Source of the DNA: Chloranthus sessilifolius
Lineage: Eukaryota; Streptophyta; Magnoliopsida; Chloranthales; Chloranthaceae
Direction: 5' to 3'
Assembly (NCBI GenBank): GCA_021018995.1
Contig: CM037598.1
Span: 66,916,671 to 66,980,670 of the forward strand
DNA length: 64,000 nucleotides
A program made the position numbers and the translations under genes. The notes beneath the pieces are model-generated. The model did not search any database. It was given only the letters and a program-made list of their open reading frames with translations, and was not told where the DNA came from. Below, in pieces: positions 1 through 64,000 of the stretch; position 1 is the stretch's first letter, and each line of letters starts with the position of its first letter.

Positions 1-81
1 CCCCAAAGGTCAAGGTGGTCAACAAGTCAAACCTTAAATACGAACTTCAGGGCAAAATACAATAGTCACTGTTCATATGCC

Positions 82-286
82 TGGCGCAACTATTAGTTAT
101 GCCAGGCAAATGCACAGTAAAACAGTGCAGACCAGTGCTGGAAGTTGTCTCGCGAGGGTGGGGCCCACATTTAAATCTAGCGCAACTATTAGTTGTGCCA
201 GGCTTATAAATAGAGGGGATTGGCCTGACGCAACTATTAGTTGTGTCAAGCAAATTTTATTACTGGCGCAACTATTAGTTGCGCCA
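82..286. repeat. Four 23-bp palindromes in the D LTR
   Basis: Copies lie at 82-104, 178-200, 226-248 and 264-286. The perfect form (264-286) is an 11-base arm TGGCGCAACTA, one central base and the exact reverse complement of the arm. The other three differ by one to three bases. Six more copies occur in D at 3063-3178 and 38087-38205. None is seen in A, B or C. Confidence 0.9.
203..213 (+). promoter_or_regulatory. TATA box on the antisense strand of the D LTR
   Basis: TTATAAATAGA is a textbook plant TATA box on the plus strand, antisense to D. It lies between the second and third palindromes of the LTR cluster. It points into D's interior, where the plus-strand accessory genes lie. Promoter function is inferred. 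Confidence 0.45.
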
Positions 287-689
287 AATCCCTAGGGGGG
301 CGCACTTGACTTTATCTTCCTACCCTCCACACCCAGTTTGCCATATCTTTTGATGTATACGTCCGATTGGGGCAATTTTTAGACCGTCAGAAAGTTGACG
401 ACCTCTACTCTTCAATGGTATGGGACTTGATCACCGTAGAGGGCCGTAGCCAGTTTCGGTGTACCCCTCCTCATCCATTATCTGAGAAGGTTAGGTTTGG
501 GGTTTTGAGGGGTTCTAAGGGTCGAGATTGGTTTCTAAAGGTTTGAGGTAGGTTCTTAAGGGATCTAGGGTGATTCCTAAAGGTTTGGGGTGATTCCTAA
601 GGGTTCCATACATGCCATCAAAAGCTCAGAATTGCACCTCTCTCGAAAGGTGTTTCGATCGGGCCTTGGGCCAAATTTAGGTGTCTATA

Positions 690-703
690 GATGCCCGTCT
701 TTG
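690..703 (-). other. Polypurine tract of D next to its 3' LTR
   Basis: On the minus strand the bases before the LTR read CAAAGACGGGCATC. B has CAAAGAGGGGCATC just before its own 3' LTR at 30726. This is the expected plus-strand primer position. One G-to-C change interrupts the tract in D. Confidence 0.65.
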
Positions 704-2010
704 GTATCCGATCACTAATGATCATATACCAAAGAAAAGAGACATCCGAAGAGGCCGAAGGCATTACTGACGGGTCCACTGCATTCAGAAGGAACTTCAA
801 ACATCAGGTGAGTAATATGGTGAGAAAACGAAAGCCCTGGGATTCCAGGCTAAACATTCGTTTCTCGAGGTAATCGGTTCCGAAGCGCTTAGCGATATTA
901 CTGGGCATAACCGAGGTGGAATGAGTTGTGAAAGCCCAATAGCTGGGAAAAGCGTCCGCCTCTCGAGTTGCGAAAGCCCGTTAGTCGAGAAAAAACGTTA
1001 TCTTCTCGAGATGATTCGAAGGTGATTGATGTTCGAGATTCATTCTGAATGCAACAACTTTGTAAGTAAGAGGGTGATTGACCCACATTCAAAGATAGGT
1101 ACAAAGTAAACATACGCAAGGCTCCACATTTTGCGTCCAATCCCACGAGGCATTTGACGGCCTCATCGGACTGTTCGCGGGTGCCCCTGCTGAACACAAG
1201 GTTCGAGGTCTTTGGGCGAATCCATCAACCCTGAAGTTTATTTAGCATGACTACCCAAGTGAAGTGGATAGATGTCACAACACTTTTTGGTAGTACATGC
1301 CATTTTTGAACACGTGCCCTAGATCCACATGACCCAGAGCATCTAGCTTCAAATAACACTACACAGGTCCAACCAGTTATTGGGGTGTCTTCATGAAGGG
1401 ACATCTAATCCTGGTATTTGCTGATAATGATCATAAATATCAATTAACTATACATAGTCATGCACCCATCAGGGGCAATAAGCAACGATAAAGGCGATGG
1501 AAGCCCCGACCCGGATTCGCTTGGGTATAATTTACGGGGACAAACGACTATCATACGGATACCCAGACGCATGGCGTATACTTTACAGGGATACCGCTGC
1601 CCATACAGGTTTTAAGCCTGCAGAAAATAAAAGGGAAATGAACCCTTCCGAATGCATGGTTGCACATAGTTTGATTGATATGTAATCTCATTCTTAACAG
1701 GCTGGTTTCAACCAACGATTGATCTTTTCCAACGGAGAATTTGAAGCTTAAGACACTTAAGTTCATATGAATCCACAACAGGGCGCTCATCGCAAAGATT
1801 TAGCAGTGGAGTCGACTCGATCGAAACATTGACTGTTTGATCGGGACCGACATTATTGCTCCTTCCTTAAAGTAGGATCCAAAAATCTGAGACGAACCTC
1901 TGACTCAAGACTTTAGTATGGCACAACTGCATTGCGGATAAAATATTGACATTTTACCGCCTTGTGCTTATGCGTTTCTGTGGGAATTCTCTATTTCCGA
2001 TCTCCAACTA
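704..2010 (-). other. Non-coding 3' region of D
   Basis: No supportable gene. The stretch next to the LTR (704-760) and the stretch around 1450-1640 match, in reverse complement, B's 30640-30721 and 29640-29830. This marks the segment as the shared untranslated tail between the accessory genes and the 3' LTR. Short open frames here are not conserved with B. Confidence 0.6.
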
Positions 2011-2014
2011 TTAT

Positions 2015-2815
2015 TTTGTAATAACTTTTTGGTATTTTTCAAACTAATTTATGTGATTTTTTTTAGAATTTTGAAGTTATGTGAATTTTTGGGATTTTTC
2101 AAACTAGTTTAAGTTATTATTTTATGTGAAATTCTTTGGGATTTTTTCAAACTAGTTTATGTAAATTTTTTGGAATTTTGAAGTTATGTGAATTTTTGGG
2201 ATTTTTCAAACTAGTTTAAGTTATTATTTTATGTGAAATTCTTTGGGTTTTTTTCAAACTAGTTAATGTGATTTTTTTTGGAATTTTGAAGTTATGTGAA
2301 TTTTTGGGATTTTTCAAACTAGTTTAAGTTATTATTTTATGTAAAATTCTTTGGGATTTTTTCAAACTAGTTTATGTGATTTTGTTTGGAATTTTGAAGT
2401 TATGTAAATTTTTGGGATTTTTCAAACTAGTTTAAGTTATTATTTTATGTGAAATTCTTTGGGATTTTTTCAAACTAGTTTAAGTTATTATTTTATGTGA
2501 AATTCTTTGGGATTTTTTCAAACTAGTTTAAGTTATTATTTTATGTGAAATTCTTTGGGATTTTTTCAAACTAGTTTATGTGATTTTTTTTGGAATTTTG
2601 AAGTTATGTGAATTTTTGGGATTTTTCAAACTAGTTTAAGTGAATTTTTGGGATTTTTCAAACTAGTTTAAGTGAATTTTTGAGACTTTTCAAACTAGTT
2701 TATGTGATTTTTTTGGATTTTTGAAGTTATGTGAATTTTTGGGAATTTTCAAACTAGTTTAAGTGAATTTTTGGGACTTTTCAAACTAGTTTATGTGATT
2801 TTTTGGAATTTTTTT
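2015..2815. repeat. T-rich tandem array with a caaactagttta core
   Basis: About 15 copies of a variable unit of roughly 45-60 bases. Each has a TTTTGGGATTTTTC-type stretch followed by CAAACTAGTTTA, which contains the palindrome AACTAGTT. Later units (2626-2800) are shorter. B has no equivalent array, so it probably expanded in D's lineage. Confidence 0.85.
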
Positions 2816-3062
2816 TTTGGCTTCTCTGTCGGGATTTTGGATTTTTATTTTTTTAAAATTTTTTTTATGTGTAGGATCGAGGTGCTTATTGACCTCGGTC
2901 CGTCTTTATTTTAGCACGGCTTCCTCGGGGAGTCGATGGATGATCGAAATGCCGTCTTGGGAGTGTGTGCATCGGCCGTGGGTGATAAAACCAATAAGGA
3001 AGAAGTGGGGAACCAGCCTTCCTATCTAGCTCGTACCAGGCCCAAAACCCGGCCTAAGTGCC

Positions 3063-3178
3063 TGGCGAAACTAATAGTTGCGGGTCACTAGGGGCCTCAA
3101 AATAGCCTGGCGCAACTATTAGTTGCGCCAAGCAAGTGGAGGGAAAAAATTTGCCTGGCACAACTATTAGTTGCGCCA
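3063..3178. repeat. Three palindromes upstream of the PMD gene in D
   Basis: Copies at 3063-3085 (decayed), 3108-3130 (perfect) and 3156-3178 (one mismatch) of the same 23-bp palindrome as in the D LTR. They are followed by a pyrimidine-rich leader-like stretch and a possible splice donor at 3349. The arrangement places the cluster at the presumed promoter of the plus-strand PMD gene. Confidence 0.88.
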
Positions 3179-3531
3179 GGCTTGGCTGAGGAAAATTTCT
3201 CCCCCCCTTCTTCTCCTTTGAAACCGAAAGCCGCCTCTTCCTAAGGTTTTCTCTCATTGTCCCTACGTGCGCTCCATTGCCGTCGTTTTACTTGTGTGGA
3301 TCAGTCGTTGGCTCATGCTAGACCAAAGATCCATCATCTTTCGCAAGGTAACCATCAAAACCTATTTCCTTTGATTTCTCTTGCTTTTCTTTATAAATAA
3401 GATGATGATCTTGCACTTTTAGATGGGAAATGGTTCATTTTTATTGTTTTTATGCTTATTGACGATGTGTGGATGGTTCCTTATGATTAATGCTTTATTA
3501 TTATTTTTTTTGTAGTTTTGTGGGTTTATTG

Positions 3532-3534
<3 letters not shown>

Positions 3535-3583
<49 letters not shown>
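3535..3583. repeat. (TA)n microsatellite
   Basis: An uninterrupted TA run of about 24 units within the T-rich stretch between the palindromes and the PMD exons. Open frames across it (Tyr-Ile repeats) are artefacts. Confidence 0.95.
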
Positions 3584-3586
<3 letters not shown>

Positions 3587-3859
3587 GTTTTTATATGGAA
3601 TGGTTTTTTTTTTGTATTATGTTGTTTACACATATTTTTTTGTTTTTGTGTTGTTGTTTTGTTGTTGTTTTTTTTTGTAAAAGGATTTTTTTTATTTTTG
3701 AAGGAACCTTGTTTTGTTTTTCTTTTCTTTGTTTTTTTTTTTTTTAAAACTTTTAAACAAAGTAAAAAGGGGCTTTTTTTTTTAAAGGATTTGTTTAAAT
3801 GAAGTAAAAGGGTTTTTTTTTTGTTTTTATTTTTTTGAAAGAATTTTTAAGGTAAAAGG

Positions 3860-4700
3860 CTCTTTTTCTTTTGAAAGAATTTTCCTAACAAAGTGAAGAG
3901 GATTTTATTTGCTTTTTCTTCTCTTTTTTGTTTTGAAAGAATTTTTCTCTAACAAAGTGAAAAGGATCTTATTTTCTTTTTGTATTTTGAAAGGAATTTT
4001 CTATCAAAGTGAAAAGGATTGTTTTTTTTTTCTTTTTTTTTTTTGAAAGAATTTTCCTAACAAAGTGAAAAGGATTTTATTTTCTTTTTATTCTTTTTTT
4101 TCTCTTTTTTTTTTGTTTTGAAAGAATTTTCCTAACAAAGTGAAAAGGATTTTATTTGCTTTTTCTTCTCTTTTTTAGTTTTAAAAGAATTTTTCTAACA
4201 AAGTGAAAAGGATTTTATTTGTTTTTTTTTCTCTTTTTTTGTTTTGAAAGAATTTTCCTAACAAAGTGAAAAGGATTTTATTTGCTTTTTTCTCTTTTTT
4301 TTACTGAAAGAAATTTCCTAACACAGTGAAAAGGATTTTATTTGCTTTTTTTTTCTCTTTTTTTTGTTTTGAAAGAATTTTCCTAACAAAGTGAAAATGA
4401 TTTTATTTGCTTTTTCTTCTCTTTTTTGCTTTGAAAGAATTTTTCTCTAACAAAGTGAAAAGGATCTTATTTTCTTTTTATATTTTGAAAGGACTTTTCT
4501 ATCAAAGTGAAAAGGATTTTATTTGCTTTTTTTCTTTTTTTGTTTTGAAAGAATTTTCCTAACAAAGTGAAAGGATTTTATTTGCTTTTTTCTCTTTTTT
4601 TTTTTGTTTTGAAAAAACTTTTCTACCAAAGTGAAAAGGATTTTTTTTGCTGAAAGAACTTTTCTACCAAAGTGAAAAGGATTTTATATATATTTTTCTC
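3860..4700. repeat. Tandem array with unit of about 50-70 bases, caaagtgaaaagga core
   Basis: About 14 copies of a T-rich unit containing GAAAGAATTTTCCTAACA, then AAGTGAAAAGGATTTTA and a C/T-rich tract. The array lies inside a possible 5'-UTR intron of the PMD gene (donor near 3349, acceptor CAG near 4803). Confidence 0.85.
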
Positions 4701-4804
4701 TTTATTTTTTTGAAAGACAAAGTAAAAAGGTTTTTTTTTGAAAGAACTCATTGCACGTGTATCCTTGTACTTGACCAGATGTGATTGCCTTTTGTTGCCC
4801 CAGT

Positions 4805-6603
4805 ATGTTAGGCGGTGATGAGCACATTTTCGAGGAGGGACCCGAGATCGTATATGGCCCGCGGGGGGAGGAATTTGTCTGAGTGGAATGGAAAGCGGGC
4901 CTGTGGCTTGAAATGCAGGGCAAGGCTGCCCGGGTCGGCCTCCTTCACCAACAGCACACCCATATTTCAAACTTTGGGATAGTGGGCAAGGTAAAAAAGA
5001 GGTTCAATTTATTTCCATTATGCACTTTTTTTGCTTTGCCTCTTTGATCTGATGTGCATTTCCTTTGGGTGCAGGACTTGCCTAATATTGTATTCCGCGG
5101 GGGGTGGCTCGACTTTCACGAGTTCTACCTCTACGTCCCCCCCGTGGTGAAGGTCTTGTTGGAGCAGGTGGGCTTTGGGGAGTTCTTGTCCTGTCCCGCC
5201 ATGAGGGTCGATGCTACCTATTTGAAGGCCCTGATCGAGAGGTTTCGTCCTGAGACCATGACATTCCATATGCCGTACGTCGAGATGGCGTTGACGCCCG
5301 TCGATTGGGCCATGATCACTGGTATCAGGGTAAGGGGGATACCGATATCCAATCTAGCGGTACCGAGCCGGGAGGACATTACTTGACAGATTGGGGCCTA
5401 TCCTCCTCGCGGGCAGACCCATGACATAGAGGTCAAGATGTCTTGGCTGACCTCCCTCTTTTCACCTGATGAGTTGGTAGACTTGGGTCAGCCAGATAGG
5501 GCGCTCTATATTACGCCAGAGCGGGCGATTGTCCTAGCTCGCATCACCCTCTTACTCCTGCTGGGCAAGAGCCTTTTCACAAATACCAGCGGGAGCCGAG
5601 TCAGCCTGGCCTTGTTGAGCGTGATGGACAATTGGGGAGATGTCCCCAGGCACGACTGGGGAGGGGCAGGGTATGCGTGATTGATGTACAATTTATCTCG
5701 GGTTGTGACCGGGGATTCGAAGTCTGCCGTGGGGTTTTGGGCTGCCCTGGAGGTAATTCCGCATCCCTTTGCCTTTATCAACTCTTTTGTTGCATGACCT
5801 TATATGTGCTATTGACCTGCTCGTATGTGTTATTTCTTTTTTTTTTTTTTTTAGGTAGGGATACCACCACTTCCACCTGGCGCCGCCCTTCACTCAAGGC
5901 GCCACTATCCTCTCGCGCCAAGAATCGGCATTAAGCCCGACTGTAATGGGCCTAAGGTCCCAACTTGATTTGATGATCCCCGACAGGTAACAACTCTTCA
6001 ACCTTTGTTTACTTTTAGCTTGGAAATTTCCTTTGACTGAGGTGTTGCTTGCTTGGTTTCTCTCTTTTTTGACTTGAGCAGATCCTCCCCGATCCGTACC
6101 TGGCATCCCCCTTCCGGAACCAAGCAGCTGTGGGTGCCTCCCGTTTATTCAACAATTTCTGAGTCGTGTTCTTCTATGGAGCGTGGGCTAAATTTTATTA
6201 TCTGGGAGAGCAAGTGGTGCACCAGTTTCAGGGCCATTATGCCATAACCGTGGACCCCCAGGCGGATGTCTAGTATCCTGCTGGTAGTATCGAGGAGCTC
6301 ACAGTGGCTTTCTTCAACAATGGGCTCCCTATCCATGCTCTTCATGTGCCTGGGGACTATCATCTCTGGTATGAGTGCCTACCTCATCGATTCATGTTGT
6401 CGCGCTTTGTCCCTAGCACCAATTTTCGGGCATTTGGCGGCCTGCTCGGTCAGGTAATTTATCTTGGCTTGGATTAGTTTCTTTTATGCTTTTATTCAAT
6501 TTTTATCCCTTCTAAATGGATCTCTATTTTGTTCACAGTTTGCCCTAGGAGACGATTTATGATGGCGGAACCCAGTCTTGGCCGATATGTGGGTGGATCC
6601 CTC
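4805..6603 (+). pseudogene. Plant mobile domain (PMD) gene of D, exons 1-5 (5' part)
   Basis: Accessory gene antisense to D's gag-pol. Exons read in one continuous phase: 4805-4990 (ATG at 4805), 5075-5752, 5855-5986, 6082-6453, and 6539 up to the A insertion at 6603. Donors are GTAAAA, GTAATT, GTAACA and GTAATT; every acceptor is AG. Exon 2 contains the PMD signature (Pfam PF10536), including RFRPETMTFH and the following acidic/hydrophobic block, residues about 115-165. No frameshift is seen across the five exons, but seven in-frame stops occur at 4880, 5384, 5678, 5966, 6160, 6271 and 6560, several probably former Trp codons. The gene resumes at 37112 beyond element A. PMD proteins occur in plant MULEs and gypsy elements and in host silencing factors of the MAIN type; the role here is unknown. 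Confidence 0.82.
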
Positions 6604-6877
6604 TGTTATTAAGGTAAAAATGTCACTTTTCACCCTATAACCTAACCATTGATAGACCTGTGAGCACACTAATAAGCTCTTGTCAAGTGTATTTTGTAGA
6701 CAGCAATAAAAGAAGGTACTAATATAGAAAACCACTCAAGAATGCCCAAAAAGGAGCTATCTCTCAGCACAGGACAAACCTAGCAACAACACACCAGAGG
6801 GAAGCACATCACTGGACCCTTGGAGCGTGTAGCTACAACAGGGCAAGGCCAAGGAAGTGAAAACATGCTGAGAATGT

Positions 6878-7356
6878 CCTATCGATTGGTCACCTGAAGA
6901 CGTCGATAGGAGCTGAAAGCAAAAAAAGGAAGAATTTGTGTAGTTGAAGAGGTCTTCGATAGGATCTGTAGGTAGAAAAAGGATGAATTCGTGTGGATTA
7001 AGGAGTTCGATAGGATCTCAGAACCTATTGAGTAGCTGAAAGGAAAGAAGAAACCATCCTATCGAAAGCCTGCCTGAAGAGTTAATAGAACCTATCGAAG
7101 GGTGATTGAGCCTTTCGATAAGACTGAAAGCAAACCTATCGAAATGACGGAATGAACAGCAGAACCTGTCGAAATGGTTTTTCAACCTGTCGAAGAGCTT
7201 CTCCAACCTGTCGAATACTCCAAACCAAGGACTGAGAAGGCTGGAACTCCAAGTGAAGATTCATCTTTTCGAAACCTATCGAACGGATCTGAGGATCTAG
7301 CGAAAGGACCAAAATGCTCGATTCCAACCTGTCGAAAGCTTCCTGAACCTGTCAAA
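6878..7356. repeat. TCGA-centred motif array in the A 5' LTR
   Basis: About 16 copies of TTCGATAGG or its reverse CCTATCGAA, with CCTGTCGAA variants, in both orientations at irregular spacing. Examples are 6901-6910, 6955-6963, 7091-7099, 7186-7194 and 7274-7282. The same motif recurs in the 3' LTR (35300-35780) and between integrase and the last ORF (14565-14700 and 32490-32650). Confidence 0.88.
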
Positions 7357-7565
7357 ATCATGTGCAAAACTTCTCAGAAATTCAATTGAGCACACGTTGT
7401 ACTTCATTGACCCGCTGCACACAACCTGAGAACTTGGTGACCGACATGACGGTTCCAGAAGATGCCCTAGAAAGCCCTAACCGACCCACGTGTTTTAACA
7501 AAACTCTAACAAACTCTGACGACCTTCTAAAAGGAATTTTTGGCAAAAAAAATAGAGGAGAGAGC

Positions 7566-7577
7566 TACATATAGAGA
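7566..7577 (+). promoter_or_regulatory. TATA-like site of the A 5' LTR
   Basis: ACATATAGAGAT here corresponds to the better site TATATATAAA in the 3' LTR (35981-35990). It lies downstream of the motif array and about 500 bases before the stem-loops. The 5' copy is probably weakened by mutation. Confidence 0.45.
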
Positions 7578-8061
7578 TCCCTAATTGCCATTGGGGGAGA
7601 TCGAGATCTGAGCCAAAATTCTGGAGATTAGCACCTGCAGAGCAATTCCATTTCTCTCCTTTATCCCAACCATGGTTGGCTAAGTCCCTTGGAGTAGCGA
7701 GGAGCGAAGTTAGATCTGTAATTGGATGAGGTTAAGAGTGCTACTGTAGGTTCCTAGCTGCACAGACTACAGATCTGAGAGTATTTCTATTGTAAAGTGA
7801 CCTTGTTTGCAATGATAATGCTGTTTTTAATGCTTTAATTAGATTTAAATTTCCTTTGGATCCATTGGGTGATCGATCGGATTTGTGTAGAGGAGTTGTA
7901 GATCAGCTCACCCACTTAACTGGTAGACCTCCTGGATACCATCTGATCTCCCTGGATCTGATGCTCCTGTAATTCCTTGAGTTTGTGACCTAGGAATTGC
8001 AGCATCTGTAGTGGTTTTAATTGTTCTAATTGAGGCTCTGGCTCTGTAGGAGATCCCTAGG

Positions 8062-8202
8062 ATGGTCTGTGACCATTAAAGTGGACAGATCATAACCTTA
8101 AGATAAATATAAGCTCAGGCCTCAATTAGATTCATCTGCTGCAATCCATGGATTCGATAAAGTCTATAGGATGGTCTGTGACCATTAAAGTGGATAGATC
8201 AT
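8062..8202 (+). other. Two conserved RNA stem-loops in the A LTR leader
   Basis: Hairpin 1 (8062-8093): outer arm ATGGTCTGT, a GA bulge, inner arm CCAT, loop TAAA, inner arm GTGG, outer arm ACAGATCAT. Hairpin 2 (8171-8202) has ATAGATCAT as its last arm. The 3' LTR has both (36477-36508, 36586-36617) and C has one (45799-45830). Base changes between copies keep pairing through G-U wobble. The stem-loops lie within the presumed transcript; their function is unknown. Confidence 0.6.
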
Positions 8203-8699
8203 AGCCTTAAGACCAGGTGGATCCTATGATTTGGAGTGGAACTTCTACCCTGCAGCTATGCTTATAGCTAGCGAGGGAATTGTGTGCTCTGAACCTCTGT
8301 AGCATGATTAATTGAATCTGATTTCAGTGAAAACCAACCTCCAAGCTACTCTTCTTCATTTGCTGCTTTTTACTCCCTTTCCCCCGCAAGATCTAAGCTC
8401 CTAAACTCGATCCAATTTAGTTTATGTTTAATTGTAGCTTAGTTTAAGTGACAATCCATTCCAAACTTCTCCCCTATCTTTTAGCTAAATTAGTAATAGT
8501 TAGGGTGCCAGATCTGACACAGATCTAGAGATTTGTCATATTTCTAAACAACCTCCCTATGGACATTCCCTTACCTTTCTTTTAAAGTTTGCTACAACAG
8601 ATCTTGAATACTTGCAGGTCTGTATGAGTGTGTCTGCCTAGTTTTATTGTTGATTTTAAACCTCATTTGAGGGTAGGCAAACACACCCCAACAAGTTTT

Positions 8700-8717
8700 T
8701 GGCGCCGCTGCCGGGGA
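8700..8717 (+). other. Primer binding site of A (tRNA-Asp type)
   Basis: TGGCGCCGCTGCCGGGGA is complementary to the 3' end of plant tRNA-Asp except for one base (C for T in the middle). It lies six bases after the LTR end, as in C. Confidence 0.85.
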
Positions 8718-9128
8718 GGCAGTTTAGAAATTGATAGATCTATGTTTTGATCCTAGATTTGTAGTTTTTGTTTGATTTTACTAACTACATTTGTAAGTGG
8801 TGTTGTTTTTCAGTAGTTTGTGTGCAGTTCATCAGATCTAAGGCTACCAGTGAGAGGAGAATTGTGCTAGAGATTGCTCTGTAGTTTGCATCCCTCTACT
8901 CCCCTGTTATTTTTCAGATCTGTTGATAATTTTTGTTAGAATAGTTAGAAAATTTGGTTGATTCTATTTGTTGTGTGTTTGGATCTGTTCTGCATTCGGA
9001 ATCTGAGTGTTGTATATTTGGTAGGAGAACTCTGCAACCTCAGATTATTCCACTAAATCCAGAGGTGGAAAGACTTCTCATATCCAGACCAACTACACCC
9101 ACTTCTGTTACATTTGATTATGTAGAAA

Positions 9129-10650
9129 TGGGTGAGCAACATCAGCCAAGAACCCTTAAGGAGTTTAATGCACCAAGGATCTACAATTCCCCCCTTCTGC
9201 ATTCAATTCCTAGCTGCTCAAGAAAACCATGAGATAAAATCATCCATCATTCAAATGCTGCCCTCATTTCATGGCCTGACCAAAGAAGACCCCTATAAGC
9301 ACATTGATGAATTCTTGGAACTGTGCACTACATTTAATATCACATATTTGGGGGAGGAGGCCACCAGGATGAGACTCTTTCCTTTTTCATTAAAGAATAG
9401 AGCCAGGACCTAGTTGTCTTTGCTTCCACCTAACAGTATTCAGTCCTGGAGTGATCTCCAATGTTAGTTTCTGGCCAAGTTCTTTCCTATGTCAAAGACC
9501 AGCCAATTGAGGAAGGGTATCATCTCTTTTACCCAAGATCCAACTGAAGACTTTCATCAATCCTGGGAGAGATTTAAAGAACTCCTCAAGAAATGCCCCC
9601 ACCATCAACTCCCTGAATGGCAATTCGTTCAAAGCTTTTATCAGAGAATTGATGCTAAAAGCAGAGATATGATAGATGCCTCCTGTGGTGGCACCTATCT
9701 CCATAAAACTGCTGAGGAGGCATGGGAGCTCTTTGATATCATTAGTGAGAACCCTATGCAAAGGAAAACCTTAGCAAGAGATCTAGAGCCTCCTAAATTG
9801 GTGAAAGAGAACACCTCAAGGGGAAAGATATATGAAGTGAGTGTGCCAAGTGAGTTGGAAAGGAAAGTGGACAGCTTAACTCTGAAATTTAATAGGCTGA
9901 TGGGAGCAATGCAGTCACCTGTGGCTGCTAGAGTAGAGGAGGCATGTGCCATATGCCAGTCCCCTGCTCATCCCGTGGAAGAATGCCCATCTGCTGACCA
10001 ATTTCTTAATTTTCTAACAGAGCATGTGGCTGCAGCTCAGTCTTATGGGCAACAACCTGCTGCTGGGTATCAATGGAAGAACCACCCAAATCTGAGGTGG
10101 AGACAAGATGGATACCCCAGCTAGTCGCAGCAGCAGCCCCAGCAGCCCATGCCTTACAGAAATGCTCAGCCCTATTGAGAAGGTTATGCCCCAAGACCTC
10201 AGTATCAGCAACCCATGGCCCAACCTGTAGCTCCTCCTGTGCAGCAATCTGCACCCCCTCCAGCTGTGAGAACACCATCCTTTGAGGAACAAGTTTTATC
10301 TTCAGTACAGAGCTTGAACACCTTGACCCAAACTGTGCACTCTCACAATCAGAGCATCAAAAAGATAGAGGACCAACTTGGTCAGTTGTCTGATGCTCTG
10401 ACTAGAAGAGAGGGAGGAAGGTTGCCTAGCTAACCACAGGACAATCCACGAAGGCAATTTGTAGTGGGTGAAGTTTCCTCCACTTATGAGGAAGCTAAAT
10501 CTGTTACAACTTTGAGAAGTGGTAAGTTAGTGGACAACCAAGTGGGTGTGAGCCTGTGAGGAACTTGGAGGAGGAAAATGAGGTAATTTCTACTAGCACA
10601 CAATCAATACCACCAATGGTGGACTTGCAGGAACAATTAGCTGTGAATAA
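9129..10650 (+). pseudogene. Element A gag (Athila-type)
   Basis: Encodes the capsid/nucleocapsid polyprotein that packages element RNA. The likely start is the ATG at 9129, matching C's gag start at 46631. A one-base frameshift near 9190 moves the frame. The capsid core follows (FHGLTKEDPY and LRLFPFS-type blocks, about 9270-9410), then a stop at 9411 (TAG, Trp in C). The C-terminal part (9489-10124) carries a CCHC zinc knuckle, spacing C-X2-C-X4-H-X4-C, at about 9948-9990. The Gln/Pro-rich tail (10125-10650) is broken by further stops and shifts. Decayed but clearly gag. Confidence 0.87.
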
Positions 10651-10705
10651 AGAGGATAATGAGGATCCTTAAGAAAAGAAAAAACTCAAAAAGAAAGAGA
10701 CCCTA

Positions 10706-11640
10706 TTGGCTAAGGCTGCAAGTGAGGGAGCAATCCCACACTTGCCATTTCCTAAGGCACTACAGGCACCTTCCCCTTTTGATAAAGGGCAAGAAAAAAT
10801 TAAGGAAATGATGGAGACTTTCAAGCAAGTAAAGATCAATCTGCCTTTACTTGATACCATTAAACAAGTCCCAGCCTATGCCAAATTCTTAAAAGACCTG
10901 TGCACCCATAAAAGACAGTCTATGATACACCTATCCAAGAAAGTCTTTTCAGCAGAAAAAGTTAAGCATGTCCTGTCCATTGCAACTCCCCCCAAACTTC
11001 AAGACCCTGGACTCCCCACCATCCCCTACATCATTGGAGATCATACCATTGACAAAGCTCTATTAGATCTGGGAGCCAGTGTAAATTTGCTTCCATATTC
11101 AGTATATGAGAAGCTGGGCTTGGGCAAATTAAAGCCCACGCATGTTGTTCTCCAGCTGGCTGACAGATCTGAAAGGAAACCTGTGGAGATAATCGAGGAT
11201 GTGTTGATTGGAGTTAATAAATTCTTTTATTCTGCTAAATTTTTGGTGCTGGATATGGAACCAGGTAGGAATGCCACCTCCATACCTGTGATTCTAGGCA
11301 GACCCTTTTTGGCCACAGCTAATGCTTGTATTCAATGCAGGTATGGAATCATGGAAGTGTCATTTGAAAATATGAAGGTCAAATTGAATGTATACAACGC
11401 AGCCAATCAACCTCATCCTGATGAGGATTATTTTTCTCTAGATGTAATAGATGAGGTTCTCCAGGAAAATGTGAATATGCTGCTCCATGGTAAGGAATGG
11501 TGTAATGAATTAGCCGAAGTACGGAAAGAAACAGAGGTAGAGCAGGGTCCCACCTCTGAGATCGAGCATGTGAAACTTGTCTGTTCTGAAGCTCCACCAG
11601 CACAGCACCATCCATGGAGGCCTACTCTGTTACCCCTACC
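10706..11640 (+). pseudogene. Element A protease region
   Basis: Retropepsin-type aspartic protease that would cut the gag-pol polyprotein. The active-site motif is LLDLGASVNLLP (about 11057-11092), so the usual D-T/S-G is D-L-G, as in C. A second conserved block, VILGRPFL, lies near 11290. The frame is open from 10706 through the protease into RT (stop 12401-12403), one of the least damaged stretches of the element. A Pro-rich linker (11580-11690) follows. Confidence 0.85.
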
Positions 11641-11649
11641 ACCCCCCTC

Positions 11650-13199
11650 TCAGACACCCCTATTTCCCTCCCTCATTAGTCCCCCAGAGGTGGAGTTAAA
11701 GCAGCTCCCAAAATCTTTGAAATATGCCTTTTTAGGAGACAACACCAAACTTCTTGTGATAATCTCTTCTTCCCTCACTCTCGAGCAGGAAAAAGAACTA
11801 CTGTGTGTACTAAAAAGGCGTAAGAAGGCAATAGGTTGGACCATTGCAGACCTTGGCGGAAGAAATTCTGCTATGTGCATGCATAAAATTCATCTCGAGG
11901 AAGGATCCAAACCTTTCAGAGAGATGCAGAGAAAGCTCAACCCACACATGCAGGAGGTTGTGATGAAGGAGGTGGTGAAACTCGTAGATGCTGGGATAAT
12001 TTATCCCATCTCAGATTCACAATGGGTAGCACCTACCCAGGTCATACCCAAGAAATCTGGCATTACAATTGTTGAAGCAGATTCAGGAGAGCTGATCCCA
12101 ACCAGACAGACCACTGGTTGGAGGGTATGCATAGATTACCGAAAACTCAATGAAAAGACCAGCAAGGATCACTTCCCACTGCCCTTCATAGACCAAATCT
12201 TGGAAAAGCTGGCAGGCAAGGCCTACTACTATTTTCTTGATGGATATTCAGGGTACAATCAGATCCTGTATACCCTTAGGACCAAGAAAAGATCGCATTC
12301 ACTTGCCCATTTGGAACCTTTGCATACAGAAGGATGCCATTTGGGTTGTGTAATGCACCTGCCACTTTCCAAAGATGCATGCATGCTATCTTCTCTGACA
12401 TGATTGATAAGTTTTTGGAGATCTTTATGGATGATTTCTCCATTTATGGAGATGGTTTTAGCCAATGCCTACACCACCTCAGCTCCGTACTGCAAAGGTG
12501 TGAGGAAACCAACCTAGTTCTGAGTTGGGAGAAAAGTCACTTCATGGTGACTCAAGGCACTGTTCTAGGACATGTTGTCACTCACAAAGGAATCGAGGTT
12601 GATCAAGCTAAGATCGATTTGATTGCTCATTTGCTCCCTCCGAAAACTGTCAAACAAGTTAGGTCATTTCTGGGTCATGCTGGCTTCAACAGAAGGTTCA
12701 TCAAGGATTTCAGCAAAATCTCCAAACCCCTCTGCCACCTGTTATGTCAGGATGTCCCTTTTGACTTTAATGTTGAATGCCAAGTTGCTTTTGAACTGCT
12801 AAAAACTTGTTTGACCACAACTCCCATTTTACAATCCCCTGATTTTTCCTTGCCATTTGAACTAATGTGTGATGCATCAGATTTTGCCATTGGAGCAGTA
12901 TTGGGGCAAAGAAAAGACAAGACACCTTCTGTAGTGGCATATGCCAGTAAATCAATGGTTGATGCTCAATTGAATTACACCACAACTGAGAAAGAGCTAT
13001 TAGCCATTGTTTTTGCCTTAGAAAAATTTAGGTCTTATGTGCTGGGATAAAAAATTATTGTGTTCACTGACCACTCAGCCTTGAAATACCTTTTGTCCAA
13101 AAATGAAGCTAAAGCACGACTAATCAGATGGATTCTTCTCTTGCAGGAATTCAAGAAGGGAGTTGAGAGCATGGTGGCTGACCATCTGTCAAGGATCTA
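11650..13199 (+). pseudogene. Element A reverse transcriptase and RNase H
   Basis: The RT fingers/palm run from HKIHLEEGSKP (about 11881) through VCIDYRKLN (12127) and DGYSGYNQI (12240). A frameshift near 12270 moves the frame to the segment starting 12334. The catalytic pair is in FMDDFSIYG (about 12427). RNase H begins at MCDASDFAIGAVLG (about 12865) with its first Asp. A stop at 13048-13050 and a short in-frame loss near 13150 damage the RNase H end, and the VADHLSRI block closes the domain. Synthesis of element DNA would need this enzyme; this copy cannot make it intact. Confidence 0.88.
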
Positions 13200-13218
13200 A
13201 ACAGCTGACACAACAAGT

Positions 13219-14334
13219 TTGCCCATCAATGACTCCTTCCCAGATGAGCAGCTTCTGACTATCCAGGCTTGCAGGGGTCACTTTAGTGGTAACAAACTGC
13301 TGCCAAGGTCCTTCAAAGTGGTTTCTACTGGCCTACCCTATTCAAGGATGCCCGATAGCACTGTAAAGCTTGCCATCGACGCCAGCAAATGGGCAGTATT
13401 ATAAGGAGAAACTCTATGCCCTTGCAACCTATACTTGTTGTTGAACTGCTTGATGTCTGGGGAATCGATTTCATGGGACCTTTTCCCCCTTTTGCTGGAT
13501 ACAATTTCATTCTTTTCGCTGTGGATTACGTCTCCAAATGGGTCGAAGCCATAGCTACAAGAACAAATGATCACAAAGTTGTCATTCAATTCCTGAAAGA
13601 CAACATCTTCTCTAGATTTGGCTTTCCTAAAGCTATTATTAGGGATGGGGGAAGCCATCAGAATAAACCTTTTGAAAACTGAACGATACATCATACCCAT
13701 AGAGAAGCCACTCCCTACCACCCACAAACCAAAGGCAAGTAGAGATCTCCAACAGGAAATCAAACATATTCTCGAAGACCGTGAGATCCGGGTAAGAGAT
13801 TGGTCCAACAAGTTGACTAATGCCTTATGGACATACAGAACAGCCTATAAAACCCCCATAGGTATGTCCCCATTCAGATTAGTCTATGGCAAGGTATGTC
13901 ATTTGCCTGTTGAATTGCAACACAAGGCATATTGGGCCATTAAAGCAGTGAACTCTGACTTACACTCTGCTAGAATTCACAGGAAACTCCAGTTATCCGA
14001 GCTGGATGAACTGCGAATGGAGGCTTATGCAAATGCCCAGAGTTACAAGGAGAGAACCAAAGCTTTCCACGACAGATATTTGCTTCGCAAAGAGTTCAAG
14101 CCCAATGACAACGTATGGTTGTTCAACTCCAGAATGAAATTCTTTCCAGGGAAGCTGTAATCTAGATGGGATGGACCTTTCACTGTGGTACACGTTTCCC
14201 CATTTGGAGCTGTCGAAGTCATGCATCCCACAAATGGCAGAACCCTTAAGGTCAATGGCCAGAGGCTGAAACTTTGCGTTGACAATATTTGTGAGCCTGA
14301 AGAAACCGTTGATCTTCAGGATCCTCCAGGCTAG
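13219..14334 (+). pseudogene. Element A integrase with an N-terminal deletion
   Basis: Integrase inserts the DNA copy into the host genome. Compared with C, about 180 bases are missing between the PDEQLL block (13240) and GHFSGNK (13277), removing part of the HHCC zinc-binding domain. The catalytic core is recognisable: first Asp in WGIDFMGPF (about 13462), second in the IIRDGGSH block (about 13637), Glu in the VEIS-type block near 13740 after a frameshift. [12 protein letters not shown] block lies near 13865. A stop occurs at 14158. The final stop is TAG at 14332-14334. Confidence 0.85.
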
Positions 14335-14564
14335 TACCTAACTTTGATTTGTATCATATGTATTTATTTGATTTATACTTTTTTTTTTTCCACCAATATC
14401 TTTGCAATAAAATGGCCATGTCAAGTTCTAGCAGTCTAGAATTCAAAGGCATAAGGTCAGTGGCCAATTTGCTAACTGGTAGCACAACAGATGAGTTGCT
14501 GGGGGCTAAGGCTAAATGCTCTGCACACATAGGCCATGTTTTTAAGCTCATTGAACCTCTCGAT

Positions 14565-14705
14565 AGGTCATTTGGACCTTTTCGCTAGGTCAACCGCGAA
14601 TGTCGATAGGATTGCTGAAGATTTCGATAGGTGTTATGGCCTCTCGATATGTGAGAACAACTTTGCAATAGGCTCTGGACTCTTGCCTGGAACCTATCGA
14701 CAAAA
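14565..14705. repeat. Second TCGATAGG array of A, left half (B inserted to its right)
   Basis: At least six TCGATAGG or CCTATCGA sites in about 140 bases, after integrase and ahead of the last ORF. Element B (14722-32411) splits this array; it continues at 32490-32650. Confidence 0.83.
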
Positions 14706-15109
14706 GTGCACATGTAATACCTGTAGACACCCAAATTCGGCCCAAGGCCCGATCAATCTGTACTTCGGGAGAGATGTACCCCTGCGCTTCCGATGGCACC
14801 CCCCTGAACCCTTAGGAACCTACCTAGACCAGTAGGAATCACCCTAAGACCTTTAGAGCTATTCCCCCAATCCTTAGAAGTCACCCCTACACCCTAGAAT
14901 CCCTTCCCAGACCTAACTTAAACCCTTCTGGCGGTTGATGGGAGGAGAGCTACAGAATTTCACATAGACCAATACCATGGATGATCCATATACCATTGGA
15001 AAGAGGACTTCTTCAGCTTTCCAACGAGCCAAAGATCACCCAATTTGGAGCTACGGTTCAAAAGTTATGGCCGTTTTAAGTTTCACATAAAATCATAGGA
15101 CTTTTACTC

Positions 15110-15309
15110 AGGCGTAGATATTACATACGCCTGTACCATTTTTACCTCAGATAGTCAAAGGTATATATTATATACGCTGATTTTGGAGAAAATTTAGGTG
15201 TATATAATATATATGCCCAAGATAGGTGGGACCCACCACGGCTTCATCTTCTTCAAACTCCCGATTTTGTGAAAATTATCGTTTTAAATTACGATATAAT
15301 ATATACGCT
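15110..15309. repeat. Palindromes in the B 5' LTR
   Basis: Four decayed copies at 15110-15132, 15159-15178, 15196-15218 and 15291-15309. The consensus arm is GGCGTATATA with one central base. The best copies are in the leader (17165-17330) and the 3' LTR (31406-31432). Confidence 0.83.
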
Positions 15310-15592
15310 AACTTAGCTACAAAGAATTATCATCAAGAATTTGAATTTCCTCCATCTAGTTTGACCCTTTGACCATGCCCTTGGTTGAGGTGGGTGTCTT
15401 GAGATTGGTTGCACCCCTTTGAGCTTATTGGCAACCCTGTCACCCATGGTCTCACCCCATCATCTGCCATTGAAACCAGCTTTCCCAAACCCCTAGGACC
15501 TTGAAAACCCAAAAACCTTAGATGGGGGGATTACCTCTAATTGCTAAACCAATTAGCTCTTTTAAGTAAGTCTAACTCCATCCCTTCTTCTT

Positions 15593-15604
15593 TATAAATA
15601 GAGA
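15593..15604 (+). promoter_or_regulatory. TATA box of the B 5' LTR
   Basis: TATAAATAGAGA, conserved in the 3' LTR at 31710-31720. It is followed by a C/T-rich stretch typical of plant transcription starts, and lies about 280 bases after the palindromes. Confidence 0.7.
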
Positions 15605-16292
15605 GGCCTCCTCTTCCTTAAGGGTTGGAAAAATTGAGGTTAAGGATTTGGAGCTAAGAGAGAACCCTAGTGAGAGAAATGCACACATTTTTCCATAATT
15701 CCAACATGCTTAGTTCATCCCTTCAACCCATTTCCACCATTAGATCACTCCCTTTTGCTAAAGTTCAGCCTCTAGCTTCACTCTACACCCTACTTTATTG
15801 AACTTAGCATTAGAACCAATTTTCACACCATTTGGGTTTACCATCGAAGAGACACCAAAGCAAAGATCTTCCACGGTGCAATAAGGCCCGTGAGCTTCCG
15901 CCCACCCCTCTCTTCCTCTACCTTCTTGGTGTCTCCTCCGTCTAAGGATTCAAGCCACATTACCAAAAATTTCGGTTTGGCTCAAAGCTTGATAGGATCA
16001 GATTAAGTTTTCGGGCAAGGGGAAAATCCGCCTTTTTTATTTTTTATTTTGGCCATAGATAGAGACCACGTATGCGCGGGTTGATCGGGTGCTCAAGCCC
16101 TTCCTAATCGATAACCGAAGCCTCTCACTCTAGAGCCTTCTTGGCAAAGACCGTAAATCAGAGTCATAATTTAGCACTTCGGTGCTCAAAATATCGATTT
16201 GAAGGTGTCACATCAAAAGCCCGGTGGCGATTTTATATTTATTTTAAAAAGGCGAGCATCGATTGGCGGGTTCGAGAGGATCCATTTGGTCA

Positions 16293-17958
16293 GTTATCAG
16301 ATGGTATGCATCAATGGCTGGGATTTCACCCAGCGCTTCCTCTTGTTGGCCTTTCCTTTATTTTGTTATTTTACTAACTATGGCTGTTTTTTGTTCTAAT
16401 TTGCTGCTGTTTTTCATTATTTTATTGTTTTTACTAACGCATCTCACCTCTTTTCACGATTCATCTTTTAAATGCTCTTAGCCGCTTTACGGGCCTACAT
16501 TACTATACTTTAAATTTCAAATTTTACGATTCTAGTCATTTAAGCCAATTTTAGCCGCTTTACGGGCCTGGCCGCTTTATTTATTTTCAAGTTACCTTAG
16601 GCCATTTAAATTTTGATCATTTATTTACAAGCCGCTTGAAATATGCTATGCGCACTTTATTTCGGGGCTTACCATCATATTTCACCTTTGAACGCCGGTC
16701 CGTTGAGGCGGCACGGGTTTGTCATCCCCGACTCGATTTTGGACTTAATTTCACTCCCCTATAAAAATTTGTAATTAAAAGTGAACCAACAGTATGGGGA
16801 CATAATTGAATTTATTTTTGCATTTTTGGGTAGTTTTCGGGGGGTTTAGGCATAAATACAATTTACCCGGTTCCCAGTAAGGCGGCAGCCCTAGTGGTGA
16901 TGATCCTGAAAAGAACCACCCCTTCCAGTACCTGAGAAGGCGCTTGTGCCGGAGGTATATCGGTTGGGTTGCCAAATCCGATCAAGCCGTAAAACCCGCA
17001 TTGGTGAGAGCGTAGAAAACCCAAAATTCAGCCGAGTATCGCTAGGAAACGGAAAGGAGGGACTCGATAACAAACACAGCAGTCCCCGGGAGCATTTCTC
17101 TCAAGAAACCAGTTCAAAGACCCACATTCGAGCTTACTATCCACTGTCAAACAGAACCTTTTGCCCGGCGTATATAATATATACGCCTAGCAAAAAAGCC
17201 CCAGATTTACACAGGCGTATATAATATATACGCCCAGCCAAAATCCCCAGATTTAAGCCAGGCGTATATAATATATACGCCCAGCCAAATCTGTACTTTT
17301 TTGGTCGGGCGTGCATAATATATACGCCCAGTATATACTGGGCTGCAGCAACCCGACCTGAGGCCCAATCCACCACCCCAATTCCCCGATTAGCGGTATT
17401 AGTGTCCGCGGTAGCCTCCCACATTCTCTAACACCCAATATGGCCCCGTCAAAAAAAGAAGGCATTTTATTGATTTACTCTGGGGGATCGGGTCATTTGC
17501 GTGGATTCCCTCGCCTTCAATAGAATGAAAGGGTTCCCTTTTGCTTCTTCCGAAGTGTGTCGGATCCCGCCGGGGGACCTACTAAAGGTACATATATCGC
17601 CCAAAACGGGAGTTGACCCTGGGCACCAGGTCATCATTCATCTAAGTAGAGGGGAGTTAATTGCAATTTGAAAAAAAGAGAGAAAGAAAATCCTCATCTT
17701 CAAAAAAATCCACCTTAAAAAAAAAGAAAAAATCAATCAAAATCAAAAATCAAAAATCACAAAATTCACTTTTCAAAAACAAAAAATAAAATCATCATCA
17801 TTTTCCAAAACCCAAAAAAAACACACAAAGAAAAACAATAAAAAATATACCTTGGTGTGACTGGCACTACGGCGACCTCAAACCCGGCCCGTAGGAGAAG
17901 AACCAGGAAGGTATTAGGCCCTTATTCGCGACATCAATACAACACTCGTTAGCGGATC
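16293..17958 (+). other. Element B leader between 5' LTR and gag
   Basis: Non-coding. It holds two copies of an AGCCGCTTTACGGGCCT block (near 16488 and 16556), a GGCGGCACGGGTTTGTCATC stretch (from about 16708), the palindrome cluster 17165-17330 and an A-rich tract (17640-17850). No gene is supported. The length suits the long leaders of Ogre-like elements. Confidence 0.65.
17165..17330. repeat. Four palindromes in the B leader
   Basis: Copies at 17165-17188, 17213-17235, 17260-17282 and 17307-17330, spaced 47-48 bases apart. Three are near-perfect: arm GGCGTATATA, one central A, then the reverse complement. They precede the gag start at 17959. Confidence 0.9.
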
Positions 17959-20616
17959 ATGTCAAGAGCCGATACATCCCCACCGTCATCCCCTTCCCAT
18001 TCCTGTATAGGAGAAGACCCGGTCTCCGATACCTTCACCCAAGCCAGGTTCGATGTCACGGGCCCATTTGGGGCGCCCGTGTTCACCTCCACCTCATCCC
18101 CTTCCCTTACATTCCCCCAACATACCCCTTTTTCATCCCCTACTGAAACCCCTCATTTCCCAACCGATCCTTACATCCCCATCTCCCATCCAAACACCAT
18201 TACCGCATCCCCATACTTCCAAAGACCCCCCAGGGAGTCCCATCCCCCGCCTACTTCCCACATTCCATCCCTCTCATCACCCATGCCCCCAACATCCTAC
18301 ATCCCATCCACCCCATCTCACATACCATTCCCACCACATGGCCCATCCACATCCCAACATACCCCCCCATTTACCCGGGTCATGCCCAATTTCTCCCAAC
18401 CACCTCCATCCTTAAGTGATCCATCACCCCCCAATCTCACACCTGAGTCCATGCCCTCGATGGAGGACATGAGAACGATGTATGCCCTGTGGGCTGCTTC
18501 TCGCAACCCTACCTCTCAAACTCCGCATCCAAATTTCCAAAACCTCCATACCCCATTCCCTCCTAACCATGTCAAACCACCCATCGTCCATACCTCCCAA
18601 AATCCCCCACCTCAATTCCAGACCCAAACCCACACAAATCCATGGGCCCCAGCCTAAACACCTCTAGAGACATGGGCCCAGGCCCAAAACCCTCAAAACC
18701 CATGGGCCCAAGCCCAAGCCCAGGCCCAAAACCCTCAAAACCTATGGGCCCAAGCCTAAGCTTATCAAGCCCAGGCCCCAACCCAAACACCTCCAAACCC
18801 ATGGGCCCAAGCCCAAGCCCACCAAACCCAGGCCCAGACCCAAGACCCTCAAAACCCATGGGCCCAAGCCCACCAGACCCAGGCCCAAGTCCAGGTCCCC
18901 CAGGGCCCATGGACCCAAACTTACCAAACTCAAACCCAGGGCCCATGGACCCAAACCCAGCCCCCTCATGTCCTAGTAGCCCAAACTCAACAAGGCCCAT
19001 TGGCCCAAAGTCATATTAATCCCCACACCCAGGCCCAGGGCCCGTCGATTCGATCCTTCCAAAACCATCAAACCCAAATCCCTCAACCCAATGCCCATCC
19101 GCCCATGCTTATCAAGGCCCATTCACTAACCCCATACCCCCCCACCAACACCCTTCATTCACCTATACCCCTTACGCCCCCATCCCACCTCCAATGGGAA
19201 ATCCAATCCATCTCATTCCTCAAAACCACAACATCCCACCACCTCAATCACACCCCCATCATTCCCAGAATGTGCACCCAACTCAACACATCACTTACCC
19301 ACAAAACGATCACCCATTTATCCCTTCTCATCCCCTACAAACCATATGGCCCCACCAAGTCATCCAACCCATCACCCCCCAAGTCCAAATAGCAGAGCTC
19401 GCCCCTCACCAATACCACGACCAACAGTACGAGGAGGATGAGATTCGCAATAGTGGAGGAACTGCCAGTTGTAACCCTCCCGGGCCCACCATCATCACGC
19501 CTAGGGTCTAACCAAATCAGGGGGAAGCGGTCCCCGCCACAGCCTCAAAGGAACCAGAGCAGCTGAAAGAACAGATAAGAATCGATGGGAGGAATGGAAC
19601 TACACTCGACGGACTTTTCAGACTTATGTCTGTTCTCTGACGCCCCCCTGCCACAAAAATTCAAGATGCCATCATTTGATAAGTATAATGGCACTGGCAA
19701 CCCCATCGCCCACTTAAAATCTTACTGTGGGGATATGTGCCAGTATGGCGGAGATGAACGACTCCTCATCAAAGTGTTCCAGAAGAGTTTGACGGGCCCG
19801 GCACTGAGACGGTTCACATCCCTGGAACCATCCATGACAAAAAATTGGAAAGATCTGACACGCTTATTTAAAGAACAATATGTCTATAACATGGACATAG
19901 AACCAAGGAAGTCGGACTTGGCTTGATTAAAGCAAAGACATGATGAAACATTCAGTGCTTACTTAGGGAGATGGAGGGCCTTAGCCGCTCAGGTAACTCA
20001 TCGGATTCCCGATGATGAGCAGATCGAATTGATAACCAAGGGAGCCCTCCCAGTCATCACGGATTTTTTAGTATATCGCCGATCAAGTTTTTGATCCGTG
20101 CAACGCCAATCATTGCGAAGACGCCATTAGAGAGGCGGTTAGGAAGGAATGTGGCCAACGGCCATTAAAGTTGCCGTCGAATCAAGAATTGAAAGAAGAC
20201 CAGGGACAGAGGTACAGAACATTGTTTACCCCCAGGCCAATACCAACGCTCCCCCGATACAACTCCAGGTTACACAACCACCCCCGACCCGTTTCGAGCA
20301 AGTATCAAGGCCAAGCAACGGCCCAAGAGCCCCATTTACCCCGAAACAGATGAAAGCATGTTTTGAACGAGTATTCACCCCGTTGGGGCAATCCTTGAGT
20401 GTCTTACTGCCGGTATTACTACAGAAAGGCCTGGTCAATTTACTCCAACCTCGCCCGCCACCCCACCCAATACCAAGGAATTATGATCCGAATCTGCATT
20501 GCAATTTCCACCAGGGACCGGGTCACCCTACGGACCGGTGCTTGCCGTTAAAGCACGCGGTCCAAGATCTGATAGAGGCGGGAAAGATCATACCCCCGCC
20601 ACTTCCCAAGGCGTAA
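17959..20616 (+). pseudogene. Element B gag with long proline-rich N-terminus
   Basis: An ATG at 17959 opens a Pro/Ser/Thr-rich segment of 232 codons (to 18657). After frame changes comes a collagen-like stretch of Gly-Pro-Met-Gly-Pro-type repeats (18642-19019), then more Pro-rich sequence. The capsid core begins near 19650 (KFKMPSFDKYNGTG, then a SLTGPAL block), typical of Tat/Ogre gag. A stop follows at 19924. The C-terminal part (20149-20616) has a C-X2-H-X4-H-X4-C finger near 20503-20542 and the usual LKHAVQDLIEAGKI block. At least four frame or stop lesions are present. Confidence 0.83.
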
Positions 20617-20774
20617 CCGAATATCCATCAAGCCCCTCTACCATCACACTGTGAGGCCCCAGGCCTAACATACATTGGATAGAGGAAGAATAAGAAGAGT
20701 TTGACCCTTCAGATTATATTAGCAATCAGGAGGAATTTTCACTCCCCAGGCCGAACGACGATGAACTATTTGTT

Positions 20775-21573
20775 GTGGTGATCGAGCCACTGTATCTTGC
20801 CGATTATTTCCCCACACCGGCTTACCAAGAGGAGCCCTTAGATTTAGGGCAGTATTTTTCCACCCCTGCTCCCGCCTATCAAATCCAAACGGGCACAGCC
20901 CCGCCGCAATCATACCCGTATCCACCCCACGCCCAATTTATCCCATACACCCCTCTGTCACACATAAATCATCCTGTTCCTTACGCAATTCCGCCATCCC
21001 TATATTATCCTACCCCATACACACCCTCAAGTCCCTCCACCCAAAACATTACTCCGCCATCCCCAAGTTACCCCATTCCATACGCACATTCAAATCCCAC
21101 CACCCAATTCACCCCATACACCCCTCCATCGCCCCCTAATTACCCCACTCCATGCACAACTCCATCATCCCCAATCTATCCCATTTCATCTACTAACCCC
21201 TCATCATCCCACCATGCCACAAACCCTTTATACCCCCCCATTCCACCCACTACCCCGCCATATCCAAACCATCCCGCTCAATGCACAACTCCATCGTCCT
21301 CGGTTACCCCACTTCATCCATAAACCCATCACCATCCCATCGACCTCCCCATATACAAACCCTTCATATCCCTATCACCCGCGCCACCACACCTCAAACG
21401 TCTCCCCATCCCTCCAGCCAGTCCACACTCTCCGCCATCCCTTCGCTATTTTGGCCCTAACCCAACTCCACCGCCACCCTGGACAAGCAAACCTCACCCA
21501 ATCCCCTCATCACCCAATCACCACTGGTCCTACCATGCCAGTAACACGGATACAAGCCCCTCCGTGCCCATAA
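20775..21573 (+). pseudogene. Element B proline/tyrosine-rich linker between gag and protease
   Basis: An open frame of 182 codons (20775-21323) rich in Pro, Tyr, Thr and Ser continues in another frame to 21573. D has a matching Pro-rich linker at 60737-61445 on its minus strand, both starting with a PLYL..YFP-type block. It is presumably part of the gag-pol polyprotein. The repeats are low-complexity; no domain is recognised. Confidence 0.65.
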
Positions 21574-21727
21574 CTCCAATTACATCAAGTCCCCCACTAC
21601 CATTCCACCCCCATTGGAGTTAACTGGTCGGACCCAGAAACCAGATATCCACCCAATCCTCCCGTAATCCTCACGCACTCCATTTCTCATCCCAAAACCG
21701 CTTATGACCCGATCGTACCATTGAGCT

Positions 21728-23217
21728 ATGAATGACGGACATGAATGTCGGGCGAACCAAGAAGAGGTCATGTTGAATTCGTTCGATCGGGCGGATTTCA
21801 ACCAAGCATCATCGGGGAGAGAGGAAAAGAAGAAAGAGCAGGCCCCAGGAAATTCCTTTGAAAAAATGGCCAGGGAACATATACTGGAGACACAGCTCAA
21901 GAGAACACCCGCACATATTACTGTGTGGGATTTGTTAATCACGTCTCCACTCCACTTTCAAGCCCTAATGGGAGCGCTCAAGGACGCGCATGTCTCCACC
22001 CATGTAACTTTGGATGAAGTAGGGGAAATAATAGGGCAAGTGTTGGCCCCAAACGCCATCTCTTTCACCGATGCAGACCTACCGATCGAGGGGAATGACC
22101 ATTCTAAACCCTTGAATATAACAGTGGAAGTAGGGAACTTGGTGGTACCATTGGTCCTGATTGACAACGGGTCGGCGCTGAACGTATGCCCTCTAAGGAC
22201 GGCAATCAAAATTGGGGCGAACCCTAACACCTTTCGGCCATCCATATCAAGCGCACGGGGATTCAACAACACTAGAAGGGAAATTATAGGAGAAGTAGAC
22301 CTTGACCTAATCCTCGGACCGCAAACCTTCACCACCCCCTTTCAAGTAATGGACATCAAGTCTACCTTCAATCTACTGTTGGGCCGGCCGTGGATACATA
22401 AGCTCGGAGCAATACCATCTACCCTGCACCAAAAGCTCTGATTCATCTCAGAAGGAAAAATAGTCACCATCATAGGTGAGAGCAGAGAGGACATGGGGAA
22501 GAGCGCTATGCACATTAAGAATCTGAAAGTGTTGAGCACACAGCTGAGGACGCCGATCTCCATCGATTTGAGTATGACTTCTCAAATGTTACCCTCGAAC
22601 CAACTGAAAAGACCCCGGATAAAACTGGAGGAGGAATGGACGCAGCTGTGTTCATGCTCCACAGATGGGGCCATCAAAAAGGGAAAGGACTAGGCTCACG
22701 CCTTCAAGGAAGAAGAGACCCCGTCAAGGCCAAGGGGCAACAAACTAAATTTGGCTTAGGCTACAGGCCGAGAGAAGAGGAAGTCAAAGAAGCCAAGGAG
22801 AAGATGAGAGCCGCAGCAGCTGCCAAGGCCAGAGGAATCATCTTGGAAGAGGAACCTCACACTCGCCCCCACATCCGTGAAACCTTTGTGAGCGCCGGGG
22901 TAGTAAAAATTGACCTGAATGGGGAGACGAGGGTAACCCCACATAAGCCTACTTCAATCCACCCCACCAAACCCTACATCATCCCCCCAGACTTCGAAAT
23001 GGACTTAGCCGCCCTTTCCTTGTTTGAGGAAGAAGTTCCCCGATCCACCCCTCACTTCAGCACCAACCACTCTGGGCCCCTCCTAACCGTAGAGGACAAG
23101 GTCTCGGAGGATCCCTCTGTAAATATGTTGAGGGAAGAAATGCAAGAGCCTACCGATGCCGCTACCGACCGAAGAGGTAAAGGCCAGGCCTCACAGGTGA
23201 GTAACTGGGCATCCTAG
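21728..23217 (+). pseudogene. Element B protease and G-patch region
   Basis: An N-terminal block (FEKMAREHILETQLKR, then HITVWDLLITSPLHF, 21862-21960) precedes the retropepsin motif VLIDNGSALNVCP (about 22155). The active triad is D-N-G rather than D-T/S-G. A LLGRPWIHKLGAIPS block lies near 22376. After a stop at 22439 the frame shifts, and a G-patch follows at 22636-22770 (WGHQKGKGLGSRLQG, ending FGLGY). G-patch domains bind nucleic acid and follow the protease in some retroviruses. D has the same order, so the fusion is a lineage trait. Confidence 0.82.
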
Positions 23218-23363
23218 CCCCAACTCTTGAGAGCTGCCAAATACCGTGAAAACGACACCTACTCTCCAAAAAAAAACAACCTGTAAAAAGTGAGGTTAGC
23301 CTCTGGACCACTCTACCTTGTATATATAGAGATCCACCTCGCCAGGGGCTGACTTCCGAAAAA

Positions 23364-25560
23364 ATGCAAAAGACCACAAAAATAGAAAAAATACCAATTC
23401 CAAAAATATTGTCCTTTAAAATTCCCAATAAAATCAATGTCGTGATACCCGTCCCATGTGAAGCCAACCCCTTCCCTGTAGAAATACAAGAAGAGGTAGG
23501 AGTCACGAGTCTGGACGAGGAAGGCCAAACCGATGAGCTCCCCAATGAGCTCCTCAAACAATTTACCGATTTTGAGCATGGCCCTACCCCGATTGTCGAA
23601 GAGACGGAGGATGTCAATTTGGGCACCACAGAGGCCCCCAGAATCACCAAAATCAGAACATCGCTATCCCCTGCGGAGAGGAAAGGTATGATAGACTTCC
23701 TTCGGTCATACCAAGACGTCTTCGCATGGTCGAATGAGGACATGCCTGGTTTGGATGCCGATCGGGTTGAGCATGAGTTGCCACTCTACCCCGATGTTAA
23801 GCCGGTGAAACAGAAGCTGAGACGACTCCGACCCGAATGGATGTTGAAGGTGAAGGATGAGGTCATTAAACAGTATGACGCAGGTTTCCTCATGGTATCC
23901 AAGAACCCACAGTGGCTAGCCAATATCGTCCCCGTACCAAAGAAGGATGGAAAGGTTCGAATGTGTATCGACTTCTGAAATCTCAACAAGGCGAGCCCTA
24001 AGGACGATTTCCCACTACCACACATCGATATCTTGGTCGATAACACCGCAAAGCATGGAATGCTCTCATTTATGGATGGATTCTCAGGATATAATCAGAT
24101 AAGGATGGTAGAGGTTGATCACGAGAAGACAACGTTCATTACCCCCTGGGGAACCTTCTGCTACAAAGTAATGCCATTCGGGCTGAAGAATGCTGGGGCA
24201 ACCTGTCAAAGAGCAATGACAGCCCTTTTCCATGACATGATGCACCGAGAGATCAAAGTATACGTCGATGACATGATTGCCAAATCGCCAGAAAGGGAGG
24301 ACCATTTGATAAACCTGCAGAAGCTATTCAAGAGGTTGAGAAAATACAGATTGCGGTTGAATCCCCAGAAATGTGCGTTTGGCGCTATGTCCGGAAAGCT
24401 ATTGGGCTTTATTGTCAGTAGGAGAGGGATCGAGGTCGATCCGACCAAGATCAAGGCTATCACTGAGATGCCGCCACCATCTATAGAGAAGGAAGTCAGA
24501 GGCTTTTTAGGCAGGATCCAGTACATCAGCCGATTCATTGCACAGTTAACTCCGATATGCGCACCAATCTTCAAGCTGCTGAGAAAGGACTCACCAGTTG
24601 AGTGGAATGATGACTATCAGGCTGCATTCGACAAGATTAAAGGTTATCTTCTGAAACCTTCGATATTGGTACCGCCCGTACCTGATAGACCCCTGATAAT
24701 GTACTTGTCCACAACTGAGTTTTCCATGGGCTGTGTGTTAGGACAGCATGATGAGACGGGAAGAAGAGAGCATGCCATCTATTACCTAAGCAGGAAATTT
24801 ACTGATTACGAGACGTGCTATTCTCATCTGGAGAAAGCATGCCTGGCGCTCGTTTAGGCTACTCAGAGACTTCGACACTACCTGCTATCCCAGGCCGTTC
24901 TACTTCTAGCACGGATGGATCCGTTGAAGTACCTATTCGAGAAACCTGCTCTCACTGGCCGAACTGCACGTTGGCAACTACTCCTATCCGAGTTTGACAT
25001 TACTTATGTCACCCAGAAGTCGATTAAGCAAAGGCATGCCGATCATCTTCGAGAACCCTCTGCCGAACTATGAGCCTCTAAGGACCGAATTCCCTGATGA
25101 AGACATTTTGTTCATGACCGACGAGGATACAGAGGAAACGGAGGAGCCCTGGGTAATGCACTTCGATGGGGCATCGCATGTTGAGGGCCAAGGAGTTGGC
25201 GCCATTCTTATCTCACTGAAAGGATCCCATATACCCATCTCAATCAAATTGAACTTCCCATGCACCAACAATATGGCCGAGTATGAGGCCTGTACAGCTG
25301 GTTTACAGGCGGCTCTTGATCTAAATATAACTCACCTTAGGGTCTTTGGAGATACACAGTTAATTATATGCCAAACCAACGGGGATTGGAAGATGAGAAA
25401 CTGATCCCATACCATGAACATCTGGAGGATCTGATAACCTTCTTTGAGGAAGTCACCTTCTCTTATGTGCCACGAGCAAGAAATCGGTTTGCTGATGCCC
25501 TGGCTACCCTGCTGGTCTCTATGGTTGAGATTCCATATGGTGTGGTGATGAAGCCGATCA
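23364..25560 (+). pseudogene. Element B reverse transcriptase and RNase H
   Basis: The leader part runs from 23364 to the RT start near 23640. RT blocks include VPKKDGKVRMCIDF (about 23935), MDGFSGYNQI (24072), MPFGLKNAGATCQ (24170) and the catalytic YVDDMIAKS (about 24259). Stops are TGA at 23976 and TAG at 24855 (Trp position). RNase H is read in another frame from about 25050 to 25390 (first Asp in MHFDGA) and returns to the original frame after that, so two frameshifts roughly compensate. Chain-ending lesions are few, suggesting a fairly young copy. Confidence 0.87.
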
Positions 25561-26885
25561 TGATAGAGCAGAGGAACGAACCGGCTTTCTATCACCTGAT
25601 CGAAGGATGTACGAAGATAGAGGACCAACCACCCTGGTTCTCAGACATCAAGAATTTCCTCGAGACCCGAACTGTCCCGGAAGGAACATCAAAGGTAGAC
25701 AAACGCACCATCCAGCGATTGGTAACAAACTACGTCATCTGCAGCGATCTTCTGTATAGATGGTCTCACGACAATATTCTGCTCCGATGCCTAACCCAGA
25801 AAGAAGCGGTTGAGATCATGAAGGAGATTCATGAAGGGGTCTATAGAGCCCACGTCAACGGTCACATGCTTGCTAAGAAAATTCTAAGGCAAGGATACTT
25901 TTGGACTACTTTGGAGACTGACTGCTGCAAGCACGTACAGAAGTTCTATAAATGCCAAGAGCACTCCAGCTTAATACACGCTCCGGCCGTTGACTTGCAC
26001 AGAATGACCACTCCTTGGCCGTTTGCCACCTGGGGTTTCGACGTCATCGGCAAGATCAATCCTAAGGCTTCCAATGGACATCAATTCATCCTCATCGCTG
26101 TGGAATACTTTACAAAATGGGTAGAGGCGGCCTCCTATACGAGCATTAAGGCTAGTCATGTTGAGAAGTTCATCAAGAACAACATCATTTGCAGATTCGG
26201 CGTACCCAAAGATATCATCACTGATAATGGCACTAATTTCGCTAATAGGCGCATCCGGGCCTTGTGTGAGCGGTTCAAGATCAAGCATCATCGTTCATCC
26301 CCGTACAGGCCTTAGACGAATGGAGCAGTAGAGGCAACCAACAAAACTCTGATCTGCATCCTGGAGAAGATGGTAGTTACTTACAGAGATTGGAGTGAGC
26401 AGTTACCCTTCGCACTTTGGGCCTATAGAACGTCTATCCGCACCACAACAGGGGCAACACCATTCTCCCTTGTGTATGGGACCGAGGTCGTGCTACCCGT
26501 TGAGGTCGAGGTACCGTCACTCCATATCCTTTTAGAATCCCATCTACCTGAAGCTGAGAGGGAAAGAGCCCATTTTGAACAGCTAGACCTAATTGACAAG
26601 AAAAGACTCCTAGCCTTGTGCCACACTCAGGTCTATCAGAGGAGAATTGCACGTTCTTACAATAAGCGCGTCCGCGGCCGAGATCTGAAGGTAGGAGACA
26701 CTGTACTGAAGAAAATTTTTCCGTCTCTCCACGTCGATCCGATAGGGAAGTTTAGGCCAAATTGGGAAGGACCCTACGTTGTCCGAGAGGTTATGCTAGG
26801 ATACGCCGTTCGCCTAGCCACCATGGACGGAGACCACTTTCCTGAGCCCATCAACGCTGGATACCTCCGTAAGTTCTACTCATAG
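25561..26885 (+). pseudogene. Element B integrase
   Basis: HHCC zinc-binding residues lie in HEGVYRAHVNGH (about 25828) and CCKHVQKFYKCQ (25924). Catalytic residues: Asp in GFDVIGKI (26036), Asp in ITDNGTNFA (26218), Glu in AVEATNKT (26328). One nonsense codon, TAG at 26313-26315, sits between the last two, in the conserved PQ-type loop. The GATPFSLVYGTE block (26452) and a C-terminal GPYVVREV block (26770) complete the protein. The stop is TAG at 26883-26885. This is the best preserved integrase in the window. Confidence 0.9.
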
Positions 26886-28560
26886 GTCTTGGGACAAGGT
26901 GAGTTTTGATAAAAGTAGATGCGTGACCGCTTAAGGGCTCCATAAAAGAGGCCATCATTTCAAAGTCAAGTGGCCTAAAAGAATATTCCCTAAAAACCTT
27001 CACCCCTTTTTGCTACACACCTCTGGCCAACAACCATTTCTTTCATATACCCACCCAAAATTCCAAAAAAAAAGAAGACAAAAGAAAAGGGAGGAATAAT
27101 CCAAACCAAAAGAAGAAGAAGAAGGCGCCCCCTAAAAAAAAAAAAAAAAAAAAAAAAACACCCCAAAAAAAATGAATGATGACTGGGGGGCATAAAAAGC
27201 CTTTGGGAAGAAAAAGGAGTCCCCGAATCTAGAAATCACTCCAAACTTATAACCAAATCCCCAGAAAAACCCAACCTGTTTGAACCCCAACCACATTACA
27301 ACCCAGAAGAAAGCCCTCTTTAAGGTCCACAAGCGGTTATAACATCTACTGCATCAGAACAAGCCGAGTTAACAAACCACACAGAACTTCATTCAGCCGG
27401 CTATGACGGAATCGACGCCCATGTCGTGGTTTTCTGGTTCTTGAAAGAAAAAAAAGAAAAAAAAAGAAGAAGAAAATTAATTTGATTTCAAAGCAAGACG
27501 GACGTTGTGAAAACCCGAAAGGGCGCCACGGGTAAAAACAGTGAACTCACGCGGACCAGGTGAAAACCTGAAAGGGCACCTGGGGTAAGAGAGCGAACCC
27601 ATGGACGTGGTGAAAACCCGAAAGGGCGCTACGAGTAAAAACAGGGATGACAGGCATGGAAAAAACCCGGCTTGGGCGCTATGAGCAAAAAATGTCAAGA
27701 AAAGAGAGATTAGGAGAAGATCTGTCCTAGCCTGCCTGCTTTTGTTTGGACCCCTTGAGCCTCTTCTCCTCTTTACTGGGCCACTCATGTGAAAATTGGA
27801 TCAGATCCCGATCAAGTATTTCGTCTCTATCGCGGCGTCTGACGGATGACCAAAGGAAAAGACAGAAGGCTAGACCAATCCCGGGGAAGCTGACCTTCCC
27901 ACGTTTAAAGAAAAAACCTGCATCTCACGAACAGGGTTCAGCCATGCTCAAAAAAGGGACCCGCTGGTTTGGCCTTGTGGTTACCGGCAACAAAAGAAAA
28001 GAAAATTCCAAAAAAGATAATAGATTTCCCTTTCCCATAAAAAGCCCCACACTGTGGAGGAGAAAATTTTTAAAAAAGATAATAGATTTCCCTTTCCCAT
28101 AAAAAGCCCCCACACTGTGGAGGAGAAAATTTCAAAAAAAGAAAATAGATTTCCCTTTCCCATAAAAAGCCCCCACATGTGGAGGAGAAAATTTCAAAAA
28201 AGAAAATAGGTTTCCCTTTCCCATAAAAAACCCCCACTTTGCGAAAGAGAAAATCTCCATAAAAAGTTTTACATTGCGGAACTAAAAAAAATAAAATAAT
28301 AAAAACACGAAAAATATATGTATGTATAGATTTCATTCCTTACAGTGTTGCCTGTAGAGTGTCACGTCCTGAAAAGATAATGACATGACACACTTTCTAT
28401 TTTGTTGCTTTCTTTACAAAAAAAAAAAAAAACAAAAACCAAAATGTATATATCTGTATATATATGACAAAAAAAAAGAGAGAAGAAAAAATAAGCCAAA
28501 AAGAGATCTCTGTTAGGGGGCATTCCTCCCCCCGTGTATATGATCTATGATATGTGCAAG
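26886..28560 (+). other. Non-coding region after B integrase, with two small repeat arrays
   Basis: Contains a poly-A tract (27140-27162) and four related units at about 27506-27690, each with GTGAAAACCCGAAAGGGCGC or a variant. It also has four tandem units of about 62 bases at 28007-28250 containing ATAGATTTCCCTTTCCCATA. The GAAAACCCGAAAGGG-type units also occur, reversed, in D at 40505-40645. No gene is supported. Confidence 0.65.
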
Positions 28561-28566
28561 AACAGG

Positions 28567-28809
28567 TCAAGGGCAAGGAGCACGCTTCAAAGCACTGATC
28601 TCTATAAGGAGAGAGTCCTCACGGGCATTTCGATCAGACAACCATCTACCATGAAGACTCTTCTGCCGTCTCCGTGAAGCGTCAACTGTACTGCGAGATT
28701 CAGTCAAAAGCCCAATCAATCGAAGAACCTCACTCTCAGCCGTAGCAGCTCTCACCTTCGCAATCTCGGCTCTGGCCCTGTGTATGCCCCATATCAAGGC
28801 TCGGACCAT
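28567..28809 (-). pseudogene. Remnant of the antisense accessory gene in B (DUF7745-like C-terminus)
   Basis: This minus-strand fragment matches the C-terminal coiled coil of D's accessory gene (39670-39849): both have ETAESEVLRL-like or ATAESEVLRL blocks, then KSLHGRWL and an EISALK block. The rest of the gene is missing in B, whose tail between integrase and LTR is only 3.8 kb against about 10 kb in D. Confidence 0.72.
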
Positions 28810-30708
28810 CGGTTAAGCCCACGTATCAGCAGGCAAAGGTGCACGCATCTCCAAATGACCCTTTGAGTTTCCTTCAATTGGCCCAAAGGGACCGTGCTAC
28901 AACAAACGGATCCAGATCCGTAGGTGCCCACCTAATGCGCCCACAAAATCAAAAAAAGAGAAAAAAAATAAAAGAGAAAGAAAAATAAAAGAGAAAGAAA
29001 AATAAAAAAAATACAACACTGGTTCTCACAAGAGCATCGCAACGTCTGTTTGCCCCACCCCGAGAGCCGTGTTAAATCAATTCGAAATGATCGGGTTCAC
29101 CCGAAAGTTCTCGAACCCCGTTTCATGTAGGGACACTTTGTACCTGATCCGGCAGGCAAATGAATTTCATTCATCACCGGGAGCATACACTTAGCCCCAG
29201 ATCTCCCCCAGCAGAAGTCAAGGCTTGATCCGGCAGGCAAACCAAGAACCCATCACCGGAATGCACACGTCCCTAAGGTATATGAACATGGCAAGTTGAT
29301 TCGCCTAAGGATACGTGCAAAAATAATGGTAGTTTGAGCGTGCCCAGGGTCTCCATCTGACATGAAAGAAAAAAGAAAGAGAAAAGAGAAAAAGAAAAAA
29401 AAAAAAAAGAAGAAAGAAAAGGAGAAGAAATAACAACTTGTTGCTGCTTAGTGAAAACCCTGAGTGGGTTGACCCCACCTTCCGGCATTCACTTTGGTCA
29501 TCCACCTTCGGATCTCTGTTGACCAGGAGTGCCCCCGACTTTAGACCATTCGAAAAGTCTATTGTCAGTCGAAACTAACCAGTCAAAAATTAAATTACAA
29601 CCAACCAAACTATGTGCGAACATACAGACCAAATGACTCTTTTCCCTTTTTATTTCCTTTTACACGGGCTTAAAACCTGTATAGGCACGGTGTCCCTGTT
29701 GAATGTACGCACTTGCGTCTGGGTATCGGCAGGATGGTCATTTGTCCTCGTAAATTGTACCTTAGGGTCGAGGCTTCTGTTCGCGCCTATTTGCTGCTTA
29801 TCGCCCCTGATGGGTGTCTGTCTGTGCATAGTTAGTAAGATGTGATTTCATTAGGGATGGAGGCTAGAATTGGCCATCTCTTTCGAGGGATGATTGGTCC
29901 TAGCCCGATCTTTTCAGCTTTGTCTCGAGTTAAAGCACTCCGGTCTGTGTTAATCAGGAGCACCTCATCACTGGAACGAGCACATCCCCCAGGTGCACCT
30001 ATCCCTGACAAAGCGCACGCATTCTTAAAGCGTATCAATTGACATTTGATCCACTTAAAGAGTTGTGCAAAAATAAAGTTGTCAGAGGTCATCGAGCTCT
30101 GCTTAGAGGCCTCAAAACAAAAGAAAATTTAGAAAATGACACAAGAAAAATTACTCGAAAAATGGGCATGCATTCCCAAGAGGTGCTGTGACATCAATAT
30201 TCGCTCCACTCGGGTCAATTATGCTAAAGCAACCTCGAGATTGATGGGTTCACCCAGAAACTTTGAGCCTTACCTAGGTAAGGGCACCTGTGCCCAATCC
30301 AATGGAGCTGTCGATATTCCATAGGATTGGACAGCTTGAAAACCTTTCGCTTTGTATGCTTCGCATCAATTCCGAAGCATAGATCGATCATCCCGTTTCA
30401 TGGAGCTGTTTGGTTCAGATTAATACTCAAACATCACAAATCTATAATTTCCCTCAGGAAGTGGATGATATCCTGGCTAGCGGGATTACACTTTTTGTGA
30501 TCATCGAAGTTATGCCCAGTAATGTCGCAATGCGCTTGGGGACTATTAGCTTTGAGGTACGGACGATATCCCGAAATGAGAGGGCTTACGTACACTCACC
30601 ATCACCATGAATGTTTGAGAATTGAGTTGAACCAGGCGAACCCATCAAACGTGCCTTGGACCTCTTCGGATGTCTCTTGTCTTTGACATCCGATCATTAG
30701 TGATCGAA
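28810..30708 (+). other. Non-coding 3' region of B
   Basis: No gene recognised. The stretch 29640-29830 matches D's 1450-1640 in reverse complement, and 30640-30708 matches D's 704-760. A-rich stretches at 28930-29010 and 29370-29430 are low-complexity. Confidence 0.6.
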
Positions 30709-30725
30709 TACCAAAGAGGGGCATC
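30709..30725 (+). other. Polypurine tract of B
   Basis: ACCAAAGAGGGGCATC directly precedes the 3' LTR start at 30726, and D has nearly the same tract next to its LTR. It is the presumed plus-strand DNA primer. Confidence 0.7.
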
Positions 30726-32411
<1,686 letters not shown>

Positions 32412-32489
32412 ATACCCCACCTATCTAAAGGTTGTTCGCACCCATCAACATCTAACGAAGTGAATGTTCTATCCACCCTCTGTTCGACA

Positions 32490-32650
32490 GGACCCCGACC
32501 TATCGCAAGCAGCTAACCCAGCCTATCGAATGCCTGTTTATTATGTTCGATAGGGTGGGTTAAACCTATCGAGAGCATTTAACTGCCTGCCCCATACTTG
32601 TTCGACTTCGATAGGAAGCCTTAACCTGTCGATACTCTACACTTATCCTA
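32490..32650. repeat. Second TCGATAGG array of A, right half
   Basis: About eight CCTATCG, CCTGTCGA or TCGATAGG sites in 160 bases, continuing the array at 14565-14705 beyond element B. It stands before a TAAATATAGG TATA-like site (32771-32780) and the last ORF of A. Confidence 0.82.
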
Positions 32651-32970
32651 TCAAAATTGACTTTCCTCCCCTCACTCCTTCCATGCTTACTGTGCAGTTG
32701 CGCTGCGCAGAAATTTTACCACGTGTACCATGTACATGTGCGCACAGCACGAGCCTTAAACTCCCCGCGCTAAATATAGGCTGCCAGTTAATGCACATTT
32801 TTCGTTCCCCATGCTGATTGTTCGAATTCACCATTCATTCCTAGTCATCAACGGCGACAATATTGAATGCACCGTTTCATATTCCCTCACACTTCCACCT
32901 TAAATAGATGCAGATAGCTCGACTTCAGCCCATCCCTTCCCTTCTACCCTCTACCCTCCTCCTCATAGCT

Positions 32971-33207
32971 ATGGCAGATGGCAAGCTCACTCTCACCCCT
33001 ACCCAACTCTCCCTCTTTTGGCTGGAGCCATTACCGCCCAAGGAACCAGACCCGTTACAGTTCCTTTGGGATGAATATGAGGAGGTCCAGCGGATCCTCG
33101 CTAAGGAGAAAAAGGACAAAGTTAGGAAGGAGAAGAAGAAGCTGAAGACCGCGCCACCGGTGTCTCCACCACCATCCTCCTCCATCAACCATCCCCATGC
33201 CCCCTAA
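32971..33207 (+). CDS. Short ORF in the third-gene position of A, unknown function
   Basis: An ATG at 32971 opens 78 codons after the second motif array and a TATA-like site, the position of C's large third ORF. The product has an acidic/aromatic middle (WDEYEEVQRI), a strongly basic Lys-rich stretch and a Pro/Ser-rich end. No relation to C's protein is visible. It may be a truncated remnant or a small protein of its own. No membrane segment is seen, so it gives no support for an envelope-like role. Confidence 0.4.
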   Translation: MADGKLTLTPTQLSLFWLEPLPPKEPDPLQFLWDEYEEVQRILAKEKKDKVRKEKKKLKTAPPVSPPPSSSINHPHAP

Positions 33208-35097
33208 CCTTCTTCTTTTTCCTTTTCTTCCTCCCTACTTGGCTTACAGTTCCTCTTCCACCGATGCAGGCCGAGGATTTCCCTGAGCCAGGGGGGCGAT
33301 TTTTCTTGCACTGTCTGCGATATTTTTTCCACCGGCCTACTTTTCACATCTAATCTACTTGCACATTGTAATCATGTAATTTGTCTCTGTTAATAATAAT
33401 TTTGTTTCTTACTAGCTTCTGTTTTTGCGCTGTCAAATAATAATAAAAAAAAAAAAACATAATGCTCCACCCCATATGATGGAAATAGTGAGGACACTAT
33501 TTAGTTTAGGTTTGGGGGTATGGCATGTATGTATGCCAATAAATTAGTAACTTTTAGTACAGCTAGGCTAAAAGGAAGTGTTTGGAATTACTTAGAGTAA
33601 ATTCTCACTGGAATTTTTGTAAAAAGAGGATATTAAGAAAACAACTTTTTAAAACTGAAAAGAGCTGTAGTTTTAACATTTTTTTCATAAGGCAAATGTC
33701 AACAATTTGTGAAAAATAATTTCTGATGTGCAGTAAACCTGAAATGAGAGAAAATTGTGAAGACACAACCCCTAAAAATGAGATGGAAGGCCATACCCAA
33801 TGAGATTTGGGCCTTAAAAAGTTTTCTTGAAGAGTGCCTTGGCAATTTTTCTGCTCTTTAGACTGATTGGATCTAATTCTAATCTCTAGAAGTTAGACAA
33901 TTCCAAATTGAAACAGCTTGACAGCACTCATGACATTAAGGACATGAAGTAAGGCCATCCCTTGGTCAGTTTGAGCTTAAAATGTCCCACCTTTGAACTG
34001 CCCTTGATACACACCACTTGAGCCTTAAAAATCCCAACTTTCTTTGAGGAAAACCAAAAATGTTAACCCAAAACCTTTGGACTTATTTAAGTTCACCCCC
34101 AATCTGAGAAATCAGGAAGAGGAAGGAGAAGTGAAATTAGAGGAAGATGTTAAATCTGGTTGAAAGAAGGGAGAACACATTCTGTGGTGTTGTGGTATTC
34201 CATATATATATATATATATATATAAAAGAATGAGAAAGAGAAGTCATTTCATTGAAAGATTGAAATGAGGATTAGAAACTGATCACCTCAAATCTGAAAG
34301 TTCAAGAAGTAAATGGAATTGTGCTGAAATGAAGAAGGTTGAGTTGTAAATCACCTCCTTACCTTGTTGATTTTTCAAATTTGAATCCCATTTTACTCCT
34401 TTATTCTTTTACCAATTTCACCCCGAAGCCACATTACAACCAAATAAAAAGACTTTACTGATCTGAAATGGATTGAGCTGTCATGTGGAGATGAGAATTT
34501 GTCTAATCTATGGTGAAAAGAGTTAGAAAATTTCAGAAATTAGAGCAATGCCTATGCTCATGCTTACAACCCTATTTGAGGACTGTAACTGCTCTTGAGC
34601 TGTGTGAAATTCTACACCCTTCATTGTTGTTGTGAGTAATAGCCCTGGTAAGACTTGGGCCTGAAATCCAATTTGATGGGGGTAGTATCAAAACAGAATT
34701 CTCAAGTGAAGGGTGAGCTATGCATCAATCCTTAGACACAATACCTTGACATGAACCAATTGATGATGAAGGAATTACTACAAAAATTCAAGTTTTAAGT
34801 TGGTGATTTTTTCTGCTGAAAACCCTCTAGAACTGAAAAGACATGATGAGAATTTATTCTAGTTTACTAAAACTCTGTTTAGCAGGATGTACTACTATTA
34901 ACTAACCTTATTGGGGAAGTTTGTGGGTACCTTCACTGAAAACCCTCAGGAGACTTCACTCCTCCACTAGGGATAACCTAGGGGTTTAAAAGGCTTGGTG
35001 CATATGCGAAATGCACCCGTGCTCCCTACGAAAGTGGCATTTTTACTTTCTTTTAATTCTCCTTTGCTCAGGCACTAGCAAAGCTTAGGTTTGGGCG
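33208..35097 (+). other. Conserved 3' non-coding tract of A
   Basis: No gene. A purine-rich TTTAGGTTTGGGGGTATGGC lies at 33506-33525, and C has TTTGGTTTGGGGGTATGGCA at 55224-55243. A (TA)n run is at 34202-34224. The last 175 bases (34921-35097) are strikingly similar to C 56583-56755 and end in the polypurine tract AGGTTTGGGCG (35087-35097). Confidence 0.65.
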
Positions 35098-37111
35098 TGT
35101 GCCAAGTGCATTTTGTAGACAGTAATAAAAGAAGGTACTAATGCAGAAAACCACTCAAGAATGCCCAAAAATGAGCTATCTCTCAGCACAGGACAAACCT
35201 AGCAACAACACACCAGAGGGAAGCACATCACTGGACCCTTGGAGTGCGTGGCTACAGCAGGGCAAGGCGAAGGAAGTGAAAACAGGCTGAGAATGTCCTA
35301 TCAATTGGTCACCTGAAGACGTCGATAGGAGTTGAAAGCAAAAAAAAAAGAAGAATTCGTGCAGTTGAAGAGGTCTTCGATAGGATCTGAAGGAAGAAGA
35401 AGGATGAATTCATGTGGATTAAGGAGTTTGATAGGATCTCAGAACCTATCGAGCAGCTGAAAGGAAAGAAGAAACAATCCTATCAAAAATCTGCTTGAAG
35501 AGTCAACAGAACCTATCGAAGGGTGATTGAGCCTTTCGATAAGACTGAAAGCAAACCTATCGAAATGGCGGAATGAAAAGCAGAACCTGTCGAAATGGCT
35601 TTCCAACCTGTCGAAGAGCTTCTCTAACCTGTCGAATACTCCAAACCAAGGACTGTGAAGACTGGAACTCTAAGCGAAGATTCATCCTATCGAAACCTAT
35701 CGAACGGATCTGAGAACCTAGCGAAAGGACCAAAATGCTCGATTCCAACCTGTCGAAATCTTCCTGAACCTACCAAAATCGTGTGCAGAACTTCTCAGAA
35801 ATTCAGCTGAGCACACGCTGTACTTCAGTGACCCGCTACACGCGGCACTTAGTGACAGACATGACAGCTCCAGAAGATGCCCTAGAAAGCCCTAACAGAC
35901 CCACATGTTTTAACAGAACTCTAACAAACTCTGACGACCTTTTAGAAGGAATTTTTGGCAAGAAAAATAGAGGAGAAATCTATATATAAAGATCCCCAAT
36001 TGCCATTGGGGGAGATCGAGATCTGAGCTAAAATTCTGGAGATTAGCGCCCGCAGAGCAATTCCATTTCCCTCCTTTAGCCCAACCATGGTTGCCTAAGT
36101 CCCTTGGAGTAGCGAGGAGCGAAGTTAGATCTTTAATTGGGTGAAGTTAAGAGTGCTACTGTAGGTTCCTAGCTGCACAGACTACAGATATGAGAGTATT
36201 TCCATTGTAAAGTGACCTTGTTTGTAATGATAATGCTATTTTTAATGCTTTAATTAGATTTAAATTTCCTTTGGTTCCATTGGGTGATCGATCGGATTTG
36301 TGTAGAGGAGTTGTAGATCAGCTCACCCACTTAACTGGTAGACCTCTTGGATACCATCTGATCTCCCTGGATCTGATGCTCCTGTGATTCCTTGAGTCTG
36401 TGACCTAGGAATTGCAGCATCTGTAGTGGTTTTAATTGTTCTAATTGAGGCTCTGGCTTTGTAGGAGAACCCTAGGATGGTCTGTGACCATTAAAGTGGA
36501 CAGATCATAACCTTAAGATAAATCTAAGCTCAGGCCTCAATTGGATTCATCTGCTGTAATCCATGGATTCGATAAAGTCTATAGGATGGTTTGTGACCAT
36601 TAAAGTGGATAGATCATAGCCTTAAGACCAGGTGGATCCTGTGATTTGGAGTGGAACTTCTACCCTGCAGCTGTGCTTATAGCCAGCGAGGGAATTGTGT
36701 GCTCTGAACCTCTGTAGCATGATTAATTGAATCTGATTTCAGTGAAAACCAACCTCCAAGCTACTCTTCTCCATTTTTTACTTTTTACCCCCTTTCCCCC
36801 GCAAGATCTAAGCTCCTAAACTCGATCCAATTAAGTTTATGTTTAATTGTAGCTTAGTTTAAGTGACAATCCATTCCAAACTTCTCCCTATCTTTTAGCT
36901 AAATTAGTAATAGTTAGGGTGCCAGATCTGACACAGATATGGAGATTTGTCATATTTCTAAACAACCTCCCTGTGGACATTCCCTTACTCACCTTTCTTT
37001 TAAAGCTTGCTACAACAGATCTTGAATACTTGCAGGTCTGAATGAGTGTGTCTGCCTAGTTTTATTGTTGATTTTAGACCCCATTTGAGGGTAGGCGAAC
37101 ACACCCCAACA
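35098..37111 (+). repeat. Element A 3' LTR
   Basis: Begins TGTGCCAAGTGCATTTTG directly after the purine tract. Compared with the 5' LTR it lacks most of the first 85 bases, then follows it closely. It holds the TCGATAGG array (35300-35780), the TATA box TATATATAAA (35981-35990) and the two stem-loops (36477-36508, 36586-36617), and ends CCCCAACA at 37111. Confidence 0.87.
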
Positions 37112-37721
37112 GCCCCCTTTGGTATTGGTCCTTCGAGTGAGGGCTCGTCGGGTGCTGGTCCGTCGGGGACCTCTCACACTGGTATCCCTGGTGGTGATCC
37201 GTCCGTAGTCTATGGGACCTTTTGGCACCTCGACGATAGCTTCCTCTCGAGCCTCTGCGCTGATGTAGATCGACAGGCATGGCTCTCTACCAAAGCGGCC
37301 CGCGTTCCCCCTCCTGAGGTGGTCCCAGGTGTAAGTCTTCTGATGACCCAGTCTCCCTCCATTTCGATTTCCTTCTACACACACTTTAGGATTATCTTGA
37401 CAACTGATATTGCATCGTTCTAAACGTAGGACTTCAACTCGGCCATGGAATACGCGACATATCTTCGCCACCTGGCGGAGTTTAGGGAGGTAGAGACGGT
37501 GAGTACCTTGCTATTCTTTTCCTCTTTATTTTCCTTGTCATCATTTTCCCCTTAACTGATCCTGACTCCTGACCTTGGTTTGTGCCTTGCAAGGTGCTCG
37601 TGCTAAGGAGTCGCGCTCCTTACTCAGTAGGATCTCGCAGGCGTGGTCTAGGATGGGGGACATGCAGACTTTTCAGAGTTCTCACCGCCGTAAGAAGTCA
37701 AAGGGTGCAAACCAGGGATAG
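37112..37721 (+). pseudogene. PMD gene of D, exons 5 (rest) to 7 (3' part)
   Basis: Continues the gene broken by A at 6603. The exon part 37112-37330 is Gly/Ser/Pro-rich, then has the block YGTFWHLDDSFL; its donor is GTAAGT. The next exon is 37430-37498 (donor GTGAGT) and the last is about 37594-37721, ending TAG. The last acceptor needs a one-base adjustment to keep phase, which may be decay. The tail is basic (HRRKKSKG). Apart from the insertion, this part has no stop codon. Confidence 0.68.
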
Positions 37722-38086
37722 GCCTTTTGTTTTTTTTTGAAAAAAGACTCAGTACTTTTGGAATTTGGATCTGTTTAAACAATTTGAGGGATGGTTGATG
37801 TGATACTTTGAAAATGAATTATTATTATTATTTTTGGAAGATAGTTCCACTTTGATTTTATGCTTTGATTTTATTTGTATCAGATCCATTTCTCTGCAGG
37901 ATGTGTTTGCCCAAAAATGCTCTCAGAAAGTGACCCCTTGGGTTCCATACCTTGATGTAGGATCAGTCCTGCACATAAACAAAACAAAGGCCCAGTTGTT
38001 AAATGACCAGGGTGTGTGAAATAAACAAAAGGGGTGCAAGTCTCCCAGCTAGATCCCGAAATGTCTTAAGAGGGGGGCCGGGAGTG

Positions 38087-38205
38087 TGGCACAACTATTA
38101 GTTGCGCCAGGTCAAAATCTTAGGGAATTTGTATTGGCGCAACTAATAGTTGCGCCAGGCAAAATGAGGGCCGAAAATGCACTGGCACAACTATTAGTTG
38201 CGCCA
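38087..38205. repeat. Three palindromes upstream of the second accessory gene of D
   Basis: Copies at 38087-38109 (one mismatch), 38135-38157 (perfect, central A) and 38183-38205 (one mismatch), spaced exactly 48 bases apart. They stand just before a TATA-like TTATATA (38224-38230) and the ORF start at 38356. Confidence 0.9.
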
Positions 38206-38223
38206 AGTTTAACCTGTGGGTCC

Positions 38224-38230
38224 TTATATA
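38224..38230 (+). promoter_or_regulatory. TATA-like site before the DUF7745-like gene
   Basis: TTATATA in a CCTTATATACCC context, 19 bases after the last palindrome and about 125 bases before the ATG at 38356. It is a plausible promoter of the antisense accessory gene; expression is not shown. Confidence 0.5.
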
Positions 38231-38355
38231 CCCGAGTTGGTCCAAAAATCAATTCTTTTTTACTTGGCCTCTTTGATTGGTTCTTTTTGCTCTCTTTTTT
38301 TTATAGGCGGGTCCATCATCATACATTGATTTTTATCCTCCCAAAAGATCCCTGT

Positions 38356-39849
38356 ATGTTCATGGACCCACTTTCTAGCCCTCCCTTACGTGGAGGGCCC
38401 GGAGCCAATTTACCCCCTTTGTTGGGCTTGGGGCCTAAATTTTTAGCGGCCTGGTTTGGGAGCTTGAATGAGAGTGAGCTCACCGACTTGGAGTGCCTTG
38501 GGCTATCTTGCCTTCCTTCCTTCCTAGAGGTTCCTCTTCGGTGGGAACTTCTTCATGCCGCCGCTTCATTTTGGGATGTGAAGTTCCACGTATTTCATTT
38601 TGGGAAGCGGGAGCTAACCCCAACCCTTGAGGAGCTATCCAATCTGTCTGGCCTAAAGCTTTAAAGGGGCCTTGCAAGAGTAATGCCTTGGTCGGGTTAT
38701 TCCAAATCCACTCACCTTACTCTTGGTTTGAAGAAATCTGAGTACGAGAAAAGCCTCATCGGGGGGCCCATAAGGCGTTCGCTGAAATTCCTCAAAGAAC
38801 TTTTCGGTGATGAAAGCCTCCGAAAATTACCAGTTAGGAATGTTTTTAACGTGAAAGCTCTAGCACTCGGTCTCATCTCTGAAATCCTCTTCTTCACCGG
38901 GGGAGATAGCTTCTCATTGGCAGTTTGTGATATTTTGACAGAGCTGGAGGTGGGCCGGTCCATGATGCATTTGGTGCTTGCCGAGCTGTACTGATGCCTT
39001 GATTCCTTTGCTTTCGGGTAAGGTGGAGGGCCTTCGGGGATGCCCCTTGTTGCTTTAGGTCTGGTTGGGTGAGCATTTTGCTGTTTTGGGGCTTGTGCCC
39101 CACTTTTATATTGCTCGAGGCGAGGTGGGCCAATGTTTTCTGGGTAGATGCCACTTGCTTCCCCAAGGCGATGTGTCAGCTCAGAAACTTTGGTTGGCGA
39201 TGTTGAGCTGACATGGAGGCTTCCTTGGTTGGACCGGACCTTCTCGATAATTCGTAGTAGAGATCACGAGGGCATCACCCTCCTAGGATTGATGGGTAGC
39301 ACCTTTTACTTCCCATTCCAAGTGTTACATCAGTTCGGCAGTCCTCAGTAGATGCCTTGTGAGGTCAGACCCCCTTTATGTGAATTGATCTTTTCTAAGG
39401 GGTCCTCTGGGGACATAGATCGGATTGCTGCTCTTTGGGAGACGCGTTAGTCGACGCTGATGTGTGATATTGAGCAGGGAGACTCGGTTATGACTTCTCC
39501 TGAGTACGAGGCCTGGTTGTTGACTGAGAGGCCTGCTGCCGATGGTCTAGATTTGTCAGAGATTATTGACACTAGAGGCCCCTGGCTAAAGAAAGAGATG
39601 ACATTCCGAGCCCGCATCGAGTTACTAGTGGATGAGAAGAGGGTCCTGCAAGAACTTTTAGCATATGAAAAGGTTAGAGCAGAAACAGCAGAGAGTGAGG
39701 TCCTCCGTTTGAAGGGATCACTGAGTGCCGCTGATTCTTCTCGGAAGAGGTTCAAGAGCCTGCATGGTCGTTGGTTGACTGAACGGAATGTTCGGGAAGA
39801 TGACCTTCATGCTGAGATTAGCGCTTTGAAGCACGAGCTGGGTCGCTAA
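38356..39849 (+). pseudogene. Second accessory gene of D: DUF7745-like protein with C-terminal coiled coil
   Basis: Intronless gene antisense to D's gag-pol. From the ATG at 38356 one main frame covers about 497 codons to TAA at 39847. It has at least seven in-frame stops (for example 38662, 38992, 39349) and a frameshift near 39015 that is later reversed. The N-terminal half has HVFHFGKRELTPTLEEL, resembling the FG-x-LTPTLEEY signature of plant DUF7745/aminotransferase-like mobile-element proteins. The end is a long charged coiled coil (about 39640-39849) also left over in B (28567-28809). The role is unknown; the family name rests on motif resemblance only. Confidence 0.68.
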
Positions 39850-41288
39850 CTCCTTCCTGCACACAGAACTTTTTGCACATATCAAATATACAGAAAAGGG
39901 GCATAAAAAACTCCTTTACAGATACACACATGTTTTTTTTGCTATACATATTTTCTTTATGTTTTGGTTGTTTTTGTTTATACTTGTAAAAAGGAAAACA
40001 CGTTAGTCATCACACCGACTATTTTTTTTATTGGGACATGCTGTAAGTGGTGCGAAAGGCAATTTATTATATACATCTATACAGATCTATTGGCCTTTTG
40101 GTTTTATTTTGTGTATTTTTTTATTTTTTATTTTTTTGGTGCCTTAATCACTGGGTGAAACTTTGGGAAACCCTAGGTCCACCTTTGAGCATGGTCGAAT
40201 CCTTTCTTTGAAGTCAGACCTGGGTGGGTTTCCGGTTTTTGCCGAGGCCGGAACATTGATCCCTTTAGATTGAGTCAAACCTTTCTCCTTGCCTCGGGTC
40301 ATACATTGGCGGTGCGGTTTCACAAAGACAATTCTGGTCGGGACCCGATTCGAACCAATATGAGCGGCCCCTAAAAAGGGATCAGGGAGAGTAACCAAGA
40401 GGGCTTCTTAAACATTTAATCAATCATTCCAACCCTTATTTTCTTTTCCTTTTTCTTTTCTTTCTCCTTCTCTCTTTTTTTTTCTTTTCATTTATCTCCT
40501 TTTTTACCCGTGGCGCCCTTTTAGGTTTTCACCACATCCATGGGTTTAGCTCTTTTACCTCAAGCGTCCCTTCGGGTTTTCACCCGGTCCACACAAACTC
40601 GCTGTTTTTACCCGTAGCGCCCTTTCCGGTTTCCACAACGTCCATCTTGCCTTGAGCTTGTATTTTTATTTTATTATTATTTTTATTTTTATTTTTATTT
40701 TTAAAATTTTTTTAATTTCCTTTTTTCAATAGCCACGACATAGACGTTGATTCCATCATAGTCGACTAGATGGGGGGTTCAGGTGTCATCTCACAACTCG
40801 GCTTGTGTTGACTTTAACAGATGCTATGATTGCTTGTGAACCTAAAAAGAGGGCTTTCTTCAGGGTGTAGCTTGGCCATGGGTCAAGTTAGGATTTGAAG
40901 GTATGCTGGGCTAAAAAAGTGTTTCCTTGATACGGCTTCAGTTTTCTCAACATACTTTCTTCCTTGGGGATCTTACTGTACATGCCCCATGATTTTTATT
41001 CTTTTTGTTTTATTTTAGGCAATCCTTTTTTTTTGGGGGGGGTTTTGTTTTTAGATTTTGATGGTAATTTCACTTCTCTTTTTTTAATGTACATACACAC
41101 ATTTTTTTTGGGGAAAGGAGTTATTGAAAGAACAAAGGCCCAGGCTCAAATGGGGTAGCAAAGGATATCATCATTTTTTAGGGGATGCTTTTTTTTTTTT
41201 GCTACTGTGCTTGGAATGATGGCCTCTTTTGGGTGGTTCTTAAGCAGTCACGTATCTATTTCATCAATACTTACCTTATCGCGATAGA
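39850..41288. other. Non-coding region of D between accessory gene and integrase end
   Basis: T-rich with no supportable gene. It holds, at 40505-40645, three reversed copies of the GTGAAAACCCGAAAGGGCGC-type unit seen in B at 27506-27690. This confirms that the two regions are equivalent. Confidence 0.6.
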
Positions 41289-42464
41289 CTAAGAGTAGAA
41301 CCGTCGGACGTATCCAGCGTTGATGGGCTCAAGAAGATGATCTCCGTCCATGGTGGCGAGGTGGATGGTGTATCCCGGCAGCACTTCTCGGATGACATAA
41401 GGTCCTTCCCAGTTTGGCTTGAACTTTCCTCTCAGATCGGCATGGAGGGATGGGAAGATCTTCTTCAGTACAGTATCTCCTACCCTTAGATCTCGACCGC
41501 GGATACGTTTATTGTAAGCATGTGCGATTCGCCCCTAGTAAACTTGAGTGTGACACAAGGCTAGGAGTCTCTTCTCGTCTAATAAGTTTAATTGTTCAAA
41601 GCAAGATCTCTCTCTCTGCTTCGGGTAAGCCTGATTCCATGAGGATTCAGAGCGAGGATACTTCAACCTCTATCTGGAGGACGGCCTCGGTTCTATACAC
41701 AAGGGAGAATGGTGTTGCCCCTGTAGCGGTATAGATCGATGGTCGGTGGCCCATAAAGCAAATGACAGCATTTCGCTCCAATCTCGATAAGTGACGACCA
41801 TTTTCTCAAGGATGCGGAGGACTGTCTTGTTCGCGGCTTCCACGGCTCCATTAGTTTGAGGCCGATAAGGGGATGAGCGATGGTGCTTGATCTTGTATTG
41901 CTCGTAGAAGTCTCGGATGCGCTTATTCGTAAAGTTTGTGCCGTTGTCCGTGATGATATCTTTGGGTACTCCAAATTAGCACACAATATTGTTCTTGAGA
42001 AACTTCTCGACATGATTGGCCATGATGTTGGCATATGACGCCGCTTCTACCCACTTGGTGAAGTATTCAATGGCGACGAGGATGAACCGATGTCCGTTTG
42101 ATGCTTTCGGATTAATCATTCCGACAACGTTAAGGCCCCAGGTAGCAAATGGCCAAGGAGTGGTCATGCGGTGAAGATCAATGGCAGGAGCGTGTATCAG
42201 ACTGGAGTGTTCTTGACACTTGTAGCATTTTTGAACATGTTTGCAACAATCCGATTCCATGGTGGTCCAAAAGTATCCCTGCCGTAGGATTTTCTTAGCG
42301 AGCATGTGACCACTGATGTAGGCTCCGCATACTCCCTCATGAATTTCTTTCATAATATTGACCGCTTCGCTTTCAGTGAGGCACCTAAGTAAGATGTTAT
42401 TGTATGATTGCTTGTAGAGGCATTCCCCGCAAATGACGTAACTTGCCGCTAAACGTTGAATCGT
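41289..42464 (-). pseudogene. Element D integrase
   Basis: Read on the minus strand, the HHCC region is HEGVCGAYISGH followed by CCKHVQKCYKCQ (about 42345-42215). One His of the pair is replaced by Tyr, while B has RAHVNGH there. Core blocks match B: FATWGLNVVGMINP (first Asp position reads Asn, about 42140), FTKWVEAASYA, then VTDNGTNF-type sequence (about 41945) and a GATPFSLVY block (about 41715). Frameshifts and a stop divide the C-terminal half. The stop at 41291-41289 aligns with B's. Loss of a catalytic Asp shows this copy is inactive. Confidence 0.84.
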
Positions 42465-43200
42465 TCATCGGTCTGTCTTGGATGTTCCCTCTGGGAAAGT
42501 TAGGGTCTCGAGGAAATTCTTGATATCTAAGAACCAAGGTGGCTCATCATCAGGCTTTGTAGGTTCCTCAATCTGGAGGCAGAAGGCCGGCTCATTCCTC
42601 TGCTCGATCATGATCGGCTTCATCTCAACATCATAGGGGATTTCAATCATTGACTCCAAAGTTGCTAATGAGTCGGCAAAGCGATTCCTTATCTGGGGGA
42701 CGTATGAGAAAGTCACATCTTGGAAGCAAGCTTTCAGATCCTCGAGGTGTTCATCATAGGGGATCAGTTTCTCATCTTTTGTCTTCCAGTCACCATTCAT
42801 CTGGCATATGATTAACTGTGAATCACCAAATACTCGAAGGTGAGTTACATTAAGATCGAGAGTCGCCTGCAGACCAGCGGCACAAGCTTCGTACTCAGCC
42901 ATATTGTTAGTGCAATGGAAGTTAAGCTTGATAGAGACTGGTACATGGGATCCTTTCGGTGAAATCAGAATGGCGCCAACTCCTTGGCCCTCAACATTTG
43001 TTGTCCTGTCAAAGTGCATTACCCATGATTCTTCTGCTTCTTCTGTATCGTCTTCTGTCATGAACAGGATGTCCTCATCAGGGAACTCAGTTCTCAAAGG
43101 CTCATAATCAGGTAAAGGATTGTTGGCAAGATGATCAGCAAGCACCTGCCCCTTGATCTACTTCTGAGTGACGTACGTGATGTTGAATCCAAATAATAAA
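42465..43200 (-). pseudogene. Element D RNase H and linker
   Basis: A 226-codon open frame (43145-42465) matches B 25040-25710: NNPLPDYEPLRTEFPDEDIL, then MHFDRTTNVEG (first Asp retained but the Gly after it changed), CTNNMAEYEAC and the FGDSQLIICQMNGDW block. It is less damaged than B's RNase H, which needs two frameshifts. RNase H would remove the RNA strand during DNA synthesis. Confidence 0.83.
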
Positions 43201-44484
43201 AGTTGCCATCGTGCGGTTCATCCAGTGAGAGCTGACTTTTCAAATAGGTATTTCAATGGGTCCATTCGGGCCAAGAGCAGAACCACCTGAGATAGCAAGT
43301 AGTGGCGGAGCCTTTGAGTAGCCCATACAAGAGCCAGGCATGCTTTATCCAGATGAGAGTAGCGCGTTTCATAATAAGTAAACTTCTTGCTCAGATAGTA
43401 AATGGCCTGCTCTCTTCTTCCCGTTTCATCGTGCTGCCCCAAGACACATCCCATCAAAACTTTCATTGTGGAGAGATACATCAAGAGCGGTCTTCCTGGC
43501 TCAGGTGGTACCAAAATAGGTGGATTAAGGAGGTAGCTTTTGATTTTTTCAAACGCTGCCTGACAATCGTCGTTCCATTCAACGGGTGAATTCTTTCTTA
43601 GTAACTTGAAGATCGGCGTGCAGATTGGAGTTAGCTGTGCAATGAACCGATTGATATGCCATATTCTACCCAGAAACCCTCTAACCTATTTCTCGGTAGA
43701 CAGTGGAGGCATTTCAGTGATGGCTTTGACTTTGATTGGGTCGACCTTGATCCCCCTCCTGCTGACGATGAACCCTAGAAGTTTCCCTGACATAGCACCA
43801 AATGCGCACTTCTATGGATTCGGTCGTAGTTGATACTTCCTCAGCCTTTCAAACAACTTTTGAAGGTTTACCAGATGGTCGCTTCACTCCGGTGATTTGG
43901 CTATCATGTCATCGACATACACTTTAATCTCTCGGTGCATCATGTCATGAAATAGTGCAGTCATAGCTCTCTGGTACGTTGCACCAGCATTCTTCAGCCC
44001 GAATGGCATGACTCGATAGCAAAAGGTTCCCTAAGGGGTAATGAATGTTGTCTTCTCACGATCAACCTCTGCCATCTTTATCTGATTGTATCTCAAAAAT
44101 CCATCCATAAAAGAAAGCATTCTGTGTTTGGCAGTATTATCAACCAAGATGTCGATGTGTGGCAATGGGAAATAGTCCTTTGGGCTTGCTTTGTTCAAAT
44201 TGCAAAAATCGATGCACATGCGGACCTTTCCATCCTTCTTTGGTACGGGCACGATATTGGCTAGCCACTACGGGTACTGAATACCATGAGAAACCCCGCA
44301 TCGTATTGCTTGATGACCTCATCTTTGACTTTCAGCATCCATTCGGGTCCGAGACGTCTCAGCTTCTGCTTGACCGACTTCATATCAGGGTAGAGAGGCA
44401 ACTCATGCTCGACAAAATCAGTATCCAGACCAGGCATGTCCTCGTACGACCAGACAAAAATGTCTTGGTATGACCGAAGGAAGT
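43201..44484 (-). pseudogene. Element D reverse transcriptase, 3' part (cut by element C)
   Basis: From 44484 downward the frame starts exactly where the 58550-58860 part stops, with the 5-bp duplication between them. Blocks include VPKKDGKVRMCIDF (about 44250), a KYLSFMDGF-like block (44110), the catalytic YVDDMIAKS (about 43920) and VSRRGIKVDP (43765). Several stops and shifts occur (44033, 43690). It matches B's RT throughout. Confidence 0.86.
44480..44484. other. Target-site duplication of C, left copy
   Basis: GAAGT at 44480-44484 is repeated exactly at 58550-58554 on the other side of C. Removing C and one copy rejoins D's RT frame. Confidence 0.93.
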
Positions 44485-44764
44485 TGTTGAGAACTGAAAA
44501 TTACCATTTTTCACCCCTTAACTTGAGTCTTGATAGACCTTTGAGAGAACTAAATAAGTGTTTTAAGTGCTTGTGTTGCAGCTAACAATAAAGACAGGCT
44601 TAACAATAAAAGCAGCATAAAAGTGCCAAAAAGATGATAACCCATGTCAATCCAAAGAAAGAAAGAGAAGAAACAACCTCACTAGCTGCTGGAAGGTCTG
44701 AATTGAAGAGGCAAAGACCTGGTCTCAACCCAGAGAAGAAGTAGGGAGCAATTCGAACAGCAAA

Positions 44765-45000
44765 ATACACTACAGAGTACTTTTCGCAAAGAACCTGAAC
44801 TGTTCGCAAAGAACCTGAAACTTTGCAAAAAGAACAAAAAAGCTCCAGACTTAGCTTTCAAAGAGTATCTGAACTCTTCGAAGAGATGATTTACCTTTTC
44901 GAAAAGGAGAAAACTCAATTCGAACAGAACCAGAACCTTGCGAAAAGAGCTTCAGGAGTTACAACACCTTGCGAAAAGCCCCCTAAACTTTGTGAAAAGG
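44765..45000. repeat. TCGAA/GCGAA motif array in the C 5' LTR
   Basis: About ten half-sites of the CTTTTCGAA, CTTTGCGAA or TTCGCAAAG kind in both orientations. One full palindrome, CTTTTCGAAAAG, lies near 44896-44907. The array recurs after integrase (52105-52400) and, more decayed, in the 3' LTR (57045-57240). Confidence 0.85.
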
Positions 45001-45215
45001 TATTCTGGAGGTTCTCAGCTTTTGCAAGGGCAATTCAGTAATCTATTTCACGTGTCCCAATGCATTTAAAAACCTAGGGATGTTCTAGAGGATTCTAAGC
45101 ATAAAGCGAAGGCATATTCCATCCCACGTGAGCACCCAGAGATGAAATAACGTGGTGGGAACTTCTAGAAACTCTAACAGATTTGCAAAATGCATAACAT
45201 AATTGATGCCTTTTT

Positions 45216-45365
45216 CACCTGATTGGCTGAACCAGATCGAGGAATTCTGATTGGCCAGAACAGATCTGGATCCTCGTGCTCGACCACCATTGGTCAATAC
45301 AGATCTGAGCAACTCTGATTGGTTAATACACATCTGAGCTGGACTTGGGGAAAACTATAAATAGG
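45216..45365 (+). promoter_or_regulatory. C LTR core promoter: four ATTGG (CCAAT) boxes and a TATA box
   Basis: Four ATTGG elements lie between about 45219 and 45333, three of them in a GATTGG context. They are followed about 25 bases later by CTATAAATAGG (45355-45365). The same order is kept in the 3' LTR (TATA at 57585-57595). Confidence 0.75.
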
Positions 45366-45798
45366 CAAACCATTTGCCCAATTTGGGCATCCAGATTTTG
45401 AGTTTCATTCCTATTCCCCCATTTCCAAACCAGATAGTTTGTCTGAAATCCCTGTAATAGCTTCACTTTGACTTGCAATTGGGAGCTGTGAGACATTTCT
45501 GTAATTCAAAAGAGAGTTGTATTCAAGACTACAAATCTGAGAGCTGTTTAAGCTGTCTCTGTAATTGTAATGGTGGATTTGAAAAGGTTGCTGTAAACCG
45601 TATATTCTCAATTGGACTCATGTTAAGGGTTCCATCTGATCTCCTTATTGCATTAGACTCCTTTAGATTTACTGTTTTTCATGCAACTTCCCTTGATTCA
45701 TTAATCCTGTGAGAATTAGTGTTGGTAACCTAATCTCTCACGGCATTTGTAGTGATGCTTCTTGTTCTAAATTAAGGCTTTGGATTAAAGACTATTGG

Positions 45799-45830
45799 AT
45801 GGTTTGTGGCCATTAAAGTGGACAGACCAT
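45799..45830 (+). other. Conserved RNA stem-loop in the C LTR leader
   Basis: Outer arm ATGGTTTGT, bulge GG, inner arm CCAT, loop TAAA, inner arm GTGG, outer arm ACAGACCAT. The outer stem pairs over nine bases with one G-U. The wobble sits at a different pair than in A's hairpin, as expected for a conserved fold. In the 3' LTR a short deletion near 58045 removes one side. Confidence 0.6.
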
Positions 45831-46340
45831 AGCCATAAGCTTAAACCTAATCCTTGAATTAGATTTATTTCTCTTACATCTGCGCTTGTAGCTAGATGAA
45901 GATTGGATCATCTCTCAGTTGAGCTGCAGTCATTCTCATTAGATTTCAAGGACCAAATCAAAGTTAGATATTATTTCTCCATTTTTTATAAGTTTACCTC
46001 AAACGTTCCCCCAACTCGGATCTGGATCATTTAGTTTAACTTTTACTTTTATCATTTAGTTAATGTGACAAATTCAACCTCCCATCTTATGTGCTTTCTA
46101 GATAGGATAAGAGGCCAGATCTGGTAGCTCAGATCTGGAGGTTTATCTTGCATTTTAGACAAATTCTCTGTGGACGATCTTTCACTCACTTACATTTAAA
46201 ACTTGCTACAATTGGCCCTGATCTTGCAGGCTAATTCACTTCTACCTGTGCTGATATTTTTTTTAGTATAATTTAGCAGTTGCAAACCTATTTTCAAAAC
46301 ACACATAAATCAAGCACACTAAGAGGAACCAACAAGTTTT

Positions 46341-46358
46341 TGGCGCCGTTGCCGGGGA
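46341..46358 (+). other. Primer binding site of C (tRNA-Asp)
   Basis: TGGCGCCGTTGCCGGGGA is a perfect complement to the 3' end of plant tRNA-Asp. It lies six bases after the 5' LTR. Confidence 0.92.
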
Positions 46359-46630
46359 GTTTGTTCTAAAATAGGTAGACCTAAGTATTTACCTTTTTTT
46401 TTTTTTTATATCATTACTAAACTATTCTATTGTTTATACCTGTGCAGTTATTCATGTCCAATTTTTGAAGAAGGGAAACTACTTAAAAAGAAATTCTGAA
46501 GGTTTGCTGTGAATAATCAGATTTTTTGTTCTGAGTTGTATGTTTGGTAGGACTCTCAGCCCTGAGATTGTCCCACTGAATTTAGAAGTTGAAAGGCTAC
46601 TACGAACCAAACAAACAACACACGACTACT

Positions 46631-47697
46631 ATGGGTGAAGAACCTCGACTTTTGAGGGATTACTTTGCACCTGGTGCTTATAACTCTCCCTTTTGCATTC
46701 AATTTCCTACTGTTGAAGGAAATTATGAGATCAAATCATCAACTATCCAAATGCTTCCTTCCTTCCATGGGTTGAGTAAGGAAGATCCATACAAACATGT
46801 GGATGAATTCTTGGCTCTTTGCACCACATTCAACATAGCTGGACTTGGTCCAGAAGCAACCAAGCTTAGGCTCTTTCCTTTTTCATTAAAGGATAAAGCT
46901 AGAGCATGGTTATCTATGTTAGCACCAAATAGTATCACTTCTTGGAATGATTTGCAGTGTCAATTTTTAGCCAAATATTTCCCAATGTCTAAAACAAGTC
47001 AATTGAGACAAAGTATCATTTCCTTCTCACAAAACTCAACTGAAACTTTCCATGAAGCATGGGAATGATTTAAGGAACTTTTAAGGCAATGTCCTCATCA
47101 TCAAATTCCCAGATGGCAGCTGGTTCAAAGCTTCTATCAAGGAATTGATCAAAAAGGCAAAAATATGGTGGATGCCTCCTGTGGAGGCACTTACTTGCAA
47201 AAAATAGTTGAGGAGGTTTGGGACTTGTTTGAAGTAATTGGTGAAAACTCAACTCAACAGGAATCTCTGTCAAGAGATATTAAAATCCTGCTAGGTTGAA
47301 CAATCACCAACCCACCAAAGGGAGGATTTATGAGGTGAATGAGTTGGAAAGAAAGATGGACAATTTAACCACAAAGTTTGATAGATTGATGGACTCACTT
47401 AAAAATCCAAATGTTGCAAGAGTAGAGGAGGCATGTCTGATATGCCAGTCCCCTACTCATTCAATTGACCAATGTCCTGCTGCACCACAGTTCCCAGATT
47501 TGATGGTGGAACAAGCTCATGCTGCTCAATCATTTGGACAGATGCAGTCAAATGAATATCCATGGAGAGGACACCCCAATTTGAGGTGGAACCAAGGGAA
47601 TTATCAATCCCAACAGCAGCAACAACCAAAGAACCAAATGCCTTTCAAAACTGCACAGCCTTATCAGCAGAATTTTTATGCCAAACCAAATTTTTAG
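46631..47697 (+). pseudogene. Element C gag (Athila-type)
   Basis: The ATG at 46631 starts MGEEPRLLRDYF, homologous to A's gag. The capsid core is FHGLSKEDPYKHVDEF to LRLFPFSLKDKARAWL (about 46765-46910). A stop TGA at 47066-47068 replaces an Arg codon (CGA), a CpG-type change. A frameshift follows near 47285. The C-terminal half (47296-47697) has the CCHC knuckle CLICQSPTHSIDQC (47434-47475) and a Gln/Asn/Pro-rich tail. Amber codons at 47695 and 47698 interrupt the run into the protease. Confidence 0.9.
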
Positions 47698-47817
47698 TAG
47701 CCCATTCCACAACAACCTGTGCAGTAGTTTGCCCCAGTTCAAACCCCTTCCAGGTCCCCTTCTTTTGAAGATCAAGTCCTAAATTCACTCCAGAACTTAG
47801 GATCTTTAACTCAGACT

Positions 47818-49035
47818 GTGAATTTTCATAGCCAGAGCATAAAGAAGATTGAAGAAACATTGGGACAGCTTTCAAATACTTTGGCAAAAAGAGAGGAAGG
47901 AAAGTTACCCAGCCAACCTTTGAACAATCCCAAAGGACAGTTCATGGTTGGCGAAGCTTCTAATTCACATGAAGAAGTAAAAACTGTTACCACTTTGAGA
48001 AGTGGAAGAATCATAAATAACAAAGTGGGTACTGAAGAAGAAAAAAATGAGGAAAATGATAAAGATATGCAGCAAGAGCAGCATAGTGATGGCAGTGGGG
48101 GTGCTGATGGACCTCAGAAAAATCAAAAAAATGAAAAACAAAAAATCCAAAAAGTTGCTGAAAATGTTTCCAAAGCTGTAGATGAAGAACTAGTTCCTCA
48201 TTTACCTTTTCCTCATGCAATGAAATCTGTATCCCCTTTTGATAAAGGGAACACAAAAATAGATGAAATGATGGAGACTTTTAAGCAAGTCAAGATAAAT
48301 CTACCTTTGCTTGAGGCAATCAAACAAATTCCAGCATATGCAAAATTTTTGAAAGATGTTTGCACTCACAAAAGACAATCTAGGATACAGTTGTCGAAGA
48401 AGGTCTTTGCTGTGGAAAGAATTAATCAGGTGTTATCCATTGCCACACCTCCTAAACTTCAAGATCCTGGAATCCCCACAATCCCTTGCATTATTGGGGA
48501 ACATACCATTGAAAAGGCTTTATTAGATCTGGGTGCTAGTGTCAACCTACTTCCATATTCTGTATATGAGAAACTAGGTTTGGGAGAATTAAAACCCACT
48601 CATGTGGTGTTACAACTAGCAGACAGATCTGAAAGGAAGCCAGTTGGAATGATTGAAGATGTATTGGTAGGAGTAGATAAATTTTTCTATCCTGCTGATT
48701 TTCTAGTTTTGGACATGGAACCAACCAAAAGCAAAACTTCCATCCCTGTCATTTTGGGAAGACCATTCACAGCTCTGACAAATGCTTGCATCCAATGCAG
48801 GTCTGGAATTATGGAAGTCTCTTTTGGAAACATGAAGGTAAAATTAAATGTTTATAATGCAGTCACACAGCCTCAATTCAGTTCTGAAGAATGTTTTCAT
48901 GTTGATTTATTGGATGAACTGGTAGAAGGGACTTTTCAACAGTTTCTGCAGTGTGAAGAGTTCACCACAAATGTTGAAGATGCTTGGGGAAATTCTGAAG
49001 AAGAAACAGTTTGTATCTCAAATTCGAGGAAATAA
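47818..49035 (+). pseudogene. Element C gag end and protease
   Basis: In the same frame as the gag C-terminus. An acidic/Gln-rich linker (EEKNEENDKDMQQEQ) leads to the conserved FDKGNTKIDEMMETFKQVKI block (48238) and the retropepsin motif LLDLGASVNLLP (about 48522). VILGRPF lies near 48750. The active site D-L-G matches A. The frame stops at 49033 and shifts into RT. Confidence 0.87.
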
Positions 49036-50500
49036 ATGTTGTGCAAGAACTCATAATCATTCAGCAAGTTTCTCTTCTTGGAAACCCGCTACTCTTCCCC
49101 TTCCCCAAACAGATAAGGTACCTTTGTTACCTTCTTTTCTCGATTCCCACGATTTAGAACTAAAGCATTTGCGGAAAATTTGAAATATGTGTTTTAGGAA
49201 ATCATAAATCATTGCGCAATTATTTCTTCCTCCCTCACAAAGGAGCAAGAGGAAGAGGCTGTTGGTTGTTTGAAAAGAACATAGAAGGGCAATTGGTTTG
49301 GACTATTGCTGATTTGGGAGAATCGATCCATTTGTTTGCATGCACAAAATCCATTTGGAAGAAGATGCAAAGCCTTCTAGGGAAATGCAAAGGAGGCTGA
49401 ACCCTCATATGCAAGAAGTGGTCATGAAAGAGGTTGTTAAGTTGTTGGATGCAGGGGTCATTTACCCCATTTCAGATTCAGCTTGGGTGGCACCTACACA
49501 AGCGGTACCTAAGAAATCTGGGATCACTGTTATGACATGAGACTGACTGGTGAGCTTATGTCAACCAGGACAAACAAGCTGGGTGGAGAGTCTAATTGAT
49601 TCTGAGAAAATTAAATGCAATGACCAGAAAAGACCATTTCCCCCTTCCATTCATTGATCAGATTTTAGATAAGCTAGCAGGAAAAGCGTATTACTGTTTT
49701 CTTGATGGTTACTCTGGTTATAACCAGATTCCTGTGTACCCACAAGATCAGGAGAAGACCACATTCACTTGCCCTTTTGACACTTTTGCCTATAGGAGAA
49801 TGCCTTTTGGTCTTTGTAATGCTCCTGCTACCTTTCAAAGATGCATGTATTTCATTTTTTCAGATATGATTGACCAATTTATGGAGATTTTTATAGATGA
49901 TTTTTCAATCTATGGAGACAGTTTTTCCCAGTGTTTACATCATCTCAAATTGGTATTGCAAAGATGTGAAGAAACCAATCTAGTTCTGAGCTGGGAAAAG
50001 AGCCATTTCATGGTCACCCAAGGCATTGTCCTTGGCCATGTTATTTCTCACAAGGGCATTGAGGTGGACAGAGCAAAAATTGATTTAATTGCACATTTAC
50101 CACCTCTCAAAACTGTTAAACAAATCAGAAGTTTTCTGGGATATGCTGGATTTTATAGAAGGTTCGTCAAGGACTTCAGTAAAATAACCAAACCTCTTTG
50201 TCATTTGCTGTGTCAAGATGTCCCTTTTGTTTTCAATAATGAATGCATGAAGGCTTTCGAATTCCTAAAAAACTGTTTGATTTCAGCTCCAATATTGCAG
50301 TCTCCGAATTATTCATTACCTTTTGAACAGATGTGTGATGCATCAGATTATGCTTTAGGAGCTGTCCTTGGACAGAGAAAAGAAAAGCTGCCGCATGTCA
50401 TAGCTTATGCCAGTAGATCAATGATTGATGCACAGCTCAATTACACAACAACTGAGAAGGAGCTGCAATTGTTTTTACTTTAGAAAAATTCAGGTCATAT
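49036..50500 (+). pseudogene. Element C reverse transcriptase
   Basis: Heavily shifted at the start (49036-49340), then readable: HKIHLEEDAKPSREMQRRLNP (49343), a damaged block near 49545-49600 where the VCIDYR-type motif is lost, FLDGYSGYNQIPVYP (49698), MPFGLCNAPATFQRC (49800) and the catalytic FIDDFSIYG (about 49891). The thumb/connection region runs to MCDASDYALGAVLG (50333), the start of RNase H. Confidence 0.87.
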
Positions 50501-50806
50501 GTCTTGGGTTCACAAATAGTGGTGTTCACTGACCACTCTGCTTTGAAATACCTTCTGTCTAAGAAGGATACCAAACCAAGATTAATCAGGTGGATCCTCC
50601 TATTACAAGAATTTGATTTACAGATCAAAGATAAAAAGGGAGTGGAGAATGTGGTGGCTGATCACCTTTCTAGAATTCTAACTGCTGATATTGATAGGCT
50701 GCCTATCAATGAATCTTTCCCTGATGAGCAACTTTTTTCCATTAGTATACACATTCCTTGGTTTGCAAACATAGTCAACTTTTTGGCTACTGGAAGAATT
50801 CCTTAA
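50333..50806 (+). pseudogene. Element C RNase H
   Basis: Starts at MCDASDYALGAVLG with the first catalytic Asp. A frameshift near 50470 separates EKELQ from [23 protein letters not shown] (second part, 50490-50806). Unlike A, it keeps the full [20 protein letters not shown] end. A stop at 50804 lies before integrase. Confidence 0.82.
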
Positions 50807-50818
50807 CATTGGAATAAA

Positions 50819-52020
50819 ATGGATAAAGATCTTTTCTTCACAAAGGTTAAACATTTCATCTGGGAAGATCCTCATCTGTTCAAGAGTTGTGCAGACCAAA
50901 TAATAAGAAAATGTGTCCCTGACCAAGAATTTCATAGAATACTTTCTATGTGCCATGAACAGGCCTGTGGAGGTCATTTTAGTGGAAATAAAACTGTTGC
51001 AAAGGTTTTGCAGTGCGGATTTTATTGGCCTACACTTTTCAAAGATGCTCTGCAGCATTGTAAGTCTTGCCAAAACTGTCAAAAATTGGGCAACATTTCC
51101 AAGAGAAACTCAATGCCGTTACAGCCTATTTTGGTAGTTGAGTTGTTTGATGTTTGGGGGATAGACTTCATGGGTCCTTTTCCTCCTTCCAATGGGAATA
51201 ATTTCATTTTAGTAGCTGTGGATTATGTATCCAAATGGATTGAAGCCACAGCCACTAAAACAAATGATCACAAAGTGGTTCTTAAATTTCTTAAGGATCA
51301 CATTTTTCCAGTTTGGTTTTCCCGAGCCATTATAAGTGATGGGGAAGCCATTTTATAATAAACATTTTGAAATTTTATTGAAAAATACTACTGTGACTCA
51401 TAGAGTAGCCACTCCATATCATCCACAAACCGGTGGACAAGTGGAGATTTTCAATAGAGAAATCAAACATATTTTGGAAAAGACCTGAAGAAGGATGAGA
51501 AAGGATTGGTCCTTTAAAATTTGAACGATGCATTATGGGCATACAGATGCCTTATAAAACCCCAATTGGTATGTCCCCATTCAGGTTGGTCTATGGCAAA
51601 GCATGCCATCTACCAGTAGAGTTAGAATATAAAGCTTTTTGGGCCATTAAAACATTGAACATGGATCTAACTACTGCTGGTAATGACAGGAAACTGCAAC
51701 TTGCTGAGTTGGAGGAGCTGAGAATGGATGCATACACAAATTCAAGATTGTACAAAGAGAAAGTCAAATCTTTCCATGATAAAAATTTATTAAGAAAAGA
51801 GTTCACAGCTGGCTCTAAGGTATGGTTATTTAACTCAAAACTCAAGTTTTTCCCAGGAAAGCTGAGATCCAGATGGGAAGGGCCATATACTGTCATTCAG
51901 ACAGCCCCTTCGGGAGCTGTTGACATCCTTGATCCAAGTAATGGAAGAATCCTGAAAGTAAATGGTCAGAGGCTCAAACCATGCATTGACATCTGTCATC
52001 ACGAACCTCCAAAAATCTAA
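50819..52020 (+). pseudogene. Element C integrase
   Basis: The HHCC zinc-binding domain is intact: [13 protein letters not shown] (about 50950) and [11 protein letters not shown] (51061). The core has Asp in WGIDFMGPF (51158), a second Asp in the IISDG block (51332) where a frameshift occurs, and Glu in GQVEIFNRE (about 51437). A further shift near 51490 leads to [22 protein letters not shown] (51550-51615). The C-terminal block [19 protein letters not shown] (51872) is complete. The stop is TAA at 52018. Confidence 0.87.
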
Positions 52021-52104
52021 TGGTGGATAACTGTACATTATATTTTCATTTCATAGTTTTTGCTTAGTTTCTTTGTTTCTGCTTTTATTCATGATTTGTC
52101 TCTT

Positions 52105-52400
52105 TTCGCATGGTTTAAATATGCTCCAAGTTAAGTCGCAAAGTAATAATTCTCTTTTCGCAAAGTTCAATTTACTTTTCGAAAAGACTTTGGATATGTA
52201 ACGAGCTGCTCGAAAGCAAAGATTTGCTTTTCGAATAGTTGGTTATGAAGTTATTTTCTTTTCGAAAAGATGTTTCTGAAGCTCTTAACTTTTCGAATGG
52301 TACTGATGCCATTCACAGTTGTCTAAAGGTCTATTTTGGAACTTTTCGAAAACTTATAAAGAACTTTGCGAAATTAACTCTGAGTATATTTAAACCCTTT
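52105..52400. repeat. Second TCGAA motif array of C, ahead of its third ORF
   Basis: About eleven sites, including two full CTTTTCGAAAAG palindromes (near 52175 and 52259) and several CTTTTCGCA or CTTTGCGAA variants. A TATA-like TATATTTAAACC (52386-52397) follows. The arrangement parallels A's array before its last ORF. Confidence 0.87.
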
Positions 52401-52702
52401 TGAAGTAGGGGTTTCATATTCGAAGGCTTTCTGAAGAGCGACCTGTTACACGGAAACCCTACTTCGTTCTTTCCTTGCGCAATTTGAGAAGCTTGCTTCA
52501 TTTTTCTTCACCTTTGTTCGATCATTTGCATTTTCAGAGAAGGATTTTAGCTTCTAGTCTGGGGGATTTCTGCAAGCAAATAACTCGTTCAATTAAAAAC
52601 CCTAGATCTCGGTATTGCTCTGCACATTCTCTCTGTTTATCATTTGAAAATTTTCAATTTGTGTCAGCATTTGTTGTGGGCACTTTCATACATCAATTTA
52701 GA

Positions 52703-54910
52703 ATGGGAAAAGCAGAGAAATCGTTGGCTGCCATGTTCTCAAAATCCTCTGCTAAGAAAGTTAGCAAACCTACCCCAAAGGGAAAAGCCAAACCTTCAGC
52801 CAAAAGAAAACTATCTATGGATAAAGCGGATAGGGTGGAAAAAGGGAAGAAAGTGAGACATGAGGAACCCATCTCTACTGCTGCTAGTCCTGAGCCTGAG
52901 CTTCCTCCTCTGCCTATACATTTGGTACTGCCAAACCCATTCATTGAAGCTCAGAAGCTAATTCCTAAGCTGATTGTGGACGAAACTTTTTTCGTCAACA
53001 AATCGGAGTGCCTGTTATCTTTAAGATACATAAGGGATGCCGCACTAAGCAATATCTTTACCCCTTTGCCAGAGAAAATTTACCCACGAATGGTGAAGTT
53101 ATGGTACCAAAACCTAATCAAGGTCATTGAAAGTGATGCTGATGTCCCTACCCTGGTTATCTTTATTGATGATTGCGATCTTACGGTCACATTTGAAGAC
53201 ATAGGGAATGCTTTGGGGATACCCTTCCAATTTGATCCTGCTGGTCCATTGGCTGCTCCAGAAATAGCCTTCTTTAGAGAAATGACTACACATTTAACTC
53301 AAGGAATTGTGGGCACTGGGCAGACCAACATGAGGAGAGACCTACCCCACCAATTTCTATTGATGGACTCCATTTTGAGGGAAGTTTTATGTCACCGCAC
53401 GACCAGAGAGGAGAACACCAATTTTGGAGGCGCTCTTTCACTTTCAAGGGCAGTTTTTCAATGCCCCTATGTTAATTTTTTGAAGCCATGGTGACATTAG
53501 TGCTAAGTTGAAAAAGGAGCGAAATTGGCCTCCCATTTGGTAGATTGATCCTGACCCTCCTCGAGCCAAGTTTGACATTGATAATGAGGAACCATTTGAA
53601 GTCATTGCTCCTCACACTTTTGGGAAAAGGCATGGACTACAAGCCAAGCCATCTTTGAGAAGGTTGAGAGGAAGGTGAACCTACACTGCACTGAATGAAC
53701 TGAATGAACTCCCTTAGAACTGCACCTACACTATTTCAACCCGGCAGCCTCTTAGAACCGCTTTGTTAGCACTGTGGTGACCACTCTTTTCGCACCACTT
53801 CTTCAAACTCCTTCCATGGTGACCAGTGCACCACTTTTGAGGAAGTTGGCCTTTCACCTCCTCCCCCCAGCCACTTCACCTATCCCAGCTGTCCCATCTC
53901 CCATACCCTCCATTATTCCAATTAGAGACTCCCCCTCTACACCAACCACTCCAACCATACTCACCCCCCCAATCTCTCCCACCAATGCCCATGTTTTAGC
54001 TCTAGACTTTATTGCCCCATCCCCCGACACTCCTATGCTCCAAAGCCCCTCCAATTACCCTGCTCATTCAACCCACACACCTGAAGTATCCCACACACCT
54101 GAACCTAAGCCTTTCACTACAGAGGCTTATTCTTCCTTAATGGGATCTATTTTTGCAACCATGGGACATGACCCTACCCCTATACCTGACCCTCCTCATT
54201 TCACCCACTTACCTACTTCTCCCTTTCCGTCCATTGCACCTCCACCCTCCACTTCAGTTGTACCAGTCCCTGCTATGCCCACCTCTCCCCCACCTGCCTC
54301 TATTACCCAAATACTTGCCTACCTCCAATCCATCCAAGCTCAACTTCAAATCAACACACAAAACTAGTCTGTGACCAATGACCTGCTCCAAACCTTAGCC
54401 TCCATATCCCACACAACCACCATTACCCCTTTACTTACTGTTGATTCCCATGCTACCCAAACTGAACCTAAAGTCCCTCTGGTTGCATCCCCTTCACCAC
54501 TCCCCACTTTCTCTGAGCAAGCCACTCAGACCGACCCTGAAGTCCTCCTTTTGGACACTTCTACCCCCCCTCCCACAGCTGGGATACCTTTGGTCCCCTA
54601 CCATTCCATTCCCTTCCCGATTTGCCTCACCCTCTCAAGAGCCATGGAAGAAAATCCCTATATCTGCAGAGATGTTCTAAAAGGGTTAGCTGATTTACAA
54701 GCCTACATTCGCACCCCTTATGAAAATCAGATTAGGAAGTTGGAGTTATTTATGAAATTTGAGAGAGAGAAAATGAAGGACTTGCTGGGTCAAACCTTTC
54801 AGATGGTTAGGAGTGAGCAGCACAAGGTGACCATGTTACAAGCACAGCTTGACCAGAAAAAACTAAAGACCATTAGACTTAGCAAGTACATTGGCCTCAC
54901 CAAAAGATAA
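52703..54910 (+). pseudogene. Third ORF of C: basic N-terminus, transposon-protein-like domain, proline-rich linker, coiled coil
   Basis: One frame runs from the ATG at 52703 to the stop at 54908, broken by a stop at 53492, others between 53495 and 53773, and one at 54365. Order: Ser/Lys-rich basic N-terminus with a likely nuclear signal (KGKAKPSAKRKLS, then KGKKVRHEE, about 52780-52865). Then a globular domain (52910-53490) with YPRMVKLWYQNL and a DLTVTFEDIGNALGIP block, resembling the putative plant transposon protein family (Pfam PF20167). Then a long Pro/Ser/Thr-rich linker and a charged C-terminal coiled coil (about 54730-54905). Two ATQT-E/D-P motifs lie at 54452-54469 and 54521-54538. 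No signal peptide or membrane span is seen, so an envelope role is not supported. Confidence 0.72.
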
Positions 54911-56755
54911 AATCGAGGAATAATACCTTTGGCGCAAAACACTATCCGGAGAAAGCTCAATCAAGTTCGGACTCCAATCTTGATTCTAGTTACGATTTTG
55001 ATGACTCAGTTCGAGCCAATTGAACCAACTTATGATCTGATTTTGACCCCAGTTATTAAGATCACATTGTACTTATACGTATGTTATGAGTTTGTAATAT
55101 AAATTCTAGTTTTCTTGTGTAATTCTATGTGCATTTTACGTCATCTTCTTGGCATCATAATGTTTTGTTTTCTTTCTTGCTTCTATCATTTTCTACTTTG
55201 GACGATGTGGACCACTGCTCTCCTTTGGTTTGGGGGTATGGCAAATGTCAATAATCAATAAGTAAGTTAATGCTTGATGCGACTTATGATCGGTAGAACT
55301 TTTGTAACTGCAGTAATTTCACACCTGTTGTTTTGAAAAATGAGAAGTTAAAACTTTTTAAATTAATTTCTAGTGTAATTCTAATACTTTCATGAAATGA
55401 ATGTCGAAAATTTCAAAAGAAAATTGATGTTTAGTAAACTTAAAAGAGAGAAAAGCAGATGATATACCTCGAAGTTGATAGAAAACCACACCCAAGTGAG
55501 ATTTGGACTGAAATGTATTCTTTGGAGGTATGAATTGGCAATTTTTTACGCTCTAGGATTTATTGAACACCTTACTTATCACTAGAAGTTACACATATCC
55601 AAGTCAAAATAGCTTGACATCAATCATGATATTAAAGACATGATGTAAGGCCTCCTTTTGGACATTTGAACTTACAAAGCCCCACCTTTTAAAGCGCCCT
55701 TGATACACACCATTTGAGCTTTATAAATCAAAGATTTCTTTGAAACCTCATCAACCTCATTTAGCCTAACCCTCACTCGAGAATTCGAAGGTAAAGGAAA
55801 GAAAGTCAAGAAAGGTGAGTTGGGTAATAGTTTGGTAAAAGAAAAAAAAATAATTGAAGGCAATGATGTATCAGCAGAAGAAATGTGGCATTCCAGTCAA
55901 TGTTGATTTGAAAAAAAAAAAAAGAGAAGTCATTTCATTGGAAGTTTGAAAAAGAAAGAGAAAAGATGGCCACTTTGGCTCTGAAATTCAAAGAAGAAGA
56001 TGAAATTGTTGAATAAAGAAGGTGTCCATACCACCTCCTTACCTTGATGACTTCTCAATTTTGAACTCCATTCCAACCCTTTATTCTTGATAAATTTCAC
56101 CCATAAGCCACATTACAACCCAAGTTAAAGTCCTTCTTGATCAATGATGGATTGAGTCACATGGAGATAAGGATTTGTGTAATCTATGGTGAAAAAAGTA
56201 GTAAATTCAAAACTAAAAGCAATGCCTATGCTCACCTTACAATCCTATTTGAGGAATGTAATTGCTCTTGAGTACATGTGAAATAGTACAACCCTCATAT
56301 TTGCATGGTGAGTGAAAACCACGGTGAGAGTTGAGTTTGAAATCAAATTATTTGGGGTAACATCAAAGCTGAATTCTCAAATAAAAGGCAAGCTTTTCAT
56401 TAATTTTCTTGTAAAAACTTTTGACACCAATTGAGTGAATGGTAAAGGAATTACAAGAATTTTAGTTTTGAAGCGATGTTTTCTTGAAAATCTTCTTACA
56501 ACTTTGTGATGCGGTGTGAATAATCGATTGGATGAAAGTTTGCTTTATGAGCGCATTGATCTTAAGCGATTTATTGGAGAAGTTTGTGGGTACCTTCACG
56601 AAAACCCTCGGAGACTTCACTCCTCCACTAGGGATCACCTAGGGGTTTAAAAGGCTTGTTGCATATGCTAAATGCAAGTGCTCCCTACAAAAGTGGCTTT
56701 TACTTTATTTTAATTTTGTCTTTGCTCAGGACTAGCAAAGCTTAGGTTTGGGGTG
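54911..56755 (+). other. Conserved 3' non-coding tract of C
   Basis: No gene. It matches A's 33430-35097 in patches: the purine-rich TTTGGTTTGGGGGTATGGCA at 55224-55243, AGAAGTCATTTCATTG-type sequence, and the strongly conserved 56583-56755 ending in the polypurine tract AGGTTTGGGGTG (56744-56755). Confidence 0.65.
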
Positions 56756-58549
56756 TGTTGAGAACTGGAAAATACCATTTTCACCCCTTAACTTGAGTCT
56801 TGATAGACCTTTGAGAGAACTAAATAAGTGTTTTAAGTGCTTGTGTTTGACTAACAATAAAGACAGCTTAACCATAAAAGCGGAAAAGTGCCAAAAGATG
56901 ACAATCCATGTCAATCCAAAGAAGAAAGAGAAGAAACAACCTCACTAGGCTGGAAGGTCCGAATTGAAGAGGCAAAGACACTGGTCTCAACCCAGGAGAA
57001 GAAGTAGGGAGCAATTGAGCGGAAAAATGCACTCACAGTACTTTTTGTAAAGAACTGAAGCTCGTAAAGAACACGAAACTCTGAAAGAACAAAAAACTCA
57101 AACTTAGCTTTGAAGAGCATCGAACTCTTGAAGAGATGATTACCTTTTCGAAAGAAGAAAACTCAATTGAGCAGAACCTTGCGAAAAGAGCTTGAGTTAC
57201 AACACCTTGCGAAAAGCCCTAAACTGCGAAAAGGTATTACGGAGGTTCTCGGCTTTTGCAAGGGCAATTCGATAATCCGTTTCATGCGTCCCAATGCATT
57301 TAAAACCTAGGGACATTCAGATTCTAAGCATGAAGCGAAGGCATATTCCACCCCACGTGAGCACCCAGAGATGAAATAACTTGGCGGGAACTTCTAGAAA
57401 CTCTAACAAACTTTCAAAATGCATAACAGAATTGATGCCTTTTTCACTTGATTGGCTGAACCAGATCGAGGAATTCTGATTGGCCAGAACAGATCTGGAT
57501 CCTCGTGCTCGACTACCATTGGTCAATACTGGATCCGAGCACTTCGATTGGTTAATACACATCCGAAAGTGGACTTGGGGAAAACTATAAATAGGCAAAC
57601 CATTTGCCCAATTTGGGCATCCAGATTTTGAGTTTCATTCCTATTCCCCCATTTCCAAACCAGATAGTTTGTCTAAAATCCCTGTAATAGCTTCACTTTG
57701 ACTTGCAATTGGGAGCTGTGAGACATTTCTGTAATTCAAAAGAGAGTTGTATTCAAGACTACAAATCTGAGAGCTGTTTAAGTTGTGCTTTGTAATTGTA
57801 ATGGTGGATTTGAAAAGGTTGCTGTAAACCGTATATTCTCAATTGGACTCATGTTAAGGGTTCCCTCTGATCTCCTTATTGCATTAGACTCCTTTAGATT
57901 TACTGTTTTTCATGCAACTTCCCTTGATTCATTAATCCTGTGAGAATTAGTGTTGGTAACCTAATCTCTCATGACATTTGTAGTGATGCTTCTTGTTCTA
58001 AATTAAGGCTTTGGATTAAAGACTATTGGATGGTTTGTGGCCATTAGCCATAAGCTTAAACCTAATCCTTGAATTAGATTTATTTCTCTTACATCTGCGC
58101 TTGTAGCCAGATGAAGATTGGATCATCTCTCAGTTGAGCTGCAGTCATTCTCATTAGATTTCAAGGACCAAATCAAAGTTAGATATTATTTCTCCATTTT
58201 TTATAAGTTTACCTCAAACGTTCCCCCAACTCAGATCTGGATCATTTAGTTTAACTTTTACTTTTATCATTTAGTTAATGTGACAAATTCAACCTCCCAT
58301 CTTATGTGCTTTCTAGATAGGATAAGAGGCCAGATCTGGTAGCTCAGATCTGGAGGTTTATGTTGCATTTTAGACAAATTCTCTGTGGACGATCTTTCAC
58401 TCACTTACATTTAAAACTTGCTACAATTGGCCCTGATCTTGCAGGCTAATTCACTTCTACCTGTGCTGATATTTTTTTTAGTATAATTTAGCTGTTGCAA
58501 ACCTGTTTTCAAAACACACATAAATCAAGCACACTAAGAGGAACCAACA
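56756..58549 (+). repeat. Element C 3' LTR
   Basis: Starts TGTTGAGAACTGG after the purine tract and ends GAACCAACA before the target duplication. It carries many 1-3 base deletions relative to the 5' LTR in the motif array region and a 16-base deletion near 58047 that destroys the stem-loop. TATA box at 57585-57595. Confidence 0.93.
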
Positions 58550-58860
58550 GAAGTCGATCATGCTTTTTCTTTCCTTGGAAGACAGCGACGTTTCGATCTT
58601 GGCTATTCTGGGAATCTCCTCAGTCCCTAAATTGACGTCCTCAGTTTCTTCGACAATGGGGGTGGGGCCATACTCAAAGTCGGCAAACCGTTCAAGGAGC
58701 TCGTTGGGGAGCTCCTCCAAGGTGATATCCTCGTCTAGATTCATAACGCCTACCTCTTCTTGTATTTCTATAGGAAAGGGATCAATTTTATGTGAGACAA
58801 ATATTTCGATTAAGGCATCCTTTTGTGAGGCTTTTTCTGGAATTTTAAAAGATAATATTT
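58550..58860 (-). pseudogene. Element D reverse transcriptase, 5' part
   Basis: Begins with the target duplication GAAGT (58550-58554) and continues on the minus strand as the upstream RT linker: LPNELLERFADFEYGPTPIVEE and SSKERKSMIDF, matching B 23530-23700. D's RT is rejoined exactly across element C. Upstream (58860-59560) the frame is low-complexity and unreadable. Confidence 0.82.
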
Positions 58861-59559
58861 TTAGGTTTTGTATTTTTTTTTTATGTTTTTAAAATTTTGT
58901 ATTTTTTCCATGTTTTTGGGATTTTGTATTTCTTCCATGTTTTTGGGATTTTATATTTCTTCTATGTTTTTGAGAATTTGTATTTCTTCGGAGATGGACC
59001 CTTGGGAAAGCGGGTTGCTGTATATACAAGGTATTGCCTGTCAAGGACTTATCTCATTTTTTATAGGTTGTTTTTTTTTTAGGAAACAGGTGCCAAACTT
59101 TAGGCTACTTCCTGCTTCCAGAGTTTGGGGCAAAGATGCCCAGTTGCATACCTAAGGGGCCGCTTCTTTACCTATTGGGGTGGAGGGTGCTGACTGATAT
59201 GGCTCATTGGAGTCAGCCTCCATCATATTGATCCCTATTTCATCTCAGATCATGTCCTCAAACGATAACTCGATTTTGTGGTGATTCACCACAGGGGGGG
59301 TGGTACCGACCGTCGTTCCTCAAAAAGAGACAATGCGGCCAAATCTATCTCTAAGCTGGGAAGGGAGATCTGGGGATTGGTGGGATGGATTGGGGCTGTG
59401 GGTTTGTGTGGGGTCAAATGGGTTGCCCCATTTTGATTGATCTTTACGACCCCTGCGCTGACAAAGGAATCCTTGATACGGCCTAGGGCGAGGTTTCTCT
59501 TCTATGTTGATTCCTCGAGCTCTTACAGCCGCGGCGACCCTGGCTTTCTCTTTGGCCTC

Positions 59560-60600
59560 TCGGACCTCTTCTTCTGTGGGCTTGTATCCTAACCTGAATC
59601 GGACCTTCTACCCCTTAGCGACAACTGACTCTTTTCTTCCTTGTAATCTAGATCCCAGGCCCGTTCCTTTCTGATAACCCCACTTTTGGAGCATTGCCAC
59701 TACCGCTACCATACCGCCTCCTATTTTAGGCATGATGCCCTCAATGGGTTTTGGGAGTATCGCTGATACCTCATATTTGAAACTGTGAAGGTCGACATCC
59801 TCAGCGGTGTGCGGTATATCTAACATATTGGGTCCTTCGATGTTATTTGCGGCCTTTTCTTTCTCACTGTGCCCCTCCCCGATGATTGTAACGATCTTGT
59901 GTCCAGACACAAACTTGAGTTTCTGGTGCAAGGTGGAGGGTATAGCTCCGACCTCGTGCAGCCATGGGTGCCCCAATAATAGATTAAATGAGGATTTGAT
60001 ATCCATGACTTGAAACAAGATGAAAAAGGTCATTGGCCCTATCAACAGCTCAAGATCAACTTCTCCCATTATTTCTCTCCTGGTATTGTCAAACCCTCTA
60101 GCACTGGTTATGGTGGGCCTTAAGATGCACGAATCAACCTCGATCTTGGTGGCGATTCTTAACGGGCATATATTCAATGCAGACTCATTATCAATTAGTA
60201 CCAAGCGGATTACCATGTTTCCAGACTCGATTGTTATATTTAAAGACTTCGAGTGGCTACTCGCTTCTTCTGGTAAGTCAGCAACAGAAAATGAAATGGC
60301 ATTCGGAGCCGTCACTTGCCCAATTATCTACCCGACTTCATCTGGGCTAACTTGCAGTGATACATGCGCATTTTTTAATGCCCCCATTAATGCTTGAAAA
60401 TAGAGTGGGGACGTCATCAACAGATCCCAGACGGTGATATGGGTGGGCATTCTTCTTAGTTGAGTCTCTAATATATGTTCCCAACTAATTCTTTCGAAAG
60501 GGTTCACAACACTGTCTTTCTTCCCCTCTGGTTGGGCCTGTGGTGTTGCCGGTGCCTTTGGCTGCTTCGATATCCTTCCTAACCTGGTGACAAAGTCCAC
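59560..60600 (-). pseudogene. Element D protease and G-patch
   Basis: Order as in B: WEHILETQLRRMP and HITVWDLLMTSPLYF (60495-60400), the retropepsin motif VLIDNESALNICP (about 60215), LLGHPWLHEVGAIPS (59965), then a G-patch WGYQKGTGLGSRLQG (about 59685-59640). The active triad reads D-N-E where B has D-N-G, so the protease is probably dead. The frame is open from 60315 to 59608, with a stop at 60329 upstream. Confidence 0.83.
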
Positions 60601-60736
60601 TGCCCCTTCTCCACTGCTGCTGTCGGTGTTGACATCTATTTGTTCATAGCTTAACGAGACCTGATGAGGATCATAGGTTGGTCCCGAGAGCTAGAAAGAT
60701 ATGGTTGCCGGTTCTTGAGGTACTTGTACTGTCGGC

Positions 60737-62060
60737 TTAGGAGGTGTGGGCAATACTTGATTCACCTCGGTGGTAGCGGGTTGGGTGGAAAGATTGGGCC
60801 AAATGGGGGTGGTGAAGCTTGAGCGTGGTGGCATTGGAGGGAAGGAGGTAAAAGTAGGCCATTGATAGTTGGTGGGTGTTGGGGGCAGATGGGGGGTCTG
60901 ATGGGCCGTTGGGTGATTGACGAGGGGGGTAGATTTTGAAGGCAGAACTTGGGGTGATGGGATGGGCGTAGGCCATTGGTAATTGCCGGGTGCGGGTGTG
61001 GGATTGGGGGTCTAGTGGCTTAAAGGGTAATCGATGGGGGTTGTGGTGTATGGTGGTAGTTGAAATGGGGCGGGCGCAGGCCATTGATAACTGGCGGGTG
61101 CGGGTGCAGGATTGGGGACCCGGGGGCTTATAGGGTAATTGATGGGGGTTGTGATATATGGTTGGTATGCATTGATATTTAATAATTGACGGGTGTGGTG
61201 GATGAAAAGTATGCCCAGAGATCCAAGGGTTCAAATTGCAGGGTTGGGTTGGGAAAATATTCTGACAAATATAGGGGTTCAATTACCCCTACGTTCCCCT
61301 CTTCTATGTTTCTTAACAAAGGTGCTACATAACTCTCCCGATCACTGATATAATCGGATGGGTCAAATTCAAACTCCTCATCTTCTGTCATTCCGATGGT
61401 GAGTTTGGGACTTGTTCCTCCGATGGGATGTGGGGGTAGTGGCACTTGGTGAATATTAGCATGCTGAGAGGGTGCAAGGGGAATATTTTCCTGACATCGA
61501 TCAAATCCTGGATGGCGTGCTTCAATGGGAAGCAGCGATTAGTAGGGTGACCCGGACCCTGATGAAAATTGCAGTGGGTATTTGGGTCATAGTTCCTTGG
61601 GATCGGGTGAGGAGGAGGTTGTGGTTGGCAGATAGCCACTAATCCCTTTTCTACTAACAGGGGTAAAAGTACACTCAATGATTGTCCCAGAGGTGTGAAG
61701 ACTAGGTCGTAGCGGGCTCTCCTCTGTTGCGAGGTCATTTGCATTCCTTGCCCATTCCCCATTCTTTGCGTCTGCTCAGGCCTAACGGGTGCTGGTGGGG
61801 CAGCCTGAAATTGAAACGGGGTTGTATTGTTATTGGGCCAAGTATTGACTATGTTCTGGACATCGCCCCCTGTTCTCTTCTCGTTTCTTTACTCTGAAAA
61901 TCATCTAACCCCACTGGGTCCACTCGGCATGTTCTTATTCAGACGCCCCTCCCTGATGGCGTCCTCGCATCGGTTAGCATTTCTCACTAGATCAGTAAAG
62001 CTGGTCTGCTGCTGATATACCAAAAAGTCTGAAATCACTGACAAAGTGTTCTTTGAAACC
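60737..62060 (-). pseudogene. Element D gag remnant and proline-rich linker
   Basis: The gag starts abruptly at 62060 in the middle of the capsid region (ISDFLVYQQQ block, about 62035). It runs on with a CHHC finger CNFHQGPGHPTNRC (about 61580-61540) and LKHAIQDLIDVRKIF. A stop and a shift occur near 61900. The Pro/Tyr-rich linker (61445-60737) matches B's. The whole N-terminal gag, leader and most of the 5' LTR are missing. Confidence 0.8.
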
Positions 62061-62138
62061 ATGCCATCAAACGCTCAGAATTGCACGTCTCTCGAAAGGT
62101 GTTTCGATCGGGCCTTGGGCCAAATTTGGGTGTCTACA
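62060..62138 (-). repeat. Remnant of the D 5' LTR (first ~79 bp)
   Basis: On the minus strand TGTAGACACCC at 62138 to TTTGATGGCATG at 62060, closely matching the 3' LTR at 611-689. Beyond CATGCCATCAAA the sequence is gag, not LTR. The outer end still abuts TNP2, so the loss is internal to D. Confidence 0.87.
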
Positions 62139-64000
62139 AATGGACCATAATATCAAAAAATGAAGGTGAAAAAATCTGCTCTAGGTTGCACAAAATCAAT
62201 GGTATGCGCTCATGTAGACATTTGAAGTCCTCAACCCGACATGTTTTAGAGCATAACTCACGAAAGAACGTGCTTAGTTCTATTAGAGCAGAACTGACAT
62301 TTTTTGGCACGGTCTTCCGAACAGCAAGAGATAGAAATTGTTGCATAATAATGTGTGAGTCGTGACTTTTGTGCTCGGATATTTTTCGATCTTTGACGTT
62401 AACGCACCTTGAAATGTTAGAGGCATAACCATCAGGAATCTTCATGCTCTTCAGGATTAGGCAGAACATCTCCTTCTCACTTTTATCCATAGAGTAACAT
62501 GTAGATGGTAGATACACTTTACTGTTATCTACATGCTCTTTTGGGTGGAGCTCATGTCTTATGTTCATTGTCATCAAGTCAAGACGTGCTTTCAAACCAT
62601 CCTTTGACTTTCCTTCCAGGTCCAGTAGTGTACCAACCACATTGTCGCATATATTTTTTTCGATATGCATAATGTCCAAATTGTGTTTTAGTAAATTTTC
62701 TAACCAATATGATAGCTCGACGAATATACTCAACTTCTTCCAGTTATTTGGCATGGTTGGCATAGGAGGTGCATTTTTTGTTATTTTTTTCTTCATCTTC
62801 TTTGGTTTCTTCACAGAATAGTCAGTTTTGGGGATCTTGCCAAAGGTATGTTGATAATTTCTTAAATTCTCCAAAATTTGCTTACCGGTTAGTGGGATTG
62901 GAGCTTCTCTTTCTTCAATATTTCCATCGAACCACTGTTTATTCTTTCAAAATCTATAATCTAAAGGTAAAAATCGGCGATGACCCATATAACAAAGCTT
63001 CCCACAATTTGGCAACCGTTCACTACATATATTCTTATGGTAATAAGGACACACTTTATATCCTTTAGTGCTCCAACCCAAAAGCATAGCATATCCTGGA
63101 AAGTCGCTAATTGTCCAAAGCAAGCCCGCTCGTAATTTGAAAACCTCTCTCTTTGATGAATCGTATGTTTCGAACCCTTCTTCCCATAATTCCTTTAGCT
63201 CATCTATTAGAGGCGTCAAGTATACATCGATGCCATTTTCAGGACTTGTTGGACCCGATATAAGCAATGAGAGGATCATATTTGGCTTCTTCAAGCACAA
63301 CCAAAGGGACAGGTTATATGGGATAAGTACAACATGCCATGTGCTGTGCGCAATACTCATTGTCCGGAATGGGTTGAAACCGTCACTTGTTAAACCCAAT
63401 CTTATATTGCGATTTTCCTCTGCAAATGTTGGGTTGATCTTGTCAAAGTGTTTCCATGCTGGAGAATCTGCAAGATGTCTTAACACCCCATCTTTAGTGC
63501 ATTTCTCATCATGCCATCTCATGTCAGCTGCAGTTTTTTATGACAAATACAAACGTTGCAATCGTTGTTTTAAAGGGAAGTGACAAAGAATCTTTGCAGG
63601 AGTCTTCTTGTCATCCTCAATCTCATGATTTTTCCATCGCGAAGTCCCACAGACGTCACATTTTTCTTTTTTCTCAGACTCCTTCTAGTACAACATATAA
63701 TCGTAAGGGCATGCGTCGATTTTATTGTAATCTAGTCCCAAGCCTGAAATAATCTTTTTACTTTGTGAGAAGTTCTTTGGCAACGCCGACTCTTTAGGCA
63801 AAACCTCCCTTAATAAGTCAAGCAACAACGTAAAAGAGTTATTGCTCCATCCACCAAGGACCTTGATATGCCAAAGTTTCACAATGAAAGACAACGTCGT
63901 ATGTGTGTTACATCCAGGATACAAGGAATTCCCCAAATCATGTGCATATTTGTAGAATTCAGAAGCACTAGCATTGGGTACATCACTTTGTTCCTGCTCC
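62139..64000 (-). pseudogene. En/Spm (CACTA) TNP2-like transposase, partial
   Basis: Minus-strand Transposase_21-type (PF02992) protein: CDVCGTSRW zinc-binding block (about 63670-63640), RLGLTSDGFNPFRTMSI (63405), VPYNLPPWLC-like block, then GYKVCPYYHKN (63065). The C-terminal part follows (62874-62139) with LDIMHIEKNICDNVVGTLLD (62690) and the start of a DUF4218-type region (FFRELCSKT to FFDIMVHL). In-frame stops lie near 63686, 63540 and 62947. D inserted at 62139, cutting the last part off; the N-terminus is beyond the window. Confidence 0.88.

Follow-up and report, generated by a model that had tools for sequence, protein, structure and literature searches.

The window, that is, the whole stretch of DNA analysed here (64,000 nt from Chloranthus sessilifolius), contains four nested plant Ty3/gypsy elements, A to D, of which A and C are Athila-like and B and D are of the Tat/Ogre type; the class assignment of A, C and D is based on DNA similarity and on RT/RNase H pieces, the integrase having been scanned in B alone. 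Element D lies on the minus strand and is interrupted by both A and C, and B sits inside A. The pol part of D (41211-44484, minus strand), which is cut by C, includes RVT_3 at 42468-43157, and the gag-protease side is located at 58550-61735 (minus strand), beyond which only about 80 bp of the 5' LTR are left (62060-62137). On the plus strand, the 5' and 3' LTRs were located at 6681-8693 and 35100-37111 for A, at 14726-16290 (right end approximate) and 30728-32408 for B, and at 44485-46334 and 56756-58549 for C. The flank present in the window is CACTA-like.

In B, RT and RNase H are followed by RVT_3, H2C2 and rve, which is the Ty3/gypsy order and not that of a Ty1/copia Sirevirus polymerase. 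The additional RNase H between RNase H and integrase that is a Tat/Ogre trait was thus represented in B by RVT_3 ahead of H2C2/rve, and RVT_3 was also detected in D. The sequence TTTTTGGCGCCG(C/T)TGCCGGGGA, which we take to be the Athila-type primer site, was found after both Athila-like 5' LTRs.

Two accessory genes of D are encoded on the plus strand, antisense to its pol. The first one, encoding a PMD protein (4740-6680), is broken, cut by the insertion of A, with a possible remainder at 37112-37720. PF10536 matched this gene at 5048-5383 (E 1.1e-9) and, below the cut-off, at 5387-5677 (E 0.034), and no Pfam match was obtained for 37112-37420 of the possible remainder. The second gene (38344-39846) is DUF7745-like and contains stops; PF24924 matched positions 38344-38661 with an E of 9.5e-5 and 22 bits, under the cut-off of 26, and the Pfam matches of its later pieces were none or at chance level. 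The PMD domain was detected in D only, and B retains a remnant of the other gene, a DUF7745-like C-terminus at 28585-28758 on the minus strand (tblastn to the D gene, 69% over 58 aa, E 8.9e-18). The third ORF of C (52703-54907, plus strand) has a basic N-terminus and is broken; its pieces gave no significant Pfam match, and its AlphaFold2 model from the single sequence had a mean pLDDT of 37.6. In A the third ORF is nearly absent, with only an ORF of 77-99 aa at its position, which did not match the two of the three C ORF3 pieces with which it was compared. Among the accessory pieces scanned, neither ATHILA nor DUF1985 (VANC-type; PMC5735166) was matched in Pfam.

Each element carries a short motif of its own, picked in all four cases after reading the arrays and compared below with first-order resamplings. 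In D, the motif is a 27-bp palindrome, CCTGGCGCAACTA-N-TAGTTGCGCCAGG, with 10 sites in three clusters: four in the LTR array (80-288; sites at 80, 176, 224 and 262, with a minus-strand TATTTAT at 212 between them), three ahead of the antisense PMD gene (3061-3180; 3061, 3106 and 3154) and three ahead of the DUF7745-like gene (38085-38207; 38085, 38133 and 38181, 48 bp apart, with TATATA at 38225). With up to 9 mismatches allowed, 14 matches were found in the window, compared to 0-2 in 10 resampled windows. The 10 D sites have 1-6 mismatches, and every match with at most 6 (n = 10) lies in the LTR or ahead of the ORFs and nowhere else in D; the other four, with 9 mismatches each, are one in A, two cross-hits on B sites and one in the CACTA-like flank.

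The motif of B is a related 27-bp palindrome, CTGGGCGTATATA-N-TATATACGCCCAG, with 11 sites, located in the 5' LTR (15108, 15155 and 15194), between the LTR and gag (17164-17331; 17164, 17211, 17258 and 17305, at a spacing of exactly 47 bp) and in the 3' LTR (31112, 31159, 31206 and 31406). These represent 11 of the 13 matches, with 0-9 mismatches, compared to 0-1 in resampled windows, and two of them (15155 and 31206), with 9 mismatches, are no better than the two matches found in D (one D site and one other). When palindromes with 10-bp arms were counted, eight exact ones were found vs. 0.25 expected (20 resamplings), seven of which are B or D sites, and 15 vs. 2.5 expected (20 resamplings) with at most one mismatched pair; with at most two, the 48 found vs. 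34.6 (maximum 47) indicate that weak palindromes are near background.

The motif of A is CCTRTCGA, found 34 times in the window, 33 of them in A. It forms arrays in the 5' LTR (6878-7355), in the 3' LTR (35297-35756) and in an internal region split by the insertion of B into a left (14556-14725) and a right part (32409-32655), the latter followed by a TATA-like string at 32771-32773 and by the short ORF from 32908/32973. When one LTR was counted, 22 of 22 copies were inside the arrays, which comprise 1,009 bp of 10,736 bp, compared to a mean of 0.04 and a maximum of 1 in 500 resamplings of these arrays. The C motif, of the CTTTTCGAAAAG type and searched as TTTTCGAA or TTGCGAAA, was found 23 times in the window and 18 times in C, with arrays in the 5' LTR (44780-45000; TATAAA at 45356), in the 3' LTR, where the array is decayed (57145-57230), and ahead of ORF3 (52102-52375; TATTTAA at 52387). 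Again with one LTR counted, all matches (15/15, corresponding to 11 places, as both strands were tallied) were inside the arrays, 612 of 12,271 bp, compared to a mean of 0.29 and a maximum of 3 in 500 resamplings.

Database searches were also carried out, in collections that seem to be plant-poor, so that the absence of relatives there is weakly informative. In the protein database, neither the initial part of C ORF3 (0/725 candidates) nor a PMD piece (0/1) had a homolog, the D palindrome had 0 matches in viral_contigs and genome_contigs, and a search with the B RT gave three pattern stretches, of which none was confirmed.

The original prediction of a family-specific short motif in the LTR and again ahead of internal ORFs in all four elements, from two lineages, is therefore borne out by the motif counts, and the places it named, ahead of the accessory genes in D, of gag in B and of the last ORF in A and C, are those observed. 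Within a lineage, the motif letters differ between families and match across the arrays of one element. The B and D half-sites have the same letter at 8 of 13 positions (rough P 0.006) and the A and C 12-mers at 9 of 12 (rough P 0.0004), with the register fixed by the centre in both comparisons, and the cores are GGCG..CGCC in B and D and KCGA in A and C. Judged from these letters, the motifs of each lineage seem to have diverged from a single scaffold, with private letters per family.

Dyad symmetry was found in the motifs of B, C and D, that of A being weakly symmetric. The spacing of site centres in the Athila-like elements was analysed by comparing neighbour gaps of 10-70 bp with uniform gaps of 12-65 bp, pooling one LTR per element, with sites called at up to 1 mismatch for the A 8-mer and up to 3 for the C 12-mer, lower-scoring C matches being excluded. 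Helical spacing was detected in C (R = 0.95 at 10.5 bp, 15 gaps) and, less cleanly, in A (R = 0.62, 27 gaps). In the 3' LTR of C, where the array is decayed, the gaps are unphased (103, 33, 28 and 17) and were left out of the pooling, and those of the A 3' LTR array are much like those of its 5' LTR array.

Both Athila-like elements are starved of CpG, with observed/expected ratios in gag-pol of 0.17 (A) and 0.11 (C), compared to 0.79-1.39 in the arrays. The sites that retain their central CpG number 26 of 30 in A and 15 of 17 in C (41/47 together), a count biased toward CG by the CG-bearing consensus with which sites were called. Inside the arrays but outside the motifs the ratio is 0.37-0.46. 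Adjacent stretches also keep CpG, both in A (0.88 after the internal array, 0.78 in the rest of U3) and in C (0.72 in the ORF3 leader, 0.44 and 0.77 in the rest of U3), so that selection on the sites and regional protection of promoters are inseparable. No CpG contrast was found in B and D. TATA-like strings adjoin the arrays in 8 of the 10 stretches searched, in AT-rich DNA where the chance level is uncontrolled, and were not found after the PMD array or after the A 5' LTR array. Taken as sequence features, the dyad symmetry (B, C and D), the helical spacing (C and A) and the kept CpG support the interpretation of the arrays as DNA-level binding sites.

In the explanation that we favour, each array would consist of successive sites, upstream of a core promoter, to which a DNA-binding factor binds, probably as a dimer. 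The same site would be reused at the LTR promoter and at the internal promoter(s) of one element, so that one factor would govern genomic and accessory-gene transcription together; the confinement of sites to U3 and pre-ORF positions (22/22 in A, 15/15 in C, 10 in D) was counted for this explanation. The helical register of the Athila sites would suit side-by-side cooperative binding on one DNA face. The factor would most likely be made by the element itself (PMD and/or DUF7745-like in D, ORF3 in Athila), creating a self-amplifying loop similar to that of foamy-virus Tas on its LTR and internal promoter, possibly with VANC-like anti-silencing. To our knowledge, no DNA binding by PMD or DUF7745 is known. 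A transcriptional role of the arrays is very probable and a single factor per family somewhat probable, whereas its encoding by the element, with PMD, DUF7745-like and Athila ORF3 proteins as candidates, is suggested tentatively. Joint control through shared sites, most likely by an element-made factor, is the best explanation overall, to which we give slightly less than an even chance. It is also possible, though less likely than not, that in two lineages of plant Ty3/gypsy elements a sequence-specific activator or anti-silencer is encoded by the element itself, PMD/DUF7745-like for Ogre and ORF3 for Athila, with CpG-containing sites at the LTR and at its own internal promoter that co-change by family and are helically phased in Athila.

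A serious possibility, short of probable, is that host transcription factors recognise the arrays as enhancers, which would be reused for both the LTR and the internal promoters; family differences would then be due to different host factors or to drift. LTR cis-boxes often bind stress-related host factors (PMC2829016), and the core common to A and C would fit such a factor, as would the presence of arrays in A and B, which bear them without an intact accessory ORF. However, letters that vary by family and yet match across the arrays of one element are less expected with a constant host protein. Arrays in families without accessory ORFs would also count against the accessory proteins that the original prediction proposed as binding partners, but A and B may be interpreted as deletion derivatives that are supplied in trans, so that they neither clearly contradict an element-encoded factor nor support it.

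Much less likely, the arrays would be functionless by-products of tandem duplication. Tandem repeats are abundant in such elements (PMC11963269), and traces of duplication were found here too: one D internal array aligns with the other (3108-3178 with 38135-38205, 83%), as does the B pre-gag array with that of the B 3' LTR (17206-17281 with 31107-31182, 81%). The spacers of B and D are mutually similar, within and between elements (0/500 shuffles as high, either strand), and similarity was also found among three 3-turn (0/1000 shuffles) and four 5-turn (0.002) spacers of C and sixteen 2-turn spacers of A (0/500 shuffles). Therefore, part of the regular spacing is due to duplication, and helical spacing is not claimed for the 47-48 bp Ogre arrays, where common descent of the spacers accounts for part of the regularity. 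In contrast, the similarity among the eight 2-turn spacers of C does not exceed that of shuffled ones (0.50) while their sites are conserved, showing that those gaps did not arise by recent tandem copying. In A and in C, the array of the LTR and that of the internal region have the same site yet do not align at E 1e-10, and duplication would not account for the central CpG kept in these CpG-starved elements.

It is less likely still that host silencing, through methylation or small RNA, targets the arrays and that they are not element tools. Targets of VANC1 and VANC6, and less clearly of VANC21, overlap those of RNA-directed methylation (PMC10398659). However, an element would gain nothing from keeping host targets at each promoter, and the A and C sites show retention of CpG instead of its loss. 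An RNA-level action of the palindromes, which would form hairpins or serve as dimerisation/packaging signals, is the least likely of all: the 27-nt palindromes could pair in RNA and packaging signals are often located between LTR and gag, as the B array is, but arrays are also present in U3 and ahead of antisense genes, helical periodicity is a DNA-level feature and the A motif is hardly self-complementary.

When joint control through shared sites is compared with known systems, a similar layout, with palindromes in the LTR and upstream of ENV, is already known in Ty1/copia Sireviruses (PMC2829016), which constitute a close precedent. Their repeated motifs (RM boxes) are CpG-rich, family-specific palindromes with a lineage core, in many LTR copies ahead of the TATA box and in further copies just upstream of the 3' ORF (ENV) where present (PMC2829016). 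The present arrays resemble them in the palindromic U3 motif of B, C and D (weakly in A) and in the further copies upstream of the 3' ORF in A, C and D. In contrast to the CGG-CCG core of Sireviruses (PMC2829016), the consensus here, in Ty3/gypsy elements, is without such a core, and arrays are also found next to the antisense accessory genes in D and before gag in B. As for the CpG-rich patches formed by Sirevirus arrays, judged here by observed/expected ratios, the arrays of A and C stand out against the rest of the element and those of B and D do not. New here are the helical spacing in C and, less cleanly, A, which the available text of PMC2829016 does not describe for RM boxes, and the CpG kept at the sites of the CpG-starved A and C.

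The analogy with VANC of VANDAL MULEs made in the original prediction is fair for family-specific motifs, those of VANDALs being short, noncoding, dense and often in tandem repeats (PMC5735166, PMC10398659), but the anatomy is closer in the Sirevirus motifs and the foamy-virus circuit. VANDALs are DNA transposons with demonstrated VANC binding, and the VANC motif YAGTATTAY is non-palindromic and in one orientation (PMC5735166, PMC10398659). This motif, in its VANC21 form, had two scattered matches in the window (13394 and 44132) and none in the arrays. Genes that need the host PMD proteins MAIN and MAIL1 have a common promoter motif (PMC7156037), in a report whose available text does not establish contact of these proteins with chromatin; its MORC1-promoter form, CATGCAGTTT (PMC9899485), had 0 exact matches in the window.

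Internal promoters for a third or antisense ORF are known from the same broad lineages, that of the ENV ORF in Arabidopsis Athila6A (PMC4977677) and that of the antisense gene23 of maize Grande, which has a nuclear product (cited in PMC7264820); a common LTR/internal motif is not reported in the accessible parts of these sources. Ogre/Retand elements, a class that D fits, carry PMD or TRP28 accessory ORFs, with PMD in 57% of Ogre, and the portions available of this literature treat tandem arrays as repeats in general, with none tied to accessory-ORF promoters (PMC6317226, PMC11963269). In literature searches, limited to partial texts, a common LTR/internal motif was not found described for Ogre or Athila, and a text search with the literal half-site string gave no paper recognised by title as dealing with plant retrotransposons.

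What the accessory ORFs of Ogre, Retand and Athila elements do has long been debated ground (PMC7264820, PMC11963269), and an LTR motif common to the accessory-gene promoter makes binding by the accessory proteins a concrete and cheap question. Should this layout, with motifs that differ, prove common to Sireviruses, Athila and Ogre, joint LTR/internal control through sites private to each family would be a general principle among plant LTR retrotransposons, and PMD proteins would be connected with the recognition of promoters. An element-encoded activator would further suggest a PMD role before plants adopted MAIN and MAIL1. Foamy viruses likewise combine an LTR promoter with an internal promoter for accessory genes, in a model of joint control by one element-made factor, although these are animal retroviruses in which Tas and its binding have been demonstrated (PMC3185757), and no homology is claimed. 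If an element-encoded activator or anti-silencer were true, the arrays would belong to a circuit in plants equivalent to that of foamy-virus Tas, and long-orphan accessory ORFs would gain a job.

The 64-kb window is made up of nested plant Ty3/gypsy elements. Element D, on the minus strand, extends from 62137 to past position 1 and carries two insertions, A (6681-37111) and C (44485-58549), and A was itself entered by B (14726-32408), which is flanked on both sides by ATACC as judged by eye. After the 5' LTR of both A and C lies TTTTTGGCGCCG(C/T)TGCCGGGGA, which we take to be a primer site of Athila type, and by sequence both elements are classified as Athila-like. B has an RVT_3 domain ahead of its integrase domains, RVT_3 is likewise present in D, and both elements are assigned to the Tat/Ogre type. 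The D LTR passes straight into gag-side sequence, so the 5' part of D seems deleted; the 83-bp remnant of its 5' LTR adjoins a DUF4218-bearing gene (62137-62946, minus strand), presumably of CACTA type. The 3' regions of A (33695-35101) and C (55400-56757) are 71% identical despite near-total loss of ORF3, the last ORF of C, from A. An Rfam snoR71 match (60 bits; 47001-47106, minus strand) lies opposite the gag region of C, and this family may partly describe retrotransposon sequence. The analysis covers one window with a single old copy per element, and in all four the accessory and pol genes examined are broken by stops or insertions. Plant relatives were not found in viral contig, genome contig and protein collections, which seem plant-poor.

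The original prediction that each element repeats its own motif in the LTR and ahead of an internal ORF was borne out in all four by site counts, cluster positions and resampling, with motifs chosen after the arrays were read. In D, a 27-bp palindrome occurs ten times in three clusters, in the LTR, ahead of PMD and ahead of the DUF7745-like gene. A related palindrome has 11 sites in B, located in both LTRs and, as four copies spaced 47 bp apart, in the interval separating LTR from gag; taken singly, two of these sites are no better than chance matches. Exact palindromes with 10-bp arms numbered 8 vs. 0.25 expected in the 64 kb, seven of them being sites of B or D; when two mismatched pairs were tolerated, 48 vs. 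34.6 were counted, close to background. The A motif, CCTRTCGA, was found 34 times, 33 of them in A, each lying either in one of its two U3 regions or between pol and the last ORF. The latter stretch is split by B, whose junctions (14725/32409) thus fall within the internal array, a putative internal promoter. The C core motif occurs 23 times, with the 18 sites in C confined to U3 and the region ahead of ORF3. With one LTR per element counted, the A arrays hold 22 sites vs. 0.04 in resampled arrays, and those of C 15 (both strands counted, 11 places) vs. 0.29. With registers set by the centre, the half-sites of B match those of D at 8 of 13 positions, and the 12-mers of A match those of C at 9 of 12, and all arrays within one element bear its private version, indicating from sequence one motif scaffold per lineage.

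Spacing is regular in C, where all 15 centre-to-centre gaps measured in the 5' LTR array and the internal array are 20-22, 31 or 52-53 bp, corresponding to whole helix turns (R=0.95 at 10.5 bp; 0/20,000 random sets as high). In A, R was 0.62 over 27 gaps (p 5e-5), and the decayed 3' LTR array of C lacks helical phasing. The order of gaps differs between the LTR and internal arrays of C, and its eight 2-turn spacers are no more similar than shuffles. Its three 3-turn and four 5-turn spacers, and the sixteen 2-turn spacers of A, resemble each other more than shuffles do; therefore, duplication contributes to the spacing. The spacers of B also resemble those of D.

Observed/expected CpG in gag-pol was 0.11 in C (46641-52020) and 0.17 in A (9121-14340), vs. 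0.79-1.39 in their arrays, where the central CG is kept at 15/17 and 26/30 sites, respectively. Values were 0.37-0.46 in arrays outside the motif and 0.44-0.88 beside them (rest of U3, last-ORF leader). As the latter stretches show, promoter surroundings in general retain CpG, through either selection on sites or low promoter methylation. No contrast between arrays and gag-pol was found in B and D. Tat/Ogre-type gag and pol are less CpG-depleted (0.55-0.74) than Athila-like gag-pol, hinting at different methylation histories.

Being repeated, symmetric, partly phased and upstream of the core promoter in LTR and interior, the arrays probably act as transcription-factor arrays. TATA-like strings occur in 8 of 10 adjoining stretches, a count uncorrected for chance. 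Internal promoters are known in these lineages, for the ENV-ORF of Arabidopsis Athila6A (PMC4977677) and for Grande gene23 (PMC7264820). We propose that a single putative factor per family would control LTR and internal promoters jointly.

D has two genes antisense to pol, PMD (PF10536, 1.1e-9) and the DUF7745-like gene (PF24924, 9.5e-5, under the curated cut-off). A tandem array (3654-4740; 17 members at >=60% identity, mostly ~63 bp apart) lies in the 5' part of PMD, possibly an intron, and VANC-bound motif arrays also occur in introns; a 108-bp array (2014-2813) lies upstream of the PMD promoter. B retains only the tail of a DUF7745-like gene (69% over 58 aa), with a tandem array of four 62-63 bp copies (28010-28254) between pol and this remnant.

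A and B bear arrays yet have no intact accessory gene. A host factor reading the arrays is nearly as likely as one made by the element. By a small margin, an element-made factor is the single most likely reading. Such a factor could work as in foamy virus, where Tas, produced from an internal promoter, feeds back on both this promoter and the LTR (PMC3185757, PMC4929722, PMC8670036), an analogy that claims no kinship. PMD as the putative factor gains some weight by analogy with Arabidopsis main/mail1/pp7l, where a promoter motif is shared by 25 of the 26 genes with lowered expression in every background examined, direct binding being unproven there (PMC7156037). That motif is absent from the window.

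In the literature consulted, no description was found of the plan in Athila or Ogre, of its use ahead of antisense accessory genes or of helical phasing. The closest published counterpart is the repeated motif of Sireviruses: 13 Ty1/copia elements bear palindromic family motifs, grouped in the LTR before the TATA box, and of 79 motif copies in the linker, 77 lie upstream of ENV; linker copies are missing from the four elements that have no ENV (PMC2829016). Therefore, the plan of LTR plus internal motifs is as such not new, and site spacing, CpG retention and the lineage scaffold are what is added here to the original prediction.
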